A stretch of 64,000 bases of DNA. It comes from Entrophospora sp. SA101 (lineage: Eukaryota > Glomeromycota > Glomeromycetes > Entrophosporales > Entrophosporaceae). A model generated the notes under the pieces. It was given only the letters and a program-made list of their open reading frames with translations, was not told the origin of the DNA and did no database searches. A program made the translations under genes and the position numbers. Where the stretch lies: assembly GCA_958430865.1 (NCBI GenBank), contig CAUDNR010000380.1, forward strand, positions 1-64,000. The letters run 5' to 3'. Shown here piece after piece: positions 1 through 64,000 of this stretch. Positions within the stretch are counted from its first letter, which is position 1, and every line of letters starts with the position of its first letter.

Positions 1-171
1 AACAAGAAATTCCAGCTGATTAGGCTTATATGGGTAAATATATGGTTTTTTAAAGGTATCAACAAAAACTGATTTATAGGAATCTAAAGGAGTTCATTAA
101 AAAATAATAATTTATTTTCTTAATGTTTGTATTATATATATACATATATATATACACACACACACACTCTA
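1..171. other. AT-rich flank, no gene seen
   Basis: Low-complexity AT-rich DNA that ends in a (TA)n(CA)n microsatellite at about 131-168. I see no coding signal. The microsatellite lies directly against the MITE at 172 and is mirrored by a (GT)n(AT)n run after 720. Confidence 0.6.
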
Positions 172-718
172 CCCAGGCAAAAGTTTGTGAATGATTTTTT
201 TTTAATTACACAAAATGCTACATAATAACAACGCATAAAATTTTAACATTATACAACCTATGTTCTTGTTCGCTTTTGTATAAAATTTGATGTATTTTGT
301 ATTTCTAGTACTTTATTAATTAAAAAAAAAAATTTTTTTGATTAAATTTTAAAATGTTTACAGTTTCTCAAAAATTCTCATAATAAAAATATTTAAAATT
401 ATATCATATAAAAAGCTATAATTTTGTGAATAAATTATATGATTCTAAATACTTTAATGCATCTAAATTTTATTTCTTTATTATTTTTTTCTAAAATCAT
501 GATTTGCAAAAAAATTCAATTTTAACTTTTTGATGATCTTTCAAAAAAAAGTATTTCGTTTTTTTTAATTAATAAAGTACTAGAAATACAAAATACATCA
601 AATTTTATACAAAAACGAACAAGAACATAGGCCATATAATGTTAAAATTTTATGTGTTGTTATTATGTAGCATTTTGCGTAATTAACAAAAAACATCATT
701 CACAAACTTTTGTATGGG
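172..718. mobile_element. Tc1/mariner-type MITE with ~160-bp inverted arms
   Basis: Two arms (about 172-330 and 555-718) are reverse complements of each other with only scattered mismatches. The outer ends read CCCAGGCAAAAGTTTGTG and, on the other strand, CCCATACAAAAGTTTGTG. The element is bounded by TA on both sides (170-171 and 719-720), the target duplication typical of Tc1/mariner transposons. The AT-rich centre (about 335-545) has no reading frame, so the element is non-autonomous. The flanking microsatellites are also reverse complements of each other, so the inverted arms may really extend further out. The family assignment is an inference from the TA target and terminal sequence style. 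Confidence 0.75.
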
Positions 719-720
719 TA

Positions 721-1232
721 GTGTGTGTGTATATATATTTTTGAACTTATCAATTACAAATGCCTGATTAATAATTGATTCTGCATTTTGATTTACATTA
801 ATATTAGCATGTAACCTGCTGTGAAAATTTTCAACATAATATTCATTGAAATTAACAAGATGATTCTCCAATACATTTGCAAAAGGATTTTGATTTTCTT
901 CCTAGTATATGTAATCTGAAATAAATGCCAGTATAATCTTATTATAATTTTTTCTTTTCCATCTAAGAGCAAAGTCCAGATTCTAAATAATGACAATTAA
1001 ATTATTTTGTATTTTCCGTATAATAAAGATTGTGTAGGTCGTGTAACGTGATAATTTCGAATGTCGATCAAAAACAAAATTCCATTATGCTAGGTGTCCT
1101 GCACCATACAACCCAGGAATTAGTGTTCCATCACTGCTGAAAATCATTATATCGTGTAACCTTTTGTTGTACCCCATTAAATTAACTATCCCCTAGTTCG
1201 TATAGAATTATGGTCAGGACTTGAATAAAAAG
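721..1232. other. Intergenic; possible decayed coding fragment on minus strand
   Basis: Between the MITE and the phosphatase gene. On the minus strand, about 905-745, there is a short open stretch with residues such as NEYYVENFHSRLHANINVN. It vaguely resembles a family of repeated glomeromycete hypothetical proteins that I remember only loosely. A stop and a frame change precede it. I treat it as a possible repeat-derived fragment and not as a gene. Confidence 0.25.
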
Positions 1233-3094
1233 ATGATAATTGATCAAATTGTGTTTACATTTATTAGTATTTGGTCATTAGGTTTTATTTTTATCTTAAT
1301 AACTCAAAAGGGGTTATTATTATCATTTAGTTATTATATTAAACAAGACAGCAATAACAATAATATTATTATTAACAACAATAACAATATTAATTATAAT
1401 GAAGAATTTATATTTGATATAAGAAAACATCAAAGTACCAAAAGCTCTTATCCGATCAAATCATCAACTTCACCATTAGTTAAAATACCTGACAAATGTG
1501 AATTAATACAACTTCAACTTGTTGCAAGACATGGTAAAAACAATTACAATAATTTATAATTAAAATTTTTTATATTAAGTATGTAATTATATTTATGTGT
1601 ATATTATCTAAGGTACAAGAAATCCAACATTTGGTGATATTAAAAAATTTGATTCATTAGTTGAAAAACTTACCAATACACAACAAAATTGGGTAAAATA
1701 TTATTATTATTATTGTTACCACCATCATCATCAAAAAAGAAAACTTAATTAATAATAAATCTAATTAACTTACTAGAGTCATCCATATCATTACTCACAG
1801 GCAGGTTTATTAGTAGCAAAAGGTGAAGAAGAATTATATTTGTTGGGTAAAAGATCTCGTTCAAGATATAAAAAATTTTGGCAAAATATTACATATGATC
1901 CAAATATTATAAAATTTCAAAGTTCATCAGTTGCAAGGTTAGGAGGTTTTTTTTATTAAAGTAAAAACAAATAAATAATATAAATAATATTCATTGTACA
2001 TGTAGAACTGGACAATCTGGAATTGCTTATTCACTTGGATTATTTACAGGTTATGGAACATTGAGTTTATTAAAATTGCAACCAATTTATGTTTCTTTTT
2101 TACCTAGAGTAATTATTTAATATTGTTTGATATTATATTTCTAGCAATTTCTAGCATTTCTAATATTTCTAATTTGCATGTAAAGGAATTAGATACAGAA
2201 TTGTCAATGCACCGTTCATGTCCTAAATGGGTTTCAACACTTAATAAATCCAAAAATAAACATAAATTAGAACAAGAAAAAAATTATTTAAATTTCAACG
2301 TTACATCAATATCAAAGCATCTTTCAAGAAAATTAAATATTCAACCACCACTGGAACCAAAATATCTGGAACATATTTATCGTATTTGTGGATATGATAT
2401 TTCTTTATTTGATAGAAGTGGAAAAAATATTAATAATGGTGATGGTGATGGCAATGGTAGTAGATGGTGTAATCTACTGAGGAATGATGATGTATTGTCA
2501 TTAGAATATTTTAATGATATTGGTTATTATTTTTTATATTCTTATGGCAATCAATTAAATACAAGATTGGCTTGTAGGTTTTTCACAGGCTTAGTAAATG
2601 AAGTTGAAAATCTTGCTTTTAATAAATCAAAAACTAAAGCTGTTTTACGATTTGCTCATGCTGAGACGATACTTTTTATAATTACCATGTTGGTAAGAAA
2701 GGAAATTATAAATCTAAGTTGATTATTATTTGTCTAAATTAATTAATCAAAAAAAACTTTTTTTTAGGATTTATATAAAGATGGATTCTCTTTAAATTTT
2801 AACTTAACATCAGATCAAGTTTCTTTGCGCAAATTTAAAACAAGCAAGATTGCACCTTTTGGATCTAATATATATTTTGAAATTTATCAGTGTGATTATA
2901 ATAATGGTAGTAATGATAATAATAAGAATTACAAAAATATCATGAAATCAATTTACATTCAAGTGTTATTGAATGAAAAAATTATAACTTTACCAAACTG
3001 TAGAAGTGAATTTTGTGCTTGGAATGATTTTAAAAAATTATTGGGCAATAATATTGATTGTAATTTTAATGAATTATGTAAATTAGATAAATAA
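1233..3094 (+). CDS. MINPP1: Multiple inositol polyphosphate phosphatase (MINPP-type histidine phosphatase)
   Basis: Histidine acid phosphatase of the MINPP branch, expected to remove phosphates from inositol polyphosphates (phytate-like substrates) in the secretory pathway or outside the cell. Hand-derived exons: 1233-1533, 1613-1692, 1777-1937, 2006-2108, 2186-2692, 2768-3094, giving 492 aa, close to the family's usual ~490. The active-site motif RHGTRNP is split across intron 1 (VARHG / TRNPTFGD). The second catalytic motif is HAE (FAHAETILF, exon 5), which distinguishes MINPP enzymes from HD-type phytases. A hydrophobic N-terminal stretch (about residues 5-30) looks like a signal peptide or signal anchor, followed by an Asn-rich segment. 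I chose the first ATG of the frame (1233); upstream the frame has no other ATG. No neighbour suggests a pathway link. Confidence 0.85.
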
Positions 3095-3250
3095 CAATAG
3101 AAATTATAGAAATTGATAAATTTGCAAAAATAATTTATTTATGATATATTACCTGTATATGTAAATTATAATGATCTCAATTTATTTTCTAATCATCAAC
3201 CAACTGGTAAATATTATTATGTTGTGGTTGACAAATCAGATTTGTTATTA
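3095..3250. other. Short intergenic spacer
   Basis: Downstream region of the phosphatase gene, AT-rich, running to the TA dinucleotide (3249-3250) at which the pogo-like element is inserted. No coding signal. Confidence 0.5.
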
Positions 3251-3474
3251 CAGTTCACTCTCTCTATAATGGCCTCCATTCTATAACGCACTGTGAATCA
3301 GAAACCAAATTTTTACTATATAAAAACCTTACTCTATAACGGTTTTCTTAATTAAATTTCCTATAGCGTATAACGGTCAGCCTCTGAAAATTCTCTCATA
3401 TGTTTTATATGTTGTCTATAACGGCCGACGATCATGATCTGAGGTAATCATTACCAAATTAAGAAATTCAGTGT

Positions 3475-3552
3475 GTCACAATTATTAATATTAATAATTT
3501 GAACGTGCTTATTGTCACAATTATTAATATTAATAATTTGAACGTGCTTATT
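3475..3552. repeat. 39-bp tandem duplication inside the pogo-like element
   Basis: Two consecutive identical 39-bp units (3475-3513 and 3514-3552), each beginning GTCACAATTATTAATATTAA and followed by a partial third start (GTCACAAT). They lie just upstream of the transposase remnant. Confidence 0.9.
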
Positions 3553-3599
3553 GTCACAATGCTCCCACTCATTCTATTTCTGAATCAACAAATTTAATT

Positions 3600-4030
3600 A
3601 ATGTAAGAGTTTACTTCTTACCAAACACAACAACATTTTTACAACCATGTGATGCCTGGATAATTAACAACTTCAAGGTGAACTACAAAAAATTTTTCTT
3701 GCAAAAAAATTAGTGATTATGAAGAAGAGAGAAATAAACGGTCAAGAATATGAAAAAATTTCAATTAAACATGCAATTAAATTTACAGCAAAAGTTTGGA
3801 AAAAAGTTACCAGTCAAACTATAGTTAACTGCTGGAAAAAACTGGTATTTTACCTGATTATGATATTAATTCCAACGAAATTGAAAATATGTCATCAATT
3901 TTAAATTCATTGAATGTAAGAGAGCTCAATGATTTGCAAAAATTGATTGATGAACTTACATTTCCTAATCCTATATCTGTGTCTGAATACATTGAAATTG
4001 ATGACTCTCATGTAAGTGATGAATAAATCT
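3600..4030 (+). pseudogene. Remnant of DDE_1 (Tigger/CENP-B-like) transposase
   Basis: Translation gives the third-aspartate region FLPNTTTFLQPCDAWIINNF, which matches the hallmark LPxNTTxxxQPxD block of DDE_1 transposases. It continues through a WKKVTSQTIVNCWKK segment and an ELNDLQKLIDEL / SVSEYIEID tail typical of Tigger proteins. The frame is broken: the A-run in the WKK codons (about 3832-3842) shifts the frame, because KTGILPDYD reads in the next frame. Another shift lies near 3700. The N-terminal HTH and first two catalytic acidic residues are absent. Non-functional. Confidence 0.8.
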
Positions 4031-4460
4031 AAATGACATAATTACAATAATTAATCCACCAGAAGAAAATGAAAGCCAGGAAGAAATAATGAAGAACTTC
4101 CACCTGTTACAAATAAAGAAGCCTTGCCAGAAATAAAAACATTAGAAATTTACATTGACCAGCAATCAGAATTAAATGAGGATGTTTTTAAATTATTGAA
4201 AAGTCTTAAAAGAAAAATTAAAAAAATTGATTTTAACCCACAACAATAATCCACACTAGATAACTTTTTTAATATTGAATAAATATGCAAATTATAAATA
4301 GTTTATTTTCATTTATTTCATTTATTTTTTAAATATTTTATCGTATAAAAAATATATTGTATCGCATTATAATTTATCACATGACTATGATCAGCAAACT
4401 CTCTATAACGGCCTTTTTTTGCCAAATCAGGCGGGCTGTTATAGAGAGAGTGAACTGTAT

Positions 4461-6598
4461 ATATATAATATATATGTATGTATGTATAAATAAATTTTCT
4501 TTTCTTTTAACTTATATATATTACATATTAATAACATCTTCATCAGATCTTGCTAATGTCAATAATAAATAAATATCTTTTAATTTAATCATTACATTTT
4601 TAATATATATAATAGAAAATTAGTAATAATGAAAACTAATCTTTAAAAATAATTACCCAAAAAAAACCAACTAACATTATTTCCATTTTGTTAATGAAAG
4701 GAGTCTGTTATGTGAATTCATTTTTGTTTGAAAATATTAAATAAATATCACCAAGTTAATAAATTTGTTTGATATAACTCTCTATTTCATCCATTATATA
4801 TATATATTATTATATCAATTTAGATAAAATGTTCATTGTAAACTCCAAAGATTGAAGTTGTGCATGTTATCCAATTTCTTAATTTATTATTATTATAATA
4901 TAGGACTTATAGAACTAGTAGTCCTACTTCATGTTAAGATTATCACTTATTGATATTTGTTTACCCTGGCAAAAAATACATTGAAAAATAAAGGTTTTTT
5001 CATATATTTGTTATTTTTTATGATTCAAGTAACAATCGATTAGATCAGGCATGAAAGCGTAATTTTTTTTCATATATAAAATTCAAAAAAATTTGTGAGC
5101 AACACTTCACCCCTGTAGATCCGCAATATCCACAACATTTTCGTCGTCAGTTTTTTTATTTTCTTGGATTGATCTTATGACGAGAAATTGATTTGTGTGT
5201 TCTCTTAAATTGATAAATTATTTTTTGTCCTTGATTTCCATTCGTCCAAATTTTTTTCAAATTAATATATTTTCAAATACTTTTTTCAAAATACAAGGAT
5301 CTTGATTGCATATACTTGTGTTGCAATTTGAATAAATAAAATTTACAATTTCATGATACATAATGTGTGCATGCATGTGTTAATTAATAAATAAACAAAT
5401 ATATACATATTAAATTTTTTTTCAATTCACACCACTTTATTATTATAATGAACGAGAGATGTATTTTTGTGTAACAATTTATTTACATTGTTTTTTTTTG
5501 TACATGTTTGGCAACAAAAATTAATTTTTTTTATGACGTAAAAAAAATAAAAGAGGAAAAAAAGCAGTCACACAAATGACGGCATTGACACGATAAATGG
5601 AGTTTTTTCCGGAATTAAAAAATCTACCATTAATTGGTTTCCTGTTTATATTAGTTCCAGGTTCATGACGTAATTTGTTCTTTTTAAAGTAAGGCTTTAT
5701 AGTACATATTATTTCCTCTTTAACAACGACGTTCTTGCGTGTGTGTATATAAATAAAATAAATTGTTATATCGTTTTCGTTGTTTTCATTGAGTGAAAAA
5801 TGTTGTTGTGTCGAATTTAATTTCGGAGTTGCTAATATTTATATTTGTTTCCCAAACAAAATATAAACATCATTATTGAATCCTTCTTTTTATGTAAAAA
5901 TTTTTTATGCGCGAAACATTTTCAAATAAGAAAAAGGAAAACTTGTCCTGCATCTTATTTCTTATGCATGATAACGATTCCTTCTTATTGTTGATTTTGT
6001 GTCGTTTTTCCTTCTTTTCATCTTCATTTATGAAATTAATACAAAAAATCTGATTTTGAAGGTCTAGGCTGGTCTTTCTTTCTTTCGTGCCATTCGTTTA
6101 TTCAATGATCCAAAAAAAAAATTTAGTGATTGATAAATAAAGCATCATGAGTATAAACATAAACCTAAATATAATTTTTTTCTTATTTTAAAAGAAATTG
6201 GAGGTGATTCGAACCTAAAGCGGCTGTTGTTAAGATGGTGTGATCAAATAGATTGTATAGATATGTATGATATGATATCATTATACATGACTTTATATAT
6301 ATCACGCCACAGCTGATTAAAGTTGATAATGACACGATAAATTGTGTTTACACATTATTATATTATTGGTAATTTTTTAAACGAAGCGATCTATCAAAAC
6401 ACCAAAAATATATTCACTCTTTTCATTCAACTCATTCATTACCAATAAATCACCATTTATATTATCTTATTTGTTTATAAAAAAAAGAAATATTATCGAA
6501 AAAAAAATTTTCAAAAAATATAAATATTTTCCTAATTCTACTATATACACCAAAAAAATATTTTTAATATTTTTCTTCGTTATAATATATATAATAGA
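4461..6598. other. 2.1-kb intergenic region
   Basis: AT-rich non-coding DNA with many poly-A/T runs and stop codons in all frames. It holds the presumed promoter of the F-box gene at its right end, with a long A/T stretch at about 6475-6595. I found no tRNA, no long inverted repeat and no protein-like stretch. Confidence 0.5.
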
Positions 6599-8774
6599 AT
6601 GAAATATTTAGGACTTGGTGATTTATGTTTAAGAAATATATACGAAATAATTATGAGGGAAGAAGAAAATTATTTGATAAGGAGAAGAACTTTACATTCA
6701 TGTGTATTAACGAATAGACAATGGTGTGTGGTGGGAATACCTTACCTGTGGAGCGACCCATTTTTCACAAGATTACAACCTAAACAGGCAAAAAAATTAT
6801 TAGATGCCTATATCACAAACTTCTCTAAAGAAGATAAACTAAAATTACAAACAACTAACATCGACGATGGTAATACATTATTTGATTACATCACATTTAT
6901 GAGATCATTGGTTATTGGTAATGTTGTGGAGGCTGTTGGCGATTGGTTATCAGTGATGGAAGGAGGAATTACTAATCATCAAATGAAGGCAACGATTAAA
7001 GAAAAATCACTGTTTGATATATTGTTATCTAATATTTTGACATATTCTTTAAATCTGAATCATATTATATTAAATTCAGAAAACAAAACCACAACTAATG
7101 TATTTGATTTGGTTTCATCTAATGTTAACATTATGAATTTAAGAGAACTTACTGGTTTGGGTGAATATAGAGCAGGATTATACTTGAAAGCATCACATGT
7201 TATACGAAATCTTCGTGTCCTACGATTATCGTTGAATTATTTCGAATATCCGTTACACTCAACTACCGTAGACGATATCACAAAATTTATCCAATCGCAA
7301 GATCAACTTTTGGAATTATCAATCGAGAATAAATTGATTTGTGATTGTTGCAGAAACGATAGTTCATTTGCTTTAGATTTAAGCCCCATTTTTAATTCTT
7401 TACAAAGACAACAACGACAATTAAGTGACGATGTTAATATTGGCAATAGTGATAGTGATAATGGTAATAATAATAAAGGTATTACTTTAGGCAGTTATAG
7501 TTTACTGACCTATTTAAATCTTTACGATGTGAATTTCTTTGGCGAATTTCCTTTAATCATTTTTGGAGAATTACAAAATTTAAAAGGCTTAGAAATTGTT
7601 AGATGTTATAATTTTGCTAAAGAAAATGAAGATGTAGTGGTAGAGCAAAAAGAAAAAAGTTCATCATCACCGCCGTTGTCATCTTCCTCTTCCCAATTTT
7701 GTGGGCAATTTTTTAATTCTTTGGAATCTTTAACGATCCACTATTCATCAATACCAATTGAGACGTTAAAATATATTTTGAAAAATTCGAATAAAAAACT
7801 AATAAAGTTAAAATTAATTGGCATAGAAAGTTTATTATTACATAAAAAAAGTTTATTGGAATTTTGTGGCAAGCATAATAAAAATCTCGAGTATTTACTA
7901 ACATTTGTAAATATAAACGTTGAGTCAACAAAAATTTCGTCATTTTTCGAATCTTGTAAAAATTTAAAACATTTCGAAATCGTAGATTCGATTGGTAACG
8001 AATTAGATTATATACGTAGTGTTAATCATATTTTTTACAGCAATAGAAACAGTAATAATGTTTACGATAGATCGTCTTCTAGAACAACAACAACAACGTC
8101 ATCATCATCAACATCATCATCAACATCATCACCACCATCACCACCATCAAGTTCTTCTTCTTCTTCTTCTTCTACAGCAACAACTATGACAAGTATATCA
8201 ACAATTAGAACAACTAGCTCATCATCGTTATCGTCATTTTCTAATACCTTCGCTTCAAATGTTATAGATTTATCGGATTGTTTAGCAGAAATTGGATCAT
8301 CGATACCAATAAATCTTCAAGTTTTCAAGTTAAATATTAAATGTACATTTACATTGCAATCGTTCAAACTATTTTTAGAAAATATCAAAAGAAGTGTTGA
8401 CGATGAGAAAGAGGGGAGTAAAAATGTAAAGTTAAAATATTTGGGATTTCCTTTATTTAGAAACTTCACAATGGATTATTTAATGGCTTTAATGGAAAAT
8501 ATAGAGTATCAATTGAAATGGTTGGATATTTATAGTTCTAGCATAGAAGATGAATTAGATAATGAGATAATTTCAAAACTGTCAAAAGTAATCAAGAATA
8601 TTGATGGAAATTGTATAAATATTAGAAGGTATTATTTATTTATTATTTTTTTCTATCGCTGGCTTATTTACAAACACTTTTTTTTCCTAATTATTATTAT
8701 ATTATATTATTATTAGCGAATATAAAAGTGATGTAGAATACTATGAAAATATAATTAATCAAATAATTTTTTGA
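6599..8774 (+). CDS. F-box / leucine-rich-repeat-like protein
   Basis: Probable substrate receptor of an SCF ubiquitin ligase. Two exons: 6599-8628 and 8717-8774 (88-bp intron), 695 aa. The N-terminus (about residues 1-55) has an F-box-like segment with TNRQWCVVGIPYLWSDPF, the pattern seen in the large F-box families of arbuscular mycorrhizal fungi. It lacks the usual LPxE opening, so the F-box is divergent. The remainder contains loosely spaced Leu/Ile-rich repeats (LRVLRLSLNYF, LTYLNLYDVNF, LKGLEIVRCYNF, LKHFEIVDSI) consistent with LRRs. A Ser/Thr-rich low-complexity insertion (about residues 485-550) made of TCA/TCT/ACA codon runs separates the C-terminal LRR part. The short second exon replaces a read-through tail of intron translation (hydrophobic, Phe-rich), which is why I prefer the spliced model. 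Target unknown. Confidence 0.75.
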
Positions 8775-9945
8775 GAATAAAAAATTTGCATATAAAGAAA
8801 GATGTGGGAATATTATTCGATTATATAATTAATATTCGATTATGAAATATGTATATTAATATGAAATATTTAATTAATTTTATGATCAAATATGTCAATC
8901 AATTAATTAATTAATATTAATATATATGCGTTGCTAGTGTGGCTTAGAAGAACTCCAAATCGTAATAGTATCCCAAGCCATTTAAAAACTGCATGAGGCA
9001 ATGTAAAGTGTTTTAACAAACACAATAATTTCTTTGATTCAAAGGTATTGGATGAAGTATACATCAATTTAATTTACTCCTGCATATTAAATTATTATTT
9101 TAAAATGATAACTAATATTAGATGTATGAAGATTACTGATCCATTAATGTATTTATTATTGCAAACTTTAATTCTTAAAGTATTTGATCATTTTTGTGGT
9201 TTTGCGTGTGCAAATAAATAGGAAGAGAGAACATAAGTGAAAGAAAAGTGTATGGGAGATGATAACATAAGCTTGGATACAATATTAAAAATCCAAAAAC
9301 GACAAATTTCTTGTTTTTTTTTTTGATTTTTGTAAAATAAATAAATGATGTGTATATTTGTTGTATATATACCGGGCATTCCATAAATAATTAATCTAAC
9401 TATAAATTTTTTTGTCCTTTTAAAAATAGTATAGTGCCTATTTATTAATAGATAATTGATTTGATTGGTTGGGAGGTGTCTGCGTTTCGGGATTCGCAAA
9501 AAAATAGATTAGTAAAACAAAAAAATATTCACAATGACAATCTTTTAATTACGGGAGCAAGGGAGTGAGTTAAGAAAGGAGCGAAATCTTAATGCAAGTA
9601 ATTGTTTACATCAATATTTTACATTGAGCAAATTGTTTCAATAAGCTATTAATATTTTCTTTGTCGTTTATTTATGTGTCGTGTACCCGAAAATAAAATA
9701 AAATGCACTAAAATAAGAAAATCAAAAAATAGAAAAAAAAAATTTTTTTTTATATAAATAGGTGTTTCATTTACTCGCTTTCCTTTTCGTCGAAAAATTA
9801 TTATAAATAAATTTTCGATATTAATTAACATAAATTCTCACAATTTTATTAATTAAAAAAAAAGACTAATAATAATTTTATTTTTTAATTATTTAAAAAT
9901 ACATAACAAATATTCATCATCTAACTTTACGATTAATATTTAAAT
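8775..9945. other. 1.2-kb intergenic region
   Basis: AT-rich. Short open stretches on the minus strand (about 9175-9500, 9650-9830) look like chance ORFs rich in Ile/Lys/Phe/Tyr with no protein-like pattern. The right end is the presumed promoter of the secreted-protein gene. Confidence 0.5.
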
Positions 9946-10557
9946 ATGAATAAAAATTTCATTTCAAAATCATCTTTTATTTATGTTTTATTTTTCATCA
10001 TCGTCGCCACCACTCTTCTAAGTACTGCCACAGTTTCTGCTTCATCAACAGCACAAAACTCTCCGTCTAAGTTAAAGAAAAGAACAAACACATGTCCATA
10101 TAATAAAAGATCATTATTTAAACGTACTTCCGAGCCACCACAACAATGTTCTTGTGCTCTTGCCCAAGCCGTATTCACTGGTACATTCACGGGTTTAGTA
10201 GTGTTATCACAAAATGAATGTGGTTCAACAAGATTCGTTGGTCAATTCTCTAGTGGGTTTCAAGCAGGTCACAATTACACTTTTAAAGTATTTGATAAAT
10301 GTGGAAACGAAGTTCAAGATATCACTCAGGATTTGAATGTTCAAATTAATAGTAACGGCGGAACAGCTCCTTTCAATGCACAAGTTGACGATCTTAATCT
10401 TAATTGTGACAACCATGGAATCTTATCATCAACTTCAACTTCTCCATCATCAAGAAGAAAACGTACTTGTACTGGAAATACTAAAAGAATTGGAGAACCA
10501 ACTTTGGTAGTCGAGGATGGTAAAGAACAATATCCAGCTAACATCTCTTCATTATAA
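9946..10557 (+). CDS. Small secreted protein with Kex2-type sites
   Basis: Single-exon gene, 203 aa. Residues 1-10 are polar and basic, 11-32 form a hydrophobic core (FIYVLFFIIVATTLLSTATV) and an Ala/Ser-rich stretch follows, so this is a signal peptide with a likely cut near 32-36. Dibasic Kex2-type sites follow: KKR46, KR55, KR60, RRKR173 and KR181. They would release two short Cys-containing peptides, TNTCPYNKR and TCTGNTKR. The central domain (about 65-160) has the pattern CSCALAQAVFTGTFTGLVVL...FKVFDKCG...GGTAPF...DLNLNC, with Cys at 50, 68, 70, 92, 119, 154 and 175. I remember similar repeated secreted proteins from Rhizophagus-type fungi, but I cannot name a function. The N-glycosylation sequon NYT (110-112) fits secretion. 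Could be a cell-surface or effector-like protein; function unknown. Confidence 0.75.
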   Translation: MNKNFISKSSFIYVLFFIIVATTLLSTATVSASSTAQNSPSKLKKRTNTCPYNKRSLFKRTSEPPQQCSCALAQAVFTGTFTGLVVLSQNECGSTRFVGQFSSGFQAGHNYTFKVFDKCGNEVQDITQDLNVQINSNGGTAPFNAQVDDLNLNCDNHGILSSTSTSPSSRRKRTCTGNTKRIGEPTLVVEDGKEQYPANISSL

Positions 10558-11302
10558 TTATTAAATAAACAATTTAATTATAGTAATTATTATTAATAAT
10601 AATAATAATGGTAATAATGTATACAACGAGTTTTTGTTCTTGCTTAAAAGAACATTTTTATATTTAATTAATAGATTTTAATTTTTAAAAGATTGTTTTA
10701 CTAAAATTAATAAATTTGAATTAAAATTACTACGTAATGAATGGGGTGCCTAAATTATTTGCCCTATAAATATATACTTTTCAGGGCCATTTTTAAAAGG
10801 ATTATGTGAGAATTGTAAAAAAATATTTATTACGTTACACCAAACATATTTGTAATATCCATTTCATTATTGTGTGACAAATCTATCATCTTTTATAAAT
10901 ACATGAATTTGTCGATCATAAAATGATTTATAAATTTATAAATATATATATAAATATTGACAAAAAATTCCCCCACTTGCAAAAATTATTATTAACAAAA
11001 AAAAATAATAAATAATTATGATGATTATTTAACATTTTTTTATATAATAATAAATTTGCACCCATCTACACACTTAAAACACACACATCGATAATTTATT
11101 ATTAACGCATTTTATCTTTATTTTTTTTTCTATTTAAAAAAAAAACAATTTACAAAAAAAAAAATATTTTTTCAAAAAAAATTTTCATTATTTTTCTAAT
11201 CAACCAATCAATTTACTTTCACGTTAAATTTTCAAAAAAAAAAAACATCATCGTGTTTTGTCAATCTTTACCCTACCCAATCAATAAATCAATCGAAAAA
11301 TA
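10558..11302. other. Intergenic, promoter of MOT1
   Basis: Non-coding AT-rich DNA, including long A- and T-runs just before the MOT1 start (about 11120-11250). No coding or RNA signal seen. Confidence 0.5.
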
Positions 11303-14300
11303 ATGGCAACCAGGTGATTATTATATACAAATTAAATAATACTAATTGTAATTAATTAATCGAATTACACTTATTTCTCTCCTCTTCTTATCCTCTCCTT
11401 CCACCATTTTACTCCCTTGTAATCTAAAAACTAAAAGATTAGATCGTCTGGTTTTACTATTAGATACTGGATCAACACCTGCCATTCGGTCAACTGCTGC
11501 TCAACAATTAGGTGAAATTCAAAAACAACACCCCAGTGAATTACATAATCTTTTGTCAAGGGTAAGTGTAATTAAATAATAATCCATATTCAAAAATAAA
11601 TATTTATTTAAAATCAACTGTTAATCGACTTTTTTATATAAAGGTTATTGTTCATTTAAGTAGTAAAGAATGGGATACACGTCTTGCAGCCGGTCAAGCA
11701 ATTGAAGCAATTGCTAAAAATGTTCCGCATTGGAATCCAATTGAAAGTATGATGATTCGTTTTATGTTTATTTATTTGTTTTTTAAGAGATCTTTTCGCA
11801 AATAATACAAATAATAATAATATTTTTTTATTTGATTTGGTTTAGGCGAAAATGATGATAATAATAATAAATCACAACCATTAAATGATAACAAATATTC
11901 ATTTGATAATTTTGATATTTCGAATGTGATACAAAATGGTAAAACTTTATTAGGCTCTGCAGGAAAGGTATTTTTAAATCAATTAAATTTTTTCATATTT
12001 ATATATATACATACATATATATTGATTGTGTGGATAATGATTGTATTAGGAATATGATCTCGATTTAAGTGATTTGGATCCTGCACAACGTTTAGCATTC
12101 CAACATAAAAATCTTAAAGAAAGATTAGGTTTGGGTGGTGAATTCATGGATGGTAAGTTATTGTTAATCATGATCATTATCAAGATTACGATAATTGTCG
12201 CGGTAAAGTTAATTAAGTGATTCTTCATATAAAAATATAAAGTCGATATATTTGATGATATTGATATAAGTGGAGAAATCAACAACCCATCATCATCATC
12301 ATCAAAAACAAAACAATCAACATCACAAAAAATTGAATTAAACATTCATTTACAACAGCAGCAGCAACAAGCGCAACCAATTACGTTACCGGATGAAATG
12401 TCTGGCTTAAGTGCCAGGGAAAGAAATAAATTAAAAAGGAAAGCAAAAAATGATGCAAAAGCAAAAACAAAAGACAAGTATGTACTGGTTAATATATATT
12501 GATAAGATATTGTCAAAGATATTAGAATTAAAATTAGTTATTTTACATTATTAGATTGCGTGTTGTAGAAGTTGTTGGACGAAAAAACAATAATTTCTCA
12601 TCATCGTCACCATCAAAAAATAAACCTTCTGCAATAAAAGTAGAGGGTAATGATTGGTTATAATATATAAATATTTAGTTATACAATAATTACATCAATA
12701 GATATTAATTAATTATTAATAAATATTTTACAGATTCAATAAAATCCGATAGCCAATTTGATTTTACACCACAACCTTGTTCTGGTAAAATTGTAGTCGA
12801 ATCTAAAAAAGATCCTTCTATGTATAATTATGATGATCAATTAAATGAATGGCCATTTGAAAAAGTCTGTGAATCATTAAGCCTGGCTTTATTTGAGTAT
12901 GTCTTTACTATGTTTTGATATTATATTTATATATATGTGTGTGTGTGTGTGAATGTGCATATAAACTTTCGAATTTTTTTTTTTGAAAAAGTCCATGTTG
13001 GGAAGTTAGACATGGTGCTGGAATTGGATTAAGGGAGATTCTTAAAGTTCATGGAAATGGTGCAGGCCGTATAGGTAAATTGTCACACAATATATATAAA
13101 TTTTTCAATTTTTTTCAAAAATTTAACTGATGGAAAAACGCATATTAATAAAATTACATAGCGGGATTAACCCAACAAGAAAATGAAATACGTCATAACA
13201 AATGGTTAGATGATGTAGCAATCAGATTATTATGTGTTTTTGCTCTTGATAGGTTTGGTGATTTTGTTTCAGATCAGGTAATATTAATGATATTATTCTT
13301 AATAAGATGATGATGAAATAAAATGAAAGGAAATGAAGCATTAACATTTTCTTCCCTTCCCTCCTTCAAAAAAAAAAATCGAAAGGTCGTTGCACCTGTA
13401 CGTGAAACTTGTTCACAAACACTGGGAGCGCTTATTCAATACATGACTTCTCAAAGTGTAGAAAATGTATACAAAATATTAATGAGAATGATATATCAAA
13501 GGGATTTTATTGGTGACAAGCTTTCAATATGGGAAGTGCGTCATGCTGGAATGTTGGGATTAAAATACGCTGTAGCTGTTAGAAGAGATTTGGTTGAAAT
13601 GATGTTAGAGGGTGCTGTTGATGCTGTAGTCTTGGGGTATTTATTTATAATGAATTTTATTATATATATATTCGTTGAGCTTTAAATTTTCTTTCTAATG
13701 AGATGATAAATAATTTATATAGCCTCAAGGATAGTGATGATGATGTTAGAGCTGTTGCTGCATCTATTTTGGTCCCTATAGCCGATTATTTTGTTACTAA
13801 TTCTTCAAATAAAATACCGGAACTTGTAAATGTATTATGGGATTGTTTAAAAGATCTGAAAGATGACTTGACTGCATCAACAGCAAGTGTAATGGATTTA
13901 TTAGGTAAATATCTTTTGATTCGTCTTAGAGTATGATTAATCATGTTATTCATTAATTAACAATAATTATTTGTGTTAATTAATTATTTAGCAAAATTAT
14001 TTTCATTTCCTGTTGTATTGGATTACATGAAAATAGCATCTACTTCAAATATAAAGTAATATTTCATTATCACAATAATAATTGTTTTAAAAGAAAAGAA
14101 AATTTATTTTTTTGTTTGTTTTTTTAGTCACTCTTTATCAACCTTAATTCCACGACTGTATCCATTCTTTCGTCACACAATTACTTCAGTGCGTTCTGCA
14201 GTTCTAAATACTCTTTTGACATTTTTGAGTATGGATGAGGCAGAAGAATGGGTTGATAATCGTGTCATGAGACTTGTATTCCAAAATATGATAGTCGAAG

Positions 14301-17300
14301 AAAAAAAGGTTTGCTGGCTTTTATATATATATATTAATTACAAAAAAATAATTATAATCTAAATTATATTTTTTATTTTGAAAGGATATTCTTGATTTAT
14401 CGCTTGAAGTTTGGTCGAAAATATTATCTCATACAACAAAATCAAGTCAAGAAAACAAAATAATTCAACTAACCTCTCAACATATAGCAACATGGTTTGG
14501 AATTGTTATGACACCGTTGGGCACTCCAATAGATAATAGATTATTTTTTATAACTGAAGGAGCAATACCTATGGAAATAACTCCTGCCACTACTACAGCA
14601 TCTACGTCATCGTCATCATCATCAAATTCAAGATTCCGTGGTCAAAATCGATCCCAAAACACTAATGGTAATAATTCAGATTCGATCGGATATAATATTG
14701 ACGCTGGAATGTTACAACAAGATTTTGCTCTTGTTAGTGTAGATACTGTGCTAAGAGGCAGAGTTATTGCATCTAAAGGTTTAGGAATGTTAATGAGTCG
14801 ATGGCCACTAGAGGTGATTTATTAATTTGTTTTAAATTAAAAAAAGATTTTTAAAGGTTAAAAAAATTAACAGTTTTATTATTATGATTATTATTATTAT
14901 TATTAGTATTTGGATACATCATTTAAAGATAAAATTGTATCACGTCTCTCATCCTCGTGTGCTTCAAATAAACAACTATCTGCTATCGTAGTCGAAGAAT
15001 GGGCAAGATCATTAATAGAAAATCACGGAAACAATACCCTCGATCTAGTCAACACATCACCATTTGCATCCAACATATCCACTTTTATGATATCCATACT
15101 TGAGTCTGACGCTCCAACTTTCTATTCCGAACTTACTACAATTTTACGTAGAATACGCGGCGAATGTCAAGCATTGCTTAATACATTTGTTACAGTTGGA
15201 AAAGTCAATTCTTCAAATATACCCGCTTTACCTACCTGTGTTCTTGGTGAAATAGTAGTAGCCTCCCAACCAGAAAATTCAACTCCTTTATTTAATATTC
15301 AAATGGCTACAGAAATTGCCACTACTACTTATGATAATTTGTCACTTCAAATACTCGACAGGAATCATAGATCTCCTCAGGCCCAACAACAACAGGAAGA
15401 ATGTCAAACTCAACTGCAAGATCGGCATAGACGTGTTTTGAATTCCATAAGTTCCTACGAGTCTACAAAACTAAAAAATGATACAATTGTTTATGCAGCA
15501 ATTGCTAGTGCTGTCGTGGCTTTACAAGCCCTACCACCTAAACTAAATCCTATTATCAGATCAATTATGAATTCAATAAAAAAGGAAGAAAACATCGAAC
15601 TACAACAAAGATCAGCAGCTACATTGGCTAATCTTGTCTTCCTTTGTTCATCGAATCAAAGTGGTACTAGAATTAATCCAAACGATAAGATTGTAAAGAA
15701 CCTTTGTACATTCCTTTGTTCCGACACTACTGTAACACCCGAATTTCAACAAAATAATAATAAAAGGGAAGGCATACTTTCTTTGCAAAAAGCAAAAGAG
15801 TCTGATAAAAACACCACATCATCAACGTCGTCATCTAATGGAGATTTTAATTTAACTGATGATGATAAAATTAAATCGCAGAAATTGATAAGACGTGGCG
15901 CTGAAACTGCATTGAAAGAATTTGCTTCACAGTTTGGGTCAAAGTTATTTGAAATAGTACCAAAATTATGGCATTGCATGCATAATAGTTTAAATAGCGT
16001 ATTAAATAATGGTATGTAGCTTTCTTTTTTTTTTTAAAAAAAAAAGAATAATGAGAATTTATTAACTAATATATTTTGATGACATTGTAATATAGATGAT
16101 GATGAAACAATTGATGCAATGATTTCACAAAATGTTGGAAAAGATATAATCGATTCTCTTCAATTAATTCAATCATTAGTCCCAGCAATTAATGAATCGT
16201 TACATAATAAGGTGCATATACAAAATTATAAAATTCTGTAATCATATTTATATTATAATTAATTAATTTAGATCAAATTACCAATATCGTTTGTTTAAAA
16301 AATTAATAAATTGTTATATCTAGATAACGGAATTACTTCCTTTTATTATTAAAACTGCCAAATGTCAATATCAAGTAATACGTTCAATGGCAGCGAGATG
16401 TTTTGCTTCAATTGCAAATGTAATTACAATGCCATGTATGAAGTTAATAATTGATCAAGTAATGCCTTTATTAGGAGATTCTAAAAATTTGATTCATAGA
16501 CAAGGAGCCGTTGAACTTGTTTATCGTATGTTTTACTATCTATTTTAATTATTATATAGTATCATTATAATATTTTTAATATTTTTAAAAATATATACAA
16601 TAGATGTTGTTCAAACTATGGATGCAAAAATACTTCCTTATGTTATTTTTTTGATTGTTCCAATATTGGGTAGAATGAGTGACGCTGATGAAAATATTCG
16701 TCTTGTGAGTACCAATACTTTTGCAATGTTGATCAAATTAGTACCATTAGAAGTAAGTAGAAATTTTATAAAATAATAATGCTGCACAAGTACATAATTT
16801 TATATTTAAATGAATTTTATTTTTTCCACTATCCAAAATTATTAATAATAAAGGCCGGTATACCTGACCCCCCAGGATTATCTAAAGAATTTTTACAATA
16901 TCGTGAGCATGAACGTAAATTTCTTGGACAGCTTCTTGATAGCAGTAAATTGGATCCTTATGAAATTCCGGTAAAAATAAAAGCAGAATTAAGGAAATAT
17001 CAACAAGAAGGTGTCAATTGGTTGGCTTTCCTAAACAGATATCAATTACATGGTATATTATGTGATGGTATGCATATTATTAATAAATCAATCATTTTTT
17101 TGATCGTTTAAAAACCAATACTAATTATTTAATAAATAAATTTATTAGATATGGGATTAGGAAAAACTTTACAATCTATTTGTATATTGGCTAGTGATCA
17201 CTATGCCCGTCTTCAAAAACATAACGCCACAGAATCTTTAGATTGTCCTTCATTGGTAGTTTGTCCTCCAACATTAACAGGTCATTGGTATCACGAGATC

Positions 17301-19332
17301 ATAAATTACACTGATGATTTGAAACCATTAACTTACACTGGTAACCCTAAAGATCGCGAAAGGTACAGCGAGCAATATGTAATAGATTAATAAATCTCAT
17401 AATAATAATGAATAAGTATCTTACTGATTAATAATCTCTCTCCTTTTTTTAATGATTAGATTAAGACCAAAAATCTTTTGTCACGATGTAGTGATCATGT
17501 CCTATGATATTTTGCGTAATGATCTTGATGAATTATCACAAATAGATTGGAATTATTGTATTTTAGATGAAGGACATGTGATCAAAAATGGAAAGACAAA
17601 AATAACTAAAGCAGTTAAAACCATAAAAGCAAATCATCGATTAATTTTATCTGGTACTCCAATTCAGGTTTGGGGTTTTATTCAAAAATTACATGTGTGT
17701 ATATTGTTGAGGAAATAAGTTAATATATTTATTTTTTTTATTTTTTATTTTTTAAAAAAGAATAATGTATTAGAATTATGGTCACTTTTTGATTTTTTGA
17801 TGCCAGGTTTTTTGGGAACTGAAAAACAATTTAATGATAGATTTGGTAAACCTATTTTATCAAGTAGAGATAGCAAAAGCTCATCGAAAGAGCAAGAAGC
17901 CGGTGCTCTTGCATTAGAAGCTCTACACAAACAAGTATTGCCATTTTTATTACGTCGTCTTAAAGAAGATGTATTGAATGATCTACCACCCAAGATCATT
18001 CAAGATTATTATTGTGAACTCAGCGATCTACAGGTTCGTATTTGTTATCACACATCCAGGAAATCTTTCAAAAAATAATTCTTTTTTTTAACTAAATTTT
18101 TACTAAATTCAAATGTTTCATCCCTCTTTTGCAATTTCTGATTAGAAACAACTTTACGAAGAATTTGCTAAATCACAAACAAAAGGTCCTACGGATACGA
18201 ACATGGAAGATGCTAATGAAGAAGGCGGCGGTGTAAAGAAGACTACCCATATATTTCAAGCTTTGCAATACCTTCGTAAATTGTGTAATCATCCTTTATT
18301 GGTTATGAATGAAAAACATCCTCAATACAATAAAGTTATGGATCGTTTGAAAAATACTCGATCATCCTTACGTGATTTAGAAAACGCGCCCAAGCTTCTT
18401 GCGTTAAAGTATTTAAATTTATTTATTGAACTTTTTTTTAATAAAAAAATTTTTTAAAATTAATACTATCATCTATTTTTTTATTTTTTTAATTTAATAA
18501 TAATAATTAGACAACTTTTGCTTGATTGCGGTATTGGAGTTAATAATGATACCGAAGAGAATACACTCGGAGCTGGTGCAGTTAGCCAACATCGTGCATT
18601 AATATTTTGTCAATTGAAAACTATGTTAGATATTATTGAAAATGATCTTTTCAAACCGTTAATGCCATCAGTAACATTCATGCGGCTTGATGGTTCCATT
18701 GATACTAACAAACGCCATGCGATCGTACAACAATTCAACAAAGATCCGTCAATTGACGTATTGTTGTTAACTACACACGTAGGTGGACTTGGTCTTAATC
18801 TTACAGGTGCAGATACTGTTATCTTTGTTGAACATGATTGGAATCCAATGAAAGATTTACAAGCTATGGATCGTGCACATCGTATTGGACAAAAGAAAGT
18901 AGTGAATGTTTATCGTTTAATTACAAAAGGAACATTAGAAGAAAAGATCATGGGGTATGAATTTGATTTTATTTTATACGGTTATAATTATGCATACTTA
19001 TGACTTTATTATATTTTATTTATAGATTACAAAAGTTCAAATTAAATATCGCAAATTCTGTTGTAAACCAACAAAACTCTGGTTTACAAAGCATGGACAC
19101 TGATCAAATACTTGATTTATTTAATGTAACATTAGATAATCGAAAAGGTGGTTCTAGTGGTGGCGATGGTGGTAGCAGCAGTAGTGATATAGTTTCAAAG
19201 CATAAAAAATTGTCCACAAAGAACATTTTAGAAGGGTTAGACAATTTATGGGACGATTCTCAATATGAAGATCTTAATTTGGATAATTTCATAGAATCAC
19301 TTGGTTCAAAAAAAAAATCAAATAAAAAATAA
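11303..19332 (+). CDS. MOT1: MOT1/BTAF1: TBP-removing Snf2-family ATPase
   Basis: Nuclear Swi2/Snf2 ATPase that strips TATA-binding protein from DNA. 26 hand-derived exons sum to 5754 nt, 1917 aa (yeast Mot1 ~1870, human BTAF1 ~1850). Exons: 11303-11313, 11438-11561, 11644-11746, 11846-11967, 12050-12152, 12243-12477, 12555-12646, 12734-12896, 12992-13074, 13162-13277, 13386-13636, 13723-13904, 13992-14055, 14128-14308, 14385-14813, 14907-16011, 16096-16211, 16324-16525, 16604-16752, 16854-17067, 17149-17362, 17460-17667, 17761-18033, 18146-18408, 18511-18954, 19026-19332. Exon 1 is only 11 nt. The N-terminal HEAT region includes WEVRHGAG and KLSIWEVRHAG. The ATPase has DMGLGKTLQ (Walker A), LDEGHVIKN (DEGH box, typical of MOT1), SGTPIQNNVLELWSLFDFL and HRIGQKKVVNVYRL. 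This is the only complete copy; a truncated one lies at 32518. Confidence 0.95.
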
Positions 19333-19477
19333 TAATAGCAATAATTTTATATGATTTAGTTCTTTAGCAAATAATGTAAAAGATTAGCTAGATATATTTA
19401 ATTACATTAATAAATAATAATATTATAAAAATTAGAATTTATATATATATATTTATATAATATTTACATATATCTCT

Positions 19478-21546
19478 CTATTCTATGACAGTTTCAACAA
19501 TATTATTTTGTTGTTGTTGCTGATGATGTTGTTGCTGTTGCTGCTGTTGCTGCTGTTGCTGATGTTGTTGTTGTTGTTGTTGCTGCTGCTGCTGCTGCTG
19601 CTGACGTTTATCAATAGCAGAGACCAAAAATTGAGAACGAAATGTTAAAAGTTTTGTTCGCTCAATAATTTGTTGATAAATAGATGTATGATTTTGATTC
19701 ATGATAACGGTATTCTTTTTTACAAGAATAAAAATTTGTTAATTATTATTTATATTATTAATCCCAATATCGATTTTTAACAAATAACACATTTATAATT
19801 AAATTAATTCTTCTTCACCTCTTTAAAATCCATTTTTGCATCAACTCGTGTATCTCTAATTAAATTTACGATCCATTTTTCACCTTCGTCTTGATTTAAA
19901 TTAAGTGTTTTTGTTAAACCGCTGAATTATTATTATCATCATCGTAAATTGTAATTTAATAAAAAAATTATTGTTTAAATAAGTAAATTCTTTCCACATA
20001 AAAAAAAAAAAAATTATTTATAATAACTTACGCAAAATCAATCTTTAAATGTATTCTACAATATGTTTCAGAGATAAGGTAACGAGCATTTTCTATAAAC
20101 TCCATTTTTGTTGCCACCAAAAAAAAATCATTTGAAAGTACCTCTTCACATTCCTTTAATTTATGTTGAGCACCTTCAAAATCAAAATTTACGTAAAGGC
20201 TCTCAATGAACTCAGTAATAGGATCTTTATATTCATAACTTTCTTGCTGAATAATCTTGACCAAATCTTTTAAATTATTTTTTCGACGTTTATTAGTAAC
20301 TACAGCTGTCGTTAAATATCGGAGAATCCACGGACATGAAGTCTGAATAGTGTTGATGTAAGACGGATTAAAGAATAAATCTATGATATTATCACGACCT
20401 TTAGGATGATTAAAAAATACAAATATTGACCAATGAATAAACCAAGTTCTTTGCTGTAATTGATGAAGAGGTGATGTAAAAAACTATATGAACAAATAAT
20501 AGGGATTGTGTTGAATTTAATTTAATTGAATTAGAAATTTAATTAGATCAACAACTCATTAAAATCGTTAAAATTATGGTTTTATTATTATTACTATTAT
20601 TACCTTTTGGTCAAATGTCTCTCTTAATTGTTGAACGTCTTCTAAAGCAGAATCCCAATTTAAATCCAAAATGTCGGAAGCAAGCTTTCCCCATAATGCA
20701 GAGAGATTGAGTTCATTGTTTGTTGACTATATGCATAGATATTAGTCCAAGGTCATTTTAATTAATTAAATATTACATGTATAAATTCTTAATTTAAATT
20801 GAAGAAAAGCGCCACAAACCAACACTCGAAAATGATACAGCATATCGGAAGCACCACCATAATTGCCACAATTATATTGAAATTGACCAAACTGATACAA
20901 AGTATTAACCATTTCATCTGTAAGCTAACAAAATTAACATCAATACATAAATTATACAAGTCAGTTAATGACAATAATAGAATCAAAGCTGTGTTTCTTT
21001 ATTACCTCATAATTATCTTTAAGAAAGGTTAGATTTTGTGATATGTCTTGACGAAGAGCCTCAATTACTTCTGGGTTTTCTATTATATCCAATACCTTTT
21101 GTGCCTCTATTTGAAGATTTACAAGTGTTTGAAGAACACCTTCTCTTTTTATAGAAAATTCTTTAAAAATAAATGAATAAAACAAAAGTATTTATCGTTA
21201 TTGTGTTTGATCTAACAGTATTTTATGTTGATTATTTATTGTGACAATAATTAAGTTAATTGTTTACCCTCAGGAGCTGATTCTACTTGATGGATTTCCA
21301 TATAAAGTCCTGAGGTAAAATCAACCATATTGGTCTTAGCCAAGAGTTCATATTTAGCTTTTAATAAATCTTCTCTAGGATAAATCTGAAAAAAAGGCTT
21401 TCCCATGAGTAATTGTCAACAATAATTTGATTTTTTTAAAAACGATAATAAAAAACCTCATTCATAGACAAAAATTCTAATAATGGAAAGACAAGGTGTC
21501 TATCCAAATAAGGAATCATTCGAGGTATAAGATCGTAAGAAGCCAT
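19478..21546 (-). CDS. EIF3E: Translation initiation factor eIF3 subunit e (INT6), copy 1
   Basis: PCI-domain subunit of eIF3, cytoplasmic, acting in 40S/mRNA recruitment. Exons on the minus strand: 21457-21546, 21268-21385, 21006-21160, 20820-20924, 20604-20726, 20032-20483, 19819-19921, 19478-19714; 1383 nt, 460 aa (human 445). The start [20 protein letters not shown] and blocks such as [54 protein letters not shown] and [18 protein letters not shown] align well with the animal INT6 proteins I know. The last exon carries a polyglutamine/His tail after residue ~420 (CAG/CAA repeats at about 19508-19602), where animal proteins have a short acidic, aromatic tail. It converges on MOT1 (145 bp between stops) and diverges from NDUFS2 with 105 bp between start codons. 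Confidence 0.93.
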
Positions 21547-21651
21547 TAAAAGAAAAATTTTTTTTAAAAATTTTTTTTTCTATTTCGTTAATGATCAACA
21601 TTCAAACAAAAATTTTGCAGACCCAAAGCTTTTTTATTAATCATAACGAAA
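21547..21651. promoter_or_regulatory. Shared divergent promoter between eIF3e and NDUFS2, copy 1
   Basis: Only 105 bp separate the start codon of eIF3e (minus) from that of NDUFS2 (plus), so both 5' leaders and core promoters must lie here or overlap the neighbouring gene. The sequence has poly-T/poly-A blocks (about 21553-21580), the kind of nucleosome-disfavouring tract common in compact bidirectional fungal promoters. Inference from spacing; no specific factor site is claimed. Confidence 0.6.
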
Positions 21652-23460
21652 ATGTTTTTCCTCAGAAACACTTCAAAATTTTGTAGATCCAGCCAGCTTT
21701 TACTCCCTAGAATCGCGAAACCTTATATATTTAAACAAAACTCGTTATTATCAAATAATAAGTTATTATTAAAAGCTATAACTACAGAAACTAAAGGACA
21801 TGATTCATACTCTGTCAGAGCTACTCACTTGGTCACAGATGATTTACCAAAATTATCAATCGAAGAAGGCCTTGAAAGTAAAGCCATTCTTCGATATTTA
21901 TTTAATATATGACTATTTCTATCGATTATATTAATGATTTTTTTCACAAATTAAATTAATTACACATGTAGAAACAATATCGGGAGAATTCCAAGAATTG
22001 TTAAGTAAGCATGAATAATTTCATCTGGTATGGTTGTATATTTTCATTTTCTTTAACAATACTTAACGAAAAAATAATCAGCTACCAAAGATCCACAAGA
22101 ATCTTCAAAGAGTACATACACAATAAATTTTGGACCGCAACATCCAGCTGCTCATGGAGTTCTTCGATTGATTTTGGAATTAGATGGTGAAGTGATAAAA
22201 AGAGCAGATCCGCATATTGGTCTTTTACATAGAGGAACAGAAAAACTTATAGAATATAAAACTTATTTACAGGCACTCCCATATTTTGATCGTTTAGATT
22301 ATGTTTCAATGATGACAAATGAGCAATGTTATTCATTAGCAGTTGAGAAATTGTTGAATATTGAAATTCCCGAACGTGCAAAATTTATTCGTACATTGTT
22401 TGGAGAAATTACAAGAGTATTAAATCATATTATGGCAACAATGTCTCACGCACTTGGTGATTATAAAAGCAACAAAAAATTTATTTTTATTTTTTTTTTT
22501 ATAAAAAAATATATTTATTAAATTTAATTATAGATATCGGTGCATTGACACCTTTCTTATGGATGTTTGAGGAAAGAGAAAAGGTTACAATAAATATTTT
22601 TATTTTATTTTATTTGCAGTGATTAGTGCCTTTTACATTCGATATATTTTATATATATATATATACACACATATACACATAAAAAAGACTAATAGAATTT
22701 ATAATTTTTAGTTAATGGAATATTATGAACGTGTATCGGGAGCTCGAATGCACGCAGCATATGTACGACCAGGCGGAGTGTCTCAGGATATGCCATTAGG
22801 CTTGATGGAAGATATATATCAATGGGCAACACAATTCGGTGCTCGCGTAGATGAAGTTGAAGAGGTTTTATCAGCAAATCGTATATGGAAAAATAGGACT
22901 ATGGATGTTGGTTTAGTTACTGCACAGCAAGCACTGGATTATAGTTTTTCTGGTGTGATGTTACGTGGCTCAGGTATCAATTGGGACATACGTAAAGTTC
23001 AACCATATGACGCATATGATAAAGTTGAATTTGATGTCCCAGTTGGTACAAAAGGTGACTGTTACGATCGTTTTCTTTGTCGTGTCGAAGAAATGCGACA
23101 AAGTCTAAGGATTATTCATCAATGTTTGAACAAAATGCCAACCGGAGCTGTTAAAACCGATGATTGGAAAATAGTTCCTCCTAATAGATCGTCCATGAAA
23201 GAGTCTATGGAGGCATTAATTCATCATTTCAAGTTATTTTCTGAAGGTTTTACTGTTCCACCCGGAGAAACTTATACTGCAATTGAAGCACCCAAAGGTA
23301 TATCGCTGTTTAACTATTCCATTCATTGCCAACTGACTATTAAATTACTAAATATTCTTTGTTTATACAATAATTTTCCATCTATAATATGTGGTACCTA
23401 GGGGAATTTGGTGTTTATTTAGTTTCAGATGGTAATTAAATAATTAAATCTTTTAATATT

Positions 23461-23492
<32 letters not shown>

Positions 23493-23860
23493 TTTTAAAC
23501 CAGTTATTTATAAAATATACTCGCTGATTTAAATTTTTACAAAAGGCACCAATCGTCCATATAGGTGTAAAATACGCGCACCAGGTTTTGCACATTTAGC
23601 TGGTTCAAACTTCATGAGTACTGATCATTTTATTGCTGACATGGTAGCAAGTATGTTAATTATATTTAAATTTTATCCGTCTTTTAATTACTATGGTGAA
23701 GTTGATACTTATGAATTTTAATTATATATGTAGTTATCGGTACTATGGATGTAGTCTTTGGTGAAATTGGTAAGTTGAAACAAAGTCTTATTTTCTCCCC
23801 AATTATAAAAGTTTATCATTAATTATTAAAATGATTTATTATTGTTGTTTAGATCGATAA
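21652..23860 (+). CDS. NDUFS2: Mitochondrial complex I 49-kDa subunit (NDUFS2), copy 1
   Basis: Nuclear-encoded core subunit of NADH:ubiquinone oxidoreductase that helps form the quinone pocket. Exons: 21652-21877, 21972-22004, 22082-22456, 22534-22583, 22712-23297, 23402-23431, 23546-23650, 23734-23769, 23853-23860; 1449 nt, 482 aa. The N-terminus [20 protein letters not shown], rich in Arg/Ser and hydrophobic residues, looks like a mitochondrial targeting peptide. Conserved blocks: [72 protein letters not shown] and the terminal EIDR. The last exon is only 8 nt and supplies the final Asp/Arg and stop. The retained motifs leave no doubt about the family. Confidence 0.95.
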
Positions 23861-25295
23861 TCACGAATAACATTGACGAGTTTCTTTAATATGATCTTTC
23901 TTTTTTGACAAAATCATGATCATAATAATAGTAATAATAATAATAATAATTTAATTACAATTTATTTATTTATGTTTAAATTCTTTTTTAACCATTAACC
24001 ATAATGATGAAATACAACTTAAATTTTACTTAATCGACTTTTATAATCGTATCATCATGGTTTGAAATATTTTAATGCTGTATGTATATATGTGTATATA
24101 GATATATTTCATGAATATTTGAAATAAATTCCAAAAAACATATTACTGTGGTATTTCAAAATGACGCTTTCTTTGAAGGAAGAGACATTGATTATTTCTA
24201 TAATAATAACAACAAATATTATTATGAATGGCTCGGTCTAAAGACTCCTATTGCTGTGCCACACGCTCAAATTTCAAAAATTGCGATTTCGTGATTCGTT
24301 CAAAAATGCAATAACAGTCAAACGATATGTCACGGGAGGTGTAATTGCATACAGTCAGACCTCTATAAATGCACCTTTCATAAATGCACACCCTCCATAC
24401 TTTGTACTGCACGGTATTTTTTCAGTCCACTCATATGAAAACACCCTCCATAAATGCACCCCCTTGGTCCCAAGGGGGTGCATTTATGGAGGTCTGACTA
24501 TTAAAATAGAAACCCAGACTCGTGTAACCAATCTGTTTTTTTTAAAATATCTCATTATTTTTATAACAAATTCAATCATCATTATTAATCAAAAATAAAA
24601 CTATGACATTATAGCTTTCTAACGAGCCCTCTCCCGTATTGATAGAGTCTCTCTATGTCAAGCTATATTTATTCAAAAACAACATTACTTTTTACTTCAA
24701 AGCTACCTTTATAAACTTGGTGAGTGGTTGAAAAGATGTAAAATATTGTAAGTTTTCATATAGGTATAGCTTTATGTGGATTGTTTATTAAAATTTGGTG
24801 AAAATGGCAAAAACCCCAAAAACATAAGTTTATTTATGTCAATACACAGTGTATAAATTCCAGTGTGTAACTAATGCAGATTTCTACAAATTTAGAAACT
24901 ATCTGCAGAAAACTACTAATGTACGATGTTACACCCGCACATTGAATTTTATACCAATTAATTTCCAAATGCGGTAATTTGGTTGATAAACTTTAACACC
25001 AATATTTTTTTCTATTTTATTAATAACCTCTCCTAATTTTTTTTCTAAAAGAAGGAATAAGTCCTGTGTCTCAAATTTAGCAAAAAAAGGTTAAAATTAA
25101 GGTTTGTGACTAATTTTATTAATAGAATTTCGATGTTGATCACCAAAAAATTTCGGAAAATACACTTTGTGACGGATAATGACACTTGATCTGCAATGTT
25201 AATCTGTCATGTGAATTAGAAAGCCCCACCCACGAATTTGAAAATGATCTATATACCGCATAATTACATCAAATTTGTGTGTACGTATCCTTAAA
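23861..25295. other. Intergenic region with a small MITE, copy 1
   Basis: Non-coding region between NDUFS2 and VPS5, AT-rich, with a (TAA)n run near 23930-23950. The only structure I recognise is the palindromic element at 24352-24500. A 115-codon open frame across it (24251-24598) translates the element's own repeats and is not a gene. Confidence 0.5.
24352..24500. mobile_element. ~150-bp palindromic MITE, copy 1
   Basis: Ends AGTCAGACCTCTATAAATGC (from 24353) and, reversed at the right, AGTCAGACCTCCATAAATGC. The right half contains a perfect hairpin: arms 24445-24467 and 24470-24492 (23 bp, CCTCCATAAATGCACCCCCT...) around a 2-nt loop. The ATAAATGCAC motif occurs four times in total. The style recalls pogo-like elements with repeated sub-terminal motifs; I could not establish a clean TA duplication at both ends. 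The same element sits in copy 2 at 43135-43283. Confidence 0.65.
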
Positions 25296-27100
25296 ATGTC
25301 GTCTACAAACGAATTCGAAAATACTTTTGAAGATTTGCTTCATAAACCCACAATCAACTCCATATCAGACACTTTAAGTGATGTTGATGTTTCAAATCCT
25401 TTTCATGATACCATCTCATCATTAATTGCACCAGAAAAGATAAATGAAGAAACCGACTTCATGAGTGAATATAGCAGTTCTATAAACAATGTTTTTGCAA
25501 ATGATATTTCAGATCCTTTAGAAAGTATGTTGAGTTCGGCCATTTCTGAAACTAAACTATCTGATGAGGAAATTTTTAATAATTATCATGATAATTATGA
25601 TGACGACGATGAAAGAGAATTTGAAAATATAGAAGTTTCATCGACTAAAGATCTTGATGTCATCGCTTCATTTTCTATTCAGAGTCAAACACATGAAGAA
25701 ACTAACAATTACGAAGAATTGGTTGATGAAAATTATGATGATAATAATAATAACAATATTAGTAATAGTAGTAGCATTCAGGAACAGAATGATAATGAAG
25801 ACATTATTTCTAATCATGTAATTGATCACATAATTTTTAATTTTTTGGTATTATTATTATTTAATTTATTAACATATTATTATTATTTACTTCTCATAGT
25901 ATAATCAATTTGATGGTTCAGAAAATGGGCTGAATCCTATATTTGAGATTTCAGTGGAAGATCCTCAAAAGATTGGTGATCCAATTAATGCTCGCATTGT
26001 ATATAAAGTTAGAACTAAGGCATGTTTTGATTTCAAATTTAAAAAAACATAAATATATTTTTTTTCAAATTAAATTAATGATTTTTTTTTATTTGTTTTA
26101 GACATCATCAAAAGATTTTAAAAGCAACGATTTTACGGTTTTGAGAAGATATCGTGATTTCTTATGGTTGTATAATCAGCTTACACTTGGGAATCCAGGT
26201 GTAATTGTTCCCCCACTTCCAGAAAAGCACGCTATGGGTAAATTAATGAGTTATTAATTTAAATTAATAGCTTTATAAATTAATTTATATATTTTTGGAG
26301 TTAGGACGTTTTCAGGATGAATTCATAGAAAACCGTCGTCAGGCGCTTGAAAAATGTTTGAATAAAATTATTTCACATCCAAATTTATACAAAGATCGAG
26401 ATTTGAAAATATTCTTAGAATCTGATAATTTTAACATTGATGTAGTATTTAAGGGATCATTCATAATGAATATTTTTTAACCATAACAGAATTAACTTAT
26501 ATATAAATGCATATATGTTTTTATTTAGGTAAGGAGAAATGAAGAACCCAAGGGTGTTTTAAAATCATTGGGTGAAGCTGTTTCTAATGTTACCGCATTT
26601 AATAAGTTTACTGAAATGGATGATGTGAGTAAACTAACTCCACAACTCATAATTATGTTAGTTTTTGTACTTATGAGAAGAAAAAAAAAGACTGGTTACA
26701 ATGTAAAAAAACTTTTAATTTAGTGGTTTGAAGGCCGTAAAAACCAATTAGATATACTCGAATCACAATTGAAAACACTGCTTAAATCTGCCGAGTTGGT
26801 TGTTAGACAACAGAAGGGTGTTTATTATTATTGTTATATTTGTTATCTTTTTATTTTTATCAAGCAAAAGTTATTTAATCTTGAAAATCCTAATCGACTG
26901 ATTTTAATACAATGTTTTAATAGACCTTGGAGGTTCAGCAATTGAATTTGGTGATAGTTTGTTTGCATTATCTGATGTTGAAGTTAATAAACCATTAGCA
27001 AACAATTTATCAACTTTAGGGAAATTGCAACAAAAAATTAGAGAATTACACATAAAACAGGTCAACTGACTTTATTTAAATTATATGCGCACATATATAC

Positions 27101-27137
<37 letters not shown>

Positions 27138-27801
27138 ATATTGGATTTTTAGGCACGTCAAGATGTTTTAACATTGGAAAATACCATTGAAGAATATATT
27201 CGCATCATTGGATCAATTAAAGTTAGTAATAATGCCAATAATACTGATAAAAAAATTTTTATTGATTTTTTAAACAATAAAATTTTTTTGAAAATTAGGT
27301 GGCTTTAAATTCAAGGACTAAAGTTTATCAAAATTGGCAAAGCGCTATGAATGATTTGCAAAAAAAAAAATTAAATTATGAAAGATCAAAATCACAAAAC
27401 AGATTAAGTCAAGAAAGACTTTCATACATGTTGGCTATAATTGCGGAGGTTATTATTATTATGCTGCTAAACCTCAAGATAAGTTTTCAAACTAAATATA
27501 AACGATTGTCATTTTAGGGTGAAAACAAAGTTGAAGATTGTAGACATGAATTTGAAGATGTTACAAAATTGATTAAGGCAGAATTGGACAGATTTGATAA
27601 AGAAAAAGTCGAAGATTTTAAAAATAGTATCGAGTCATTTTTGGATTCTATTATAAAAACTAAAAATGAGGTAAGTTAATTTATTGAACTTTAATAATTT
27701 CAATTTTTCAAATCTTCACGATTTATAATCTTAATTGTTTATAGATAATCAAATTATGGGAATCGTTTTATCAAGAAATCGAATCACACCAAAGTTTTTA
27801 A
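25296..27801 (+). CDS. VPS5: Sorting nexin VPS5/SNX1-type (PX-BAR retromer subunit), copy 1
   Basis: Endosomal sorting nexin of the retromer membrane-bending dimer. Exons: 25296-25817, 25900-26019, 26102-26237, 26305-26444, 26529-26624, 26724-26817, 26924-27060, 27153-27221, 27299-27448, 27518-27670, 27745-27801; 1674 nt, 557 aa. I use the ATG at 25296 (MSSTNEFENTFEDLL). The first ~190 residues are acidic and Asn/Ser-rich, presumably disordered. The PX domain contains RTKTSSKDF...VLRRYRDFLWLY and VPPLPEKHA (basic/aromatic phosphoinositide pocket). The rest is a helical BAR/Vps5 C-terminal domain (WFEGRKNQLDILESQL, LQQKIRELHIKQARQD, KIIKLWESFYQEIE-like end). Intron 2 (26020-26101) appears to use a GC donor (AAG|GCATGT). 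It is convergent with VTA1. Confidence 0.92.
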
Positions 27802-28140
27802 ATTGATGAAAATAAAGGCAACAACAGTAATAATAAATAATAGTAGCAGTAGTAATATAATAACAATAATGACAGCAATCATTTAATTAATTCTTATGAC
27901 CTTCTTTTCACCTAACGTTCATTCACCTTAATTGTATAATATTTAATTAATTTAGTTTTCGTTTTTGGAAATGTTAATTATGTATGATGAAATAAATATT
28001 TATTTGCCAAGTTTCTTTTAATAAAATTTTTTTCCTCCATAATAAAAGGTTTACATGATGATTTCTTTTAACAATCTTAAAATCAACAATTAATTGTCTT
28101 TGACCATATTGTCTCCCAATATTTACAAACCTTTATTTAT
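27802..28140. other. Convergent 3' spacer between VPS5 and VTA1, copy 1
   Basis: 339 bp of AT-rich non-coding DNA holding both 3' ends. AATAAA-like signals are visible on the plus strand (e.g. about 27990). Nothing else recognised. Confidence 0.5.
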
Positions 28141-28609
28141 TTAGTTATTATAAGATTCTAGTAATGCTTTAGCCTTGTCTATATTTTCTATAGCAGTTTT
28201 AAAATCATTATAGTTTAAAGCACTTACTGCCCATTTACAATATTTTTGAGCAGTTGCAACTGTGTTTGGATCTATTTCACAATGACTATTTGATTTTAAG
28301 TTTAGAGTTGATCTTGTTGGCTGTTGTTGCTGACCGGTTGAAGTAGTTGCATTTGGTGTTCTTTGTTGTTGTGGTAATTGTGAGTGGTGCGGTTGTATTG
28401 AGGATGGAGCCGTTTGTGTTGGTGTTATTGATTGAATATAATTAAAAGGTTGAATTGCTTGAAATGTTTGCGATTGTTGAGATGTTTGTTGTGGAATATG
28501 AGAAAGGTTGGAAACAACAGGTTGTTGGTAGAACAAGTCATTGTTGTAGCCGTTTGCATTAGATTGCGGTAGTGATGGTGACGTTTGATGAAGCTGTTGC
28601 TGTTGTTGT

Positions 28610-28641
<32 letters not shown>

Positions 28642-29933
28642 ATTGTTATGATGATATTGTGGATTTTGTTCATAAAATGCAGGTGCATTTGAATTAAGTT
28701 GTTCAGAAAAATCCGATTGTATAATTGGCTGTTGGTTATTAAACTTATCAAATGACATATTGGATGTAAGTAATTCGTTATTATTATTATTATTATTATT
28801 ATCATTATTACTGTTGTTGTTATTATTACTATTAAGATTAACTTTGTTAAATTCACCATTTGATTTGGGTGGTAAAGGAGGCCCGGTTGTTGAAACATTT
28901 GATAATGGTGCTGAAGGAAATTGATCAATTCCAGGGACAAAACCAATATTATTATTAATATCATCTTTATTATTGTCAGGTGCTTGTTGACCTGCATTAG
29001 TATTAACATTATCAACGTAAGTTGGTTCTTGTGATGTAGGATCACCTCCAGGAGGACCAGCAATTGGTCTTTGACCATCCCTCAATGCCTTAATAATATG
29101 TGCAGCCTTCCATTTCGCATATTTAATTTTATTTTCGACCTTTAAATTATATTATTCAATTCAGATGATATATTCATAAAATATCAAAATATTATGATCA
29201 ACAATTTTTTAAACATATATAAGATTACAAAATATAAATATGCTGATGTACATACCTCAGGACTTAATTCACCAAATATCTTTAGTAGCTCCAAGAATAT
29301 AGATGATGCCAAAAAAGTCATCGCAGTTTGCCTATAGAATAATTAACGTATGCATGTGTTTTCGATTATTATTCTTTAAAAATTAGAAAAATTTTATTAT
29401 TGTATATAAAAAAACCATTGTCCTCATTTATACTTTGTGGCCTTCCCAGCCCTATCAATGTTATCGGCATTTAGGAAAATTTTTATGGCAAAATTTTCTA
29501 CGAATGCTTCACCGACGATATCATTTGTAACTGCCTCATTATTTGAAAACTTTTTCTTTTCCTATGAATAAATAGGCAGGTAAATTGATGGATATATGGG
29601 ATATATGTAACAATAAAAATTATCAATGTTTTACAAATGGATAAATTGATACCTTTTCAAGAACATCTAATAGTTTAAAAAGAAAATTTTGACTTTCTCC
29701 TTTTTCTTTTGTTCCTTTTTCAATGGCTAATTTTGCTGCGTAATAATTGCCTATACAAATAAATCTTTTAATAAGAAATTGGTTGTTGTTAGCTCGTTTG
29801 AAACCAACAGTAACAAAATGGCTTTCTTACAATAATAAGCTATTATTGGCTCTCTTTGTTGTAATTCTTGTGCTCGTTGAAGATAAGGACTAATGAATTT
29901 GAGTTCATTTGGTAATGGTGGTAATGAATTCAT
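28141..29933 (-). CDS. VTA1: VTA1, activator of the Vps4 ESCRT ATPase, copy 1
   Basis: Endosomal protein that stimulates Vps4 to recycle ESCRT-III. Minus-strand exons: 29831-29933, 29653-29750, 29434-29561, 29256-29331, 28141-29139; 1404 nt, 467 aa. The N-terminal MIT-like helical module begins MNSLPPLPNELKFISPYLQR and includes REPIIAYYCNYYAAKLAIEK and FLELLKIFGELSPEVENKI followed by KYAKWKAAHIIKAL. A long Pro/Asn/Gln-rich linker (polyQ at about 28590-28640, polyN at about 28780-28800) leads to the C-terminal Vps4-binding helices, AQKYCKWAVSALNYNDFKTA. The first 20 nt of the coding sequence lie inside the R repeat, so its start codon and upstream DNA are present three times in the window. Confidence 0.93.
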
Positions 29934-31215
29934 TTTGTGAGGAGAAAAGGAAATTTTTATTATTTTTATGCATCTAAAAAACAAATGACAATTTTAATTT
30001 AAATTAATATGGGGCCCCTGAAAGCTTCTAATTGAGGTTCCAGGCAAACAAAGGGTGGAGAATGATATTATTACGTATAAGACTTTTAAGGGTAAAAATG
30101 ATATTTACAATATTAAATCCTTTGAATAGCAAATGAAATTAAAAGCTTAAATGAAAACGTCATTACTATTACTGTATAATAATAACGGATCATTATAAAA
30201 AAAAAGTCCGTTATATTAATATCAAAGATAATAAAAAATAATAAGGTGATTTGCTAAAATGGAAAGTGAAAAATAATGGGGGGTCAAAAGGGACGCTCAC
30301 CTCCTCTTGTGATACCCTTCTTTCACCAACAAGAACCCATTTTCTTGCTGTACTAGTACCGTTTTACAATCTTAATGAAGAAATTGTTAAAATCAACAGG
30401 AAACATAATACACACACATCTAAACTCGATAAGTCGGACGCAGCAATCAATTGTTTAATGAATAAAAAATATTATTAAGCATTGACGGCACATTTTGATG
30501 GTCATTTACAAAAAAGAATTCGATTCAGGGGCCCTCTCAAAAAATTTGTGTAATAGACCGTGTAACGTGCAAATGTTGAGACCTCCCATATCTAAACACG
30601 TTATTTTCTGGCCTTTCCCCCCAAAAAATATTTTTTATCGCGCCATTTTTTTTTTAAAAAAAATGGCTTCAAACTTCAACGAAAGATTGTGTTAATGTAA
30701 AAAACTATAAAGATAATAATATTATTAGAGATAGTAATATTATTAAAGATAAAAATAATATCAAAACAACAGATATTGTAAAGATAAAAATACAATTGTA
30801 TTAAGAAAGTTAATACCAAATGCACGTTCAGGTTGGTAAATGCCATAAATGCCAGAATTGGAAGAGGGTGGAGTCATCAAAGAGCTCTTTTCATAAAAAA
30901 TACAATTTTTTTTCTTGGCTTTTAATAAGGTGTATATTTATTTTTTAATAAAGAAATATATTTGCCCGTATAGATCGATGTTATTCTTTTTTTACAAACG
31001 TTCGTTAAATAAATAAATAAAAAGTTGATTTTGCTGTTCCGTGAAAAGAAAAGCATTCGTACGAAAGTGAATATTCATTACTTCAGGATTGAATGTTGAA
31101 CATTGAATTATTAACTTTACACTGCAAATTAACTACATTGGTTATTATTTTATAAGCAAGGTGTTTGTTATTAGTTGGACATAAACGTCAGAGTCTTTTC
31201 CCACCATCGACTCCA
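29914..31215. repeat. 1302-bp repeat R, copy 1 (VTA1 start plus upstream DNA)
   Basis: Identical blocks of 1302 bp occur at 29914-31215, 31216-32517 and 48697-49998. The unit starts at AATGGTGGTAATGAATTCAT (VTA1 codons 7-1 on the minus strand) and ends CGACTCCA. It holds the presumed VTA1 promoter and no convincing gene. Inside are a short inverted repeat GGGGCCCCTGAA (30013) / TTCAGGGGCCC (about 30525), an ATAACGGA/TCCGTTAT pair near 30183-30215 and a GCCATTTTTT hairpin near 30643. Open frames of 66 and 75 codons show no protein-like character. Confidence 0.93.
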
Positions 31216-32517
31216 AATGGTGGTAATGAATTCATTTTGTGAGGAGAAAAGGAAATTTTTATTATTTTTATGCATCTAAAAAACAAATGACAATTTTAAT
31301 TTAAATTAATATGGGGCCCCTGAAAGCTTCTAATTGAGGTTCCAGGCAAACAAAGGGTGGAGAATGATATTATTACGTATAAGACTTTTAAGGGTAAAAA
31401 TGATATTTACAATATTAAATCCTTTGAATAGCAAATGAAATTAAAAGCTTAAATGAAAACGTCATTACTATTACTGTATAATAATAACGGATCATTATAA
31501 AAAAAAAGTCCGTTATATTAATATCAAAGATAATAAAAAATAATAAGGTGATTTGCTAAAATGGAAAGTGAAAAATAATGGGGGGTCAAAAGGGACGCTC
31601 ACCTCCTCTTGTGATACCCTTCTTTCACCAACAAGAACCCATTTTCTTGCTGTACTAGTACCGTTTTACAATCTTAATGAAGAAATTGTTAAAATCAACA
31701 GGAAACATAATACACACACATCTAAACTCGATAAGTCGGACGCAGCAATCAATTGTTTAATGAATAAAAAATATTATTAAGCATTGACGGCACATTTTGA
31801 TGGTCATTTACAAAAAAGAATTCGATTCAGGGGCCCTCTCAAAAAATTTGTGTAATAGACCGTGTAACGTGCAAATGTTGAGACCTCCCATATCTAAACA
31901 CGTTATTTTCTGGCCTTTCCCCCCAAAAAATATTTTTTATCGCGCCATTTTTTTTTTAAAAAAAATGGCTTCAAACTTCAACGAAAGATTGTGTTAATGT
32001 AAAAAACTATAAAGATAATAATATTATTAGAGATAGTAATATTATTAAAGATAAAAATAATATCAAAACAACAGATATTGTAAAGATAAAAATACAATTG
32101 TATTAAGAAAGTTAATACCAAATGCACGTTCAGGTTGGTAAATGCCATAAATGCCAGAATTGGAAGAGGGTGGAGTCATCAAAGAGCTCTTTTCATAAAA
32201 AATACAATTTTTTTTCTTGGCTTTTAATAAGGTGTATATTTATTTTTTAATAAAGAAATATATTTGCCCGTATAGATCGATGTTATTCTTTTTTTACAAA
32301 CGTTCGTTAAATAAATAAATAAAAAGTTGATTTTGCTGTTCCGTGAAAAGAAAAGCATTCGTACGAAAGTGAATATTCATTACTTCAGGATTGAATGTTG
32401 AACATTGAATTATTAACTTTACACTGCAAATTAACTACATTGGTTATTATTTTATAAGCAAGGTGTTTGTTATTAGTTGGACATAAACGTCAGAGTCTTT
32501 TCCCACCATCGACTCCA
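31216..32517. repeat. 1302-bp repeat R, copy 2 (tandem, orphan)
   Basis: Direct tandem copy of R1. It is not attached to a VTA1 coding region: on the minus strand the start codon at 31235 leads into the right end of R1, giving a 15-codon frame (MNSLPPFGVDGGKRL, then stop). At its right end it joins MOT1 exon 12 directly. Confidence 0.93.
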
Positions 32518-35500
32518 GATGATGATGTTAGAGCTGTTGCTGCATCTATTTTGGTCCCTATAGCCGATTATTTTGTTACTAATTCTTCAAATAAAATACC
32601 GGAACTTGTAAATGTATTATGGGATTGTTTAAAAGATCTGAAAGATGACTTGACTGCATCAACAGCAAGTGTAATGGATTTATTAGGTAAATATCTTTTG
32701 ATTCGTCTTAGAGTATGATTAATCATGTTATTCATTAATTAACAATAATTATTTGTGTTAATTAATTATTTAGCAAAATTATTTTCATTTCCTGTTGTAT
32801 TGGATTACATGAAAATAGCATCTACTTCAAATATAAAGTAATATTTCATTATCACAATAATAATTGTTTTAAAAGAAAAGAAAATTTATTTTTTTGTTTG
32901 TTTTTTTAGTCACTCTTTATCAACCTTAATTCCACGACTGTATCCATTCTTTCGTCACACAATTACTTCAGTGCGTTCTGCAGTTCTAAATACTCTTTTG
33001 ACATTTTTGAGTATGGATGAGGCAGAAGAATGGGTTGATAATCGTGTCATGAGACTTGTATTCCAAAATATGATAGTCGAAGAAAAAAAGGTTTGCTGGC
33101 TTTTATATATATATATTAATTACAAAAAAATAATTATAATCTAAATTATATTTTTTATTTTGAAAGGATATTCTTGATTTATCGCTTGAAGTTTGGTCGA
33201 AAATATTATCTCATACAACAAAATCAAGTCAAGAAAACAAAATAATTCAACTAACCTCTCAACATATAGCAACATGGTTTGGAATTGTTATGACACCGTT
33301 GGGCACTCCAATAGATAATAGATTATTTTTTATAACTGAAGGAGCAATACCTATGGAAATAACTCCTGCCACTACTACAGCATCTACGTCATCGTCATCA
33401 TCATCAAATTCAAGATTCCGTGGTCAAAATCGATCCCAAAACACTAATGGTAATAATTCAGATTCGATCGGATATAATATTGACGCTGGAATGTTACAAC
33501 AAGATTTTGCTCTTGTTAGTGTAGATACTGTGCTAAGAGGCAGAGTTATTGCATCTAAAGGTTTAGGAATGTTAATGAGTCGATGGCCACTAGAGGTGAT
33601 TTATTAATTTGTTTTAAATTAAAAAAAGATTTTTAAAGGTTAAAAAAATTAACAGTTTTATTATTATGATTATTATTATTATTATTAGTATTTGGATACA
33701 TCATTTAAAGATAAAATTGTATCACGTCTCTCATCCTCGTGTGCTTCAAATAAACAACTATCTGCTATCGTAGTCGAAGAATGGGCAAGATCATTAATAG
33801 AAAATCACGGAAACAATACCCTCGATCTAGTCAACACATCACCATTTGCATCCAACATATCCACTTTTATGATATCCATACTTGAGTCTGACGCTCCAAC
33901 TTTCTATTCCGAACTTACTACAATTTTACGTAGAATACGCGGCGAATGTCAAGCATTGCTTAATACATTTGTTACAGTTGGAAAAGTCAATTCTTCAAAT
34001 ATACCCGCTTTACCTACCTGTGTTCTTGGTGAAATAGTAGTAGCCTCCCAACCAGAAAATTCAACTCCTTTATTTAATATTCAAATGGCTACAGAAATTG
34101 CCACTACTACTTATGATAATTTGTCACTTCAAATACTCGACAGGAATCATAGATCTCCTCAGGCCCAACAACAACAGGAAGAATGTCAAACTCAACTGCA
34201 AGATCGGCATAGACGTGTTTTGAATTCCATAAGTTCCTACGAGTCTACAAAACTAAAAAATGATACAATTGTTTATGCAGCAATTGCTAGTGCTGTCGTG
34301 GCTTTACAAGCCCTACCACCTAAACTAAATCCTATTATCAGATCAATTATGAATTCAATAAAAAAGGAAGAAAACATCGAACTACAACAAAGATCAGCAG
34401 CTACATTGGCTAATCTTGTCTTCCTTTGTTCATCGAATCAAAGTGGTACTAGAATTAATCCAAACGATAAGATTGTAAAGAACCTTTGTACATTCCTTTG
34501 TTCCGACACTACTGTAACACCCGAATTTCAACAAAATAATAATAAAAGGGAAGGCATACTTTCTTTGCAAAAAGCAAAAGAGTCTGATAAAAACACCACA
34601 TCATCAACGTCGTCATCTAATGGAGATTTTAATTTAACTGATGATGATAAAATTAAATCGCAGAAATTGATAAGACGTGGCGCTGAAACTGCATTGAAAG
34701 AATTTGCTTCACAGTTTGGGTCAAAGTTATTTGAAATAGTACCAAAATTATGGCATTGCATGCATAATAGTTTAAATAGCGTATTAAATAATGGTATGTA
34801 GCTTTCTTTTTTTTTTTAAAAAAAAAAGAATAATGAGAATTTATTAACTAATATATTTTGATGACATTGTAATATAGATGATGATGAAACAATTTGATGC
34901 AATGATTTCACAAAATGTTGGAAAAGATATAATCGATTCTCTTCAATTAATTCAATCATTAGTCCCAGCAATTAATGAATCGTTACATAATAAGGTGCAT
35001 ATACAAAATTATAAAATTCTGTAATCATATTTATATTATAATTAATTAATTTAGATCAAATTACCAATATCGTTTGTTTAAAAAATTAATAAATTGTTAT
35101 ATCTAGATAACGGAATTACTTCCTTTTATTATTAAAACTGCCAAATGTCAATATCAAGTAATACGTTCAATGGCAGCGAGATGTTTTGCTTCAATTGCAA
35201 ATGTAATTACAATGCCATGTATGAAGTTAATAATTGATCAAGTAATGCCTTTATTAGGAGATTCTAAAAATTTGATTCATAGACAAGGAGCCGTTGAACT
35301 TGTTTATCGTATGTTTTACTATCTATTTTAATTATTATATAGTATCATTATAATATTTTTAATATTTTTAAAAATATATACAATAGATGTTGTTCAAACT
35401 ATGGATGCAAAAATACTTCCTTATGTTATTTTTTTGATTGTTCCAATATTGGGTAGAATGAGTGACGCTGATGAAAATATTCGTCTTGTGAGTACCAATA

Positions 35501-38115
35501 CTTTTGCAATGTTGATCAAATTAGTACCATTAGAAGTAAGTAGAAATTTTATAAAATAATAATGCTGCACAAGTACATAATTTTATATTTAAATGAATTT
35601 TATTTTTTCCACTATCCAAAATTATTAATAATAAAGGCCGGTATACCTGACCCCCCAGGATTATCTAAAGAATTTTTACAATATCGTGAGCATGAACGTA
35701 AATTTCTTGGACAGCTTCTTGATAGCAGTAAATTGGATCCTTATGAAATTCCGGTAAAAATAAAAGCAGAATTAAGGAAATATCAACAAGAAGGTGTCAA
35801 TTGGTTGGCTTTCCTAAACAGATATCAATTACATGGTATATTATGTGATGGTATGCATATTATTAATAAATCAATCATTTTTTTGATCGTTTAAAAACCA
35901 ATACTAATTATTTAATAAATAAATTTATTAGATATGGGATTAGGAAAAACTTTACAATCTATTTGTATATTGGCTAGTGATCACTATGCCCGTCTTCAAA
36001 AACATAACGCCACAGAATCTTTAGATTGTCCTTCATTGGTAGTTTGTCCTCCAACATTAACAGGTCATTGGTATCACGAGATCATAAATTACACTGATGA
36101 TTTGAAACCATTAACTTACACTGGTAACCCTAAAGATCGCGAAAGGTACAGCGAGCAATATGTAATAGATTAATAAATCTCATAATAATAATGAATAAGT
36201 ATCTTACTGATTAATAATCTCTCTCCTTTTTTTAATGATTAGATTAAGACCAAAAATCTTTTGTCACGATGTAGTGATCATGTCCTATGATATTTTGCGT
36301 AATGATCTTGATGAATTATCACAAATAGATTGGAATTATTGTATTTTAGATGAAGGACATGTGATCAAAAATGGAAAGACAAAAATAACTAAAGCAGTTA
36401 AAACCATAAAAGCAAATCATCGATTAATTTTATCTGGTACTCCAATTCAGGTTTGGGGTTTTATTCAAAAATTACATGTGTGTATATTGTTGAGGAAATA
36501 AGTTAATATATTTATTTTTTTTATTTTTTATTTTTTAAAAAAGAATAATGTATTAGAATTATGGTCACTTTTTGATTTTTTGATGCCAGGTTTTTTGGGA
36601 ACTGAAAAACAATTTAATGATAGATTTGGTAAACCTATTTTATCAAGTAGAGATAGCAAAAGCTCATCGAAAGAGCAAGAAGCCGGTGCTCTTGCATTAG
36701 AAGCTCTACACAAACAAGTATTGCCATTTTTATTACGTCGTCTTAAAGAAGATGTATTGAATGATCTACCACCCAAGATCATTCAAGATTATTATTGTGA
36801 ACTCAGCGATCTACAGGTTCGTATTTGTTATCACACATCCAGGAAATCTTTCAAAAAATAATTCTTTTTTTTAACTAAATTTTTACTAAATTCAAATGTT
36901 TCATCCCTCTTTTGCAATTTCTGATTAGAAACAACTTTACGAAGAATTTGCTAAATCACAAACAAAAGGTCCTACGGATACGAACATGGAAGATGCTAAT
37001 GAAGAAGGCGGCGGTGTAAAGAAGACTACCCATATATTTCAAGCTTTGCAATACCTTCGTAAATTGTGTAATCATCCTTTATTGGTTATGAATGAAAAAC
37101 ATCCTCAATACAATAAAGTTATGGATCGTTTGAAAAATACTCGATCATCCTTACGTGATTTAGAAAACGCGCCCAAGCTTCTTGCGTTAAAGTATTTAAA
37201 TTTATTTATTGAACTTTTTTTTAATAAAAAAATTTTTTAAAATTAATACTATCATCTATTTTTTTATTTTTTTAATTTAATAATAATAATTAGACAACTT
37301 TTGCTTGATTGCGGTATTGGAGTTAATAATGATACCGAAGAGAATACACTCGGAGCTGGTGCAGTTAGCCAACATCGTGCATTAATATTTTGTCAATTGA
37401 AAACTATGTTAGATATTATTGAAAATGATCTTTTCAAACCGTTAATGCCATCAGTAACATTCATGCGGCTTGATGGTTCCATTGATACTAACAAACGCCA
37501 TGCGATCGTACAACAATTCAACAAAGATCCGTCAATTGACGTATTGTTGTTAACTACACACGTAGGTGGACTTGGTCTTAATCTTACAGGTGCAGATACT
37601 GTTATCTTTGTTGAACATGATTGGAATCCAATGAAAGATTTACAAGCTATGGATCGTGCACATCGTATTGGACAAAAGAAAGTAGTGAATGTTTATCGTT
37701 TAATTACAAAAGGAACATTAGAAGAAAAGATCATGGGGTATGAATTTGATTTTATTTTATACGGTTATAATTATGCATACTTATGACTTTATTATATTTT
37801 ATTTATAGATTACAAAAGTTCAAATTAAATATCGCAAATTCTGTTGTAAACCAACAAAACTCTGGTTTACAAAGCATGGACACTGATCAAATACTTGATT
37901 TATTTAATGTAACATTAGATAATCGAAAAGGTGGTTCTAGTGGTGGCGATGGTGGTAGCAGCAGTAGTGATATAGTTTCAAAGCATAAAAAATTGTCCAC
38001 AAAGAACATTTTAGAAGGGTTAGACAATTTATGGGACGATTCTCAATATGAAGATCTTAATTTGGATAATTTCATAGAATCACTTGGTTCAAAAAAAAAA
38101 TCAAATAAAAAATAA
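32518..38115 (+). pseudogene. Truncated, frameshifted MOT1 copy
   Basis: Starts inside exon 12 (base equivalent to 13736), so the 11 upstream exons, roughly the first 480 residues, are absent. The downstream exon series through the ATPase domain is otherwise identical to the complete gene. An inserted T at 34893-34895 in the exon equivalent to 16096-16211 turns DDDETIDAMI into DDDETI followed at once by TGA. The ATPase half is therefore cut off from any upstream frame. An 83-codon frame (32467-32718) fuses 17 codons of R sequence to the exon 12 remainder. A transcript starting further inside could in principle still encode an ATPase fragment, but I regard it as a pseudogene. Confidence 0.9.
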
Positions 38116-38260
38116 TAATAGCAATAATTTTATATGATTTAGTTCTTTAGCAAATAATGTAAAAGATTAGCTAGATATATTTAATTACATTAATAAATAA
38201 TAATATTATAAAAATTAGAATTTATATATATATATTTATATAATATTTACATATATCTCT

Positions 38261-40329
38261 CTATTCTATGACAGTTTCAACAATATTATTTTGTTGTTGT
38301 TGCTGATGATGTTGTTGCTGTTGCTGCTGTTGCTGCTGTTGCTGATGTTGTTGTTGTTGTTGTTGCTGCTGCTGCTGCTGCTGCTGACGTTTATCAATAG
38401 CAGAGACCAAAAATTGAGAACGAAATGTTAAAAGTTTTGTTCGCTCAATAATTTGTTGATAAATAGATGTATGATTTTGATTCATGATAACGGTATTCTT
38501 TTTTACAAGAATAAAAATTTGTTAATTATTATTTATATTATTAATCCCAATATCGATTTTTAACAAATAACACATTTATAATTAAATTAATTCTTCTTCA
38601 CCTCTTTAAAATCCATTTTTGCATCAACTCGTGTATCTCTAATTAAATTTACGATCCATTTTTCACCTTCGTCTTGATTTAAATTAAGTGTTTTTGTTAA
38701 ACCGCTGAATTATTATTATCATCATCGTAAATTGTAATTTAATAAAAAAATTATTGTTTAAATAAGTAAATTCTTTCCACATAAAAAAAAAAAAAATTAT
38801 TTATAATAACTTACGCAAAATCAATCTTTAAATGTATTCTACAATATGTTTCAGAGATAAGGTAACGAGCATTTTCTATAAACTCCATTTTTGTTGCCAC
38901 CAAAAAAAAATCATTTGAAAGTACCTCTTCACATTCCTTTAATTTATGTTGAGCACCTTCAAAATCAAAATTTACGTAAAGGCTCTCAATGAACTCAGTA
39001 ATAGGATCTTTATATTCATAACTTTCTTGCTGAATAATCTTGACCAAATCTTTTAAATTATTTTTTCGACGTTTATTAGTAACTACAGCTGTCGTTAAAT
39101 ATCGGAGAATCCACGGACATGAAGTCTGAATAGTGTTGATGTAAGACGGATTAAAGAATAAATCTATGATATTATCACGACCTTTAGGATGATTAAAAAA
39201 TACAAATATTGACCAATGAATAAACCAAGTTCTTTGCTGTAATTGATGAAGAGGTGATGTAAAAAACTATATGAACAAATAATAGGGATTGTGTTGAATT
39301 TAATTTAATTGAATTAGAAATTTAATTAGATCAACAACTCATTAAAATCGTTAAAATTATGGTTTTATTATTATTACTATTATTACCTTTTGGTCAAATG
39401 TCTCTCTTAATTGTTGAACGTCTTCTAAAGCAGAATCCCAATTTAAATCCAAAATGTCGGAAGCAAGCTTTCCCCATAATGCAGAGAGATTGAGTTCATT
39501 GTTTGTTGACTATATGCATAGATATTAGTCCAAGGTCATTTTAATTAATTAAATATTACATGTATAAATTCTTAATTTAAATTGAAGAAAAGCGCCACAA
39601 ACCAACACTCGAAAATGATACAGCATATCGGAAGCACCACCATAATTGCCACAATTATATTGAAATTGACCAAACTGATACAAAGTATTAACCATTTCAT
39701 CTGTAAGCTAACAAAATTAACATCAATACATAAATTATACAAGTCAGTTAATGACAATAATAGAATCAAAGCTGTGTTTCTTTATTACCTCATAATTATC
39801 TTTAAGAAAGGTTAGATTTTGTGATATGTCTTGACGAAGAGCCTCAATTACTTCTGGGTTTTCTATTATATCCAATACCTTTTGTGCCTCTATTTGAAGA
39901 TTTACAAGTGTTTGAAGAACACCTTCTCTTTTTATAGAAAATTCTTTAAAAATAAATGAATAAAACAAAAGTATTTATCGTTATTGTGTTTGATCTAACA
40001 GTATTTTATGTTGATTATTTATTGTGACAATAATTAAGTTAATTGTTTACCCTCAGGAGCTGATTCTACTTGATGGATTTCCATATAAAGTCCTGAGGTA
40101 AAATCAACCATATTGGTCTTAGCCAAGAGTTCATATTTAGCTTTTAATAAATCTTCTCTAGGATAAATCTGAAAAAAAGGCTTTCCCATGAGTAATTGTC
40201 AACAATAATTTGATTTTTTTAAAAACGATAATAAAAAACCTCATTCATAGACAAAAATTCTAATAATGGAAAGACAAGGTGTCTATCCAAATAAGGAATC
40301 ATTCGAGGTATAAGATCGTAAGAAGCCAT
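38261..40329 (-). CDS. EIF3E: Translation initiation factor eIF3 subunit e (INT6), copy 2
   Basis: Complete second copy of the 19478-21546 gene, all frames identical, 460 aa. It keeps the polyQ tail (about 38291-38386), the 105-bp divergent spacing to NDUFS2 and the 145-bp convergent spacing to the MOT1 remnant. The CAG/CAA tract length matches copy 1 exactly. That is notable because such tracts change quickly, and it argues for a very recent duplication or an artefact. Confidence 0.92.
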
Positions 40330-40434
40330 TAAAAGAAAAATTTTTTTTAAAAATTTTTTTTTCTATTTCGTTAATGATCAACATTCAAACAAAAATTTTG
40401 CAGACCCAAAGCTTTTTTATTAATCATAACGAAA
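40330..40434. promoter_or_regulatory. Shared divergent promoter eIF3e/NDUFS2, copy 2
   Basis: Same 105-bp arrangement as at 21547-21651, so both genes of the pair keep their complete intergenic promoter in copy 2. Confidence 0.6.
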
Positions 40435-42243
40435 ATGTTTTTCCTCAGAAACACTTCAAAATTTTGTAGATCCAGCCAGCTTTTACTCCCTAGAATCGCG
40501 AAACCTTATATATTTAAACAAAACTCGTTATTATCAAATAATAAGTTATTATTAAAAGCTATAACTACAGAAACTAAAGGACATGATTCATACTCTGTCA
40601 GAGCTACTCACTTGGTCACAGATGATTTACCAAAATTATCAATCGAAGAAGGCCTTGAAAGTAAAGCCATTCTTCGATATTTATTTAATATATGACTATT
40701 TCTATCGATTATATTAATGATTTTTTTCACAAATTAAATTAATTACACATGTAGAAACAATATCGGGAGAATTCCAAGAATTGTTAAGTAAGCATGAATA
40801 ATTTCATCTGGTATGGTTGTATATTTTCATTTTCTTTAACAATACTTAACGAAAAAATAATCAGCTACCAAAGATCCACAAGAATCTTCAAAGAGTACAT
40901 ACACAATAAATTTTGGACCGCAACATCCAGCTGCTCATGGAGTTCTTCGATTGATTTTGGAATTAGATGGTGAAGTGATAAAAAGAGCAGATCCGCATAT
41001 TGGTCTTTTACATAGAGGAACAGAAAAACTTATAGAATATAAAACTTATTTACAGGCACTCCCATATTTTGATCGTTTAGATTATGTTTCAATGATGACA
41101 AATGAGCAATGTTATTCATTAGCAGTTGAGAAATTGTTGAATATTGAAATTCCCGAACGTGCAAAATTTATTCGTACATTGTTTGGAGAAATTACAAGAG
41201 TATTAAATCATATTATGGCAACAATGTCTCACGCACTTGGTGATTATAAAAGCAACAAAAAATTTATTTTTATTTTTTTTTTTATAAAAAAATATATTTA
41301 TTAAATTTAATTATAGATATCGGTGCATTGACACCTTTCTTATGGATGTTTGAGGAAAGAGAAAAGGTTACAATAAATATTTTTATTTTATTTTATTTGC
41401 AGTGATTAGTGCCTTTTACATTCGATATATTTTATATATATATATATACACACATATACACATAAAAAAGACTAATAGAATTTATAATTTTTAGTTAATG
41501 GAATATTATGAACGTGTATCGGGAGCTCGAATGCACGCAGCATATGTACGACCAGGCGGAGTGTCTCAGGATATGCCATTAGGCTTGATGGAAGATATAT
41601 ATCAATGGGCAACACAATTCGGTGCTCGCGTAGATGAAGTTGAAGAGGTTTTATCAGCAAATCGTATATGGAAAAATAGGACTATGGATGTTGGTTTAGT
41701 TACTGCACAGCAAGCACTGGATTATAGTTTTTCTGGTGTGATGTTACGTGGCTCAGGTATCAATTGGGACATACGTAAAGTTCAACCATATGACGCATAT
41801 GATAAAGTTGAATTTGATGTCCCAGTTGGTACAAAAGGTGACTGTTACGATCGTTTTCTTTGTCGTGTCGAAGAAATGCGACAAAGTCTAAGGATTATTC
41901 ATCAATGTTTGAACAAAATGCCAACCGGAGCTGTTAAAACCGATGATTGGAAAATAGTTCCTCCTAATAGATCGTCCATGAAAGAGTCTATGGAGGCATT
42001 AATTCATCATTTCAAGTTATTTTCTGAAGGTTTTACTGTTCCACCCGGAGAAACTTATACTGCAATTGAAGCACCCAAAGGTATATCGCTGTTTAACTAT
42101 TCCATTCATTGCCAACTGACTATTAAATTACTAAATATTCTTTGTTTATACAATAATTTTCCATCTATAATATGTGGTACCTAGGGGAATTTGGTGTTTA
42201 TTTAGTTTCAGATGGTAATTAAATAATTAAATCTTTTAATATT

Positions 42244-42275
<32 letters not shown>

Positions 42276-42643
42276 TTTTAAACCAGTTATTTATAAAATA
42301 TACTCGCTGATTTAAATTTTTACAAAAGGCACCAATCGTCCATATAGGTGTAAAATACGCGCACCAGGTTTTGCACATTTAGCTGGTTCAAACTTCATGA
42401 GTACTGATCATTTTATTGCTGACATGGTAGCAAGTATGTTAATTATATTTAAATTTTATCCGTCTTTTAATTACTATGGTGAAGTTGATACTTATGAATT
42501 TTAATTATATATGTAGTTATCGGTACTATGGATGTAGTCTTTGGTGAAATTGGTAAGTTGAAACAAAGTCTTATTTTCTCCCCAATTATAAAAGTTTATC
42601 ATTAATTATTAAAATGATTTATTATTGTTGTTTAGATCGATAA
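40435..42643 (+). CDS. NDUFS2: Mitochondrial complex I 49-kDa subunit (NDUFS2), copy 2
   Basis: Complete second copy of 21652-23860 with the same nine-exon structure (offset 18,783), including the 8-nt last exon, targeting peptide and all conserved quinone-pocket motifs. No inactivating change seen. Complex I assembly needs fixed stoichiometry, so two active copies would be unusual and could reveal dosage tolerance. Confidence 0.93.
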
Positions 42644-44078
42644 TCACGAATAACATTGACGAGTTTCTTTAATATGATCTTTCTTTTTTGACAAAATCAT
42701 GATCATAATAATAGTAATAATAATAATAATAATTTAATTACAATTTATTTATTTATGTTTAAATTCTTTTTTAACCATTAACCATAATGATGAAATACAA
42801 CTTAAATTTTACTTAATCGACTTTTATAATCGTATCATCATGGTTTGAAATATTTTAATGCTGTATGTATATATGTGTATATAGATATATTTCATGAATA
42901 TTTGAAATAAATTCCAAAAAACATATTACTGTGGTATTTCAAAATGACGCTTTCTTTGAAGGAAGAGACATTGATTATTTCTATAATAATAACAACAAAT
43001 ATTATTATGAATGGCTCGGTCTAAAGACTCCTATTGCTGTGCCACACGCTCAAATTTCAAAAATTGCGATTTCGTGATTCGTTCAAAAATGCAATAACAG
43101 TCAAACGATATGTCACGGGAGGTGTAATTGCATACAGTCAGACCTCTATAAATGCACCTTTCATAAATGCACACCCTCCATACTTTGTACTGCACGGTAT
43201 TTTTTCAGTCCACTCATATGAAAACACCCTCCATAAATGCACCCCCTTGGTCCCAAGGGGGTGCATTTATGGAGGTCTGACTATTAAAATAGAAACCCAG
43301 ACTCGTGTAACCAATCTGTTTTTTTTAAAATATCTCATTATTTTTATAACAAATTCAATCATCATTATTAATCAAAAATAAAACTATGACATTATAGCTT
43401 TCTAACGAGCCCTCTCCCGTATTGATAGAGTCTCTCTATGTCAAGCTATATTTATTCAAAAACAACATTACTTTTTACTTCAAAGCTACCTTTATAAACT
43501 TGGTGAGTGGTTGAAAAGATGTAAAATATTGTAAGTTTTCATATAGGTATAGCTTTATGTGGATTGTTTATTAAAATTTGGTGAAAATGGCAAAAACCCC
43601 AAAAACATAAGTTTATTTATGTCAATACACAGTGTATAAATTCCAGTGTGTAACTAATGCAGATTTCTACAAATTTAGAAACTATCTGCAGAAAACTACT
43701 AATGTACGATGTTACACCCGCACATTGAATTTTATACCAATTAATTTCCAAATGCGGTAATTTGGTTGATAAACTTTAACACCAATATTTTTTTCTATTT
43801 TATTAATAACCTCTCCTAATTTTTTTTCTAAAAGAAGGAATAAGTCCTGTGTCTCAAATTTAGCAAAAAAAGGTTAAAATTAAGGTTTGTGACTAATTTT
43901 ATTAATAGAATTTCGATGTTGATCACCAAAAAATTTCGGAAAATACACTTTGTGACGGATAATGACACTTGATCTGCAATGTTAATCTGTCATGTGAATT
44001 AGAAAGCCCCACCCACGAATTTGAAAATGATCTATATACCGCATAATTACATCAAATTTGTGTGTACGTATCCTTAAA
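42644..44078. other. Intergenic region with a small MITE, copy 2
   Basis: Duplicate of 23861-25295. The palindromic MITE lies at 43135-43283; nothing further seen. Confidence 0.5.
43135..43283. mobile_element. ~150-bp palindromic MITE, copy 2
   Basis: Copy carried along by the segmental duplication, with the same 23-bp perfect hairpin (arms about 43228-43250 and 43253-43275). It is not an independent insertion. Confidence 0.65.
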
Positions 44079-45883
44079 ATGTCGTCTACAAACGAATTCG
44101 AAAATACTTTTGAAGATTTGCTTCATAAACCCACAATCAACTCCATATCAGACACTTTAAGTGATGTTGATGTTTCAAATCCTTTTCATGATACCATCTC
44201 ATCATTAATTGCACCAGAAAAGATAAATGAAGAAACCGACTTCATGAGTGAATATAGCAGTTCTATAAACAATGTTTTTGCAAATGATATTTCAGATCCT
44301 TTAGAAAGTATGTTGAGTTCGGCCATTTCTGAAACTAAACTATCTGATGAGGAAATTTTTAATAATTATCATGATAATTATGATGACGACGATGAAAGAG
44401 AATTTGAAAATATAGAAGTTTCATCGACTAAAGATCTTGATGTCATCGCTTCATTTTCTATTCAGAGTCAAACACATGAAGAAACTAACAATTACGAAGA
44501 ATTGGTTGATGAAAATTATGATGATAATAATAATAACAATATTAGTAATAGTAGTAGCATTCAGGAACAGAATGATAATGAAGACATTATTTCTAATCAT
44601 GTAATTGATCACATAATTTTTAATTTTTTGGTATTATTATTATTTAATTTATTAACATATTATTATTATTTACTTCTCATAGTATAATCAATTTGATGGT
44701 TCAGAAAATGGGCTGAATCCTATATTTGAGATTTCAGTGGAAGATCCTCAAAAGATTGGTGATCCAATTAATGCTCGCATTGTATATAAAGTTAGAACTA
44801 AGGCATGTTTTGATTTCAAATTTAAAAAAACATAAATATATTTTTTTTCAAATTAAATTAATGATTTTTTTTTATTTGTTTTAGACATCATCAAAAGATT
44901 TTAAAAGCAACGATTTTACGGTTTTGAGAAGATATCGTGATTTCTTATGGTTGTATAATCAGCTTACACTTGGGAATCCAGGTGTAATTGTTCCCCCACT
45001 TCCAGAAAAGCACGCTATGGGTAAATTAATGAGTTATTAATTTAAATTAATAGCTTTATAAATTAATTTATATATTTTTGGAGTTAGGACGTTTTCAGGA
45101 TGAATTCATAGAAAACCGTCGTCAGGCGCTTGAAAAATGTTTGAATAAAATTATTTCACATCCAAATTTATACAAAGATCGAGATTTGAAAATATTCTTA
45201 GAATCTGATAATTTTAACATTGATGTAGTATTTAAGGGATCATTCATAATGAATATTTTTTAACCATAACAGAATTAACTTATATATAAATGCATATATG
45301 TTTTTATTTAGGTAAGGAGAAATGAAGAACCCAAGGGTGTTTTAAAATCATTGGGTGAAGCTGTTTCTAATGTTACCGCATTTAATAAGTTTACTGAAAT
45401 GGATGATGTGAGTAAACTAACTCCACAACTCATAATTATGTTAGTTTTTGTACTTATGAGAAGAAAAAAAAAGACTGGTTACAATGTAAAAAAACTTTTA
45501 ATTTAGTGGTTTGAAGGCCGTAAAAACCAATTAGATATACTCGAATCACAATTGAAAACACTGCTTAAATCTGCCGAGTTGGTTGTTAGACAACAGAAGG
45601 GTGTTTATTATTATTGTTATATTTGTTATCTTTTTATTTTTATCAAGCAAAAGTTATTTAATCTTGAAAATCCTAATCGACTGATTTTAATACAATGTTT
45701 TAATAGACCTTGGAGGTTCAGCAATTGAATTTGGTGATAGTTTGTTTGCATTATCTGATGTTGAAGTTAATAAACCATTAGCAAACAATTTATCAACTTT
45801 AGGGAAATTGCAACAAAAAATTAGAGAATTACACATAAAACAGGTCAACTGACTTTATTTAAATTATATGCGCACATATATAC

Positions 45884-45920
<37 letters not shown>

Positions 45921-46584
45921 ATATTGGATTTTTAGGCACGTCAAGATGTTTTAACATTGGAAAATACCATTGAAGAATATATTCGCATCATTGGATCAAT
46001 TAAAGTTAGTAATAATGCCAATAATACTGATAAAAAAATTTTTATTGATTTTTTAAACAATAAAATTTTTTTGAAAATTAGGTGGCTTTAAATTCAAGGA
46101 CTAAAGTTTATCAAAATTGGCAAAGCGCTATGAATGATTTGCAAAAAAAAAAATTAAATTATGAAAGATCAAAATCACAAAACAGATTAAGTCAAGAAAG
46201 ACTTTCATACATGTTGGCTATAATTGCGGAGGTTATTATTATTATGCTGCTAAACCTCAAGATAAGTTTTCAAACTAAATATAAACGATTGTCATTTTAG
46301 GGTGAAAACAAAGTTGAAGATTGTAGACATGAATTTGAAGATGTTACAAAATTGATTAAGGCAGAATTGGACAGATTTGATAAAGAAAAAGTCGAAGATT
46401 TTAAAAATAGTATCGAGTCATTTTTGGATTCTATTATAAAAACTAAAAATGAGGTAAGTTAATTTATTGAACTTTAATAATTTCAATTTTTCAAATCTTC
46501 ACGATTTATAATCTTAATTGTTTATAGATAATCAAATTATGGGAATCGTTTTATCAAGAAATCGAATCACACCAAAGTTTTTAA
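44079..46584 (+). CDS. VPS5: Sorting nexin VPS5/SNX1-type, copy 2
   Basis: Complete second copy of 25296-27801 (557 aa, 11 exons), including the GC-AG intron (44803-44884) and the (TA)n microsatellite in the intron near 45887-45916, which is the same length in both copies. Confidence 0.9.
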
Positions 46585-46923
46585 ATTGATGAAAATAAAG
46601 GCAACAACAGTAATAATAAATAATAGTAGCAGTAGTAATATAATAACAATAATGACAGCAATCATTTAATTAATTCTTATGACCTTCTTTTCACCTAACG
46701 TTCATTCACCTTAATTGTATAATATTTAATTAATTTAGTTTTCGTTTTTGGAAATGTTAATTATGTATGATGAAATAAATATTTATTTGCCAAGTTTCTT
46801 TTAATAAAATTTTTTTCCTCCATAATAAAAGGTTTACATGATGATTTCTTTTAACAATCTTAAAATCAACAATTAATTGTCTTTGACCATATTGTCTCCC
46901 AATATTTACAAACCTTTATTTAT
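46585..46923. other. Convergent 3' spacer VPS5/VTA1, copy 2
   Basis: Duplicate of 27802-28140; non-coding. Confidence 0.5.
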
Positions 46924-47392
46924 TTAGTTATTATAAGATTCTAGTAATGCTTTAGCCTTGTCTATATTTTCTATAGCAGTTTTAAAATCATTATAGTTTA
47001 AAGCACTTACTGCCCATTTACAATATTTTTGAGCAGTTGCAACTGTGTTTGGATCTATTTCACAATGACTATTTGATTTTAAGTTTAGAGTTGATCTTGT
47101 TGGCTGTTGTTGCTGACCGGTTGAAGTAGTTGCATTTGGTGTTCTTTGTTGTTGTGGTAATTGTGAGTGGTGCGGTTGTATTGAGGATGGAGCCGTTTGT
47201 GTTGGTGTTATTGATTGAATATAATTAAAAGGTTGAATTGCTTGAAATGTTTGCGATTGTTGAGATGTTTGTTGTGGAATATGAGAAAGGTTGGAAACAA
47301 CAGGTTGTTGGTAGAACAAGTCATTGTTGTAGCCGTTTGCATTAGATTGCGGTAGTGATGGTGACGTTTGATGAAGCTGTTGCTGTTGTTGT

Positions 47393-47424
<32 letters not shown>

Positions 47425-48716
47425 ATTGTTATGATGATATTGTGGATTTTGTTCATAAAATGCAGGTGCATTTGAATTAAGTTGTTCAGAAAAATCCGAT
47501 TGTATAATTGGCTGTTGGTTATTAAACTTATCAAATGACATATTGGATGTAAGTAATTCGTTATTATTATTATTATTATTATTATCATTATTACTGTTGT
47601 TGTTATTATTACTATTAAGATTAACTTTGTTAAATTCACCATTTGATTTGGGTGGTAAAGGAGGCCCGGTTGTTGAAACATTTGATAATGGTGCTGAAGG
47701 AAATTGATCAATTCCAGGGACAAAACCAATATTATTATTAATATCATCTTTATTATTGTCAGGTGCTTGTTGACCTGCATTAGTATTAACATTATCAACG
47801 TAAGTTGGTTCTTGTGATGTAGGATCACCTCCAGGAGGACCAGCAATTGGTCTTTGACCATCCCTCAATGCCTTAATAATATGTGCAGCCTTCCATTTCG
47901 CATATTTAATTTTATTTTCGACCTTTAAATTATATTATTCAATTCAGATGATATATTCATAAAATATCAAAATATTATGATCAACAATTTTTTAAACATA
48001 TATAAGATTACAAAATATAAATATGCTGATGTACATACCTCAGGACTTAATTCACCAAATATCTTTAGTAGCTCCAAGAATATAGATGATGCCAAAAAAG
48101 TCATCGCAGTTTGCCTATAGAATAATTAACGTATGCATGTGTTTTCGATTATTATTCTTTAAAAATTAGAAAAATTTTATTATTGTATATAAAAAAACCA
48201 TTGTCCTCATTTATACTTTGTGGCCTTCCCAGCCCTATCAATGTTATCGGCATTTAGGAAAATTTTTATGGCAAAATTTTCTACGAATGCTTCACCGACG
48301 ATATCATTTGTAACTGCCTCATTATTTGAAAACTTTTTCTTTTCCTATGAATAAATAGGCAGGTAAATTGATGGATATATGGGATATATGTAACAATAAA
48401 AATTATCAATGTTTTACAAATGGATAAATTGATACCTTTTCAAGAACATCTAATAGTTTAAAAAGAAAATTTTGACTTTCTCCTTTTTCTTTTGTTCCTT
48501 TTTCAATGGCTAATTTTGCTGCGTAATAATTGCCTATACAAATAAATCTTTTAATAAGAAATTGGTTGTTGTTAGCTCGTTTGAAACCAACAGTAACAAA
48601 ATGGCTTTCTTACAATAATAAGCTATTATTGGCTCTCTTTGTTGTAATTCTTGTGCTCGTTGAAGATAAGGACTAATGAATTTGAGTTCATTTGGTAATG
48701 GTGGTAATGAATTCAT
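46924..48716 (-). CDS. VTA1: VTA1, activator of Vps4, copy 2
   Basis: Complete second copy of 28141-29933, 467 aa, with identical polyQ and polyN tracts. Its upstream DNA (R3, 48697-49998) is followed by unique sequence, so this copy probably sits in the original right-hand context, while copy 1 lies next to the R-R junction. Confidence 0.92.
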
Positions 48717-49998
48717 TTTGTGAGGAGAAAAGGAAATTTTTATTATTTTTATGCATCTAAAAAACAAATGACAATTTTAATTTAAATTAATATGGGGCCC
48801 CTGAAAGCTTCTAATTGAGGTTCCAGGCAAACAAAGGGTGGAGAATGATATTATTACGTATAAGACTTTTAAGGGTAAAAATGATATTTACAATATTAAA
48901 TCCTTTGAATAGCAAATGAAATTAAAAGCTTAAATGAAAACGTCATTACTATTACTGTATAATAATAACGGATCATTATAAAAAAAAAGTCCGTTATATT
49001 AATATCAAAGATAATAAAAAATAATAAGGTGATTTGCTAAAATGGAAAGTGAAAAATAATGGGGGGTCAAAAGGGACGCTCACCTCCTCTTGTGATACCC
49101 TTCTTTCACCAACAAGAACCCATTTTCTTGCTGTACTAGTACCGTTTTACAATCTTAATGAAGAAATTGTTAAAATCAACAGGAAACATAATACACACAC
49201 ATCTAAACTCGATAAGTCGGACGCAGCAATCAATTGTTTAATGAATAAAAAATATTATTAAGCATTGACGGCACATTTTGATGGTCATTTACAAAAAAGA
49301 ATTCGATTCAGGGGCCCTCTCAAAAAATTTGTGTAATAGACCGTGTAACGTGCAAATGTTGAGACCTCCCATATCTAAACACGTTATTTTCTGGCCTTTC
49401 CCCCCAAAAAATATTTTTTATCGCGCCATTTTTTTTTTAAAAAAAATGGCTTCAAACTTCAACGAAAGATTGTGTTAATGTAAAAAACTATAAAGATAAT
49501 AATATTATTAGAGATAGTAATATTATTAAAGATAAAAATAATATCAAAACAACAGATATTGTAAAGATAAAAATACAATTGTATTAAGAAAGTTAATACC
49601 AAATGCACGTTCAGGTTGGTAAATGCCATAAATGCCAGAATTGGAAGAGGGTGGAGTCATCAAAGAGCTCTTTTCATAAAAAATACAATTTTTTTTCTTG
49701 GCTTTTAATAAGGTGTATATTTATTTTTTAATAAAGAAATATATTTGCCCGTATAGATCGATGTTATTCTTTTTTTACAAACGTTCGTTAAATAAATAAA
49801 TAAAAAGTTGATTTTGCTGTTCCGTGAAAAGAAAAGCATTCGTACGAAAGTGAATATTCATTACTTCAGGATTGAATGTTGAACATTGAATTATTAACTT
49901 TACACTGCAAATTAACTACATTGGTTATTATTTTATAAGCAAGGTGTTTGTTATTAGTTGGACATAAACGTCAGAGTCTTTTCCCACCATCGACTCCA
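48697..49998. repeat. 1302-bp repeat R, copy 3
   Basis: Third identical copy of R. Beyond CGACTCCA the sequence becomes unique (TGTGAAGTTATTGACTCG from 49999). This is probably the ancestral right junction, because R ends at this same base in all three copies. Confidence 0.93.
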
Positions 49999-50906
49999 TG
50001 TGAAGTTATTGACTCGTCAATCAGATCATGAGGCTGCCGTTAAATGTATTCCAAGAGTCAAAGTAAATCACTAATGGAGGGAAAAAATCTTTTGCTGAAG
50101 AATGAATGAAATGAAATGAATGAATATCTGTTACACAAAATTTTTTGTACAAGGGATGCGCAACCAAAATACAGAACCTTTTATATAGTTCTAGTAGTTC
50201 TATGACGATGATGATGATGCTAGAGATATAGTAGTCAGTCAGTGAAACAAAAGCAGGCGACGATGAATATCGATCGTTGTAATCAATGTAATACGAAAGG
50301 CAGTTTAAGAAGAGGAATCTAATTTTAGAAAAAAAAGGTTTGTTTATTATTCATTTATTTGTTGATTAGAAAGGAATAACAATAAAAGCTATTTGATTGA
50401 TCTTTACGATATAATAATGATTCTTTTTTCTATTTTTAAACCCTTGATTATTCTTTAAATATAGATAGCCCTTGCTTGTTAAATGCATCATCGACAGCTC
50501 TGATTGGTTCATTATTTTATTATTATTATATTAATATATATTATTATACGCGTAAACGTAAAGCACATGATAAAAACCAGTAATTGAATAAATCCATCCT
50601 TTTTTATTTATTTATTATGTGCTTAAACAAAGAAAAGGCGATGACCGTCGTCTTTTTTTAATATTAATTTATTATGGGATGATCGTTTCGGCTTGTCTTG
50701 TTCAATTATCCATTTTGAATTAATATTTTATTAATTTATTTATTTGGTTGGATAAACCTTAAGTATGCTTTAACAAAGAAATAATAATAGTAATAGTGAA
50801 AATGAAAAAAATAATGGCGTATATGAAGGTGTTACAAATCTAACGTATAAATATTAATGTCTCAAATTTTTGGGTTTTTTTAAAAAAAAAATTTTTCACA
50901 TTAAAA
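49999..50906. other. Intergenic, upstream of the arrestin-like gene
   Basis: Unique AT-rich DNA, 908 bp. No coding or RNA signal. A poly-T/poly-A block directly precedes the start at 50907. Confidence 0.5.
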
Positions 50907-52220
50907 ATGTCAACAATGAAAGAAATTAAATCGTGTGAAATTCTACTTGGATCCAAAAGTTTATATCTTCCAATTAACAATTCTCCTTTATCAATAAAAG
51001 GCAACATAAAATTAAACTTGACTTCGCCATTAAAACTTACTCAGGTAGTTTTAAAGCTTCATGGATTTTCTCAATTTAATCAATCACAAAAAGCAACAAC
51101 AAGAAACTTTGTAACAAAAGATTTGATAAAGCAAAAACAGACAATTGTCAATGTAACAAAAACTTATAACACAGGTGAAAATTTATTGCCTTTCACCATT
51201 GTCATTAAACAGCCTCAAAATTTATATGCTAGTGTTGAGGCTAAGCATGCTGCTATAAGATATGTGTTGACCGCTGAATTAACAAAAGCATCTCCTCACG
51301 CAATTTATAAAACTAATAAAAATATTTATTTGAGAAGAAATTTTATTTCTTCAGACGGAATAAATGTAAATAAGATCGATGTTGATGAAAAGGCTGTTTA
51401 TCAGGGAGAACGTGAAGGCTTATTAAAATATATAGTGTTAGTAACTAAATATTTGATTATTGATGATGATGCAGTCAATGATCAAGTTAGTGATGACAAT
51501 AGTAATAATTTTGTCAATCGTGATAAAAATAATGCTGATGAAAATAAAAAAACTCGTGGAGTTGTTATGGTGGATGCAACTTTTGAATCTTTAGATAAAG
51601 CGGGCGTAAAAGAAGTTAAAGTTGAAGCATTTGAATATGAAATGTATAATTTTTCTAAATTCAATTCATCCAATTCACCCAATTCTTCCGCCTCCTCTTC
51701 TTCTGCAACTTCTAAGCCGTGAGTCAATATATATCAATATCAATGTCAACATATATATATGTGTGTGTGTGTTTATCTATTTTTTAAATATTTGTTAATT
51801 CAAAAAATTTTTTCATTTCTTAATAGTCCAACAACGCCAGTCAAATCAAAACCGATAACAACAACAAGATCTGCACCAAAAATACATGCATTTTCCAATG
51901 TAGCTATACCAAGTCCTCATCACACTACCCCACTTTTAGCTCCGCCGCTTACAATTCCTTTATCATCATCATCATTGCTCATAGGAGATGATTCTCCACC
52001 AAACACTAACACAACAGCAATCACTACAATTACTGACACCAATGTAAATGTAAAGTTTGAAATTCCAATCAACAGTTTAATGAAACCTGATTTAAATGTT
52101 TCGTTTTTGGAAATTAAACATGAATTTATCATGACATTAAGATTTGATAAATTTATGTTGGCACCTTTGAAATTGGAAGTTCCTGTTATTGTTATAACCA
52201 AAGAATCGGTGAAGATTTAA
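50907..52220 (+). CDS. Arrestin-domain-like protein
   Basis: Two exons, 50907-51718 and 51827-52220 (108-bp intron, GTGAGT donor), 1206 nt, 401 aa. The N-terminal half (about residues 8-130) has the alternating hydrophobic beta-strand pattern of an arrestin N domain: SPLSIKGNIKLNLTSPLKLT, VVLKLHGFSQFN, then GENLLPFTIVI and AAIRYVLTAELTKAS, the usual order (strand, binding loop, L-P-F motif, Y-x-L-x-A). The C-terminal half is weaker: an acidic/Asn linker, a Ser/Pro/Thr-rich segment and a final beta-like part (VSFLEIKHEFIMTLRFD, LKLEVPVIVITKE) that ends like an arrestin C domain. Alpha-arrestins act as adaptors for ubiquitin ligases at membranes. I do not see a clear PPxY motif, so the function stays open. 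Confidence 0.65.
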
Positions 52221-52342
52221 ATAATATTATTATAATTTATTTTTTTTTAATATTCTGCTTTTAATTTTGTAATTTTTTCATTTCAAAAAAAAAAAAAAAA
52301 AAAAATCAATATATTAATAAATATTGAAAAGTTTTAATATTT

Positions 52343-52377
<35 letters not shown>

Positions 52378-52558
52378 CGGAGTTGTCATATTTTATATAT
52401 TAATATAATTATAAAGTTCTTGCCAACATTACATTGGGTAACACACTAATTGTTTACACAGTATGTCAGAAATGTAGATATTATAATTTTATTATATATA
52501 ATACATGTTATTTTAAAACTAATTATTTTTTATTAATTAATTAGAAATAAGAGAAAAT
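52221..52558. other. Convergent 3' spacer
   Basis: Non-coding, with a 21-A run near 52287 and a (TA)n microsatellite near 52347-52371. It separates the stops of two convergent genes. Confidence 0.5.
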
Positions 52559-54060
52559 TTACATTGGTGACATGTTCAAATATTCGCTTAACGAGAAAGC
52601 AGTATCTGGTGTTTTCGTTTCGTTGATAGATATAATTTGATTTGGTGGAGTTCCTGGACATTGAATTGGCTCTTTTTGTTTGTTGTAGGATGGTGATGAC
52701 AACACCGAATTAAAATTTTCTTTGCACGGACTTGATTTTTGAACTTTTTGTTTGAGATTTGCATCATCCCAGTCTGCTTTTCTTCTACGGGAAGGAGAAG
52801 CTGTCGATCTAAGATTCGTAGTGTTTAAGTTCCATGGATCATAATAATTATTATTATAGGAAATGTTCCTGCTATTAGGATTAAAATTGCTAATGTTGTT
52901 GTTTTCGATATTAAGATTAAGATTGCTAATATTGACGTTGTTGGTATCAAGATTAGTATTAGTGTTATTAAAATTTACATTATTATAGCTATTAAGATAA
53001 ATACTATTGTTGCTAAGGTTGATGTTGCTGTTAAGATCAGTGTTGTTATTAGTGGTGTAGGCACCATCACAATTTTGTTGAATTTGGTTTAAATAGGGAT
53101 CTACAGAATTATGTCTCATTTCTAGATCAAATAAATTTGTGCCGAGTAAATTTGCGCGTTGTAAATTTGACATTTCTTGTCTTTGTACTGTAATAAATAA
53201 TTAATAAGAATTAATAATCCGTGTAAATTAATTAATAAATATATATATAATAACAACAATAATAATTAATTAACTATTATTTATAATCCTTTGGGAATAA
53301 CTGGCAGAAGAGTTGATGGTACTGGCGGAAAGAGGAGTGCTGGTGGAAATAAAAGTACGAGTGGAAAGTGGAGTACTGATGGAAAGAGGAGTATTGATGT
53401 AAATAATATTATTGGCGGAAGTGAAATCATAAGAATTTAATAATGATTTCTTATTCTTCTTCCTTTTAATATAATAACTATTTCTTGTCTTATCATCGTA
53501 GACATCATCGTCATTGTTGTCGTTGTCATTATTATTATTAGCCCTACTGTTTGAATTAGGTTTTGGTTTATGTGTCAATGAATCAAGTATTTCGTAAACA
53601 GCTTTAGCCTTTTCACCAGTGAACCCATTTTTTGATGGAGGTACAGGAGAAACGTGAAATGGAATGTGCACCCTTTTCTTGTTAGGGAAATTCTTATAAT
53701 CTTGTAACTTCTGTTCTACCATTCTTTCGCATGTTGCCATATCACATTTGTGTAATCCCCATTTTATTTTAGTATATGCAAGTCGAAGTCGCGCTCTCAA
53801 TTTTTTGGCAACCTAATTTTGTTGAACATCATATAGGTGTATATGAAATAAGTATGTGTATTGTATTAAAATTCCCATTCATGTAACTATATGAGTCATG
53901 CTGTTTAAAATTTCATGAAATTTCCAACTCGGTATACATCTATATATTGTAAACATTTATTTACCTCATAAATGTCTTTAACTTTGGAATAGTCAATGAT
54001 GGGTTGTTCGGTTAAAAGGCGAACAACTTCTTGTATTTCACTTTCTTCGTTAACGTTCAT
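52559..54060 (-). CDS. Asn-rich protein with weak Whi5/Nrm1-like motif
   Basis: Minus-strand exons 53965-54060, 53275-53812, 52559-53187; 1263 nt, 420 aa. The exact phase match at both introns supports one gene. The first 75 residues are helical: EIQEVVRLLTEQPIIDYSKV and KKLRARLRLAYTKIKWGLHK. The L-R-x-R-L-x-x-A-x-x-K arrangement recalls the GTB/Whi5 motif of fungal G1/S repressors (Whi5, Nrm1). That is a weak resemblance, judged by eye. A basic segment (FPNKKRVHIPFHVSPVPPS) and several SP/TP sites (possible CDK sites: SPSRRRK, KSSPCK, LSSPSY, CPGTPP, TPDT) fit a cell-cycle-regulated nuclear protein. The middle is Asn/Ser/Thr low-complexity and the C-terminus is SLSEYLNMSPM. Function not established. 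Confidence 0.6.
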
Positions 54061-54789
54061 TGTGAACTAGTGTTAATAATATTAGAATTAGAAATGACAG
54101 GTTGTAAAATTTTGTTCACGAAAACATGCAGTATATAAAAATAAATACCTATTAATATTTATTAATATGATAGATATTTACAACTTTGATATACGATATA
54201 TATAAAAATATTATTTTTTTTTTCGTAGAGAAAAATAATATATTTTTTTGAAGAAAGAAAAAAAAAGTAACATCGATTGATTGATAAATAATTTAGTCGC
54301 GTTTATTTTTAAAGAAAAAAAAAAGCTTTATAGATTTTTTTGGGGTGTAATTGAAAAAAAAAGTTTATTATTTAGTTTATTTTGATGGTTTGTTTATATT
54401 TTTTTTTCTCAATAAATCTTTGTGTTTGACAAGCAAACATACTCGAAAAGGTATTAAAACATCTGTTTAGTTTCCATATTTAATTTTTGTATATTAGTAT
54501 TAGGGAGAAATCATGATTAAATATAAAAATCCATATTCCGGCAAAGCCGGGAAATTGTAAAATTTTGGTCCTTATTTTTGTTGGCTTTGCAGATCCTTTA
54601 ATTACTCCAAAATAGAAACGTAAGTCCAAAACAAATCATAGAATTAAAGCCAAGCAAGACCTTCTTCTCAATTCTGGAACAAATAATATGGGACATATTC
54701 AACAAAACCAGAAAAAGTGAACATTTGTATTACTGAGAATTTCAGGGATCAAAATTGCTAGATACCATCATAAGAGAATTGTGGTGGTT
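54061..54789. other. Intergenic / repeat-derived DNA
   Basis: AT-rich upstream region of the Asn-rich gene. From about 54535 the base composition is less extreme, and a CCGGCAAAGCCGG palindrome (54538-54550) followed by GGCTTTGC at 54583 suggests another degraded element. No gene seen. Confidence 0.4.
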
Positions 54790-55515
54790 TCCTATCTTAT
54801 TTTCATTGTTTCTTGCTCTCTAATTTCAATATCCTCCATATAAGGTAAGTCGAGTAATCAATTCAAAAGCATAGATTAAGATAAGGGCTTGATTTTTTCT
54901 CTTCTGACTTGTTGATAGTTTTAGTTTCAGATGATAAACTGTTTTCTCTTGTTAATTGTAATTGTTTTTTAAATTCTTGCTCATCTTTAAAATATAAGTC
55001 AATAGGACCAACATTCTTAATACTAATTCTACATGATTTTTAGTGGTTCTGATGAATTTTTTTTCACAATGAAGTTACTTCTCTCCAAAAATCTTGTACA
55101 TTTTTATTACCTCTTGGTTTATCTGTCTTTCCTTTGAGTCTGCTTCTATATAAATTTTGAGATCTGCCAAATTTCCAATTTTTTTACTTGTTAATATTAA
55201 TGAAAAAAAAAGTAAAGATGGCTCCTCAATTAATTGTGACTAGTTGCAACTAATTGCAGCATATAAAAATTGAATTGCATTTGCAGAATCAGCATATGAA
55301 AATTGAATTGTGACTAATTGTGGTTCCCATCTTTATACAAGAGTACTTTTAATAAGTTTAGGATTTTTTTTTGTGCTGATCTCATAAACAGGAGAATTGA
55401 TACTACCACTCTCTTTTAAAATTTTAACATCATTAAATGCAACTTCTTTGCTAAATTTTTTGGGTTGTCATAATCACTAGTTTCACTTTCTATTTTTGGA
55501 GCAGCATTAAGGATA
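54790..55515 (-). pseudogene. Decayed coding stretch of unknown family
   Basis: The minus strand shows protein-like segments in changing frames: LNAAPKIESETSDYDNPKNL, then (frame shifted) EVAFNDVKILKESGSINSPV, then after a small inserted element GKTDKPRGNKNVQDFWREVT and NVGPIDLYFKDEQEFKKQLQ. Stops and frame changes lie between them. I do not recognise the family. It looks like an old multi-copy gene interrupted by the MITE at 55215. Confidence 0.3.
55215..55333. mobile_element. 119-bp TA-flanked MITE
   Basis: Ends AAGATGG ... CCATCTT with TA on both outer sides (55213-55214 and 55334-55335). Inside, repeated ATTGTGACTA(A/G)TTG motifs stand in inverted positions at the two ends. It splits the decayed coding stretch, so it inserted later. 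Small size and TA target suggest a Tc1/mariner-type MITE. Confidence 0.55.
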
Positions 55516-55876
55516 TCAGCTGCAACTTTTGATGATGGTTGCTACCACCTTTGCATCATACAAAAATGATTGCAACCACCTTTACAACCATTTTGTTTCC
55601 CTTTTGGGTTGTGACATGGAACACTAAGCAGCATGGTAGTAACTGCCAGTTCTGATAATTATGCAATTAATCTTACTCTTAGTCAAGTTTTTACTTTTTC
55701 TGTTATACTAGTTTTTCCCGAGGAGAATAATCCATTCCTTCAATTGAGGTTAACTTTGGTTTTTCTCATTGAATCTTTTGGATATATTAAATTATAAATG
55801 CAAAATCACAAAATAATTGTAAAATACTAAAAAGCACATCATTATAGCATGCAGAATTTTGATGATTATCACACTT
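55516..55876. other. Repeat-rich non-coding DNA
   Basis: Contains two near-identical direct repeats (TTGCTACCACCTTTGCA near 55538 and TTGCAACCACCTTTACA near 55571). No gene. Confidence 0.4.
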
Positions 55877-56420
55877 CCTGATCAAAAGTATAGGGACACC
55901 TGCTGATCATTGCAAATAATTGAATAAAGTGACATGACAATAACTAAAAATTTTACTATCCCAATCACACCTGCTTATTAAGTAATTAACCTTCATATCA
56001 AATATTATAATATACTGAAGTTTCACCGCATATAAATAAAAACATTGTTGTTTTACAAACCTTAAAAGATAAAAATGAAAATTTCGGAATTTTCTGAAAA
56101 ATGGTTGACTCGAAAATTGACCACAATAGCAAGTTCTAATGACCTTTGTGGTATAAGTAAAAAATGTGTCTCATGTTTAAATCTAGTTACTTCTAAAATT
56201 TTAGAGCATTTGGTGAATTAATTAATGAGGAAAAAAATAAATTGTAAAAATTTTTACAAAGTGATTCAATCTCCAACTGCTCACTAATTTGAAACATAAA
56301 AGACATTAAAAAATAGATGAAACTATTTTAAATTGATTATATTTTATTAAAAAAAAATTAATATCTTGTCGGGTTTCCTCTACTTTCTAAAACAGCATCA
56401 ACCCTTCATGGCATACTACC
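55877..56420 (-). mobile_element. Tc1-like element fragment
   Basis: The left end GATCAAAAGTATAGGGACACC (55880-55900) has the typical look of a Tc1-type terminal repeat (..AAAAGTAT..GGACACC). At the right, minus-strand translation of about 56415-56365 gives MP*RVDAVLESRGNPTRY, the Tc1 transposase C-terminus (family consensus close to MPRRxxAVIxxxGGxTxY) with one stop codon. So this is the 3' end of a minus-strand Tc1 element whose remainder is missing. The hAT element starts within a few bases of the break. Non-functional. Confidence 0.6.
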
Positions 56421-59037
56421 CAGTGTCTGAAATTCAGTGCGGGGGTTTGTGTTACATTAAAGATACCCAATAATCTCTTAGCAGGATTTGTGCAGAAAAA
56501 TTTCGTGTAACTGAATTTAAATAAAGTAAAATAAAATACTTTTATTATTTTTGGTTAACAATAAATAAATAAACATTGGGATTTAATTCTATTTTTTTAA
56601 AAATAAAAATAAACAAAATACTATTGTTATTTCAATTTTTGTTAACAATAAATCATTAATGTTTTTGGGTTTAATTATATTTTAAAAAGTAAATAAAAAT
56701 AAATAAAATGGTTTTATTTTTCTATTTTTAACAATAAATATTGATGTTTAATTCTTATTTTTTCTTTATCATCCTAAAATAATTAATTCATTTTTATTAA
56801 CAATATAATTGATTCTGTTAAAGTAGTATAAATACAAGATGTTTTTGAAAGCTTAGTATTTCAAATAAATTAAAAAAGAACAAATTTTATTACAATTGAT
56901 TCATTTAAAAATGTTTAATCAATCAACACATCATAGACAACATGTTAACAGAGATTTTTTTCATGATTACACATGGTTAAAATGTGAAGAAAATGAAAAT
57001 ATAGTCCTTTTTTTTGTAAACTTTGCAGAAGTAGAAATGGAAGTACAAAATTTGCAATAGGTACAACAGATTTAAGCCTAGAAGGAATTAAAAGACATTT
57101 AAAAACCAGTGAACATGAAGTGTCAGAATCACAACTTCGAAATGAATTAAATAAAAAAAAATTAACAATTATTTCATTAATTAGAAATGTTTATTTCTAT
57201 CTAAACAAAATCTTTCCTTAAATATTTATCCTGACCTATGTAAATTAACAACATTACAGTCTGAGAATAATAGTCAATTAGTAACTATTGAAAAAACTTA
57301 TACTCTAAAACCTGCTGGTTTAGGAAGTACACCTACTCCTAATCAATATATGGAAGCTATACAAATCCTAATTCTGCTCATGATTTTTTGGATAGTATAG
57401 CTTCTGTAATAAAGAAATCACTCTTTGAGGAATTGAATTCCTCAATCTATTGGAGTATAATGATTGATGAAGCTAACAGCATTGACAATAGTAAATATTT
57501 AGCAATTGTGGGAAAATATATTGTTAATAACATTCCCTATATGAGATATTTGGGCATGATCAATCTAGAATCTACCACAGCAGAAAATATTTATAGTCAA
57601 ATCTTATCATTTTGTACTTCAAATGAAATATCATATAACAAAATAATTTATTTTGGAAGTGATGGAGCTTCTAATATGAGAGGAAATCAAACTGGTGTTG
57701 CTACAAGATTAAAAGAAATCAATCCTTTTATGTCCTCAATTCATTGTATATCACATCGACTTCATTTAGCTGGAAAAGATGCTTCAGATGAAATAGAATA
57801 TTTTCAAGAATATGAACAAATATTACGAAATTTATATTTGTATTTTTCTAAATCACATAAAAGGCAAGACTTACTGAAATTGATGCAGGAAATTAATGAT
57901 GAGCCAACACTTAAAATATTGAAATTATGTGAGACTCGGTGGTTATCATTATCAAATTCTGTGCATAATTTACATCAAATTATGAATTCAGTACTTGCTG
58001 CTTTAAATGAAGATATGTTAGATGGAGATAAGCATGCAAATGTTTTACTTGGACAATTGGATCATAACTTTAGTACTGCAACAATGTTTCTCGCTGATTT
58101 AACAAATATTCTGAAAAAATTAATAAAAATATTTCAATTAGATAATCTATCTTTATCACAATACAAACCAAGCATTGATGCTACAACTAAAGAGATAACA
58201 GTAGAATTTATAGGTGATGGAGAAGTTCCACCAAGTTATGGCATAATATTCAAAAATTATTTAGAACAAAACAATTGTCCAGTACCTTCATTTGTTAAAG
58301 ATTACTCACTAGCAATGATAAAGGCCATCAATAATAGATTCCCTGATTCTGAACTATTTTCTTCATTTAAAATTTTTGATCCAAATGAACTTCCTGATAC
58401 TGATAGTGATTTAGATCTGTATGTTCGGAAAGAGATAGAGTTTTTGGATAAGTTTTACGGAGATAGTAAATTGATGTATGATGAAATAATTGAAAAAGGA
58501 AAACTAATAGAAGAATGGAACACTCTAAAATTTTATCTAAAATCTTACAAAAATATGCAAGTGAATTTTGTTGAATCATGGAAATATATTTTAGATATAG
58601 ATGATAGTTTTTTTTTCAATTATCCAAATTCAATGATTACAGTTAAAATAATACTTTTTATACCTTTTCCTAATGCACATGTAAAAAGAATATTCTCAGA
58701 AATGAAGTTGATAAAAAATGAGTTGAGAAACCAAATGCATACAAATACATTGAACAACCATTTAATGATTTTATTAAATGGGCCAGACACCCAAGATTTT
58801 GATTTTAGAAAAGCATATGAACATTGGATAAATAAAAAAGAGAGAAAATAGTTTTTATTAATTTTAAAGCTTAATTTTTTTAATTAAAATCATTAAAATA
58901 AATTTTTTTTTTTTTAATTTTATGCCAATATATTAATTTTATCAAATAAATTTACATTTAAAAAATTATTTTTTGTGATCAGATGTGCGCATTTTTTATG
59001 TAACACAAACCCCCGCACTCAATTTCAGACACGCCTG
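56421..59037 (+). mobile_element. hAT-superfamily DNA transposon (2.6 kb)
   Basis: Imperfect terminal inverted repeats: left CAGTGTCTGAAATTCAGTGC then GGGGGTTTGTGTTACAT. Right, reversed, CAGGCGTGTCTGAAATTGAG then TGCGGGGGTTTGTGTTACAT. The left end lacks three bases (GCG) relative to the right. The interior is a hAT transposase gene with a BED/TTF-type zinc finger, DDE domain and dimerisation tail. I could not find a matching 8-bp target duplication: the flanks are ATACTACC and ACTGTAAT. Either the ends have decayed or a rearrangement followed insertion. Confidence 0.85.
56911..58851 (+). pseudogene. hAT transposase (ZMYM/ZNF862-like type), frameshifted
   Basis: The start MFNQSTHHRQHVNRDFFHDY leads to a zinc-finger segment (FCKLCRSRNGS...IKRHLKTSEHE) that is in frame only if one T of the T8 run at about 57007 is removed. 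A second break lies near 57200 and a third near 57363, after which 1464 nt are open to the stop at 58851. In that last part are the catalytic-type aspartates (MIDEANSID, D27 counted from 57388; FGSDGASNM, D92), the CxxH motif (C120/H123), CETRWLS and the C-terminal dimerisation block. In that block the usual A-x-x-E-R-x-F-S reads NAHVKRIFS, with Lys where hAT enzymes have the catalytic Glu. Three frameshifts and this substitution make activity unlikely. Confidence 0.8.
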
Positions 59038-59250
59038 ACTGTAATAACGGTTCACTTTCTCGTATTATTAATGATAGTGAGGTAAACGTGATCAAATACA
59101 AAGTAAAATTTTTTTGAAAGATGCTTTATTTTATTATTTTATTTTTTTTGAGGTTACGCAAATATCTTCTAACTTTCTAAATGTCTATTTAAACTAGATC
59201 AATTTTTTACATACATTTACTCTGTTTACAGCAATTAACAAACATTTTTC
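59038..59250. other. Short spacer
   Basis: AT-rich, between the hAT right end and the stop of the minus-strand gene. No signal. Confidence 0.4.
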
Positions 59251-61768
59251 TTAATTTTTCTTAGTATTTTTCTTCTTGTCACTTGATTTTTTTTTGGAGA
59301 TTACAGAAGGTAAAATACGAGGATCGTAAAAATATGTAAACTTTTTCGGTGAATCAATCAGTGGATCTGCATCATCCATCTTTGCCTTGCGCATAGTTTC
59401 CACAGTTTGATTCATTCGCAACTATTTGATTAAGTGAAAAATGACTATAAGATCAGCATAAATAATTAGTATACACTACAAAAAGAATGTTTCACTTACA
59501 ATCATTTTCAGAATTTTATTCATGCAACAAATCAGCTCGTTTGTCGCAAACTCTGTAGGATATATCATACTTTAAATCTAGAGGTATATACCGTAGAAGT
59601 TAATAAGAAGAAATCTTGCATATTAATGTGATGATATTGGATTTCACAAACCTTGGTAGAGATATAAAGTTGGTTATCAACCAATCTAGTTACATACGTA
59701 TCTATATGATTGTCTGAGTAAATAAAATAAATTTTAGGTATCAAGATTATTTATGTATTTTCTTTCTATTTGAATTTATAACATACCAGAGATTACAAAG
59801 GCTATAAAATCCATCTCAAAAATTTTTTCCTTTTTTGAGGTGGGGAGATTGTCATACGTATAATAGATTTCATATATATTTTCCCGAAGGCTCTTGTTTG
59901 TGTCAAGATCATATTTAACTATATCTTGTATTAAACCATCCTTTGCAATCTCTACATTTCCTATTAAGAAAATATTATATTATAAGAATGAAAGGTTTGA
60001 TTATGTTGAGCTACTTAACATCGGCTATACTCACCAGGCTCGACTTTGAGAATGTCATCACGAAAGTAAATATCTGGTTGTTTTGCACGTAAATTTGCAT
60101 CAACTTCATGTAATGCAAACAATGAACTTTCAGAAGATGAACCAGCTCGAAGAGTACGAAAATATTGAAGGGCCAAACGATCAATGAGAGAATAGTAAAT
60201 TGATGCCGATTTATGACTTCGCTATTTATCTTAATTAAAGGATTTTTTATCTTTGAAGATAATTCTATATAATCTAACCTAATATATGGTGTAACAAATT
60301 ACTAATTATTAATAATCTATATCGGCTAGATTAATATAATAATATAACTAACTATAAATCAATTAATTCAATTTTAAATTTGCTTACCAATTATCAACAG
60401 TTGATAAGATCCATTTCTTTTGATAAAAGTATGGATCGTTAAGATCTAATTTTTGTTGCATTGATAATTGCATTTTTCTCAATGATAGTACCGTATGATT
60501 TTTCATTAATTTTTTAAGCATTAATTTTAATTCTATTGGCAGTCCCACAGCACCATGAGAGTAACAAATTTCCACCAACTCCTCAAAGTCTTCTAATTTC
60601 ATATATCCATTTAAAAGCCAACCATTGCTTTTATCAAGAATTAGATGATTCCCACTCCAGAAACTATTGTGAGGTATATGATCCAGAAGATCTTTTACAA
60701 TTGTTCCGCTTTTGAGTATAAAGCACAATCTCGAAGAGTAAGATGATTGTGCGATTGAATATTCTTTTAATAACTGCAGTGATGAGAATGGTGTTGGACT
60801 AGATGGTACGTGTAAATCACTATATTCATCACCTTGATTTTACTCATTCTTGTGATACTCCATCTTTTGGCAATTACCCTTTGTTTGCTCCAAAACGTGG
60901 TCTTTAAAGTGACGTATTTTTCTTTTGGAACTGTTGATTTCCTCAATCAGGGATGTTTCAATATTTGTCTGAAAATTAGGGAGACTAATAAGATTATTGA
61001 AGCACTAAGTAATAAGGATCCAATCTTGAATTACCTTGGTTTGCAGTTCGCTTAATGTTAAATGTATTTGAGACTCTGCTATATCTTTGCTTCTTTCCCA
61101 AATAATCTTGTTAATCTGTGATGATTCATTCTTTTATGGTTGATAAAAAAATTAGAGAATAGAGAGAACTGATGAATGATACATGGCATTTTTTATGGAC
61201 ATCGGTCAGTAGGGATATACACGTAAAAGAATCACATATAATAAGTGAAGCTATCACGCTTCTCCTCCCCATCGGGTTAAGAAAGCATCAAAACCCTCCT
61301 CGAAAGCATCGAGGGGCGTAGTGACATGCAACCTTGCCTGACGTCTCATTTAAAGATGAAAATTTCAATTAAATGTCACCTTTGAGACTTAAAGAAAAAA
61401 TCAACTGTAACTAATTGCAACCAATTGCACACGAACTGACCTTAAAATTAAGTTGTTTCTTCAACAAGTATGCCTTATCCGCTATTCTTTTATCAGATGC
61501 TCTGGCGAGAATCGCCAATTCGTTGCCCAACGCAGAATGTGCTAGATCCTGTCTTCTATATAGACTCGGGTTTTTCTGAATCCAAAATATATCGAATGAT
61601 TCAACTGACCAGTTTTGGAAACTCGTACCTGTCCAATATTCTACAAATCGGAAGTTGATAAATATCCCAAAATGTGCAAGCAATTATAGGTGAAAAAAAA
61701 ACCTCACCTTCATGATAAAGATTAGGCGGAAGAACCACATCATTTTTTGCTGAATTAGATTTCGTCAT
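59251..61768 (-). CDS. Multi-exon gene of unknown function
   Basis: Not recognised. The minus-strand start is MTKSNSAKNDVVLPPNLYHE. Exons that fit by phase: 61708-61768, 61441-61640, 61035-61115, 60878-60968, 60388-60832, 60035-60216, 59787-59960, 59652-59713; then one or two exons before a last exon (about 59420-59251) ending KKKSSDKKKNTKKN. The junctions near 59500-59580 could not be fixed without a stop, so the 3' part is tentative. The intron at 60833-60877 would be only 45 nt. The protein starts with a Trp/Tyr-rich module (EYWTGTSFQNW, DIFWIQKNPSLYRRQDLAHS), then a helical coiled-coil-like part (KIIWERSKDIAESQIHL; SLIEEINSSKRKIRHFKDHV), a globular helical part (LKSGTIVKDLLDHIPHNSFW, FEELVEICYSHGAVGLPIEL) and a Lys-rich basic tail. 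No membrane segment or signal peptide. Probably expressed, since codon structure persists across eight introns. Confidence 0.6.
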
Positions 61769-62040
61769 TTTTTTTAAGATAAAAGGTTAAAAAAAAACGC
61801 GTTAATTAAAAAAAATATATGGGATTTGGACTTTTGGACAAGGAAAATCGACCCCTCAGCTATTTTTTTTTTTTGAGTAATCATTGATCAAAATTCAACC
61901 AATAAAATTTGTTACTATTTTTAGATTTTTTTTTGTGCGCAAAAATTTTCAAAAAAAAATTTTATCATCATCGTAATAATATTTAATAAAAATTTTTTTT
62001 AAACAAATTTTATATCTTTTTCTTTTTTATTAAATTGATA
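61769..62040. other. Intergenic spacer
   Basis: AT-rich with T- and A-runs. It holds the presumed promoter of the minus-strand gene. No structure recognised. Confidence 0.4.
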
Positions 62041-63742
62041 TGGAAGTACTTTAGAAAATTTGCCTTTAGATTCAAATATAAGACCAACATATGATTTGAT
62101 AGAATTAGGCTTAGAAGATTATGAAGAAAATGAATTAATTCTTGATACCATACATAATTTAATGATATTTTTTCAAGAAAATAAGTGTAATTGTAAAACC
62201 ACAAAAATAGATTTAAGGACTTGTTATGAGAAAGTAAATTTTAAGCAATTTTTTGAAAGACATCTTCAACTGTGTGCATTAGAAAAAAATGAACTAGAAT
62301 TATTTGTAAAAGCTCAATTAATGTCCTTTGAAACAACCAGTGAAAAGTCAGTTATACATATACATAGATATAATTTTAATTATAATTTACCTTTATGTCA
62401 GCCAGTATATATAAAATTATGTGGGATTACTGAATATATGCTTAAAACCTTGCAAGATGATTTGCAGACTAATGGATTATCAGAGAGACTTCATAAAAAC
62501 ATTGGACATGTGCCTAAAATTGAATCCTGTGCTCAAGTTGATTTAGAAGTTGGATTAATGGTTAAACAATTTTTGTTGCAATATGGAGACATATTTGGAT
62601 TATCATCACCAATGCATCATTTTGATGATTCTGATGCCTTTATATATCTTCCAATAGGGAAAACATATACTTCAGTATATAATTAATTTAAACCCCATTT
62701 TTATGTTGAGCATGATGAAAATATACAAATAATTTCCAATAGAACTTTTCAAAGATTATGGCATGAATAAGTCCCAATTATTAAATTTCAATCTCCAGCA
62801 AGTGATCTTTGTGACAATTGTGAGATTTTTAAAGCAAAAATGATAGTTGCAAAATCTGATATGAAGATTATGAAAAAATAAAAAAGGAATATGGAGAACA
62901 CCATAAACTTGCATATCATGAACGTATGCATTATAATAATAATATAGAAAAAAGTAAAACTGATTCATCATTTCTACATATCTGTTATGATTGAGCTCAG
63001 AATGTTGGCATCCCATATTCGCCTCAACAAGTTGGATCAATTTATTTTAAAACACCATTTGCTGTAAATATTTTTGGTGTTTGTAAAACAGGAGAAGAAA
63101 ATTGTCAACTAAATTACATAATTGCTGAAAATGAGTTTCCTTTTGGGGTGCTAATACAACATTAAACATGGCATTTAATTCTCTTAAAGAATTTTCCATA
63201 GATGATGTAAAAATTTTACAAATAACTTGTGATAACTGCACTGCACAAAATAAGAATAACTAAACTCTTTGGTTTTGGTCATGGTTGATGATGTTTGGTT
63301 GGTTTGATGAAATTATAATTAATTTTATGATTCCTGGACACACCAAGTTCATCTGTGACTCATTTTTTGGCAAAATTAAAAAATTATACAGAAACCAATC
63401 TGTAAACATTGTTGGTGATATTGAAAATATTGTTATTAATTCATCTAAAGGTAATGAAGCAATTAGATGTAATAGTGAATTAGATTGGGTATGGCATGAT
63501 TTTAACTCATTTTTAATTTTGTTTTAAAAAAGATGATATTGGAAAAGTTTATGCTTCAAAAGAATCAAATGGAATTGAAAATTCTTTTTTACTTTTAAAA
63601 AATAATTTTGACTTTATTGATCATTCAGAGGTTCTTCCAGTGGCATCATTATCAGAAAAAAGAAAAGAATACTTGTATTCAAAAATTTGTCAGCATGTTA
63701 GTGAACCATATAAAGATGTTTATTGTTCAGAATCATATAAAT
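62041..63742 (+). pseudogene. Decayed transposon-associated gene with DNC-xx-QNKN motif
   Basis: A 5'-truncated reading frame (an in-frame stop precedes about 62041) with a 208-codon open start (LEDYEENELILDTIHN..., FGLSSPMHHFDDSDAFIYLP). It then continues as recognisable but broken protein: FQRLWHE*VPIIKFQSPASD, CYD*AQNVGIPYSPQQVGSI, YFKTPFAVNIFGVCKTGEEN, ITCDNCTAQNKNN*TLWFW, FMIPGHTKFICDSFFGKIKK. The D-N-C-x-x-Q-N-K-N and P-G-H-T-K-F-x-x-D-x-x-F-G signatures match a widespread transposon-related domain that I believe Pfam calls DUF7869. The name is from memory. At least four in-frame stops and three frameshifts (about 62875, 63150, 63530) are present. It ends near 63742 (YCSESYK, stop). No terminal repeats seen in the window. 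Confidence 0.6.
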
Positions 63743-64000
63743 AAAGATCTCGATTTTGGTCCTGAGACCCCAGAGGTTGATTTTCCTAGTCCAACTCCCA
63801 TATAGAATATAGAAATTCTGTTGCGACAATGGAAGTGATTTTCAAGGAATTATAAATTTTTTGAAATCAGCAAAATTTTTTCTTTACATCTTGGTATAAT
63901 TTGATTAAATCAATCAAATTGATTTTGGTAGGTTATATTAGAAGTGAAGGTTCAAAGTTTTCATGATTTACGTGGGTTGTACAAAAAGTTTTGAGAAAAT
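63743..64000. other. Window end, no feature assigned
   Basis: AT-rich sequence after the decayed gene. It may still belong to the same element, but no coding or repeat signal is clear. Confidence 0.4.

Follow-up and report, generated by a model that had tools for sequence, protein, structure and literature searches.

Organization of the repeated block and its genes

The window, that is, the stretch of 64,000 bases analysed here, is the first part of contig C356 (123,096 bp in total) and has a GC content of 28%. Its central part carries, all on the plus strand, a segment D of 16,178 bp (13736-29913), a segment R (29914-31215), an extra lone copy of R (31216-32517), a second copy of D, termed D' (32518-48696; 16,179 bp), and a third copy of R (48697-49998), which stands in its native place adjoining a segment E. 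The first-pass annotation had described this nested D-R-R-D'-R order together with the near-identity of the 17.5-kb copies, and sequence comparison reproduced the order and every boundary to the base. The three copies of R (1,302 bp each) show no difference, and D-R differs from D'-R by a single inserted T in 17,480 bp, where TT in D (16113) reads TTT in D' (34895). Exact repeats as long as D-R cannot be due to chance. Because the extra T is the sole difference, none of the 24 homopolymer runs of at least 8 and none of the nine di- or trinucleotide repeats of at least six units contained in D-R differs between the copies, so that the microsatellites are indeed unchanged, as had been noted. Full-length R occurs four times among the genome matches listed, each time within C356.

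The extent originally given to the block, 13736-49998, is exact as D-R-R-D'-R, but the repeated block is wider. A further copy on the same contig (copy 3, described below) matches 6444-31215 and 32518-56420, which brings in a segment A on the left (6444-13735, plus strand), absent before D', and a segment E on the right (49999-55983, plus strand) with an arrestin-like gene and its neighbours. A frame of 705 aa at 6599 gave no match in a protein search. At the left contig end, 150-738 form an inverted repeat of about 80% identity over 612 aligned bases. Within R, positions 497-545 (30410-30458 of the window) hold a dispersed motif of 45-49 bases that recurs throughout the genome in dozens of near-exact copies, in several places with an inverted partner no more than about 100 bases away.

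Pfam domains identify the gene content of D-R as the 3' part of BTAF1/Mot1 (DUF3535 and helicase domains), eIF3e, NDUFS2 (the Complex I 49 kDa subunit), a Vps5-like protein and VTA1, where gene names that go beyond the Pfam labels are our interpretation. All of these lie in D except for the start of VTA1. The VTA1 ATG is found at 29933-29931 on the minus strand, and R contains the upstream region of this gene together with the initial 20 bases of its coding frame. The block had been said to double four intact housekeeping genes. This is a fair description of eIF3e, the Vps5-like sorting nexin, NDUFS2 and VTA1, which would be intact in both copies as judged from domains that lie inside D-R and recur in an unchanged copy. 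It does not hold for BTAF1/Mot1, the largest gene, whose copy in D' starts in the middle of an exon, is without roughly the first 480 residues (Mot1 numbering, from the alignment) and carries the extra T at 34895 (plus strand) in a coding exon that aligns to Mot1, resulting in a frameshift and a premature stop after ...DDETI. The Vps5-like/VTA1 stretch (25311-29593) also has an older, diverged, collinear copy on the minus strand of another contig (C1525:56329-60458; 80% and 69% identity), which may represent a true ancient duplication.

Seams, a third copy and the edges of the block

Within C356, the A-D join occurs twice, D-R three times and R-E twice. The R-R join (31215/31216, plus strand) and the R-D' join (32517/32518, plus strand) each occur once, and both have 0 bp of microhomology. 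The join at the left edge of the block (X-A) is likewise found only once, and a single count alone is therefore no proof of a false join. There is no N at either seam, nor anywhere between D-R, R and D'-R, so the seams are not plain scaffold gaps. The A-D join lies inside a coding exon whose translation aligns to Mot1 across the join, which indicates that A-D is the native order and that R-D' cuts the exon. The R-D' seam leaves an open frame (32458-32718) that fuses R sequence to the BTAF1 exon, probably by chance.

Both seams share the identical donor base, the one with which R ends. It is unlikely that two independent breaks would hit a single position, while ready-made pieces with a shared end, pasted end to end, would give both seams directly. 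The common donor base and the lack of microhomology thus argue for a joining of ready-made pieces.

Comparison of the whole contig with itself revealed copy 3 at C356:75658-106854, in the unrearranged order A-D-R-E. It starts at the very next base after a run of 10 N (C356:75648-75657), which we read as a scaffold gap. The first 7,292 bases after the gap (C356:75658-82949) correspond to segment A, and the longer stretch C356:75658-100429 corresponds to window 6444-31215 with one mismatch in 24,772 bp. On the other side, C356:82950-106854 and window 32518-56420 are 99.9% identical. Up to window position 55983, copy 3 differs from D'-R-E by one substitution and two single-base indels, one of the indels lying in E, which follows R in copy 3 too. 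The extra T of D' is absent from both D and copy 3. The remaining differences, 14 mismatches and 2 gaps, cluster in the final 430 bases, which belong to a dispersed repeat that we call 'el'.

The sequence in front of the gap exists in a second context. The 8,172 bases C356:67476-75647, which end at the last base before the gap, recur on the minus strand at C562:13344-21515 with 3 mismatches. Beyond the shared end, C562 has no N and continues into sequence unlike the beginning of copy 3, with a frame that stays open for 119 codons across this point, 89 before it and 30 after. On the other side of the shared 8.2 kb, C562 and C356 are only about 66% identical over 1.5 kb. The gap join in C356 would accordingly appear to be a wrong one, although C562 may be a second place carrying the 8.2 kb and not the true continuation.

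At the right edge, the window and copy 3 diverge in 'el' (55871-56420, plus strand), which has dozens of relatives among the matches listed. A hAT-like transposon (56421-59033, plus strand) with inverted ends of about 42 bases and a frame at 57388-58851 sits at the end of 'el' in the window. A relative of this element in C1240 is flanked by an 8-base target repeat on both sides, whereas the window element has the repeat on its left side only, and the sequence that completes 'el' in copy 3 was not found beyond the window element. We therefore reject a plain transposon insertion as the cause of the split: there is no right target repeat and no rest of 'el' after the element. A switch inside repeats, by assembly or recombination, fits better, and the two flanks of the element may come from different copies. 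The transposon protein encoded at 57388 has 84 relatives, of which 7 carry an organism name: six are from Rhizophagus clarus, Cetraspora, Gigaspora and Dentiscutata, all members of the Glomeromycotina, and one, distant, is from an ant. The best named relative is 53% identical. Together with the low GC content of the window (28%), these relatives point to an arbuscular mycorrhizal fungus or something closely related.

Near-exact copies elsewhere in the assembly

Nine probes of 1.3-2.4 kb along C356, chosen non-randomly at edges and gaps of knowledge, were compared with the whole genome. Six of the nine matched another contig at 98% or more over at least 1.2 kb, and three had no such match. Transposons or dispersed repeats are present in several of the probes; as real copies are to be expected there, part of this matching is ordinary repetition. 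One probe has two exact matches of 1,501 bases in C1613 that run in opposite directions, and one of these two extends at 99.6% over 5.5 kb. Another is exact over 1,541 bases in C562, and for a third, C1116, C878 and C223 each contain an exact match of 2,001 bases. Two stretches of C878 match C356 with a common offset of 37,176, and as judged from these matches, about 13 kb beyond 'el' may be common to the two contigs.

Near-exact copies were also found within single contigs. We compared seven same-contig, same-orientation pairs, picked for equal match scores and spacing and hence no random sample, and all seven were 100% identical over the aligned part. In four pairs the copies lie far apart: 61,929 bases in C1151 (3,000 bases aligned), 67,206 in C1982 (2,000 aligned), 66,443 in C1960 (2,000 aligned) and 110,644 in C2103 (1,500 aligned). 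The others are spaced by 4,901 bases in C1725 (2,500 aligned), 4,816 in C610 (2,100 aligned) and 10,115 in C1400 (898 of 1,100 aligned). In C610, the exact block measures 4,186 bases inside a longer match of 99.2%, and the first 10,000 bases of this contig contain no N. Further pairs with equal scores and spacing appear in the match listing, for example in C2005, C1710, C1318 and C449.

As a test less tied to C356, we carried out profile searches for the 20S proteasome family (PF00227) and the CCT/Hsp60 family (PF00118) and grouped the loci by hand. Members of both families are normally single-copy, and about 14 and 9 loci are expected. The searches returned 78 matches grouped into 36 loci for PF00227 and 75 matches grouped into 19 loci for PF00118, an excess of 36 versus about 14 and of 19 versus about 9. 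Some of the family loci stand alone (e.g. C1624, C221 and C15), and some near pairs have unequal scores (C1068/C2070 and C1902/C1572); real paralogues may thus be among the loci counted.

The proteasome loci were further compared as DNA, using 12 pairs from seven groups that were picked for equal scores and are not a random sample; all 12 were 99.0-100% identical (eight at 100%, three at 99.9% and one at 99.0%). C1256 contains four exact copies of a 1-kb stretch of a proteasome gene within 96.6 kb. C2 contains three copies, one of them inverted, C1683 two, inverted (600 bases), and C714 two, 2,179 bases apart. We considered and rejected a whole-genome duplication, which would not place four exact copies of one gene in one contig. 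In C636, two copies of a CCT-like gene (7277-9270 and 11441-12839) lie 4,164 bases apart, and at its 3' end the second covers less of the family profile; this pair is perhaps another seam of the D-R-R-D'-R kind. Taken together, the nested duplication of the window is best read as one instance of wide redundancy in this assembly.

Origin of the duplication

Comparison of the copies and their surroundings leads us to conclude that D-R-R-D'-R is very probably a false duplication, made in assembly from redundant overlapping contigs, and not a young biological rearrangement. Both possibilities had been raised in the first-pass annotation. The simple copy 3 behind the gap and the wide near-exact redundancy support an assembly artefact of overlapping reads or haplotypes, and for the same reasons an extremely young complex rearrangement finds no support.

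More specifically, there would be a single true locus in the order A-D-R-E, from which overlapping pieces were kept as separate: a first that stops where R stops, a second consisting of R alone, a third running from D through R into E, and a fourth starting from A. Joining the first three end to end, with the 17.48-kb overlap left untrimmed, would produce D-R-R-D'-R, and the fourth would have been scaffolded after the rest, behind the 10-N gap. The extra T in D' would be a consensus error in a redundant copy. As for the program step responsible, the seams without N could stem from overlaps that were left untrimmed or from gaps that were filled wrongly, and the 10-N join from scaffolding. The assembly step was possibly fed by chimeric amplified DNA, as the inverted copies would suggest.

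These steps have counterparts among described artefacts. One report states that false duplications of the overlap type often have the size of a corrected read, and that scaffolding turns them into tandem copies with a gap (PMC8081667); with 17.5 kb, the repeat would have a size compatible with a long read. According to a second report, false copies mostly have gaps between them and are in some cases connected through erroneous gap filling (PMC9516828). Gaps between copies, copies at contig boundaries, corrected-read lengths and wrong gap filling are the features that these two sources describe (PMC9516828, PMC8081667).

The locus resembles the false homotype duplication of these sources in several respects (PMC8081667, PMC9516828). 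Near-identical copies of one locus lie in one scaffold, with one indel between D-R and D'-R and one mismatch in 24,772 bp to copy 3, 'el' being the exception. Copy 3 is preceded by 10 N and begins at a contig boundary. Genes would be falsely doubled or truncated, and PF00227 and PF00118 have more loci than expected of single-copy genes. Unlike in the described pattern, the overlap here is nested (D-R, R, D-R) with no N at the seams between D-R, R and D'-R, and inverted as well as three- to fourfold copies occur elsewhere in this assembly. The right edge of the block also speaks against an artefact of this kind: the window and copy 3 differ in 'el' by the 14 mismatches and 2 gaps and then continue differently, which would not be expected if a single contig had simply been repeated.

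A possible, if rather doubtful, variant is that chimeric molecules from whole-genome amplification or library making were trusted by the assembler. The duplication would still be false, though with reads that do cross the seams, and this explanation overlaps with redundant assembly of one locus without excluding it. Palindromes formed in amplification (PMC6218980, PMC13265396) could give the inverted near-exact copies within single contigs (C2, C1683 and C1613); AM fungal genomes have also been assembled from single nuclei after amplification (PMC10512289). However, independent chimeras would not be expected to share a donor base and to lack microhomology at both seams, and one chimeric molecule seems too short to hold exact copies that are separated by about 62 to 111 kb.

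Variation between haplotypes or nuclei is an improbable source. AM fungi can carry two nuclear types, and in this explanation one would have A-D-R-E and the other D-R-R-D-R, with both merged into one scaffold. It would account for the differences of copy 3 in 'el' and the right flank, and haplotype contigs put in the wrong place are named among the causes of false duplications (PMC8081667). False heterotype duplication, as outlined in the same two sources, is similar in that alternative contigs of one locus stand in tandem across a scaffold gap (PMC8081667, PMC9516828). It is dissimilar in that the copies here show almost no divergence outside one repeat and that several loci have more than two copies. 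Haplotype-specific divergence was not found between D'-R-E (to 55983) and copy 3, where one substitution and two indels are the only differences and more appear only in 'el'. Moreover, three- and fourfold copies exceed two haplotypes, and the seams would still require a mechanism.

A real, extremely young rearrangement is very improbable. A broken end of R would have served twice as run-off template, once for R and then for D-R, followed by blunt end joining and reconnection to E; a single broken template end would explain both the common stop base and the blunt joins. Direct orientation, adjacent copies and doubled genes are shared with true tandem segmental duplications. The breakpoint homology or microhomology of recombination or template switching was not seen at either seam (0 bp at both), although blunt end joining would still permit a true duplication. 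Two breaks at one base, the simple copy behind a gap and near-exact redundancy throughout the assembly set the locus apart from such duplications, and there is zero divergence even in microsatellites, while the BTAF1 copy in D' lacks its head and carries a premature stop. Very improbable, too, is a genome of a glomeromycete-like fungus full of very recent near-exact multi-copy amplifications, direct and inverted, in which broken ends were copied by run-off and the products joined bluntly, with D-R-R-D-R as one case.

The nested arrangement most likely does not exist as biology. Numbers of genes, of segmental duplications and of 'gene family expansions' drawn from this assembly would be inflated, by about two- to two-and-a-half-fold in PF00227 and PF00118 relative to the expected counts. 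Should the arrangement be real after all, its two breaks at one base would belong to a very fresh duplication. An open frame of 12,221 codons is reported around one CCT-like gene (C1942:34980-36653), perhaps because a stretch of N was counted as open.
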